Assembly: GCA_021299555.1 (NCBI GenBank)
Contig: JAJTGH010000059.1
Location: 1 to 34,060 of the forward strand
Source of the DNA: Comamonadaceae bacterium
GTDB taxonomy: Bacteria; Pseudomonadota; Gammaproteobacteria; Burkholderiales; Burkholderiaceae_C
Reading direction: 5' to 3'
DNA: 34,060 bases
A program made the translations under genes and the position numbers. Positions 1 to 34,060 of this stretch are shown one piece after another (the stretch's first letter is position 1; the number at the start of each line of letters is the position of its first letter). The notes beneath the pieces were generated by a model. The model made no database searches. It was not told the origin of the DNA and saw only the letters and a list, made by a program, of their open reading frames with translations.

Positions 1-1
1 C

Positions 2-715
2 GAGTATGTGCAGTTCATGACGACCGAAGGCAGCCACAACGACACCTATGCCGAGTCTTACCACCGTGACTTTTTCGCCAACTGGGCCCGCGGCGTGCCG
101 GTGCATCGGTGCGCTGGCCAGGCCGGCCACGACACTGCGTCCATCGGCGGCCTGGTGGGCTTGGCGCCAGTGGTCTTGGCCGTGGCGGCCCAAGGCGATG
201 TGGAGCAAGCCGTTCAGGCCGGCTTGCGGCAGTTGCGACTGACCCATCAATCGCAGCCCCTGGAAGCCTTCGCGTCAGCCTATTGCCGCTTGTTGGCACA
301 GTTGGTGTACGCGCCTCCGCCATCCCTGACGCCGCTGCTGCAGGCGCAGACCCCAGGTCTGGGCAAAGGCTTGAGCGCCTTGCTGGGCCAGGCCCCGGAT
401 CACCGAGATGCCGCCACCCGTGTGGTCGGTGGTATGTACAGCCCGGCTTGCTACATCGAAGACTCATTTCCAAGCGTGCTGTATCTGGCCGCACGATACG
501 CCCAAGATTTTGAGTCGGCTTTGATCGCCAATACCAATGCGGGCGGCGACAACTGCCACCGCGGTTCGGTGCTGGGGGCTCTGCTGGGCGCCTGGCTGGG
601 CTTTGAGGCCATCCCCTTGAGGTGGCGGCAAGGGCTGCTGGCGGGCCCTGCATTGGCGCAGGAAGTCGACGATTTCATTGGCACCTTTGTATCAAAGGCT
701 GCCGCTCAACATTGA
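2..715 (+). CDS. ADP-ribosylglycohydrolase family protein, C-terminal part
   Basis: The reading frame is open from the window edge (GAG TAT before the GTG at 8), so the start lies outside the window. The segment looks like the C-terminal half of an ADP-ribosylglycohydrolase (DraG/ARH-like) fold. An HNDTYAESYHRDFF stretch and HDTASIGGLVGLAPVV are followed near the end by NTNAGGDNCHRGSVLGALLGA. In this family the GGD(N) region contributes acidic residues to the binuclear metal site that cleaves ADP-ribose from proteins or small molecules. No signal peptide or membrane segment is visible in this part. The natural substrate cannot be told from the sequence. The next gene is convergent and the roughly 215 nt between them hold nothing I recognise. 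Family assignment is fairly secure; exact function is not. Confidence 0.75.
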   Translation, partial: EYVQFMTTEGSHNDTYAESYHRDFFANWARGVPVHRCAGQAGHDTASIGGLVGLAPVVLAVAAQGDVEQAVQAGLRQLRLTHQSQPLEAFASAYCRLLAQLVYAPPPSLTPLLQAQTPGLGKGLSALLGQAPDHRDAATRVVGGMYSPACYIEDSFPSVLYLAARYAQDFESALIANTNAGGDNCHRGSVLGALLGAWLGFEAIPLRWRQGLLAGPALAQEVDDFIGTFVSKAAAQH

Positions 716-932
716 GCCAAGACTCGCCTGGGCTGCATGCAGCAGGCAAGACGTATTGCAAAAGGCGCTTGCTCAATTGGGCGTTTGAATCGATCACCAC
801 GTCGCAACCGCTCCACGCAATGACAAGCTGTGTTTCAACATCGCGGGGAACGACGCGATCGAGGCAGATGCATGGGAGCAAGAACGCACGGACAAGTCAC
901 GCCGTCTCACCCGCCGAGCTGTCCCCACGAAC

Positions 933-1760
933 TCAGGGTCGCGGCAGCCTGAGTTGCACGCACTGAATTTCAGTTTGTGCGCTCATCAGACCCGACTCTC
1001 CAGGCGCGAGATGGACGGTGGTGTGCTTGGCGACCGATACCTCACCCGCGCTGCCGTCACCCGAAAGGATGAAATAAAAGCTGTTGCCCTCCAGCTTGAG
1101 CTGGGCACCCGCACCGATCTTGAAAAAAGCCAGCTTGGTCTCGCGCTCTGTGAACACGCCCATCAACTTGGTGTGGGTGCCAGGCTGATCCTCGAGCGGT
1201 ACCCAGTCAAAATGGTTGGAGTTCATGAAAACGGGCCGCTCATACCGTTCCTTGGGATAGACCAACTGCCGACCGTGTATGTGCTCCCAGATCGCCTCAT
1301 AGGCGTCCTGGTTGACCTTGGTACCGTCATCCCTAAACCAGGTAAAGACACCCTTCTCGAACGAACCCTTTTTCTTGAGTTCTCCAGCCGCCCTGTCCTC
1401 CTCGGATTCCGCGGTGTACCCCGACCCGCTGGCTCCACCGAACTGCAACAAAAGATTCCAGGTCACGCCATTGGAAGTTTGGGGGCCATATCGCGTGCCC
1501 TCGGGAAAATAGCCTATGGCCCCCGGCGTGAAGCAGCCGTCCTTGTCGTAGTCAAAAGTGCCCTCCAACTGAAGGCGTATCTGATCAAAGTTATGGCGGT
1601 GTCGGGGCGAAAAAAATTCACCCTCGATATTGACCAACTTGAGAGAGTAATTGCCCGGCCCAGGCTGTCCCTCCAAGATGCGGTAGGCCCGAATGACCCC
1701 GTCTCGGATTTGATTGTCCAGCGTCGTCAGGACGCGGCTCTCGATGGGAACCACTTGCAT
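933..1760 (-). CDS. Cupin-domain protein
   Basis: A protein of about 275 residues with a cupin-like first half: HRHNFDQIRLQLEG resembles the HxH...E metal-binding motif of cupin motif 1, and FTPGAIGYFPEGT resembles motif 2. A second beta-rich half (LAFFKIGAGAQLKLEG, then LAPGES) suggests a bicupin. The start at 1760 is chosen because GGAG lies six bases upstream; the longer frame from 1808 has no ribosome-binding site. It is divergent from the Bug receptor gene at 1897, so the two may share a control region and a substrate. No signal peptide is visible, so it is probably cytoplasmic. The reaction (dioxygenase, isomerase or sensor) cannot be deduced. Confidence 0.7.
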   Translation of the reverse strand: MQVVPIESRVLTTLDNQIRDGVIRAYRILEGQPGPGNYSLKLVNIEGEFFSPRHRHNFDQIRLQLEGTFDYDKDGCFTPGAIGYFPEGTRYGPQTSNGVTWNLLLQFGGASGSGYTAESEEDRAAGELKKKGSFEKGVFTWFRDDGTKVNQDAYEAIWEHIHGRQLVYPKERYERPVFMNSNHFDWVPLEDQPGTHTKLMGVFTERETKLAFFKIGAGAQLKLEGNSFYFILSGDGSAGEVSVAKHTTVHLAPGESGLMSAQTEIQCVQLRLPRP

Positions 1761-1837
1761 GATGATCTCCGTGGGATCGCGAGGCAGTTGGCCTCTTTGA
1801 ACTCTCATGGTAACCCAAGCGTGAAGTCGGCAGGAGG

Positions 1838-1867
1838 TTGCTTATTCAACCATGCCCCACATAGAAT
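1838..1867 (+). promoter_or_regulatory. Candidate sigma70 promoter for the Bug receptor gene at 1897
   Basis: TTGCTT (1838-1843) and TAGAAT (1862-1867) are separated by 18 bp. The expected transcription start falls about 20-25 nt before the ATG, leaving room for the GGGAG ribosome-binding site at 1885. The match is by eye only. Confidence 0.45.
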
Positions 1868-1896
1868 GCCACGCACTTAGACTTGGGAGAACTGTC

Positions 1897-2889
1897 ATGC
1901 GGGTAATCGCCGTCGGAGTCGGTTTGATGTGGGCCGGACTGAGCCTTGTGGCGAGTTCGCCGGCCATCGCGCAGGCAGAGGCCTTCCCCAGCAAGCCCAT
2001 ACGATTCCTATCCTCCTCGGCCCCAGGCGGCTTGACGGACGTGGTCGGTCGGATGCTCGGAGAGCGGATGGCCGCCAGCTCAGAGATGCGTGGCCATTCT
2101 GTTGTGGTCGAAAACCGACCTGGAGCAGGTGGTGTGATTGCCGCGATGGCCGTCGTCAATGCGGCGGCAGATGGTCATACCCTGCTGATCGCCGATTTGT
2201 CCAATTCGGCGATCGCACCACTCTTGATGGACAAACCTCCCTACGACACGCTGCGAGACTTTGCGCCGGTTTCATTAATTGGCACAACACGGTTTTATTT
2301 GGCTGTGAATTCCGCACTGGGGGTGAACAACTGGAAAGAGTTTGTAGATTTGGTCAGGGCCAATCCCGACAAATTTTCATACGGCTCGTCGGGCTCCGGA
2401 ACCATCCACCACCTGGCCACAGAAATGATGAAAACGCGCGCCGGCCTCAAGCTCGCTCACATCCCATACAAAAGCAGCGCGCAGTCAACCCCCGCATTTT
2501 TGGCAGGTGAGATTCAGGTCCTGTTTTCGGCCTATCAAGCTGTGGCGCCGCACATTGCAACCGGCAAGGTCAGGCTTTTGGCTGTGGCCAGTCCAGATCG
2601 GTCGCCTCAGGTGCCCAACGTTCCGACTTTCGCGGAATTGGGAGTCAAGGACATGATCTTTGTGCCTTCTGTTCACGCTCTGGCGCCAGCAGCAACTCCC
2701 AAGCCCATCGTCGCCAAACTCTCCAATGAGATCAAGAAGGCCTTGCAAACACCCGAGGCGATCAAGCGTTTTGAGGCCATGGGCATTGATCCGCTCGGAA
2801 CCACGCCCGAGCAGCATCTGCTCCAACTCACTTCAGACCAAACGATTTTTCGAGCTGCCGTGAAGTTGTCTGGCGCCAAAGTGGAATAG
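1897..2889 (+). CDS. Bug/TctC family periplasmic solute-binding receptor
   Basis: A 330-residue secreted receptor of the Bug (TctC-like) family, which binds small carboxylates in the periplasm, sometimes for a tripartite tricarboxylate transporter. The N-terminus is a signal peptide (RVIAVGVGLMWAGLSLVASSPAIAQA). It is followed by the family opening PSKPIRFL and the ligand-loop motif APGGLTDVVGR, then VVVENRPGAGG. The middle has LAHIPYKSSAQSTPAFLAGEIQ and the protein ends SGAKVE, so it is full length. The ATG at 1897 is chosen because GGGAG precedes it and the signal peptide then begins correctly; the frame is open further upstream to 1852. No TctA/TctB membrane genes are nearby, as is common for orphan Bug receptors. 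A strong terminator follows. The ligand is unknown. Confidence 0.88.
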   Translation: MRVIAVGVGLMWAGLSLVASSPAIAQAEAFPSKPIRFLSSSAPGGLTDVVGRMLGERMAASSEMRGHSVVVENRPGAGGVIAAMAVVNAAADGHTLLIADLSNSAIAPLLMDKPPYDTLRDFAPVSLIGTTRFYLAVNSALGVNNWKEFVDLVRANPDKFSYGSSGSGTIHHLATEMMKTRAGLKLAHIPYKSSAQSTPAFLAGEIQVLFSAYQAVAPHIATGKVRLLAVASPDRSPQVPNVPTFAELGVKDMIFVPSVHALAPAATPKPIVAKLSNEIKKALQTPEAIKRFEAMGIDPLGTTPEQHLLQLTSDQTIFRAAVKLSGAKVE

Positions 2890-2933
2890 ATCGCGACCGA
2901 GCAAGACGCTGGTCCTGACGGGCACAAAAGACA

Positions 2934-2973
2934 AAGGACTTAGCCCCATACGAAGCTAAGTCCTTGATTTTTT
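2934..2973 (+). terminator. Rho-independent terminator after the Bug gene
   Basis: A perfect 11-bp stem, AAGGACTTAGC (2934-2944) with GCTAAGTCCTT (2955-2965), has a 10-nt loop and is followed by GATTTTTTT. On the opposite strand the same stem is followed by TTTGTCTTTTG, so it may also end the minus-strand tRNA transcript. Confidence 0.85.
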
Positions 2974-3049
2974 TGGCTCCTCAACCTGGGCTCGAACCAG
3001 GGACCTACGGATTAACAGTCCGGCGCTCTACCGACTGAGCTATTGAGGA
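2974..3049 (-). tRNA. tRNA-Asn (GTT anticodon)
   Basis: Read on the minus strand, this is a 76-nt cloverleaf. The acceptor stem is TCCTCAA / TTGAGGA, the D-loop region is TAGCTCAGTCGGTAGAGC, the anticodon loop is CTGTTAA with anticodon GTT, and the T-arm contains GGTTCGAGCC. The 3' CCA is encoded. It stands alone between two Bug receptor genes; its end abuts the terminator hairpin of the plus-strand gene. Confidence 0.96.
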
Positions 3050-3105
3050 ATACAGCCCGAGATTATAGCCTCAAAAAATCAGTCGTCCGGTACAAGAAAA
3101 CCGCC

Positions 3106-4086
3106 CTATTCGACCTTCGCACCCGAGCGCTTGACCATCTGCACCATGCGCTCGATGTCGGTCTTGATCATCGCGTTCATTTGCTCGGGCGTACCGTTCA
3201 TCGGCACCATGCCCTGACTGATCATGTTCTTCTCAACGAAATCACGGTCGGACAAAATGGTGGCCACCGTGGCATTGAGCTTCATCACCACCTCGCGGGG
3301 TGTGCCGGCCGGCGCAAAAAACGCATACCAGGCCCCCATGTCCATGTCCTTGAACCCCGCTTCGGCCATGGTGGGTACCTGAGGTGCAGCAGGTACGCGC
3401 TTGTCGCCGCTAACCGCCAGCAAACGCAGCTTGCCAGAACTCATGTGACCCATGATGGTCGGGAAGGCCGGATAGGTGAACAGAATCTGACCGGCCAGCA
3501 CATCGGTCACCGCTGGGCCAGCGCCCTTGTAGGGCACATGAACCAGATCCACGCCGGCAATCTTCTTGAACATCTCGCCCATGATGTGGGGCTGACTGCC
3601 CGCACCAAAGGAACCATAGCCCAGGCTCTTTTGCGTCTTGATGTAGGCCACCAATTCATTGAGGTCCTTGACCGGCACATTGGCATTGACCGCCAGGGCC
3701 AGCGCCACATAAGTAACAGGCGCCACCGGCACGAGGTCACGCTGCATGTTGTAGGGCAATGAGGGGTACAGAGCCGGGTTGCCAACAAAGGTCGCGTCGT
3801 TGGTAAACAGCAGCGTGTGGCCATCGGCCGGCGCCTTGGCCACCACATCGACACCGATCGCAGTGTTGCCGCCAGCACGGTTTTCAACCACCACCGGCTG
3901 ACCCAAAATTTCAGACAGGCGCTGTCCCATGCGACGGCCCACGATGTCGGTGGTGCCTCCCGGCGCATAGGGGATGATGATGCGTATGGGCTTGCTCGGA
4001 AACGCTTGCGCACTGGCTACGCTCGGCAAGGCCGCACCCAGGGACAGGGCCACGCCGGCCAGGGAAAGGGTTCTGCGAGTGATCAT
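3106..4086 (-). CDS. Bug/TctC family periplasmic solute-binding receptor
   Basis: A full-length 326-residue Bug receptor. It starts with a signal peptide (MITRRTLSLAGVALSLGAALPSVASA) carrying a twin-Arg pair but otherwise Sec-like. Then come FPSKPIRIIIPYAPGGTTDIVGR, VVVENRAGGN and ADGHTLLFTN, followed by LVHVPYKGAGPAVTDVLAGQI and the C-terminal PAGTPREVVMKLN...SGAKVE. AAAGGATG upstream of the ATG gives a good ribosome-binding site. It probably binds a small organic acid in the periplasm. It is divergent from the ThDP-enzyme gene at 4526, with about 440 nt between them, so a role in uptake of that pathway's substrate is possible but unproven. It is also a useful local template for judging what is missing from the broken receptor at 6235. 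Confidence 0.9.
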   Translation of the reverse strand: MITRRTLSLAGVALSLGAALPSVASAQAFPSKPIRIIIPYAPGGTTDIVGRRMGQRLSEILGQPVVVENRAGGNTAIGVDVVAKAPADGHTLLFTNDATFVGNPALYPSLPYNMQRDLVPVAPVTYVALALAVNANVPVKDLNELVAYIKTQKSLGYGSFGAGSQPHIMGEMFKKIAGVDLVHVPYKGAGPAVTDVLAGQILFTYPAFPTIMGHMSSGKLRLLAVSGDKRVPAAPQVPTMAEAGFKDMDMGAWYAFFAPAGTPREVVMKLNATVATILSDRDFVEKNMISQGMVPMNGTPEQMNAMIKTDIERMVQMVKRSGAKVE

Positions 4087-4316
4087 GGAAACATCCTTTG
4101 GGCTTGAAAAACTGAAGCAACCGATCGCGCTGCGCGCGTCGCAGCTTGGGGAGTCGGCAGGCGAACGGCGACGCGCCGGGCACAGTAAACCTCAACAGGT
4201 TTGGATGCTAACAGTCCGAGACAGAATGCCTACCTGCTGATGACCCTGAGTCTCAGGTCATCGCGCCGCCAGCGCGTCATCCAACCACGCCATCACGGTC
4301 ATGCCGGCATCAAGGT

Positions 4317-4356
4317 CAACGCCAAGCTTGTCGCTCCTGCGACAAGCTTGGCGTTG
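4317..4356. repeat. Perfect 18-bp inverted repeat with 4-nt loop
   Basis: CAACGCCAAGCTTGTCGC (4317-4334) pairs without mismatch with 4339-4356 across the loop TCCT. No T-run follows on either strand (GGATCGG to the right), so it is not a standard terminator. It could be a transcription end of another kind, a regulatory cruciform or a remnant of a small palindromic repeat. Confidence 0.85.
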
Positions 4357-4447
4357 GATCGGCCTTGCTCTCACGTCTAAAAATCGCTTTTTTCAGAAGT
4401 GATCGCAGGCCGATATCACCATCCATTCGGTCACCAATGCCGCCACC

Positions 4448-4476
4448 TAGACCCCGCCGGAGGTCCTGCATAAACT
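4448..4476 (+). promoter_or_regulatory. Candidate promoter for the ThDP enzyme gene
   Basis: TAGACC (4448-4453) and TAAACT (4471-4476) are spaced by 17 bp, with a leader of about 45 nt to the ATG at 4526. The match to the sigma70 consensus is only moderate. Confidence 0.35.
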
Positions 4477-4525
4477 GACAGCGAGCCCACTGAGTAACCG
4501 GAACAAAAGAGAGAGGACGAACATC

Positions 4526-6175
4526 ATGGCCATGGTCACAGGTAACACCCTACTGGCCCAATCGCTCAAGCGTCAAGGCGTCGATACTTTTTTCTTCATC
4601 ATGGGAGGGCCGATCAATGACGCCCTGCTGGCCACCATGGCACAAGGCATTCGCGGCATTGATGTACGACACGAGCAGGCAGCCGCCATGATGGCCCAAG
4701 CCTATGCGCGTGTGCGGGTCAAGCCCGGCGTTTGTTTTGGCGCATCCGGACCAGGAACAATCAACCTGACCACTGGCCTGGCCAATGCGCTGATCGACTG
4801 CGCTCCAGTTGTGGCTTTTGGTGGTGCCAGCCCCAGCCACAGTTTCGGCACAGGTGCTTTCCAGGAAATCGATCAACTGGCCTTGATGAAGCCGGTGACA
4901 AAGTATGCCGATCGCGTGCTGGACACCGCCCGGATTCCCGAGGCGGTTGCGACCGCGTTCAGGCAGGCCATCTCGGGCAAACCCGGACCGGTCTACATCG
5001 ACCTGCCTGGCGATGTACTGTACCGTCAGATCGACGAGGATCAGGTGTATTGGCCCCCAGCCGTCGGGGCCATCCCGCCGTCTCGACCTCTGGCAGACCC
5101 AGAGCTGGTCGGCCAAACCATCGAGCGCCTGGCCCAGGCCCAGCGCCCCATCATCCTGAGCGGCAGCGGGGTGATCTGGTCCCAGGCTGAGCACGCTCTG
5201 GAGGACTTCGTCGGACGCACGGGCATCCCCTTTTACACAACTCCGCAAGGGCGCGGCGTGATCGCTGAAGATCATCCCTGGTGCTTTGCACAAGGCCGGT
5301 CAACTGCCTTCAAGGAGGCCGATTTCGTGCTGGTGGTGGGCACCCGGCTCAATTTCGTCTTTTCGCACGGCAAGCCGCCACGATTCTCCTCGCAAGCCCG
5401 CTTTGCCCGCATCGACATCGACCCTGGGGAGGTACAGACCTGCCAGCGTACCGAGTTGCCCCTGGTCGGCGATGCCCGTGCCGTCCTGGAGCAACTCACC
5501 GTAGCAGCCCACCAGACCATTGGACCTGACACGTACCGACCGTGGCGCGATCGTCTGCAGACCATCGAGTTAGCCAAGGCACCAGCCGCCGAAGCCAAGC
5601 TTGCCACCGATGCCCATCCGATCCATCCCCTGAGGCTGTGCAAGGAGGTGCGAGATTTCATCGACCGAGATGCCATTTTGTGCGTCGATGGCCAGGAAAT
5701 CCTCAACTTCGCTCGTCAAACCATCCCCAGCTTTCATGCAGGTCACCGACTGAACTCCGGCCCGTTCGGCACCATGGGGGTTGGCCTGCCATTCGGCGTG
5801 GGTGCCAAGGCCGCTCGCCCTGACAAACAAGTCGTGGTGATTCATGGTGACGGCTCCTTCGGCCTCAATGCGATGGAGTTGGACACCGCTGTGCGCCACC
5901 AACTTGCGATCCTCGTGATCATTAGCCTCAACGGCGGATGGACGGCCGATCCGGACCGCATCAAACCCGGGCGCGACCTGGGATACACACGATTTGACCG
6001 GATGGCCCAGGCCCTCGGGTGCTATGGGGAGCAGGTCGAGCGGGCGGAGGACATCCGGCCGGCCCTGGAGCGCGCAGCCGAGGCCGTGGCACAAGGCCAG
6101 GTCGCCTTGGTCAATGTGGTCACCGACTGGCGCGCGCGCGCCAGCACAGCCAGCTTCACCAGTTTTTCGACCTGA
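4526..6175 (+). CDS. ThDP-dependent lyase/decarboxylase (acetolactate synthase-like; possibly a 2-hydroxyacyl-CoA lyase or oxalyl-CoA decarboxylase relative)
   Basis: A 549-residue thiamine diphosphate enzyme with the usual three domains. The N-terminal PYR domain contains RHEQAAAMMAQAYAR, whose Glu50 should activate the cofactor. The middle domain contains PIILSGSGV and VLVVGTRLN, and the C-terminal PP domain has the ThDP motif GDG (441-443) with Asn about 25 residues later (SLNGGW). It is full length, and GAGAGGA precedes the ATG. The same strand carries a (broken) Bug receptor and a class III CoA-transferase immediately downstream. That combination resembles pathways in which an acid is loaded onto CoA and the acyl-CoA is then cleaved or decarboxylated, such as oxalyl-CoA or 2-hydroxyacyl-CoA degradation. 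The substrate is inferred from context only. A plain acetolactate synthase is less likely because ilvB is present elsewhere in the window. Confidence 0.8.
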   Translation: MAMVTGNTLLAQSLKRQGVDTFFFIMGGPINDALLATMAQGIRGIDVRHEQAAAMMAQAYARVRVKPGVCFGASGPGTINLTTGLANALIDCAPVVAFGGASPSHSFGTGAFQEIDQLALMKPVTKYADRVLDTARIPEAVATAFRQAISGKPGPVYIDLPGDVLYRQIDEDQVYWPPAVGAIPPSRPLADPELVGQTIERLAQAQRPIILSGSGVIWSQAEHALEDFVGRTGIPFYTTPQGRGVIAEDHPWCFAQGRSTAFKEADFVLVVGTRLNFVFSHGKPPRFSSQARFARIDIDPGEVQTCQRTELPLVGDARAVLEQLTVAAHQTIGPDTYRPWRDRLQTIELAKAPAAEAKLATDAHPIHPLRLCKEVRDFIDRDAILCVDGQEILNFARQTIPSFHAGHRLNSGPFGTMGVGLPFGVGAKAARPDKQVVVIHGDGSFGLNAMELDTAVRHQLAILVIISLNGGWTADPDRIKPGRDLGYTRFDRMAQALGCYGEQVERAEDIRPALERAAEAVAQGQVALVNVVTDWRARASTASFTSFST

Positions 6176-6234
6176 GGGCCCGCGCCCTGAGCATCACCAT
6201 CGACCTTTTTTCAACCAGCCACCGGAGTACCACC

Positions 6235-6979
6235 ATGACGATGAAACGACTGCCCTTCATATTCGCCAGCCTCATCGGTCTGATCAGTTGCGCACCCGCA
6301 CTGGCACAGACTTGGCCCACCGCGCCCGTGACCCTGGTGGTCGGCTTTGCCCCAGGGGGCAGCACCGACATTGCCGCTCGCGTCCTGGCCGAACAACTCG
6401 GCAAAAAGCTCGGCCAGTCTGTGGTGGTGGTCAATCGCCCGGGAGCGTCCGGCGTGGTCGGGGCAAATTCCGTGGCCATCTCCAAGCCGGATGGGCAGAC
6501 CTTTCTTTTTGGCTCCGGCTCGCTGGCTTCTGGGCCCAGCCTGAATAAGAGCCTGCCCTACGATGCCAGCCAGGACTTCGTGCCGGTGACTCAGATCACC
6601 AGCATCGCCAGCATTTTGGCGGTCCATCCCTCATTGCCTGCCAAGTCCGTCAAAGAGTTTGTGGACTACGTCAAAGCCAATCCAGGCAAGATCAACTATG
6701 GCTCGGCTGGTGCCGGATCGCTGCAGCACGTCTCGGGGGCACTGTTCGAAAAAGCCATCGGGGCTCGCATGGTCTCCCAAGGGGACGCCGGTGGCCATTG
6801 TGGAGGCCATGAGCAAGGCGATGGCTGCCGCGCTATCGGAGACGGCGGTACGCAACCGCTTGGTCGATCTCGGATTGGAGCCAGTAGGCTCAAGTTCGCA
6901 GGAATTCAGCGCCTTCTTCCAAAGCGAGATTCGCCGCTGGAGAGAACTGGTCCAGATCTCAGGGGCCACCCCCAACTGA
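6235..6979 (+). pseudogene. Bug/TctC receptor with frameshifting internal deletion
   Basis: The gene starts well at 6235, with GGAG upstream. It encodes a signal peptide (MKRLPFIFASLIGLISCAPALAQ), the family motifs FAPGGSTDIAAR and VVVNRPGASGVVGAN, and a domain up to FEKAIGARMV (about residue 180). The reading frame then stops matching. The family C-terminus resumes one frame over from about 6777 as PKGTPVAIVEAMSKAMAAAL...ISGATPN, ending with TGA at 6977-6979. Compared with the intact receptor at 3106-4086, about 76 codons are missing: the part that begins HVPYKG and forms much of domain 2. The receptor should not bind ligand. The original frame has no stop and runs into the CoA-transferase at 7000, so a gene caller may report one artificial fusion protein. 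Confidence 0.85.
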
Positions 6980-6999
6980 GCCACGAGGAGAACAACGCG

Positions 7000-8241
7000 A
7001 TGAGCACTGACGCATCAGCCACCGCACAGACCCCAACAACAGCCCTACAGGGCTTGCGCGTGATCGATCTGACACAGTTCGAGTCGGGCACATCATGCAC
7101 CCAGTTGCTGGCCTGGCTGGGCGCGGAGGTCATCAAAATCGAACCACCGGGCAAAGGGGAGCAAGGTCGCTTTTCCAGTACCGAACCCGGGGTCGACTCG
7201 CACTATTTCATCCAACTCAATGCCAACAAGAAGAGCGTCACACTGGACCTTAAGGCCGAGGCAGGCAAGAAAGTCTTGCGCCAGCTGATCGCAGTCGGCG
7301 ACATCTTCGTGGAAAACTTTGCACCCGGCGTGATCGAACGACTGGGCTTTGGCGCCGCCGAAGTACTTGAATTGAACCCCCGCATCATCTACGCGCGCAT
7401 CAAGGGCTTTGCACCCAATGGCCCCTACGCCAACTATTTGGCTTTCGATCCGATCGCACAGGCCGCCGGGGGGGCCCTTTCCATCACAGGTGAGCCGCAA
7501 GGTCGCCCACTCAAGCCCGGCCCCAACTTCGCCGACTCCGGAGCCGGCTTGCACTGCATCGTCGGCATCTTGGCGGCACTGCATCAGCGTCAGTCCAGCG
7601 GACGCGGGCAGGTTGTGGAAGTCATGATGCAGGACGCCATCATCGCATTCATGCGCATTGCCTATGCGGCTCAAGCCATGTTCGGGCATGCCGCTGTGCG
7701 CACGGCCAATCAAAGCATATTTGCCGGCACCTCGCCCAGTGAAGTCTATCGCTGCAAGGGCGATGGTCCGAACGATTACTGCTACATCTACACCACGCGG
7801 GCGGGCAACAAACAATGGCACAACGTGCTCAAGGTCATTGGACGGGAAGATCTGGTCGATGACCCGCGTTTTCTCACACCCGGCCAGAGGGCGGCGCACG
7901 CGAGCGAAATTGACGCGATGATTTCCCAGTGGACCTGCCAACACGACAAGCGAGAGGTCATGCGACTCATGGGGCAAGCCATGGTGCCAGCCAGCGCCGT
8001 TTTCGACACGATGGAACTCTGGTCAGATCCGCACCTGCGTGAAAGAGGGACCTTCGTGAGCTTCGAGCATCCGCAACGCGGGCAACTGACCATCCCTGGA
8101 AACATGGTCAGGCTGTCGGACTCACACGTGCCCGTGCAATCCCCGCCCGCTCTGGGCGAACATAACGCCGTCATCTATGGTGATCTGCTGGGGCTCAGCG
8201 CTGAGGAATTGGCACAACTCAAGCACAATCAGGTCATCTGA
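7000..8241 (+). CDS. CaiB/BaiF class III CoA-transferase
   Basis: A 413-residue member of the class III CoA-transferases, which move CoA between organic acids (formyl-CoA:oxalate, succinyl-CoA and similar donors). The N-terminus has LQGLRVIDLTQFESGTSCTQLLAWLGAEVIKIEPP, then NKKSVTLDLK and ENFAPGVIERLG. The expected catalytic Asp is Asp179 in GPNFADSGAG, followed by GRGQVVEVMMQDA. The start at 7000 has GAGGAG at the right distance. It follows the ThDP enzyme and the broken receptor in one transcription unit, and probably makes the CoA thioester that the ThDP enzyme uses. The upstream frame is open through the damaged receptor, so any automatic fusion call should be ignored. The donor and acceptor acids are unknown. 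Confidence 0.88.
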   Translation: MSTDASATAQTPTTALQGLRVIDLTQFESGTSCTQLLAWLGAEVIKIEPPGKGEQGRFSSTEPGVDSHYFIQLNANKKSVTLDLKAEAGKKVLRQLIAVGDIFVENFAPGVIERLGFGAAEVLELNPRIIYARIKGFAPNGPYANYLAFDPIAQAAGGALSITGEPQGRPLKPGPNFADSGAGLHCIVGILAALHQRQSSGRGQVVEVMMQDAIIAFMRIAYAAQAMFGHAAVRTANQSIFAGTSPSEVYRCKGDGPNDYCYIYTTRAGNKQWHNVLKVIGREDLVDDPRFLTPGQRAAHASEIDAMISQWTCQHDKREVMRLMGQAMVPASAVFDTMELWSDPHLRERGTFVSFEHPQRGQLTIPGNMVRLSDSHVPVQSPPALGEHNAVIYGDLLGLSAEELAQLKHNQVI

Positions 8242-8260
8242 AGGGTCAGGCAGCGACCCT
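8242..8260 (+). terminator. Weak hairpin after the CoA-transferase gene
   Basis: AGGGTC (8242-8247) pairs with GACCCT (8255-8260), directly after the stop codon. No T-run follows, so it is at best a weak or Rho-assisted end. A second inverted repeat, GCGCCA (8315-8320) with TGGCGC (8327-8332), lies before aat and has no assigned role. Confidence 0.3.
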
Positions 8261-8371
8261 AACAGTGTCGTCGCCATGGATACCACGCACGGCGGGCTGC
8301 TTCGATGACCGTTGGCGCCACGCCAATGGCGCTACCATCCGTCACCGCATCCAAAAGCAGTCAAGCGCTCC

Positions 8372-9106
8372 ATGCCCCAACCCGTTCCCTGGCTCGAAGA
8401 GGGTGAGCCCTTTCCTGCGCTGGAGCAGGCTTGGGGGCCGCAGTCACCTGCTCCCGGGCTACTGGCCGCCGGGGGAGGCCTCTCAGCGACCACACTGATC
8501 GATGCCTACCGGAGAGGCATCTTTCCGTGGTTCAGTGCCGGTCAGCCCGTGCTGTGGTGGAGCCCCGATCCACGCATGGTGCTGCAAACAGCCCACTTTA
8601 AGCTTCACCCTTCCCTGAAAAAAACCATCAAGCGCTTCCTCAGGTCGTCAGATTGCCAGATCCATATGAACCGGGATTTCGCTCAGGTGATCCGGCACTG
8701 CGCGAGCGCGCCGCGTCAGGGACAAAGCGGCACCTGGATCTTGCCCGAAATGATCCAGGCTTACGAGGCACTGCACAAGCGGGGACTGGCCCACAGCGTC
8801 GAGACCTGGATCGACGGGCAGTTGGTTGGCGGCCTGTACTGCGTCGCACTGGGCCGCATGGTTTTCGGCGAATCCATGTTCGCACAACGCACCGATGCGT
8901 CAAAAATTGCGCTCAGCGCACTGGTGGCCTGGTGTCGGACTCAAGGGGTTGAGGCCATAGACTGCCAGCAAAACACCAGCCATCTGGCCTCACTCGGAGC
9001 GGCCGAGATTGGGCGCACACACTTCATCAGCCTGGTGGCACGAGGCATTGAAAAGCCATCAGCGCGATGGCAATTCGACCCTTTATACTGGAACGCGATC
9101 CTGTGA
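8372..9106 (+). CDS. aat: Leucyl/phenylalanyl-tRNA--protein transferase
   Basis: This enzyme transfers Leu or Phe from charged tRNA onto N-terminal Lys or Arg of proteins, marking them for ClpS/ClpAP in the N-degron pathway. The 244-residue product carries the family signatures [37 protein letters not shown], and [33 protein letters not shown]. It ends with [14 protein letters not shown]. The ATG at 8372 gives the usual family N-terminus ([10 protein letters not shown]). The frame is open upstream to a TTG at 8312, but neither start has a clear ribosome-binding site. The bpt gene follows after 10 nt, so both aminoacyl transferases are probably co-expressed. Confidence 0.95.
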
Positions 9107-9116
9107 GGATCTGGCT

Positions 9117-9872
9117 GTGACCCACCTCAAAGACCTCCCGCTGCAGACGCTGCAGTTTTACGCCACCGCACCTTATCCCTGCAGCTATCTGCCAGAGCGG
9201 ATGGCCCGTTCGCAGGTGGCTACGCCCAGCCATCTCATACACAACCAGGCCTACTCAGAATTGGTGGCCAATGGTTTTCGGCGCAGTGGCATGTTCACCT
9301 ACAGGCCACACTGCCAGGGCTGCCACGCATGCGTGCCGCTGCGTGTTCCCGTCGATCGTTTCAAGGCGGATCGCAGTCAGCGCAGAGCATGGAAACAACA
9401 CCAGGACATGCAGGCTCGGGTGCTCAAGCTGTGCTTCGTTGCAGAGCACTACGAGCTGTACCTCAAGTACCAAAGCGGTCGCCATTGTGGTGGGGGCATG
9501 GACCAGGACAGCATCGACCAGTACACCCAATTCCTGCTGCAAAGTCGGGTCAACTCCCGCTTGGTGGAGTTCCGAGATCCTGGCGCCAACGGCCGGCTCG
9601 GCCCCTTGCGCAGCGTCTCCATCCTCGACGTGCTCGAGGACGGCCTGTCGGCCGTCTACACCTTTTACGACCCCACCCGTCGGGCCAGCTATGGCAACTA
9701 CAGCATCTTGTGGCAAATTGAGCAGGCACGCCAGCTGCGGCTGCCCTATCTTTATCTCGGATACTGGATCGAACAGAGTCCGAAAATGAGCTACAAGGCC
9801 CGATTCAGCCCTCACGAAGTGCTCGTTGACGGACGCTGGCAAGAGGGCGCGAACAGTTCGGCCCAGCCCTGA
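9117..9872 (+). CDS. bpt: Aspartate/glutamate leucyltransferase (Bpt, ATE family)
   Basis: Bpt adds Leu from Leu-tRNA to proteins beginning with Asp or Glu, the second branch of the bacterial N-degron pathway. The 251-residue product has the Cys-rich N-terminal motif [18 protein letters not shown]. It also has [21 protein letters not shown] and the ATE C-terminal core [28 protein letters not shown]...YLGYWI. The start is GTG at 9117, with GAGGA seven bases upstream inside the end of aat. A frame opening further upstream would overlap aat and is not supported. The length is normal. In many related genomes pyrD follows; here an IclR regulator does. Confidence 0.94.
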
Positions 9873-9980
9873 GGTGCTCCGCGCCCGGGTAAGCACTCTG
9901 ACGATCCCAGAACACGCTGCCACAGTCCAGCCTCCGACAAGCGTTTTCACCTTGTAAAATTCGAGGCGAACGAGGCGAGA

Positions 9981-10775
9981 ATGAAAAAAAACACGGATTC
10001 CAACGCACCGACCGAGCCCACCGTGCAGGTGATCGGTCGGATGTTCACGCTGCTCGAAATCCTGGCCAACCGGGAAGAGCCCGTCACGCTCAAGGAGATC
10101 AGCGAAAAATCAGGGCTGCACCCTTCAACCGCGCACCGCATCCTCAACGATCTGGCCGTGGGCCGCTTCGTCGACAGGCCGCAGGCCGGCAGTTACAGAT
10201 TGGGTATGCGGTTGCTCGAATTGGGAAACGCCGTCAAGGCCAGGCTCAGTGTGCGCGACGCTGCCCTGATTCCCATGCGCGAGTTGCACAAATTGATACA
10301 GCAGCCGGTCAATCTGAGCGTTCGGCAAGGCGACGAAATCATCTACATCGAACGCGCCTACAGCGAGCGTTCGGGCATGCAGGTGGTGCGCGCCATCGGC
10401 GGTCGTGCACCGCTTCACTTGACGTCCACCGGCAAGTTGTTCCTGGCCGCCGACGATGCTCCACGCGTGCGGGCCTATGCCACCCGAACAGGCCTGGCGG
10501 GGCACACCCAAAACAGCATCACACAGTTGCCCGCCCTTGAGCGGGAGCTTTCAAAGGCCAGGCAGTATGGCATTGCCCGCGATAACGAAGAGCTCGAGCT
10601 CGGCGTGCGCTGCATGGCAGCAGGCATTTATGACGATCAAAACAAGCTGGTGGCGGGCTTGTCGATTTCAGCCCCAGCCAACCGCCTGGACGAAAACTGG
10701 CTGGCAAAACTGCAGGCCACGGCCAGTCAAATCTCTACGGCGCTGGGCCATCGCGCAGCAAAAGCTGCAGGGTGA
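9981..10775 (+). CDS. IclR family transcriptional regulator
   Basis: A 264-residue IclR-type regulator. The N-terminal winged helix-turn-helix occupies about residues 15-75 (VIGRMFTLLEILANREEPVTLKEISEKSGLHPSTAHRILNDL...GSYRLGMRLLELG). The C-terminal effector domain contains the usual LTSTGKLFLA, GIARDNEELELGVRCMAAGIYD and GLSISAPANRL. Proteins of this family bind small organic acids and control catabolic operons. It faces pbpG convergently with only nine bases between stop codons. Its target is unknown; the ThDP/CoA-transferase genes about 2 kb upstream are a plausible but unproven candidate. A possible extended -10 (TTGTAAAAT, 9952-9960) precedes it, and the start is preceded by GAGGCGAGA. 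Confidence 0.9.
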   Translation: MKKNTDSNAPTEPTVQVIGRMFTLLEILANREEPVTLKEISEKSGLHPSTAHRILNDLAVGRFVDRPQAGSYRLGMRLLELGNAVKARLSVRDAALIPMRELHKLIQQPVNLSVRQGDEIIYIERAYSERSGMQVVRAIGGRAPLHLTSTGKLFLAADDAPRVRAYATRTGLAGHTQNSITQLPALERELSKARQYGIARDNEELELGVRCMAAGIYDDQNKLVAGLSISAPANRLDENWLAKLQATASQISTALGHRAAKAAG

Positions 10776-10784
10776 GCGAACAGA

Positions 10785-11906
10785 TCAGCTTTTGAGGCCC
10801 GCTGCCACCGGTGCCTGGCCTTGGGCGTTGCCCTGAAGTGCTGCAGCAGGGCTTTTTTCGACCCAGCGCTTGACCCGCTCGGCATCAGCGAGCCGACTCA
10901 GTTTGCCTGCCGAGTCGAGAAACACCATGATCAGCTTGCGCCCCGCCACCCTGGCCTGCATGACCAAACACTGGCCCGCCTCCGAGATGTAGCCGGTCTT
11001 TTGAAGACCGATCTCCCATTCCGGGCTGTGCACCAAGCGATTGGTGTTGTTGTATTGAAGCGTCTGGCGACCGAGCGTCACTTGATGGCCGGTGGAAGTG
11101 GACAACTCGCGCAACACAGGATCGGCCGACGCAGCACGAACCAAAATGGCCAAATCCTGAGCGCTCGACTGATTGCGGCTGGACAGCCCCGTGGGCTCGA
11201 CGTATCGGGTGTCCTTCATACCCAGTGACTGAGCCTTGCTGTTCATCAGCGACACGAAAGCACCCAACCCGCCGGGGTAGGTCCGGCCCAGCGCATGGGC
11301 CGCCCGGTTTTCGCTCGACATGAGCGCCAGATGCAAGAGCTCACCCCGAGTGAGGCTGACGCCCACGCGCAAGCGCGAGGTGCTGCCCTTCTCGGTGTCC
11401 ACATCATTTTGCGTGATGGTGATCATCTCGTCCATGGACTGCTTGCCCTCGCTGACGATCACACCAGTCATCAACTTGGTCAGCGAGGCGATCGGCAGGA
11501 CGGCCTGATCGTTCTTGCTGAACAACACTTCCTGGGTGTCTTGATCGATCACCAAAGCCACGCTCGATCGCAGCGACAAGGGATCGGCCGAAGCATGCAG
11601 GCCAGCCATCTGACCAAAAGAAGGCCGAGGCGGTCGCGCCTCTGATGCAGGCTTGGACTGTTTGACCCTGGCAGAGCGAGCACGGCCTGATTTGACAGAC
11701 GCAGACGCGCCCGAGGACTTGAGGGCTTGCCGTTTCTTCTGGTCCAGGGCCTTTTGAGCCTGCGATGCAGCTTTATTTTGAGCCTGCGACGCAGGCGATG
11801 CAGCTTTACTTTGGGCCCACACCGGAGCGGTGAAAAGGCATAGCGCCAACACACTGCCAAACACGGCCGCGAGTGACATGAAATTTCTCAAAACTGCAAC
11901 AGTCAT
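10785..11906 (-). CDS. pbpG: D-alanyl-D-alanine endopeptidase, PBP7-like (peptidase S11)
   Basis: A periplasmic peptidoglycan hydrolase of 373 residues. After a hydrophobic signal segment (SLAAVFGSVLALCLFTAPVWAQ) comes a low-complexity Ala/Lys/Gln-rich linker to about residue 100. This linker includes a near-duplicate 18-nt DNA repeat (11762-11779 and 11794-11811). The catalytic domain has all three active-site motifs: SLTK (Ser141, Lys144), SEN (198-200) and KTG (303-305). The family phrases AVLPIASLTKLMTG, GELLHLALMSSENRAAHALGR and LQKTGYISEAGQCLVMQA are intact. The ribosome-binding site is weak at both possible ATGs (11906 and 11879). A good sigma70-like promoter lies upstream at 11945-11973. 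Confidence 0.93.
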   Translation of the reverse strand: MTVAVLRNFMSLAAVFGSVLALCLFTAPVWAQSKAASPASQAQNKAASQAQKALDQKKRQALKSSGASASVKSGRARSARVKQSKPASEARPPRPSFGQMAGLHASADPLSLRSSVALVIDQDTQEVLFSKNDQAVLPIASLTKLMTGVIVSEGKQSMDEMITITQNDVDTEKGSTSRLRVGVSLTRGELLHLALMSSENRAAHALGRTYPGGLGAFVSLMNSKAQSLGMKDTRYVEPTGLSSRNQSSAQDLAILVRAASADPVLRELSTSTGHQVTLGRQTLQYNNTNRLVHSPEWEIGLQKTGYISEAGQCLVMQARVAGRKLIMVFLDSAGKLSRLADAERVKRWVEKSPAAALQGNAQGQAPVAAGLKS

Positions 11907-11944
11907 GAAGTCGACCGAGTTCGGTGATGATCAAACGTGCCGGC

Positions 11945-11973
11945 AGTGTAGCGAAGTTCAAAAAGTTATGCAA
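11945..11973 (-). promoter_or_regulatory. Candidate sigma70 promoter for pbpG
   Basis: On the minus strand, TTGCAT (11973-11968) and TACACT (11950-11945) are spaced by exactly 17 bp. They lie about 40 nt before the pbpG start, in an A/T-rich stretch. Confidence 0.6.
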
Positions 11974-12064
11974 TATCAAAAACTTGCGAGATTTTCCTAA
12001 TGCATAAAAAGCCACATGCACCGTCTTGGACGTGGACAGGTACCTGAGGATGGCGCACGACAAC

Positions 12065-12091
12065 GCAAAAGGGGCCGATGGCCCCTTTTGC
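12065..12091 (-). terminator. Terminator after leuA
   Basis: A perfect 12-bp stem, GCAAAAGGGGCC (12065-12076) with GGCCCCTTTTGC (12080-12091), has a three-base loop about 25 nt beyond the leuA stop. The A/T end of the stem supplies the U-tract on the minus-strand transcript. Confidence 0.8.
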
Positions 12092-12114
12092 TATTCGTTA
12101 TGAAAACGATGAGA

Positions 12115-13653
12115 TCAGCCCTGGGCAGCGACCCGATCGGCCTTGCTTTGAAGCTTGTTAAGCGCACTGAGGTAAGCCTTGGCCGATGCCACAACGATGT
12201 CGGGGTCAGCCCCCACCCCATTGACCACACGCCCACTGTTTTGCAGACGCACAGTCACTTCCCCCTGGCTTTCAGTGGAGCCACTGATGGCATTGACCGA
12301 GTACAGCACCATCTCGGCGCCACTTTTCACATGCGCCTCAATGGCTTTGAGCGATGCATCCACAGGTCCGTTGCCCTCGGCCTGGCTATGAACTTCCTTG
12401 CCATCGGCCGTAAAAACGATGGAGGCATAGGGCATCTCTCCGGTTTCGCTGCGCTGCGACAGCGATACGAAGCCATATTGCTCGTTTTCACTGGTCACGC
12501 TCTCGTCACTGACCAGGGCAAGAATGTCTTCGTCAAAGATCTCGCTCTTTCGGTCGGCCAACTCCTTGAAGCGGGCAAACGCGCTGTTGATTTCTGTCTC
12601 GCTGTCCAACGCAACACCGAGATCCTGCAAGCGCTGCTTGAATGCGTTGCGACCGCTGAGCTTGCCCAAAACGATCTTGTTGGCACTCCAGCCCACATCT
12701 TCAGCACGCATGATCTCGTAGGTGTCGCGCGCCTTGAGCACGCCGTCCTGGTGTATGCCCGATGCATGCGCAAATGCGTTGGCTCCGACCACCGCCTTGT
12801 TGGGTTGAACCACAAAACCCGTGGTCTGACTGACCATGCGACTGGCGGCAACGATGTGTTTGGCGTCCACACCCACATCCAGACCAAAATAATCGCGGCG
12901 CGTCTTGACCGCCATCACCACCTCTTCCAAGGAGCAATTGCCGGCGCGCTCGCCAAGACCGTTGATGGTGCATTCCACTTGGCGAGCACCACCGATTTTG
13001 ACCCCGGCGAGCGAGTTGGCCACAGCCATACCCAGGTCATTGTGGCAATGCACCGACCAAATCGCCTTGTCCGAATTGGGAATGCGCTCACGCAAGGTAC
13101 GTATGAACTCGCCATAGAGTTCAGGCACCGCATAGCCCACGGTATCGGGCACGTTGATGGTGGTCGCGCCTTCGGCGATGACGGCCTCAATCACGCGGCA
13201 CAAAAAGTCGACCTCGCTGCGATAACCGTCTTCAGGGCTGAACTCGATATCGCCCACCAGGTTGCGTGCAAATCGAACCGACTGCTTGGCCTGCTCAAAC
13301 ACCTCATCGGGCGTCATGCGCAGCTTTTTTTCCATGTGCAGAGGCGAAGTGGCAATGAAGGTGTGGATGCGCGCGCGCTCTGCCCCTTTGAGTGCCTCGG
13401 CTGCGCGTGCAATGTCTCGGTCGTTGGCCCGCGACAGGGAACACACGGTCGAATCCTTGATCGCATTGGCGATCGCCCGTACCGCCTCGAAATCACCATT
13501 GGAGCTGGCTGCAAAGCCGGCTTCAATGACATCGACTTTCAGACGCTCGAGCTGTCGCGCAATGCGCAGCTTTTCGTCGCGGGTCATGGAAGCGCCGGGT
13601 GACTGCTCGCCGTCGCGCAAAGTGGTGTCAAAGATGATGAGTTTGTCGGTCAT
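12115..13653 (-). CDS. leuA: 2-isopropylmalate synthase
   Basis: LeuA condenses acetyl-CoA with 2-oxoisovalerate in the first committed step of leucine synthesis. The 512-residue protein begins [19 protein letters not shown], contains the metal-binding [13 protein letters not shown], and continues through [13 protein letters not shown] and [12 protein letters not shown]. It ends with a regulatory domain (about residues 385-510) of the type that binds leucine for feedback inhibition. The ATG at 13653 is chosen for its family N-terminus and the AGGA upstream; the frame opens to 13743 inside the attenuator region and is not real there. It lies downstream of pssA in the ilvBNC-pssA-leuA block. 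A Leu-rich leader peptide and a terminator-like hairpin in front of it suggest attenuation by leucine supply. Confidence 0.97.
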
Positions 13654-13722
13654 TGCAATAGGTCCTGGTTGGCTGGAAAACAACCCCTGGTTCTCAGCAT
13701 TCAGGGCATGGCACAAAGCAAA

Positions 13723-13752
13723 ACGGCCCGGATGCTGAGGCAAACGGGCCGT
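13723..13752 (-). terminator. Attenuator-like hairpin upstream of leuA
   Basis: On the minus strand, ACGGCCCG (13752-13745) pairs with CGGGCCGT (13730-13723) in an 8-bp GC-rich stem, followed by TTTTGCTTTG. It lies between the leader peptide and leuA. The 5' arm can instead pair with the end of the leader peptide: AACGGG (13792-13787) with CCCGTT (13748-13743), and CGAC (13783-13780) with GTCG (13756-13753). That is the expected mutually exclusive fold. Confidence 0.7.
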
Positions 13753-13774
13753 CGACTTCGAACACGCGTGCGCG

Positions 13775-13828
13775 TTACTGTCGCCACCCGTTGGGCGCTA
13801 GCAGTAGCGAGACCGCTTTCGTGTTCAT
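13775..13828 (-). CDS. Putative leuA leader peptide
   Basis: A 17-residue reading frame, [17 protein letters not shown], with three consecutive Leu codons (CTA CTG CTA). CTA is normally rare in high-GC betaproteobacteria. It lies about 120 nt upstream of leuA, followed by the terminator hairpin at 13723-13752. A ribosome stalled at the Leu run would leave most of the region-2 sequence (codons 13-17) free to pair with the terminator 5' arm. A ribosome reaching the stop would mask it and let the terminator form. The ribosome-binding site is weak. A GATAAA (a possible -10) ends eight bases before the ATG, so the message may be leaderless. The structure is seen in the sequence; the regulation is inferred. 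Confidence 0.65.
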
Positions 13829-13879
13829 GGCTTGAGTTTATCACAGCGCGGCGAAGTTGTGTGCCGCCCGGCCGGTGTG

Positions 13880-14692
13880 CTATTTGTGCAGGCCACGCTC
13901 GTCCGGCTCTTCGGTTGATGTGGAGATCACACTGGTCTGCAATCCCTTGTAGCGTCGCCAGAAGTAAAGCACATACCCGGACATACCGTACATTACGAAC
14001 AAGGCAAAAATGACCGTCGGCGGGTCAATATTGATCACGGCAATGCCCAGCGCGATCGAGACGATGACTGCAAAAGGCACACTGCGCTTGAAGCTCACGT
14101 CCTTGAAGCTGTAGAACGGAACATTGGTCACCATGGTCAGCCCAGCGTAAAGCATGAGCGCGAACATGAACCAGCTGACCTCGGCGCCCTTGATGCCTGC
14201 CTCGGTCACCAACCAAATAAAGCCAGTGACTATGGCTGCGGCCGCCGGCGATGGAAGGCCCTGGAAAAAGCGCTTGTCGACCACCGTGGTATTGACGTTG
14301 AACCGCGCCAGCCGCAGCGCTGCACAGGCGCAGTAAACGAAGGCCGCGATCCACCCCCAGCGCCCCAGACCGGTGAGTGCCCAGACATAGGCGATCAGGG
14401 CAGGCGCGGCACCAAATGAGACCATATCAGCGAGCGAATCCATTTGCTCGCCAAAGGCGCTTTGCGTATTGGTCATGCGGGCCACACGCCCATCAAGGCT
14501 GTCCAGCACCATGGCACAAAAAACCCCGATGGCCGCTTGCTCAAAGCGGCCGTTCATGGCCATCACGATCGAGTAAAAGCCGCCGAACAGGGCCGCCAGC
14601 GTGAACAAATTGGGCAGCACATAAATGCCCTTGCGCGGCTTGCGCACCTCGGCCGAATCGGGGCGGGGGGACTGTTCAGGGGTTTCTGGCAT
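13880..14692 (-). CDS. pssA: CDP-diacylglycerol--serine O-phosphatidyltransferase
   Basis: PssA makes phosphatidylserine from CDP-diacylglycerol and serine, the precursor of phosphatidylethanolamine. The 270-residue membrane protein has the CDP-alcohol phosphotransferase signature DSLDGRVARMTNTQSAFGEQMDSLADMVSFG (DG...AR...G...D...D), which binds the CDP group and metal ions. Several hydrophobic segments follow (WIAAFVYCACAALRLARFN, FMFALMLYAGLTMV, AVIVSIALGIAVINI, VIFALFVMYGMSGYVLYFW). The length is normal. It sits between ilvC and leuA on the same strand, an arrangement common in Burkholderiales. Confidence 0.95.
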   Translation of the reverse strand: MPETPEQSPRPDSAEVRKPRKGIYVLPNLFTLAALFGGFYSIVMAMNGRFEQAAIGVFCAMVLDSLDGRVARMTNTQSAFGEQMDSLADMVSFGAAPALIAYVWALTGLGRWGWIAAFVYCACAALRLARFNVNTTVVDKRFFQGLPSPAAAAIVTGFIWLVTEAGIKGAEVSWFMFALMLYAGLTMVTNVPFYSFKDVSFKRSVPFAVIVSIALGIAVINIDPPTVIFALFVMYGMSGYVLYFWRRYKGLQTSVISTSTEEPDERGLHK

Positions 14693-14788
14693 GGCAACAA
14701 GTGTAAAGGCAGGCGCTCACACTGCGAAACCCAGACAAAGCGAAGGCCGCCCTAAAGAGCGCCCTTCTTGATGGCAGCGGCCGAATCA

Positions 14789-15794
<1,006 letters not shown>

Positions 15795-15822
15795 ACGGGT
15801 GGCCGAGCCTTGCAAAAGAGTC

Positions 15823-16314
15823 TCAAATGCGCAGGATTCTCTCACCGCGGCCGATGCCACTGGCGCCGGTTCGCACAGTCTCCAAAATCGCACTGCGATC
15901 AATGGCCTCCAAAAACGCATCGTTTTTGGACTGGTCACCGGTCAACTCGATGGTGTAACTTTTCTCGGTCACGTCAATGATGCGGCCACGAAAAATATCG
16001 GCCATGCGCTTCATTTCCTCACGCTCCTTGCCCACCGCGCGCACCTTGACCATCATGAGCTCGCGCTCTGTGTAGGGGCCTTCGGTCAGGTCGACCACCT
16101 TGACCACCTCGATCAGGCGATTCAAGTGTTTGGTGATCTGCTCAATGACGTCGTCTGAACCCGTGGTCTGTATGGTCATGCGCGACAGACTCGGGTCCTC
16201 GGTAGGGGCCACGGTCAAGGACTCGATGTTGTATCCGCGGGCGGAGAACAAGCCCACGACGCGAGACAGGGCACCGGCTTCGTTTTCAAGCAGCACGGCA
16301 ATGATGTGTTTCAT
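15823..16314 (-). CDS. ilvN: Acetolactate synthase small (regulatory) subunit
   Basis: The regulatory subunit that binds valine and stimulates the catalytic subunit IlvB. The 163-residue protein has an N-terminal ACT domain (KHIIAVLLENEAGALSRVVGLFSARGYNIESLTVAPTEDPSLSRMTI). The C-terminal domain is typical of the family (YTERELMMVKV, FRGRIIDVTEKSYTIELTG). The ATG at 16314 is preceded by GAGGAAGCTGAT; a longer frame to 16425 lacks family similarity. It lies 135 nt downstream of ilvB on the same strand. Confidence 0.97.
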   Translation of the reverse strand: MKHIIAVLLENEAGALSRVVGLFSARGYNIESLTVAPTEDPSLSRMTIQTTGSDDVIEQITKHLNRLIEVVKVVDLTEGPYTERELMMVKVRAVGKEREEMKRMADIFRGRIIDVTEKSYTIELTGDQSKNDAFLEAIDRSAILETVRTGASGIGRGERILRI

Positions 16315-16449
16315 ATCAGCTTCCTCATTTGCCCTGCCCTCCCCCGCACACGGTAATGCGCGGGCTTGGCAGGCCATAGATTCGTCAAGGGAATATGGCC
16401 AGCACGATCGGCAGGCCCCGGTCAAATTTGGTCAGGGTGTCGCGCCGCC

Positions 16450-18225
16450 TCAAAGGTCTTCGCTGCCCAGAAGCATCTCGGTGATGCCCTTGCCCGCCTG
16501 CACCATGGGAAAAACGTTCTCCGTGGGGTCGGTTCTGAAATCCATGAAGACCGTGCGGTCCTTGAGCTTGCGCGCTTCGCGCAAAGCAGGCTCGACATCT
16601 TGCGGGCGCTCAATGAGCATGCCAACGTGTCCAAAAGCCTCAGCCAATTTCACGAAATTGGGCAGTGCATCCATGTAACTGTGGCTGTAGCGACCGGAAT
16701 ATTCGATTTCCTGCCATTGCCGCACCATGCCCAAGTAGCGGTTGTTCAGGGAAATGACCTTGATCGGGGTGTTGTACTGCAGGCAGGTGGACAACTCCTG
16801 AATGCACATTTGAACGGAGCCTTCGCCGGTGACGCAATAAACCTCGCTCTGCGGCTTGGCCAATTTGATGCCCATGGCATAAGGGATACCAACGCCCATG
16901 GTGCCAAGACCACCCGAATTGATCCAGCGGCGCGGCTCATTGAATTTATAGAACTGTGCGGCCCACATTTGGTGCTGCCCCACATCGGAGGTGACGTAAG
17001 CGTCGGCGTCCTTGGTCATGTTCCACAAGGTCTCGATCACCATCTGAGGCTTGATCACATCCTTGTTGGCCCGGTCGTACTTCAGGCAGTCCCGGCTGCG
17101 CCATCCCTCGATGGTCTGCCACCACTGCTTCAAAGCCTGGGCGTCGGGCTTGAGGCCCGACTCGCGGATCATGGCGATGAGCTCAACCAGAACGTCCTTG
17201 ACATCCCCAACGATCGGAACATCGACCTTGACGCGTTTGGAAATACTGGAGGGATCAATATCGATGTGGATGATCTTGCGCTCGTTTTGCGCGAAGTGCT
17301 TGGGGTTGCCGATCACGCGGTCATCAAAACGCGCGCCGATGGCGATCAGCACATCGCAATTTTGCATTGCGTTGTTGGCTTCAATTGTTCCGTGCATGCC
17401 CAGCATGCCCAGGAACTTGTTGTCAGTGGCCGGATAGGCGCCAAGGCCCATCAAGGTGTTGGTGCACGGGTAGCCCAGCATGTCGACGAGGGTTCGCAAT
17501 TCCTGCGAAGCATTGGACAAGAGCACCCCGCCGCCGCTGTAGACATAAGGCCGCTTGGCCGACATCAAAAGCTGCAAAGCCTTGCGAATCTGGCCTCCGT
17601 GGCCTTTGCGCACGGGGTTGTAGCTGCGCATCTCGACGCTGGCCGGGTATTCGTAGGCGCATTTTTTGACCGACACATCCTTGGGGATGTCGACCACCAC
17701 AGGACCAGGACGCCCAGATCGGGCAATGTGAAACGCCTTCTTCATGGTCGCAGCCAGGTCGCGTACGTCTTTGACCAGGAAGTTGTGCTTGACGATCGGA
17801 CGGGTGATGCCCACCGTGTCGCACTCCTGAAATGCGTCCAGGCCGATGGCGGCCGTGGGCACCTGACCCGTGATGATGACCATGGGGATGCTGTCCATGT
17901 AGGCCGTGGCAATGCCAGTGACCGCATTGGTGACGCCGGGACCTGAAGTCACCAGGGCCACGCCCACCTCGCCTGTGGCCCGCGCATAGCCATCTGCAGC
18001 ATGGACGGCCGCCTGCTCGTGACGCACGAGTACATGCTGCATCTTGTCCTGCTTGTACAGGGCATCGTAAATATAGAGGACAGCTCCGCCCGGGTAGCCC
18101 CAGATGAACTCGACCTTTTCTTCTATGAGAGAGCGGACCAGGATTTCTGCGCCCATGAGCTCGGGTGATTTGTTGCTCTGGGCGGCCGCTGCTGCGCTGG
18201 CCAATTCGGCCTTGGAGATTTCCAT
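16450..18225 (-). CDS. ilvB: Acetolactate synthase large (catalytic) subunit
   Basis: The ThDP-, FAD- and Mg-dependent enzyme that makes acetolactate or acetohydroxybutyrate from pyruvate. The 591-residue product is complete. It contains FIWGYPGGAVLYIYDAL, the catalytic Glu in VLVRHEQAAVHAADGYARATG, and SGPGVTNAVTGIATAYMDSIPMV. The QEC-D-VGITRPIVKH region and the C-terminal cofactor motif TGEGSVQMCIQELS...SLNNRYLGMVRQWQ follow. GEG in place of GDG is familiar in betaproteobacterial homologues. AAAGG precedes the ATG. It is the first gene of ilvBNC-pssA-leuA. I found no branched-chain leader peptide in its upstream region. Confidence 0.97.
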   Translation of the reverse strand: MEISKAELASAAAAAQSNKSPELMGAEILVRSLIEEKVEFIWGYPGGAVLYIYDALYKQDKMQHVLVRHEQAAVHAADGYARATGEVGVALVTSGPGVTNAVTGIATAYMDSIPMVIITGQVPTAAIGLDAFQECDTVGITRPIVKHNFLVKDVRDLAATMKKAFHIARSGRPGPVVVDIPKDVSVKKCAYEYPASVEMRSYNPVRKGHGGQIRKALQLLMSAKRPYVYSGGGVLLSNASQELRTLVDMLGYPCTNTLMGLGAYPATDNKFLGMLGMHGTIEANNAMQNCDVLIAIGARFDDRVIGNPKHFAQNERKIIHIDIDPSSISKRVKVDVPIVGDVKDVLVELIAMIRESGLKPDAQALKQWWQTIEGWRSRDCLKYDRANKDVIKPQMVIETLWNMTKDADAYVTSDVGQHQMWAAQFYKFNEPRRWINSGGLGTMGVGIPYAMGIKLAKPQSEVYCVTGEGSVQMCIQELSTCLQYNTPIKVISLNNRYLGMVRQWQEIEYSGRYSHSYMDALPNFVKLAEAFGHVGMLIERPQDVEPALREARKLKDRTVFMDFRTDPTENVFPMVQAGKGITEMLLGSEDL

Positions 18226-18532
18226 GATGAACCTTTGCGAATTTCTCTAACGAAAAACCTTCGGTGCTCCTGGGCTCGACCTTTTGGGGCGGCTGTGGAA
18301 CTTGAGGTCTGAGACCATGGGCGAGATTGATCTTTCGCCGGATCCAGACCCGTTTGCCTCTTGAACGGAACCATCGATTATGACATCAATAATCCCCATC
18401 GAGTCGATGGACCGATCGATCGGGTGGCAGTGCCATAATCTTTTGGGCCAAGCCCGTTGACCCGATCACCGATCCGCAACGCAGTTTGGCGACAATTCCT
18501 ACCGCCAGCAGAGCGAAGCGCAACAGCACACC
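18226..18532. other. Divergent intergenic region between ilvB and the sigma-factor gene
   Basis: About 307 nt holding the promoters of two divergent operons. A CATAAT (minus strand, near 18380) could be the ilvB -10, but its -35 is poor. Reading frames here do not encode a peptide rich in Ile, Val or Leu. No strong palindrome or terminator was seen. Confidence 0.45.
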
Positions 18533-19102
18533 TTGGCCACTGAAAAAGAACTGTCGGATTTTCTCAAAAGCGTGGAGCGGCGCGCATTCAAGCGCAGCGC
18601 CTACCACGTCAGAAATGACGACGCGGCCTTGGACATCGTGCAAGACAGCATGATGAAATTGGCCCAACACTACGGGGACCGGCCGGTGGCTGAGTTGCAC
18701 CACATTTTTCAGCGTATCCTGTCACACACCATCGTCGACTGGTTCAGGCGGCAAAAAACGCAGCAGGGGCTGTTCTCGAACTTCAGCGATTTGCAGGCTG
18801 GCGTCGATGGCGATGGTGACGGGGACCCGCTTGAGGTCCTGGAGGATTTGCTCAGCTCCGCAGGCACGGAAAGTGCTCAGGATGCCCTGGAACGGTCGCA
18901 AACGCTAAAAAAATTGGAATCTCTCATCATGGAACTGCCCGATCGTCAACGAGAAGCCTTTCTGATGCGTTATTGGGAGGAGATGGATGTGGCGGAGACG
19001 GCCGCAGCCATGGGCTGCTCCGAGGGGAGTGTCAAGACGCACTGCTTCAGGGCGGTTCAGGCGCTCAGCAAAGCCTTGAGGCCCAAGGGGGTTTCATCAT
19101 GA
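18533..19102 (+). CDS. ECF-type RNA polymerase sigma factor
   Basis: A 189-residue sigma70-family factor of the ECF type. Region 2 (about residues 10-75) contains FLKSVERRAFKRSAYHVRNDDAALDIVQDSMMKLAQHYG and ending IVDWFRRQKT. Region 4 (about 125-180) contains ELPDRQREAFLMRYWEEMDVAETAAAMGCSEGSVKTHCFRAVQALSKAL, a standard -35 recognition helix-turn-helix. The likely start is TTG at 18533, which gives the usual (M)ATEKELSDFL N-terminus; no in-frame ATG was found nearby upstream. It overlaps the following DUF3619 gene by ATGA, so that product is probably its regulator. The genes it controls are unknown. Confidence 0.9.
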   Translation: MATEKELSDFLKSVERRAFKRSAYHVRNDDAALDIVQDSMMKLAQHYGDRPVAELHHIFQRILSHTIVDWFRRQKTQQGLFSNFSDLQAGVDGDGDGDPLEVLEDLLSSAGTESAQDALERSQTLKKLESLIMELPDRQREAFLMRYWEEMDVAETAAAMGCSEGSVKTHCFRAVQALSKALRPKGVSS

Positions 19103-19527
19103 ATCTGAATCACTCGAATCAAAAAGAATTGCTCTTGAACCGGCAGGGTATGCGCTTGGCCGCCCACTTGAACCAGACGCTCGATGACCTGCCCAGGGAC
19201 GTCACCGAGCGCCTGCGAGCGGCCCGAGAGCGCGCACTGGCCAGCCGGAAAGTTCAATCGAGCCGCACAGCGGCGGTCTACGGACGCGGCGGCGAACTCG
19301 CACTCGGATGGGGTGAAGAAGAGCGCATGGGTTGGTTTGGACGCCTGAGTTCGAGCTTGGTGCTGCTCATGCTCGTCTTCGGCATACTGGGCATCAGCGA
19401 AGCCCAAACCGATCTGCGCGCCCGTGAACTCGCGGTCGTCGATCTGGCCTTGCTGACGGACGAGCTTCCCCCGGCAGCCTTTGCCGACCCAGGGTTTTTG
19501 CAATTCCTGCAAACTGACGAGATCTAA
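19099..19527 (+). CDS. DUF3619 family membrane protein (possible anti-sigma factor)
   Basis: A 142-residue protein with a cytoplasmic N-terminal half (LPRDVTERLRAARERALA), one transmembrane helix near residues 83-100 (LSSSLVLLMLVFGILGI) and a short C-terminal part. The C-terminal part carries the family phrase LALLTDELPPAAFADPGFLQFLQ. The ATG overlaps the sigma-factor stop, so the two are translationally coupled. A single-span protein coupled to an ECF sigma factor suggests an anti-sigma role, but no such biochemistry is established from the sequence. The family is restricted largely to betaproteobacteria. Confidence 0.8.
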   Translation: MNLNHSNQKELLLNRQGMRLAAHLNQTLDDLPRDVTERLRAARERALASRKVQSSRTAAVYGRGGELALGWGEEERMGWFGRLSSSLVLLMLVFGILGISEAQTDLRARELAVVDLALLTDELPPAAFADPGFLQFLQTDEI

Positions 19528-19553
19528 ATCGCAGGCGAACGAATTAAGCACCG

Positions 19554-20231
19554 ATGACCATGACCGCCCTGGAATCGACGTCTTGCCGCAGTTCGCGCGG
19601 CGGCTCCGTGGGTTCGTGGATCGCCGCAGTGGCGCTGCTCTGGGGGCATCTCGGGGCCGTTGCACAAACAGCAGGAAAGCCTCTGGTCCATGCGACGACC
19701 GCCCCGCCTGTGGCCCAGCCGCAGGCTGCCCGCCCACCGAAGAGCAGCGCGTCGGACTGGGAGCGCTTGAACGCCTCCGAAAAGCAGGCGCTGGCCCCGC
19801 TGGCCGGTTCCTGGGCCGGCCTGAGTGCCACCCAAAAGCGAAAATGGCTGGAAGTCTCAAGAAACTACGCCGCCCTGCCTGCGCCCGATCAAGCCAAGAT
19901 GCACGATCGCATGCGAGACTGGGTGGCCTTGAGTCCACAGGAAAGAGCCCAGGCCCGCCTGAACTTTGCCAAAACGGCTGAAGTTGCGCGTGAGTTGTCT
20001 GCGGCTGAAAAGCTGGCCAAGTGGCAGGCCTATCAGGCACTTTCACCAGAGCAAAAGCAAAAGCTTGCCGAGCAGGCCAAAGGCCGAAGCCAGGGCGCTG
20101 CGACCGCAGTCCAACCGGTACCTACTCAAAAACTCGCTGTGCTGCCGCCCATCAATACGGCAAGAGTCAGCAAGGGCGCTGAGAACCAAGAAGAGCCGAC
20201 CGAATCATCCGACGCGCCGAGCAACCAGTAA
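19554..20231 (+). CDS. DUF3106 family secreted/periplasmic protein
   Basis: A 225-residue protein with an N-terminal hydrophobic segment (SWIAAVALLWGHLGAVAQ) that looks like a signal peptide. The body is rich in short helices with the repeated theme W..L...ER/QK: LAPLAGSWAGLSATQKRKWLEVSRNYAALPAPDQAKMHDRMRDWVALSPQERAQARLNF, then LSPEQKQKLAEQA. This matches DUF3106, which has no assigned function. It lies 26 nt after the DUF3619 gene in the sigma-factor operon and may be an envelope stress or sensing component, by context only. ATG at 19554 or 19560 is possible. Confidence 0.75.
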   Translation: MTMTALESTSCRSSRGGSVGSWIAAVALLWGHLGAVAQTAGKPLVHATTAPPVAQPQAARPPKSSASDWERLNASEKQALAPLAGSWAGLSATQKRKWLEVSRNYAALPAPDQAKMHDRMRDWVALSPQERAQARLNFAKTAEVARELSAAEKLAKWQAYQALSPEQKQKLAEQAKGRSQGAATAVQPVPTQKLAVLPPINTARVSKGAENQEEPTESSDAPSNQ

Positions 20232-20328
20232 ACTGGGGTTTGTGGCGGCGACAAGCCCGCAACAACCCGGCCCAGGCCGATTCGTCAGATCTCGCCTCAG
20301 GCCAACTCCCGTCTTGAACTCCTCCTCG

Positions 20329-20829
20329 ATGACCACTCCATCCATCTTGCGGCGCATGGCGTGCTGGCTTTACGAGGGCATCTTGCTGTTTGGCGTCGTC
20401 TTCATCGCTGATTACCTGTTCAGCGCTCTGAGCCAAACGCGACATGCGCTGGAAAATCGTCATCCCCAGCAAATTTTTCTTTTTCTGGTCCTGGGGATTT
20501 ACTTTGTTTGGTTCTGGGCGCGCGGGCAAACCTTGGCCATGAAAACCTGGCACATTCGTGTGGTAGACCGATCGGGCAATCGATTGACGCAAAAGCAGGC
20601 CTTGCTTCGTTATGTGCTCAGCTGGATGTGGTTTCTACCGCCCTTGGCACTGGTCTGGTTGCTTGAACTCGATGCGCGCTTTTCACTTTTGGCGGTGCTG
20701 ACCTGGGTATTGGCTTGGGCTGGCTGTGCAAGATTACACAGAGACCGCCAATTTCCCCATGACGTTCTGGCGGGCACCCGCCTGATCAACTCCGCGCGGG
20801 ACCAAGCCGCAGCGCAAGCACAGCAATGA
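20329..20829 (+). CDS. RDD family integral membrane protein
   Basis: A 166-residue membrane protein with an RDD-type fold. The N-terminus LRRMACWLYEGILLFGVVFIADYLFS supplies the first helix and the Arg/Asp-like signature. Another helix is QIFLFLVLGIYFVWFWARGQTLAMKTWHIRVVDRSG, and a third is LSWMWFLPPLALVWLLELDARFSLLAVLTWVLAW. It ends with a conserved RQFPHDVLAGTRLI. RDD proteins are of uncertain function; some are linked to ion exchange. The start codon at 20329 is preceded by only a weak site. The stop overlaps the next gene by ATGA. Confidence 0.82.
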   Translation: MTTPSILRRMACWLYEGILLFGVVFIADYLFSALSQTRHALENRHPQQIFLFLVLGIYFVWFWARGQTLAMKTWHIRVVDRSGNRLTQKQALLRYVLSWMWFLPPLALVWLLELDARFSLLAVLTWVLAWAGCARLHRDRQFPHDVLAGTRLINSARDQAAAQAQQ

Positions 20830-21098
20830 GCGATAGGCAGCAAACGCCAGACTGGACGAAGCGAAAGCGGTGCCGAGGGATCGATCGCCTGGTGCACGCC
20901 ACGGGCTACTCATTGGCGGGGCTTTGGACCGGTTGGCGCGGGCCCGCCTTTAGGTTCAAAGCACTGATTGGCGCGCCCCTGATGGGTGAACAGTGGCATG
21001 CGTTGGCCAAACAGGCCAAGGACCTGGGCAGTGCAGCCGTCTTTCTGTCTTTGCTGCTGTGCCTGGGGATTTGGGGCTCGGCCTTATGGACAAGGTAG
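20826..21098 (+). pseudogene. dgkA: Diacylglycerol kinase with in-frame internal deletion
   Basis: DgkA is a small trimeric inner-membrane kinase that phosphorylates diacylglycerol. The N-terminus (RLVHATGYSLAGLWTGWRGPAFRFKAL) and C-terminus (EQWHALAKQAKDLGSAAVFLSLLLCLGIWGSALW) match the family. The product is only 90 residues, where about 122-140 is normal. Roughly 41 codons are missing between FKALIGAPLMG and EQWHAL. That block carries the second membrane helix and the conserved catalytic motif (Glu, Asn-Ser, Glu in the E. coli enzyme). The frame is kept, so a gene caller will list it as intact. The residual protein is very unlikely to be an active kinase. It overlaps the RDD gene by ATGA and the LOG gene by 13 nt. 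Confidence 0.75.
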
Positions 21099-21685
21099 AC
21101 CGGATGCCCAGCTTCTCGATTGGCGTGTACTGCGGCTCCCGACCAGGAGCCGACCCAGCCTGGGCCGAACAAGCGCGCAGCGTCGGGCGATGGATCGCCA
21201 ACCACGGCGGGCAGGTGGTCTATGGCGGTGGGCACAACGGCCTCATGGGCATCTTGGCCGATGCCGCTCTGCAAGCGGGAGGCCAAGTGGTGGGCGTGAT
21301 CCCGAAGGCACTCGTGGACAGGGAGTTCGCGCACCGCGGTTGCACAGAGCTGCACATCGTCGAGACCATGCACGAGCGCAAGCGCATCATGGCCGAGCGC
21401 GCCGACGCCTTCCTGGCATTGCCTGGGGGAATCGGAACTTTGGAAGAATTCTTCGAGGTCTGGACCTGGCGCCAACTGGGCTACCACAACAAGCCGATCG
21501 GCTTGCTCAACCACCTGGGCTTTTACAGCGGATTGCTCAGTTTCTTGAACCACACGGTGAACCAGGGCTTCATGGGACCGTGGCAAATGGACCTGGTCAA
21601 GGTCGACGAGGCGGCTGAGCCGCTGCTGCGCACGCTGGTCCAGGAGGCCGGGCTTCCAGGAGCAACGACACTCGAGCAGATCTGA
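21086..21685 (+). CDS. LOG family protein (possible cytokinin riboside 5'-monophosphate phosphoribohydrolase)
   Basis: A product of about 199 residues with the LOG/TIGR00730 motif PGGIGTLEEFFEVWTWRQLG and the nucleotide-binding MHERKRIMAERADAFLALPGG. The N-terminal GVYCGSRPGAD and VVYGGGHNGLMGILADAAL complete the Rossmann-like fold. Characterised members hydrolyse nucleoside monophosphates such as cytokinin nucleotides or AMP. The ATG at 21086 overlaps dgkA; an alternative is 21104, which has AAGG upstream. It ends 12 nt before the convergent glnB. Older annotations call this family lysine decarboxylase, which is wrong. Confidence 0.85.
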   Translation: MDKVDRMPSFSIGVYCGSRPGADPAWAEQARSVGRWIANHGGQVVYGGGHNGLMGILADAALQAGGQVVGVIPKALVDREFAHRGCTELHIVETMHERKRIMAERADAFLALPGGIGTLEEFFEVWTWRQLGYHNKPIGLLNHLGFYSGLLSFLNHTVNQGFMGPWQMDLVKVDEAAEPLLRTLVQEAGLPGATTLEQI

Positions 21686-21697
21686 TCTAGGCTGGCG

Positions 21698-22090
<393 letters not shown>

Positions 22091-23782
22091 TCAGGCCCGG
22101 AACCGACTGGTGATCGGATAGCGCCAGTCCTTGCCAAAGCTGCGGTGACTGACCCGTATTCCCACCGGTGCCTGGCGCCTCTTGGACTCGTTGATCTTTA
22201 TCAGCCGGGTCACCTGCTCGACCACCTGGCGATCAAACCCTGCCGCCACAATGGCTTCAATCGGCTCATCATTTTCCATGTAACGCGACAAGATCGCATC
22301 GAGCACCTCGTAAGGGGGCAAGCTGTCTTGGTCGGTCTGGTCGGGGCGCAGTTCGGCCGAAGGCGGTCGGGTGATGATCCGCTCAGGGATGGGGTTGACG
22401 CCCCGGCCATAGGGATCATTGGCATTTCGCCAGCGGGCCAGTTCAAACACGGTGGTCTTGAGCAGGTCCGTGATGACGGCAAAGCCACCCGCCATGCCCC
22501 CGTAAAGCGTGCAGTAGCCGGTGGCCATTTCGCTTTTGTTGCCAGTGGTCAGAACGATGGAGCCAAACTTGTTGGATAAGGCCATCAGAATCACACCACG
22601 GATGCGGGCCTGGATGTTTTCTTCCGTCGCGTCGATGGCCCGCCCGGCAAATTCACCCGACAAGGTTTTGAGGAACGCCTCGAATTGCGGCACGATCGAA
22701 TACTCGTCATAGCGCACGCCAAGCCGCTGGGCCATCTCACGCGCGTCTTGCAGAGAAATGTCTGCCGTGTAAGGCGAAGGCATCATGACCGCACGCACCT
22801 TGTCGGGCCCAAGCGCGTCCACGGCAATGGCCAGAACCAGCGCTGAATCGATGCCACCGGACAGGCCCAGCAGCGCCCCGGGAAACCCGTTCTTGCCCAG
22901 ATAGTCGCGCACGCCCAGCACCAGCGCGTCCCACAAATCGGCCTGATGGCTGCGCGGCAAGGCCACAGGTCCGGACAACTCAATCGCATCGTCGCCGGCG
23001 TGCGAGGCCTCAAGAACAAAAGCCTGCTCCACAAAGCTGGCCGCACGGCCGCACAGGTGAGAGTCGGCTTGCAGCGCAAAAGAAGCGCCCTCGAACACCA
23101 CCTCATCTTGACCGCCCACCAAATGGGCAAAAACAAGTGGCAGGCCCACAGCCTTGACCCGCGCGGCCATCGCCGATTCCCGCTCATGGGCTTTGCCCGC
23201 ATGGAAGGGAGAGGCGTTGATGACCGCAAGCAACTGCGCGCCGGCCGCCTGACTGAGCCTGGCGGGCTCCTCGAACCAGGCGTCTTCACAGATGAGCAAG
23301 CCAACACGGATTGCATCGGCGCCCTCACCGACAGAGAAGACGCAGGGGGCCTGCCCAGGAACAAAATAGCGCCGCTCGTCAAACACTTGGTAGTTCGGCA
23401 ACTCCCGCTTGGCATAGGTGTGCAAGCGCCGGCCATGGCTCAGCACGTGGGCTGCGTTGAACAACTGAGGCCGGCTCACGCTGCGGGTGCGCAGCGGGCC
23501 GACCGAATCTGCCACGCTTGGACTGCCGACGACCACGTGCAAGCCCTTCAAATCTGCCAAAGCCATCGCAACCTGATCGACGGCTTCCTCACAGGCCTCA
23601 ATGAAAGCGGGCCGCAAATAGAGGTCCTCAGCGGCGTAGCCGCAAATGGCCAACTCGGGGGTGAGCACCAGCCGACAGCCGTCGGCATACGCCCGCTGTG
23701 CAGCGGCAATGATCATGCGAGCATTGCCCGGCATGTCTCCGACACAATAGTTGAGCTGAGCAACACAAATCTTGAGCGACAT
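22091..23782 (-). CDS. nadE: Glutamine-dependent NAD+ synthetase
   Basis: Amidates nicotinate adenine dinucleotide to NAD+, using ammonia released from glutamine. The 563-residue protein has an N-terminal nitrilase-type glutaminase domain with the triad Glu43 (LTPELAICGY), Lys125 (YAKRELPNY) and Cys165 (LLICEDAWF). A C-terminal synthetase domain follows, with the ATP loop SGGIDS at 308-313 and the family signature TTGNKSEMATGYCTLYGGMAGGFAVI. The start at 23782 gives the usual SLKICVAQLN N-terminus; the ribosome-binding site is weak. It is divergent from the GNAT gene at 23835 and followed by glnB after 54 nt. Confidence 0.96.
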   Translation of the reverse strand: MSLKICVAQLNYCVGDMPGNARMIIAAAQRAYADGCRLVLTPELAICGYAAEDLYLRPAFIEACEEAVDQVAMALADLKGLHVVVGSPSVADSVGPLRTRSVSRPQLFNAAHVLSHGRRLHTYAKRELPNYQVFDERRYFVPGQAPCVFSVGEGADAIRVGLLICEDAWFEEPARLSQAAGAQLLAVINASPFHAGKAHERESAMAARVKAVGLPLVFAHLVGGQDEVVFEGASFALQADSHLCGRAASFVEQAFVLEASHAGDDAIELSGPVALPRSHQADLWDALVLGVRDYLGKNGFPGALLGLSGGIDSALVLAIAVDALGPDKVRAVMMPSPYTADISLQDAREMAQRLGVRYDEYSIVPQFEAFLKTLSGEFAGRAIDATEENIQARIRGVILMALSNKFGSIVLTTGNKSEMATGYCTLYGGMAGGFAVITDLLKTTVFELARWRNANDPYGRGVNPIPERIITRPPSAELRPDQTDQDSLPPYEVLDAILSRYMENDEPIEAIVAAGFDRQVVEQVTRLIKINESKRRQAPVGIRVSHRSFGKDWRYPITSRFRA

Positions 23783-23834
23783 CAAATTCAAAATGCCAAG
23801 TGAAGAGTCTGAAATTTCAGGGTGAAAATAGCCG

Positions 23835-25040
23835 GTGGTGAAAAACAATTATGGCATCCGGTTATTCGATTCATGGGCTGGCCTTCAAGCCGTCCAATGG
23901 AACGCATTGCTGCTTGACCAGTCGGGGCAGAGCCTGGGGCCCTTCATGCGTCACGAGTACCTGTCGGCCTTGCACGACAGCGCGAGCGCGACACCGCTGA
24001 CCGGATGGAAGCTGCAACTGCTGACCCTCTGGCAGAACGACGAACTTGCAGGCGCATGCGCGGTCTATGTCAAGAGCCACTCCTACGGGGAATACGTCTT
24101 TGATTGGGCCTGGGCCAATGCCTTCCAGCAGCATGGCTTGAGCTATTACCCCAAGGCTCTGGTGGCCAGCCCGTTTACGCCGGTGCCCGGCCCGCGTCTT
24201 CTGGCCGTGGACCCAGCGGCCCGCACAGCTCTGGTTCGAGCTCTGGTGCAATGGTGCCAAGAGCAAGGCCTCTCCTCGCTTCATCTGCTGTTTTTATCCG
24301 ACGCCGACCTGCTCGCCTGCACCGAGGCCGGCCTGATGCTGCGCCAGACCGTTCAGTTTCACTGGCACAACAAGCAACCGGCGAGCGCTGGGGAAACAGT
24401 CAGTGCGTTCAGCGATTTCGACGACTTCCTGGCCCATCTGAGTCAAGACAAGCGCAAGAAAATTCGCCAGGAGCGACGAAAAGTCACCGAAGCAGGCGTG
24501 ACGTTTCGCTGGTCACGGGGAATGGCCATTTCCCAGGATGACTGGGATTTCTTCTACCGATGCTATGAGCGAACCTACCTGGAACACGGCAATGCACCTT
24601 ATTTGAGCCGTGATTTTTTTGCGCGCCTTGCTGCGCTGTTGCCTGAGCACTGGCTGCTGTTCATAGCAGAAAGAAATGGACTGCCGATTGCCAGCAGCCT
24701 GATCGGGTTGAGCCACAGCGCACTGCCGGACGGGCCGCCCTTGGTGGCCTACGGACGCTACTGGGGCGCGCTCGAGCGCGTGGACTGCCTGCATTTCGAA
24801 GCCTGCTACTACCAGCCCCTGGCCTGGTGCATCGACCACGGGGTTGCGCGCTTCGAAGGCGGCGCCCAGGGTGAACACAAAATGGCCCGAGCCCTCATGC
24901 CCACACCGACACACAGTGCGCATTGGTTGGCTCACCCGGCCTTTGCAGATGCGGTCGAGCGCTTTTTAGAGCGCGAAGCGGACGGTGTCTCGAAATATCT
25001 GGAGCACCTGGAAAACCGAACCCCGTTTCGGCAAGCTTGA
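23835..25040 (+). CDS. GNAT/FemAB-like acyltransferase (DUF482, peptidogalycan biosynthesis family)
   Basis: A 401-residue protein matching the DUF482 group of GNAT-fold proteins. Recognisable stretches are GPFMRHEYLSALHDSAS, YGEYVFDWAWANAFQQHGLSYYPKALVASPFTPVPGPRL, and SQDKRKKIRQERRKVTEAGVTFRW. A Tyr-rich segment FYRCYERTYLEHGNAPYLSRDFF and the end FEGGAQGEHKMARALMPTPTHSAHW complete the match. Relatives are annotated as peptidoglycan-associated or aminoacyl transferases, but the donor and acceptor are not established. The start is one of two adjacent GTG codons at 23835 and 23838, without a strong ribosome-binding site. It is convergent with the broken ppa gene. Confidence 0.8.
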   Translation: MVKNNYGIRLFDSWAGLQAVQWNALLLDQSGQSLGPFMRHEYLSALHDSASATPLTGWKLQLLTLWQNDELAGACAVYVKSHSYGEYVFDWAWANAFQQHGLSYYPKALVASPFTPVPGPRLLAVDPAARTALVRALVQWCQEQGLSSLHLLFLSDADLLACTEAGLMLRQTVQFHWHNKQPASAGETVSAFSDFDDFLAHLSQDKRKKIRQERRKVTEAGVTFRWSRGMAISQDDWDFFYRCYERTYLEHGNAPYLSRDFFARLAALLPEHWLLFIAERNGLPIASSLIGLSHSALPDGPPLVAYGRYWGALERVDCLHFEACYYQPLAWCIDHGVARFEGGAQGEHKMARALMPTPTHSAHWLAHPAFADAVERFLEREADGVSKYLEHLENRTPFRQA

Positions 25041-25050
25041 AGCCCACCGA

Positions 25051-25065
25051 CCCAAAGCCCTTGGG
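25051..25065. terminator. Short bidirectional hairpin between convergent genes
   Basis: CCCAA (25051-25055) pairs with TTGGG (25061-25065) just after the GNAT gene and just before the ppa stop. It is short and has no T-run, so it is a weak candidate only. Confidence 0.3.
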
Positions 25066-25066
25066 C

Positions 25067-25474
25067 TCAGGCTGACCGAGACTTGCTGTAATTGGCCATG
25101 CCGTCAAGGATTTCCTTGTGGGCGGCCTCTTTGCCCTCCCAACCCAGCACCTTGACCCACTTGCCAGGTTCGAGGTCCTTGTAGTGCTCGAAAAAATGGG
25201 CGATGGTCTTCAAACGCATGGGGTTGAGGTCTTCGGGCTTTTGCCACTGGGTGTAGATCGAAAGGATTTTGTCGATCGGCACGGCAAGGACCTTGCCGTC
25301 TTCACCGGCCTCGTCCTGCATCTTGAGTATGCCGATCGCCCGGCAAGGCACGACGACGCCCGGAATTAAAGGCACTGGCGTGATCACCAGCACGTCCACC
25401 GGATCGCCATCGCCAGAAATCGTTTTGGGCACATAACCGTAATTGGTCGGGTAAGGTGACGTTGTCCAGAGACA
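25067..25474 (-). pseudogene. ppa: Soluble inorganic pyrophosphatase with frameshifting internal deletion
   Basis: Ppa hydrolyses pyrophosphate in the cytoplasm. The normal N-terminus MSLDNVT is present, reading from ATG at 25474. It is followed immediately, one frame over, by YPTNYGYVPKTISGDGDPVDVLV, which in intact enzymes lies about 50 residues in. About 44 codons are missing: the segment from PGKN to the residues before HYPTNYGYV, including metal- and substrate-binding residues near EIP and KYE. The rest is normal (LIPGVVVPCRAIGILKM, HFFEHYKDLEPGKWVKV, ending SKSRSA). A caller will report only the 121-residue fragment from 25432. As read, no full-length enzyme can be made. The membrane pyrophosphatase hppA lies divergently next door and is intact. 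Confidence 0.85.
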
Positions 25475-25746
25475 TTTATTCGAGATCTTCTTTAGGTTGT
25501 GGTCAATGAATGACGGTTCGGACCGTCTCGGGACGTAGGATTACGGGCCGATTAAGTCGGTATTTACCCTCATTTTACTGGTTCGAAGCGGACTCCCGGT
25601 AGGCGCGGCCAGCGAATGGCGCTAAATTTCAGGGGTTGGCCAATCAGTCCCCGTGCGGAGGCGGGGGTGGAGGAAGCAACGCAAGGCGGTGTAGCCTAAC
25701 CCCTGCGTTGCACCGATACCCTCACGTCTAAAAATGGAGAATTGAT
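25475..25746. other. Structured divergent leader region between ppa and hppA
   Basis: About 272 nt without a gene but with many inverted repeats. GACGGT (25512-25517) pairs with ACCGTC (25522-25527), and CCGA (25548-25551) with TCGG (25557-25560). GGCCA (25607-25611) pairs with TGGCC (25637-25641), AGGGGTT (25631-25637) with AACCCCT (25698-25704), and GCAACGCA (25676-25683) with TGCGTTGC (25704-25711). Some pairings exclude each other. The ribosome-binding site GGAG for hppA is near 25736. It does not match a riboswitch I recognise. Confidence 0.45.
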
Positions 25747-27951
25747 ATGACGGGCAACTCCGCGCTCACGTTAGCGCTGGTATGTGGACTCATTGCGGTC
25801 GTCTACGGGTTTTGGGCCCGTAGCTGGATCTTGTCTCAGGACGCGGGCAACGCCCGCATGCAGGAAATTGCGGCGGCGATTCAAACTGGCGCTGCGGCCT
25901 ACTTGGCTAGGCAATACAAAACCATCGCCGTTGTTGGCATCATTTTGGCCGTGCTCATCGGCTTGTTCCTCGATGGCAAGACCGCCCTCGGCTTTGTGGT
26001 GGGCGCGGTGCTCTCGGGCGCCTGCGGCTTCATTGGAATGAACGTCTCGGTCCGGGCCAATGTGCGTACCGCGCAAGCCGCCACCCGTGGCATCGGTCCT
26101 GCGCTCGATGTCGCCTTCCGCGGTGGCGCCATCACTGGCATGCTGGTGGTGGGCCTGGGTCTGCTGGGCGTCACTGGTTTTTACTGGTTTTTGGTCGGCA
26201 GCAACCCAGCGGCCGACAAGACTCTGGCCGGGCTGCTCAATCCGCTGATTGGCTTTGCCTTCGGCTCCTCGCTGATCTCCATCTTTGCCCGCCTTGGCGG
26301 AGGCATCTTCACCAAAGGCGCCGATGTGGGTGCAGACCTGGTGGGTAAAGTTGAAGCGGGCATCCCGGAAGACGATCCACGCAACCCGGCCGTGATTGCG
26401 GACAACGTGGGCGACAACGTGGGCGACTGCGCAGGTATGGCGGCCGACCTGTTCGAGACCTATGCAGTCACTTTGATTGCCACCATGGTTCTCGGCGCCC
26501 TGCTGGTCACCGGCGCCCCACTGAGCGCTGTACTCTACCCCTTGGGCCTGGGCGCGGTGTCCATCATTGCCTCCATCATCGGCTGCTTCTTCGTCAAAGC
26601 CTCCCCTGGCATGAAGAATGTGATGCCCGCGCTCTACAAGGGCCTGGCCATTGCTGGCGTGCTTTCTCTGGTCGCTTTTTACTTTGTCACCACCTGGCTG
26701 GTCCCGGACAATGCCCTGGGTGCCGCTGGCAGTCAGATGAAATTGTTCGGCAGTTGCATCGTCGGCCTGGTTCTCACCGCCTTGTTGGTCTGGATCACGG
26801 AGTTCTACACCGGCACGCAGTACGCTCCGGTGCAGCACATCGCACAGGCGTCGACCACCGGACACGGCACAAACATCATTGCCGGCCTAGGCGTTTCCAT
26901 GCGCTCGACCGCCTGGCCTGTGCTGTTTGTCTGCGTGGCCATCCTCGTGGCCTTCAACTTGGCGGGCTTGTACGGTATCGCGGTGGCGGCCATGTCCATG
27001 CTCAGCATGGCAGGCATCATTGTTGCGCTCGACGCCTATGGCCCGATCACCGACAACGCCGGTGGCATTGCCGAGATGTCGGAGCTGCCCGCTTCGGTGC
27101 GCGACATCACCGACCCGCTGGACGCAGTGGGCAACACCACCAAGGCGGTCACCAAGGGCTATGCCATCGGCTCGGCCGGCTTGGCTGCCCTGGTGCTTTT
27201 TGCTGACTACACCCACAAGCTCGAGGGTTACGGCAAAGCCATCAGTTTTGACCTGAGCGATCCGATGGTGATCGTGGGCCTGTTCATTGGCGGTCTGATT
27301 CCCTACCTGTTCGGTGCCATGGCCATGGAGGCGGTGGGCCGTGCTGCCGGTTCGGTGGTCGTTGAAGTGCGCCGCCAGTTCAAGGAAATCAAGGGCATCA
27401 TGGAGGGCACGGCCAAGCCAGAGTATGGCCGTGCGGTCGACATGCTCACCGGGGCGGCGATCAAGGAGATGATGATTCCCTCTTTGCTGCCTGTGGTGGT
27501 ACCGATTTTGGTCGGACTGATCCTCGGCCCCAAAGCCTTGGGTGGCCTGCTCATGGGCACCATCATCACCGGCCTGTTTGTGGCCATCTCCATGTGCACC
27601 GGTGGTGGCGCTTGGGACAATGCCAAGAAGTACATCGAGGACGGCCACCATGGCGGCAAGGGCTCGGAGGCCCACAAGGCTGCCGTGACGGGCGATACCG
27701 TGGGTGACCCCTATAAAGACACCGCCGGTCCGGCTGTCAACCCACTGATCAAGATCATCAACATCGTGGCTCTCCTGATCGTGCCGCTGATGATGAAGTT
27801 CCACGGCGGCGCTCAAGCTGCGCCAGCCGCACCGGCCGCGCCTGCTGCGGTGGTTGCTCCAGCGCCTGCACCGGCAGCGCCAGCTGCCTCCGAGCCGGCT
27901 TCGGCGGGCGCTGCGCCAGCGGCTGCGGCCCCAGCCTCTGCCGCCAAGTAA
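25747..27951 (+). CDS. hppA: K+-independent H+-translocating membrane pyrophosphatase
   Basis: A polytopic inner-membrane pump that couples pyrophosphate hydrolysis to proton export. The 734-residue protein is complete, with the substrate-site run [56 protein letters not shown]. The second acidic cluster is in [21 protein letters not shown]. Lys466 in [10 protein letters not shown] is the residue that marks the K+-independent subgroup (Ala in K+-dependent pumps). The last 48 or so residues form an Ala/Pro-rich tail after KFHGGAQ, an unusual C-terminal extension. GGAG precedes the ATG. With ppa apparently broken, this may be the cell's main route for removing pyrophosphate. A strong terminator follows. 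Confidence 0.96.
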
Positions 27952-27970
27952 GGTCTGTACCTTCCCCCAC

Positions 27971-28000
27971 AAAGGCCCGCATGAGCGGGCCTTTTCTTTT
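27971..28000 (+). terminator. Rho-independent terminator after hppA
   Basis: A 10-bp perfect stem, AAAGGCCCGC (27971-27980) with GCGGGCCTTT (27985-27994), has an ATGA loop and ends in TTTTCTTTT. Confidence 0.9.
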
Positions 28001-28050
28001 GACGCGCCCAATCATCCCCTGGAAAACCCGAGCGGGAAATGTCAGGCAGA

Positions 28051-28071
28051 TTTGTATGATGACCACACAAA
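28051..28071 (+). promoter_or_regulatory. Candidate GntR/FadR-type operator
   Basis: TTTGT (28051-28055) and ACAAA (28067-28071) form an inverted repeat separated by 11 bases, about 30 nt before the GntR regulator gene. The spacing and AT-rich ends suit a dimeric FadR-subfamily regulator, suggesting autoregulation. Evidence is by eye only. Confidence 0.4.
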
Positions 28072-28099
28072 CCACGGCATCGCCGCCACCGATCATTGC

Positions 28100-28876
28100 A
28101 TGTCCATTCCCCTGCTCGAACCCCTGCGCGGCGCGATGACTTTGGCCGATCAGGTGGCCGCTCAATTGCTCCAACGCATCGAAAACGGTGAACTGGGTGC
28201 CAACCGCCAGCTGCCGACCGAATTGAAAATGTCCGAGCAACTGGGCGTTTCAAGAACTGTGGTGCGTGAAGCGGTCAGCCGACTCAAGTCCATGGGCCGA
28301 CTCGTCTCTCGCCAAGGCTCCGGCGTCTTTGTTGCGCCACACAACAGCGCCAGGGCACTGGCTTTTGATCCTTCGGTGCTCGGCTCCATGGATGCGGTGT
28401 TGCAAGTGGTCGAGGTCCGGCGCGTGCTTGAAGGCGAGGTCTGCGCCTTGGCCGCCGAACGCATCACACCAGAAAAATGTGTTCAACTGCGCCGGGCGCT
28501 GAATCAGCTTCTCGAGGCCGTTTCGCAAGGACGCGACGGCGTGGAGGAAGACCTGGCCTTCCATCGGAGCATAGCCCGAGCTGCGGACAACCCCCATTTT
28601 GAGCATCTGCTGGGCTTTCTTGAACAGTATCAACGCGAAGCCATGCGCGTCACCCGAACCAACGAATCCATGCATCACTCTTTCATGAAGGCGGTCAACC
28701 AGGAGCACGAAGCGCTCATCGACGCCATCACGGGCGGAGATCGTGCGGGCGCCCGGCGTGCCGCAATCCGTCACATGGTCAACGCAGCACAGCGCATCGA
28801 AAAAGCCGACCCCGGCGCAAAAAAGGCCCTGCAGCAGTTGCTCACCCCAACCAATCGAAATCCTACGAGGCACTGA
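28100..28876 (+). CDS. GntR (FadR subfamily) transcriptional regulator
   Basis: A 258-residue regulator with an N-terminal winged helix (about residues 12-75: LADQVAAQLLQRIENGELGANRQLPTELKMSEQLGVSRTVVREAVSRLKSMGRLVSRQGSGVFV). The C-terminal FCD ligand domain has EVRRVLEGEVCALAAERIT, EEDLAFHRSIARAADNPHF and HEALIDAITGGDRAGARRAAIRHM. The His and Asp positions suit a bound metal ion. It is the first gene of the tetronate operon and most likely represses it until the substrate or an intermediate binds. The start at 28100 is chosen because the frame upstream reads out of the hppA gene region. Confidence 0.92.
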   Translation: MSIPLLEPLRGAMTLADQVAAQLLQRIENGELGANRQLPTELKMSEQLGVSRTVVREAVSRLKSMGRLVSRQGSGVFVAPHNSARALAFDPSVLGSMDAVLQVVEVRRVLEGEVCALAAERITPEKCVQLRRALNQLLEAVSQGRDGVEEDLAFHRSIARAADNPHFEHLLGFLEQYQREAMRVTRTNESMHHSFMKAVNQEHEALIDAITGGDRAGARRAAIRHMVNAAQRIEKADPGAKKALQQLLTPTNRNPTRH

Positions 28877-28882
28877 TTGGCA

Positions 28883-29806
28883 ATGAACACAAGCTCCAAA
28901 CAGCCCCGTCATCTGGGCGTCATCGGCCTGGGCTCCATGGGCATGGGCGCGGCTTGTTCCGCCTTGCGCCAGGGCGTGAAGACCTGGGGCTGCGATACGC
29001 GGGCTGCCGTGCGCGAACAGTTCGCAGCGGCTGGCGGAGTGGCGGTGGCCACGGCGCGCGAACTGGCGCCCCACTGCCAAGTGGTTTTGGTGCTGGTGGT
29101 CAACGCCGCGCAAACTGAAGAAGTCTTGTTCGGGCCCGACGGTCTGGCTGACCACCTGATCAGTGGGTCGGTGGTCATCTGCTCGGCCACGGTCGACCCG
29201 GCACTGCCGCCGCAATGGGAGAAGCGGCTGGCTGAAAAAGGCTTGTTGCTCATTGATGGACCGGTCTCGGGTGGCGCCCGCAAGGCCGCTGAGGGGCAAA
29301 TGACCGTCATGGCCTCGGGCCAGCCTCGGGCTTTTGAAGTGGCCAGTGACTGCATGCAAGCCTTTGCTGGCAAGGTTTATCGCCTGGGCGAGCGTGTGGG
29401 CATAGGCTCGACCGTCAAGATGGTCAACCAACATTTGGCCGGCGTACACATTGCCGCCGCATGCGAAGCCATGGCCCTGGGCATGAGGGCCGGGGCAGAT
29501 CCCGATCAGCTCTATGAGGTCATTTGCAACTCGGCTGGCATGAGCTGGATGTTTCAAAATCGGGTGCCGCACATCCTTGAAGGTGACTACACGCCGCTGT
29601 CAGCGGTCAATATCTTCGTCAAGGACCTGGGCATCGTGCTCGATGCGGCACGCAAGCTGGCCTTCCCGCTTCCACTGGCCGCCACAGCGCATCAGCTTTA
29701 CCTGGCCACGGCAGCCCTGGGGCATGGCGGTGAAGACGATGCGGCCGTCGTTAAATACTACGCAGCGCTGGCTGGCCTGGAACTGCCCACCAAGGATGCA
29801 CCATGA
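28883..29806 (+). CDS. ltnD: L-threonate dehydrogenase-like NAD-dependent beta-hydroxyacid dehydrogenase
   Basis: Oxidises a four-carbon sugar acid (L-threonate or D-erythronate class) to 2-oxo-tetronate with NAD+. The N-terminal Rossmann motif is GVIGLGSMGMG. The substrate signature is DGPVSGGARKAAEGQMTVMASG, and the catalytic Lys is in GSTVKMVNQHLAGVHIAAACEAMALG. About 307 residues, full length. ATG at 28883 is used; an in-frame TTG at 28877 has better spacing from GAGG and remains possible. The otnK gene begins at the overlapping ATGA. Assignment to tetronate rather than hydroxyisobutyrate rests on the neighbouring otnK, otnC and otnI. Confidence 0.85.
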   Translation: MNTSSKQPRHLGVIGLGSMGMGAACSALRQGVKTWGCDTRAAVREQFAAAGGVAVATARELAPHCQVVLVLVVNAAQTEEVLFGPDGLADHLISGSVVICSATVDPALPPQWEKRLAEKGLLLIDGPVSGGARKAAEGQMTVMASGQPRAFEVASDCMQAFAGKVYRLGERVGIGSTVKMVNQHLAGVHIAAACEAMALGMRAGADPDQLYEVICNSAGMSWMFQNRVPHILEGDYTPLSAVNIFVKDLGIVLDAARKLAFPLPLAATAHQLYLATAALGHGGEDDAAVVKYYAALAGLELPTKDAP

Positions 29807-31074
29807 TTGTGGGTGTGATCGCGGACGACTTCACCGGCGCCACCGACGTGGCCAGTATGCTCGTGCGTGCAGGCATGCGCACGGTGCAGGTGATAGGCGT
29901 GCCACAAGCGCCGCTGCCCAGGGCCGACGCTGTGGTGATCGCGCTCAAGAGCCGCACCTGCCCAGTGCCCGAGGCGGTGGAAATGAGCCTGCAAGCGCTG
30001 GCCGCATTTCAAGCGGCCGGCGCCCGGCAGATTTATTTCAAATACTGCTCCACCTTCGACTCGACCGCCCAGGGCAATATCGGGCCGGTCACCGATGCGC
30101 TGATGCAGGCGCTGCGAGCGCCAATCACCATCGCATGCCCGGCCTTTCCAGAAAACGGACGGACCGTGTTCCGAGGCCACCTGTTCGTCGGCGATGTGCT
30201 GCTCAGTGACTCGAGCATGCGAGCGCACCCGCTCACGCCCATGCACGACGCCAATTTGCTGCGAGTGCTGCAACCGCAAACCCTTCAACGGGTCGGGCTG
30301 GTACCCCAACCGGTGGTTCAGCAGGGACCAAAGGCCGTTGAGCAGGCGCTCGATCAACTGCGCCTACAGGGCATCGGGATCGCCGTGGCCGATGCGATTG
30401 GCAACCAAGATTTGATGACGCTGGCACAGGCCTGCGCCGATCTGCCCTTGGTGACGGCCGGATCCGGCTTGGCTTTGGGTCTGGGGCCAGCCTATGCCCA
30501 AAGGGGGTGGTTTGCCCCGAGCGCGCAAGCCGATGGCCTGAATGCAGCCCATGGCACTGCGGCGCTGATCAGCGGCTCTTGCTCCCAAGCCACCCAGGCT
30601 CAGTTGTTGCACTGGCAAAACAGCGGTCGGCCCACCCTGCGCGTGGATCCGCTGGCTGTCCACGAAGGTCGGCAGACCCTCGATCAACTCAAGAGGCAGG
30701 CCGTGGCCCTGCTGGGTCAGGGCCCGGTCCTTGTCCACGCCACTGCGGACAGTGCCACCGTGCAGGCCACTCAAAACCGTTTGGGCGTCGAGCCAGCTGG
30801 GCAATTGACCGAGCGCACCCTGGCCGCACTGGCCCAGACGCTGGTCGAGGCTGGGGTGCGCAAGCTGGTCGTCGCTGGAGGGGAAACCTCGGGCGCCGTG
30901 ACCCAGGCACTGGGCGTTCGCCAGCTGCATATCGGTGCAAGCATCTGCCCCGGCGTGCCCTGGACTGAAGGGCTGTGGAACGACCAAGTCATTTGGTTGG
31001 CATTGAAATCTGGCAACTTCGGTGGACCCGAGTTCTTTACTGAGGCGCTGGCGCAAGCCGGCGTTGCCGCGTGA
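29803..31074 (+). CDS. otnK: 3-oxo-tetronate kinase (DUF1537 family)
   Basis: Phosphorylates 3-oxo-tetronate at C4 using ATP. The 423-residue protein has the N-terminal acidic substrate motif VIADDFTGATDVAS, then YFKYCSTFDSTAQGNIGPV and CPAFPENGRTVFRGHLFV. The C-terminal nucleotide-binding domain contains GSCSQATQAQL and VVAGGETSGAVTQALG. All family blocks are present. It overlaps ltnD by four bases (ATGA), implying translational coupling, and otnC follows after 10 nt. In the known pathway the sequence of steps is LtnD, OtnI, OtnK and OtnC, yielding dihydroxyacetone phosphate and CO2. Confidence 0.9.
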   Translation: MIVGVIADDFTGATDVASMLVRAGMRTVQVIGVPQAPLPRADAVVIALKSRTCPVPEAVEMSLQALAAFQAAGARQIYFKYCSTFDSTAQGNIGPVTDALMQALRAPITIACPAFPENGRTVFRGHLFVGDVLLSDSSMRAHPLTPMHDANLLRVLQPQTLQRVGLVPQPVVQQGPKAVEQALDQLRLQGIGIAVADAIGNQDLMTLAQACADLPLVTAGSGLALGLGPAYAQRGWFAPSAQADGLNAAHGTAALISGSCSQATQAQLLHWQNSGRPTLRVDPLAVHEGRQTLDQLKRQAVALLGQGPVLVHATADSATVQATQNRLGVEPAGQLTERTLAALAQTLVEAGVRKLVVAGGETSGAVTQALGVRQLHIGASICPGVPWTEGLWNDQVIWLALKSGNFGGPEFFTEALAQAGVAA

Positions 31075-31084
31075 GGACAAAGAG

Positions 31085-31753
31085 ATGAGCCACCCGACCA
31101 TTCCAGCCGACCAGATGCCTTGGCGCCAGGACATCTGCAGGGTGGGCCGCTCGCTGTTCGAGCGGGGGCTGGTGCATTCCACAGCCGGCAACATCAGCGT
31201 CAAGCTTGATACAGGCTATCTGATCACCCCCACAGACGCATGCCTGGGATTTTTACAGCCCGATGAGCTGGCCTGGGTGGACGAGCAGGGTCAAACATTG
31301 GCCGGACAGCGACCGAGCAAAACCCTGGCGCTGCACCGGCGCATTTACACCGCATCGCCGCAAACTCGCTGCGTGCTGCACACCCACTCGACCCATCTGG
31401 TGGCCTTGACCTTGCAAGGGGTTTTTTCTGCAGACGCCATTTTGCCGCCCATCACGCCCTATCAGGTCATGAAAGTCGGCCGGGTGCCATTGCTGGCTTA
31501 CCGCCGGCCAGGTGATCCCGAGGTGGCCGATCGGGTGCATGCATTGATCGCGGATAGCGGCAAGGCGCTCAGAGCCGTGATGCTCGATCGGCTCGGACCT
31601 GTGGTCTGGTCTGGCAGCCCCGATCAGGCCATGGCAGCGCTTGAGGAACTGGAAGAAACCGCCCGGCTTTGGCTGACTTGCCAGCCCAAGCCATCGCCTT
31701 TGAGCGAAGATCAATTGCAAGAACTCCAGCGCAGCTTTGGCGCGATCTGGTGA
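31085..31753 (+). CDS. otnC: 3-oxo-tetronate 4-phosphate decarboxylase-like class II aldolase
   Basis: A 222-residue class II aldolase-fold protein in the position of OtnC, which releases CO2 from 3-oxo-tetronate 4-phosphate. Conserved parts are SLFERGLVHSTAGNISVK, LITPTDACLGFL, the metal ligands His99 and His101 in VLHTHSTHLVAL, and PYQVMKVGRVPLLAYRRPGDP. Two expected residues are missing. The catalytic Glu of PSKE is Thr80 (PSKT), and the third metal His of the usual NHGP motif is absent (Arg169-Leu170-Gly-Pro). The reading frame is intact, so these are substitutions, not frameshifts. Activity is therefore doubtful or altered. The gene lies 10 nt after otnK and 12 nt before otnI. Confidence 0.8.
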   Translation: MSHPTIPADQMPWRQDICRVGRSLFERGLVHSTAGNISVKLDTGYLITPTDACLGFLQPDELAWVDEQGQTLAGQRPSKTLALHRRIYTASPQTRCVLHTHSTHLVALTLQGVFSADAILPPITPYQVMKVGRVPLLAYRRPGDPEVADRVHALIADSGKALRAVMLDRLGPVVWSGSPDQAMAALEELEETARLWLTCQPKPSPLSEDQLQELQRSFGAIW

Positions 31754-31765
31754 AGGAAATCCGAC

Positions 31766-32554
31766 ATGCTGCGCTTTGCTGCCAACCTGACCATGATGTA
31801 CAACGAAGTGCCGTTTTTGGAGCGTTTCGCAGCTGCGGCCGAGGATGGCTTCGAGGCGGTCGAGTACCTGTTCCCCTACGACTTCAGGCCCGAAGAGATC
31901 GCAGAGCGCCTTCAGGCACGTGGCCTGACCCAGGCGCTGTTCAATCTGCCGCCCGGCAACTGGGCCGCCGGCGAACGGGGCCTGGCCTGCCTGCCTGGGC
32001 GCGAGCAGGAGTTCGCCCAGGGTTTGGAAGCGGCCCTGCCCTATGCGCGAGCCACGGGAGTCAAACGCCTGCATGTCATGGCTGGACTTGAGCCGGCTGG
32101 AGTCGAGCCACAGAGCTTGCGGCGCACCTACATCAACAACCTGCGACTGGCCTGCGACCGGCTCGGCGAACTCGGTATCTCAGTGATGATCGAGCCGATT
32201 AACCGGCGTGACATGCCGGGCTACCACCTGAACCATCAAGCCCAGGCCCATCAAATTTGCGCTGAAGTACAGCGCCCCAACCTCAAGGTGCAGATGGACT
32301 TCTACCATTGCCAGATTGTTGAAGGCGATCTGGCCAGCCGACTGCGAACCCACTTTGCCGGCATCGGACACATACAGATTGCCGGCGTGCCTGAGCGCCA
32401 TGAACCCGACTGCGGCGAAGTCAATTACCCTTATTTATTGGATTTACTCGACAACCTGGGTTACGCTGGCTACGTGGGCTGCGAATACCGCCCCCGCGCA
32501 GGCACGTCGGCCGGACTGGGATGGCTGAGAAGATACCGACAAAATCACGCCTGA
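31766..32554 (+). CDS. otnI: 2-oxo-tetronate isomerase (hydroxypyruvate isomerase family)
   Basis: Isomerises 2-oxo-tetronate to 3-oxo-tetronate. The 262-residue TIM-barrel protein carries the Hyi/OtnI motifs [33 protein letters not shown], and the metal-binding [22 protein letters not shown] and the C-terminal [14 protein letters not shown] complete the set. The length is normal, and it follows otnC by 12 nt. A plain hydroxypyruvate isomerase is possible by sequence alone; the otnK-otnC context favours OtnI. Confidence 0.88.
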
Positions 32555-32566
32555 ATTCCAAAAACA

Positions 32567-32582
32567 AGCCAGACCACTGGCT
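32567..32582 (+). terminator. Weak hairpin between otnI and the TRAP genes
   Basis: AGCCAG (32567-32572) pairs with CTGGCT (32577-32582) across ACCA. A T-run begins about 18 nt later (CTTTTTTT near 32600), too far for a classic terminator. It could reduce or process the message before the transporter genes. Confidence 0.3.
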
Positions 32583-32622
32583 GATTGAAAGTTTTCACTT
32601 TTTTTAAACCAAGGAGACGCTC

Positions 32623-33597
32623 ATGAAAATTTCATCCCTGCTCAAGCCACTGGCCGTCACTGCCCTGCTGGCTGTCACCGGCGCCCAGGCCCAGACTGTG
32701 CTCAAGATCGGCTATGCCGTTCCGACCAACTCGCACTATGGTGTCGGCTCCACCGTCTTGTGCGAAGAAATTGAAAAAGGCACCCAAGGCCGATACAAGT
32801 GCCAGCACTTTCCCTCAGGTTCTCTCGGCGGCGAGCGCGAGATGATCGAGTCTGTGCAACTGGGCACTCTGGACATCGTCAACACATCGACCGGCCCACT
32901 GGGCAACTTCGTGCCCGAAGTCAAGATCGTCGATATTCCCTTCCTGTTTCGCGACTATGACCATGCGCGCAAGGTGATGGACGGTCAGGTCGGTCAAGAC
33001 CTGCTCAAAGCCATGCAAGCCAAGGGTCTGATCGGTCTGGCATGGGCAGAAAACGGCTTTCGCCACATGACCAACAGCAAGCGGCCGATCCGGGCCGCCG
33101 AAGATGCCAAGGGTCTGAAAATGCGTACGATGGAAAACAAGGTTCACATGGACGGCTACAAGACCTTCGGCATCCTCCCGACGCCCATGGCCTTCCCCGA
33201 GCTGTTCACAGCCCTTCAGCAAGGCACGGTCGACGGACAGGAAAATCCGATTCCAGTGATCTTGGCAGCCAAGTTTTCGCAGGTACAAAAGCACCTGTCG
33301 CTGACCGGGCATGTCTACTCGCCCGCTGCCCTGATCCTCTCGCCTGCGGTTTGGAACAAGCTGTCCGCAGCCGATAAGAACGTGTTCATGGAGGCGGGCA
33401 AGAAGGCCGCGGCGGCTCAGCGCAAGCGCGTCAACGACGATGAAAACAGCGGCATCGCCCAGCTTGAAAAGGATGGGATGCAGGTGATTAAGCAGGTCAA
33501 TGGTGAGAGCTTTCGCAAGGCCGTCACACCCGCTTACCAAGAGTACGCCAAGGAATTCGGTGCCGCCAAAATTGCGGCCATCCAAGCCGTCAAATAA
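32623..33597 (+). CDS. TRAP transporter substrate-binding protein, DctP family
   Basis: A 324-residue periplasmic receptor of a TRAP transporter. It begins with a signal peptide (KISSLLKPLAVTALLAVTGAQAQ), then TVLKIGYAVPTNSHYGVGS and SLGGEREMIESVQLGTLDIV. The ligand-contact region contains ENGFRHMTNSKRPI, DAKGLKMRTMENKVH and FPELFTALQQGTVDGQENPI. AGGAG precedes the ATG. It is the first transporter gene after the tetronate enzymes, and presumably captures a four-carbon sugar acid such as threonate or erythronate. The exact ligand is inferred from context. Confidence 0.93.
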   Translation: MKISSLLKPLAVTALLAVTGAQAQTVLKIGYAVPTNSHYGVGSTVLCEEIEKGTQGRYKCQHFPSGSLGGEREMIESVQLGTLDIVNTSTGPLGNFVPEVKIVDIPFLFRDYDHARKVMDGQVGQDLLKAMQAKGLIGLAWAENGFRHMTNSKRPIRAAEDAKGLKMRTMENKVHMDGYKTFGILPTPMAFPELFTALQQGTVDGQENPIPVILAAKFSQVQKHLSLTGHVYSPAALILSPAVWNKLSAADKNVFMEAGKKAAAAQRKRVNDDENSGIAQLEKDGMQVIKQVNGESFRKAVTPAYQEYAKEFGAAKIAAIQAVK

Positions 33598-33652
33598 AGT
33601 CGACCTCTAAGCGACCGCTGACTCCGCTGGCCAGCCATCCGCGAGCACCGCC

Positions 33653-34060
33653 ATGAAAAAACTCATCCTGCAAATCGAGCGTTACACCACAGGTCTGAGC
33701 CTGAGCGCGGCCTGCGCCCTCCTGGCCCTGATCAGCCTGCTGGGCATTTGGCAAGTAGCGACCCGTTTTATTCTTGAGCAACCCTCAAGCTGGACCGAGG
33801 AGATCATGCGGCGCTTGCTGATCTGGACCGTCATGCTGGGCACGGTCGCCGCTTTCCGGCAGGGCGCATTGGTATCGGTTGATCTGATGCTGCGCCTGAG
33901 CCGAGGGCGATGGAAGCAAGCGGTGCGCTGGATCATCACCCTGACGCATCTGGGCTTTCTGGCCACAGTGCTCTACTTTGGCGTGCAACTGGTGCAAAGG
34001 GTGCGTTTTCAGACGTTCGCCAGCTTGGATCTGTCCATGGCCTGGGCCTACGCTGCACTG
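33653..34060 (+). CDS. TRAP transporter small membrane subunit, DctQ family (partial)
   Basis: The frame starts at ATG 33653 and is still open at the right edge (136 codons seen). Hydrophobic spans include GLSLSAACALLALISLLGIWQV and IIMRRLLIWTVMLGTVAAFRQ-like segments, and later IITLTHLGFLATVLYFGVQL. The phrase SSWTEEIMRRLLIW is typical of DctQ, the small subunit that pairs with the large DctM permease. The DctM gene should follow outside the window. Confidence 0.88.
   Translation, partial: MKKLILQIERYTTGLSLSAACALLALISLLGIWQVATRFILEQPSSWTEEIMRRLLIWTVMLGTVAAFRQGALVSVDLMLRLSRGRWKQAVRWIITLTHLGFLATVLYFGVQLVQRVRFQTFASLDLSMAWAYAAL

Follow-up and report, generated by a model that had tools for sequence, protein, structure and literature searches.

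The window, meaning the whole stretch of 34,060 nucleotides analysed here (contig C121), belongs to a draft genome of 2,974,055 bases (2.97 Mb) in 217 contigs, which is 82.85% complete with 4.15% contamination. Much of it is collinear with the relatives G012, G046, G074 and G033, and four of its genes, encoding a Bug/TctC receptor, ketol-acid reductoisomerase (ilvC), diacylglycerol kinase (dgkA) and inorganic pyrophosphatase (ppa), each lack one block of sequence that relatives possess (Table 1). The genus-group relatives include the isolate Polaromonas sp. JS666 (G031) as well as MAGs of Comamonadaceae bacterium (G012 and G046) and of a Rhodoferax sp. (G029); the closest relatives compared reach about 84% identity in ilvB and about 87% in ilvC, indicating that no genome of the same species is among them. 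In the ORF list, window positions 28877-34060 carry predicted oxidoreductase, kinase, aldolase and isomerase genes beside TRAP transporter genes, which we take to be a putative four-carbon sugar acid pathway and its neighbouring transporter.

Table 1. Window genes that lack a block of sequence, with the position of each junction and its consequence.
Feature	Position	Strand	Missing block
Bug/TctC receptor gene	6235..6979	+	224 nt missing at 6773/6774; frameshift, C-terminal part in another frame
ilvC (ketol-acid reductoisomerase) ORF	14786..15697	-	133 nt missing at 14848/14849; frameshift close to C-terminus
dgkA (diacylglycerol kinase)	20826..21098	+	in-frame loss of 40 residues (120 nt); junction at roughly 20964-20990
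ppa (inorganic pyrophosphatase)	25067..25475	-	131 nt missing at 25453/25454; frameshift close to N-terminus

The Bug receptor gap was measured against G012 only, whose contig C9 aligns with the window up to position 6773 and resumes at 6774-6776 after 224-226 additional bases; the reading frame passes from frame 3 upstream of the junction to frame 1 downstream, and the PF03401 match is limited to profile positions 2-133 of 274. The ilvC gap amounts to the same net length against each of G012, G074, G046 and G033; its PF01450 match spans positions 1-103 of 144, and beyond the junction 21 unrelated residues lead to a stop. In dgkA the loss appears as a 40-residue gap when the 130-aa protein of G012 is aligned by tblastn, and the PF01219 match covers only 67-100 of 102; the position of this junction is uncertain, having been placed from the protein alignment, as nucleotide alignments give no fixed point. 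The net length of the ppa gap is identical against G012, G046 and G074, and the remaining ORF (25067-25432) begins at PF00719 position 41 of 153; the frameshift in this gene follows from the gap length. The Pfam matches of the four genes are thus all shortened in keeping with the missing blocks, and the frame is shifted in all of them except dgkA. The initial annotation had described four single blocks of 120-230 nt with no insertion at the junction, and the comparison bears this out on both counts: the lengths lie within that range, and at the three fixed junctions (Bug, ilvC and ppa) there are only 0-4 unmatched bases, the number varying with the relative. Adjoining ppa is an ORF (25747-27951) whose translation suggests that it is presumably membrane pyrophosphatase-like, and the loss of ppa alone is therefore no proof of lethality.

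The same genes are complete nearly everywhere else. Counting a copy as complete if its tblastn alignment contains no stop and no gap of at least 10 residues, among loci with a match, we find complete ilvC at 76 of 82 loci, the other six being the window and five loci cut at an end; complete ppa at 37 of 40, with the window, one end-cut locus and one MAG with a different gap making up the remainder; and complete dgkA and Bug at 47 of 48 and 7 of 8 loci, respectively, the window being the incomplete one in both cases. These are counts of loci and not of genomes, some loci being the same contig counted twice, and some of the Bug matches may be paralogous. The window's four gaps are absent from all other loci examined. 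The one differing ppa, in the MAG of Hydrogenophaga sp. Prado208 (L055 1298-1789), aligns with a 15-residue gap of its own and a stop, and may be a similar error in a different assembly. An automatic gap screen of relatives gave a background of seven flags in 896 gene comparisons, of which five fall on a single ORF (L125:17850-18338), interpreted as extending glnB upstream, and two are in-frame 45-nt gaps. This screen recovered only one of the four window gaps, and its low background is accordingly weak evidence; the per-locus copy counts are stronger.

A survey for similar losses, as had been proposed, shows that such gaps recur elsewhere in the part of the assembly compared. The sample comprised 69 stretches (860,054 bases, including the window) from this assembly and 62 (1,126,480 bases) from G012; collinear chains between the two cover about 165 kb, of which about 143 kb lies outside the window. 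Among 29 candidate sites we kept 16 clean blunt gaps, 13 of them outside the window, with sizes of 25, 46, 50, 75, 77, 84, 84, 100, 126, 128, 131, 133, 169, 185, 190 and 224 nt. The choice was made by eye and without a single threshold: eight of the 13 dropped sites have more than five unmatched bases, two (L198 11403 and L213 8125) score low, dgkA is not alignable, and two others (L205 13367, 27 nt, and L219 4651, 65 nt) score no worse than some that were kept. Blunt gaps occur across the compared sequence, in the window and outside it, irrespective of gene or frame.

The excess of losses on this side is seen in several counts. Among the length differences of at least 40 nt that were listed, 35 are missing here and 10 are missing in G012; a fixed rule applied to the listed rows after the choice by eye (at most five unmatched bases and a score per base of at least 0.6) gives 14 gaps missing here against three in G012. 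A symmetric tblastn test, covering 137 genes (46,585 aa) here and 140 genes (46,561 aa) in G012, finds seven genes of this assembly split by 25 nt or more, one of them an ORF whose status as a gene is doubtful, and none in G012. In-frame gaps of at least eight residues run the opposite way, with two missing here and seven in G012. When L274 16932-18032 is compared with L205 (G000:C80), a further TctC-type receptor shows an in-frame gap of 159 nt in this assembly; it was not counted, and may reflect either true divergence or paralogy.

Because relatives' sequence has to stand in for the lost ends, microhomology figures are approximate, and the simulated blunt cuts used for comparison were made in the same relatives. 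The shared sequence at the junction ends averages 0.6 nt over the 16 sites, compared with 0.86 nt in simulated blunt cuts, a 12-base fuzzy comparison gives 3.6 against 3.4, and one of the 16 junctions has 4 nt of shared sequence; neither the exact nor the 12-base comparison thus reveals microhomology beyond chance at these 16 junctions. Four candidate origins, namely microhomology deletion, replication slippage, k-mer overlap and overlap-based merging of reads, were rejected on this similarity to simulated cuts. The comparison of junctions for short shared sequences suggested at the outset therefore came out empty, and junctions as blunt as these argue against slippage, microhomology joining and amplification chimeras, leaving blunt joining.

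The initial annotation had also proposed chimeras from multiple-displacement amplification. Chimeric molecules from such amplification or from PCR can delete short blocks and could have been assembled, and there is one out-of-order junction in this assembly, at an hrpA-like gene; such chimeras usually arise at short shared sequences, however, which the 16 junctions lack beyond chance, and the 4.15% contamination is more in keeping with a metagenome bin than with a single amplified cell. We regard this origin as very improbable.

Blunt junctions would suit non-homologous end-joining, and the third proposal made initially, a real deletion-prone process, has to be weighed in this light: blunt end joining would remove short blocks in this lineage, and the affected genes would be recent pseudogenes. 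That the gaps were seen in this genome only, with the remainder of each gene conserved, is how very recent deletions would look. A search for Ku with PF02735, however, gave no matches in this assembly, which is about 83% complete; in a control the profile matched one of 14 known genomes, that of Bacillus subtilis. There is also a size ceiling near 220 nt among the 16 kept sites, found with a screen not built for much longer gaps.

The identity of the genes that are hit weighs further against a biological process. Proteins of G012 whose counterparts contain gaps are named by NCBIfam, each above at least one curated cut-off, as DnaK, ApbC, ArgA, GspE, a sarcosine oxidase beta family protein, a 3-hydroxybenzoate 6-monooxygenase and a type II haloacid dehalogenase; Pfam identifies others as a periplasmic binding protein and an FAD oxidoreductase, one substrate-binding protein scores below its NCBIfam cut-off, and the ORF hit in L238 is without a Pfam match and may not be a gene. 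The haloacid dehalogenase gene, at L205 (G000:C80) 13798-14038, lacks about 128 nt and has a stop ahead of the gap, and it also contains about 87 nt that are absent from G012, some 120 nt from its gap.

Considering 17 sites (the 16 kept and dgkA), we set aside three from the frame count, namely L169, where the gap lies at the start of its ORF, L216, where the coding strand is doubtful, and L205 13798. There remain 14 coding gaps with a readable frame (11 besides those of dgkA, ilvC and ppa), and 12 of these shift the frame, including those in dnaK, apbC and argA; the two that keep it are in dgkA and at L223 1862. By length alone, 12 of the 16 gaps are not a multiple of three; the reading frame nevertheless changes at three gaps whose length is such a multiple, those in DnaK, the L208 binding protein and the 3-hydroxybenzoate monooxygenase. 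The broken DnaK is the only match above the DnaK curated cut-off in the assembly (a second DnaK-family match is intact but below it), and a stop follows two residues past the junction. This break is at profile position 566 of 596, close to the C-terminus, so that a truncated DnaK might keep some function. Frameshifts in dnaK, apbC, argA and ilvC of one living bacterium, in genes that are otherwise conserved, are nonetheless hard to credit. We consider a genome-wide burst of real, recent blunt deletions of 25-220 nt, reaching even dnaK and proceeding by Ku-independent end joining, extremely unlikely, and the deletion-prone process as a whole no more probable; the same assembly also contains plain gap and overlap errors of the scaffolding type.

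These errors are evident in the N runs, of which there are eight in 860 kb, with lengths of 63, 6, 21, 4, 56, 4, 51 and 14 bases. Three of the eight have exactly overlapping flanks (20, 42 and 6 nt). At each of the six loci compared, 10 nt occupy the place of the 63-N run; the 21-N run falls 21-47 nt short of four relatives if the match holds no other length change; and the 14-N run is of nearly the right size. The runs in L191 (where the relative differs by 4.7 kb), L201, L189 and L169 provide no usable size comparison, the last two having been measured for end overlap only. We rejected a fixed underestimate of every gap, because the runs err in both directions (63 for 10, 21 for approximately 40-70, and 14 about right).

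Two long perfect tandem duplications were also found. At L136 (G000:C3) 3463-3670 a 74-nt duplication puts the end of a gene with helicase and DUF3418 matches by Pfam, which we take to be hrpA-like, out of frame and adjoins the junction at which the gene order departs from that of G012; at L217 (G000:C92) 1296-1523 there is a 114-nt duplication with no match in the relatives compared, which may be real or another unmerged overlap. An excess of tandem duplications as a sister error was rejected, since these (74 and 114 nt) are the only two long perfect ones and exact tandem repeats are not commoner here in total, with eight in 0.86 Mb against 20 in 1.13 Mb in G012.

Taken together, the recurrence of blunt gaps outside the window, their indifference to reading frame, their absence in the relatives compared and the wrongly sized N runs lead us to conclude, from sequence comparison, that the four gaps are very probably an assembly artefact of one kind or another and not part of the biology of the bacterium. 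Misassembly was among the causes first put forward, in the form of misassembly of strain variants, and it is the misassembly that finds support and the strain variation that does not. A collapse of strains would require that some co-occurring strains truly carry the deletions and that the assembler chose the short path; a bin with 4% contamination can hold several strains, but the pool would have to contain frameshift deletions in argA, apbC, ilvC, ppa and dnaK. Moreover, a search of the assembly for the missing ilvC, ppa and Bug blocks found no copy of the first two elsewhere, and for Bug only weak partial matches that are paralogue-like. This makes a strain origin most improbable.

How an assembly artefact of this form might arise can be outlined. 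The draft would have been built from short reads with a scaffolding step, in which stretches of about 25-220 bases were left unassembled between contigs and the flanking contig ends were joined on read-pair evidence. Where the gap size was judged zero or negative the ends would have been butted together or trimmed, with no Ns; some assemblers append or trim contigs at such estimates. A positive estimate would instead have given an N run of the wrong size, sometimes between ends that truly overlap. We think it reasonably probable, with some reserve, that this scaffolding route alone is the source of the gaps.

Outside the window, 13 blunt gaps fall within about 143 kb of aligned sequence, a density roughly ten times that of the N runs (eight in 860 kb). 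A single error distribution with the blunt gaps as its negative half therefore does not by itself account for both, and there may be a second source, for example concatenated mate pairs. Here non-overlapping read pairs would have been concatenated without a spacer, the false read being the only path where coverage was thin, and the missing length would equal the insert size minus two read lengths; blunt joins in a limited size range (25-224 nt) that far outnumber N runs are what this would produce, but it leaves unexplained the N runs between overlapping ends, which need a scaffolder. Within the artefact reading we see this as a rather unlikely account, the scaffolding route being the better candidate.

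Whichever route applies, an assembly artefact of this kind calls for caution, as extrapolation from the 13 sites in about 143 kb aligned outside the window suggests that false gene breaks in this draft may number a few hundred. These would pass for pseudogenes or for lost pathways, as here for branched-chain amino acid synthesis through ilvC. Even without reads the pattern can be screened for against relatives, by its blunt gaps, its mixed frames and its N runs between overlapping ends.

The gaps can be compared with two known classes of error. In a local misassembly of the type defined by evaluation tools such as QUAST, the two flanks keep their order on the reference, with less than about 1 kb of gap or overlap between them. 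The flanks of the window genes are likewise in order with the relatives, with a block missing only here; the reference in our case is another species (about 84% identity in ilvB) and not the same strain. The errors that Chen et al. 2020 (PMC7111523) describe were recognised by lack of read support, whereas the gaps here were recognised by comparison with relatives, and the passages of that paper that bear on them give no size range and no blunt deletions as such, in contrast to the blunt gaps of 25-224 nt found here. Those passages report that wrong local joins in metagenome-assembled genomes break genes, that such joins are suspected to be most prominent in IDBA-UD, and that Ns are inserted despite overlapping flanks in IDBA-UD and CLC assemblies. 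The present assembly resembles these cases, as described there, in both respects, with local joins that break genes and with Ns between ends that overlap.
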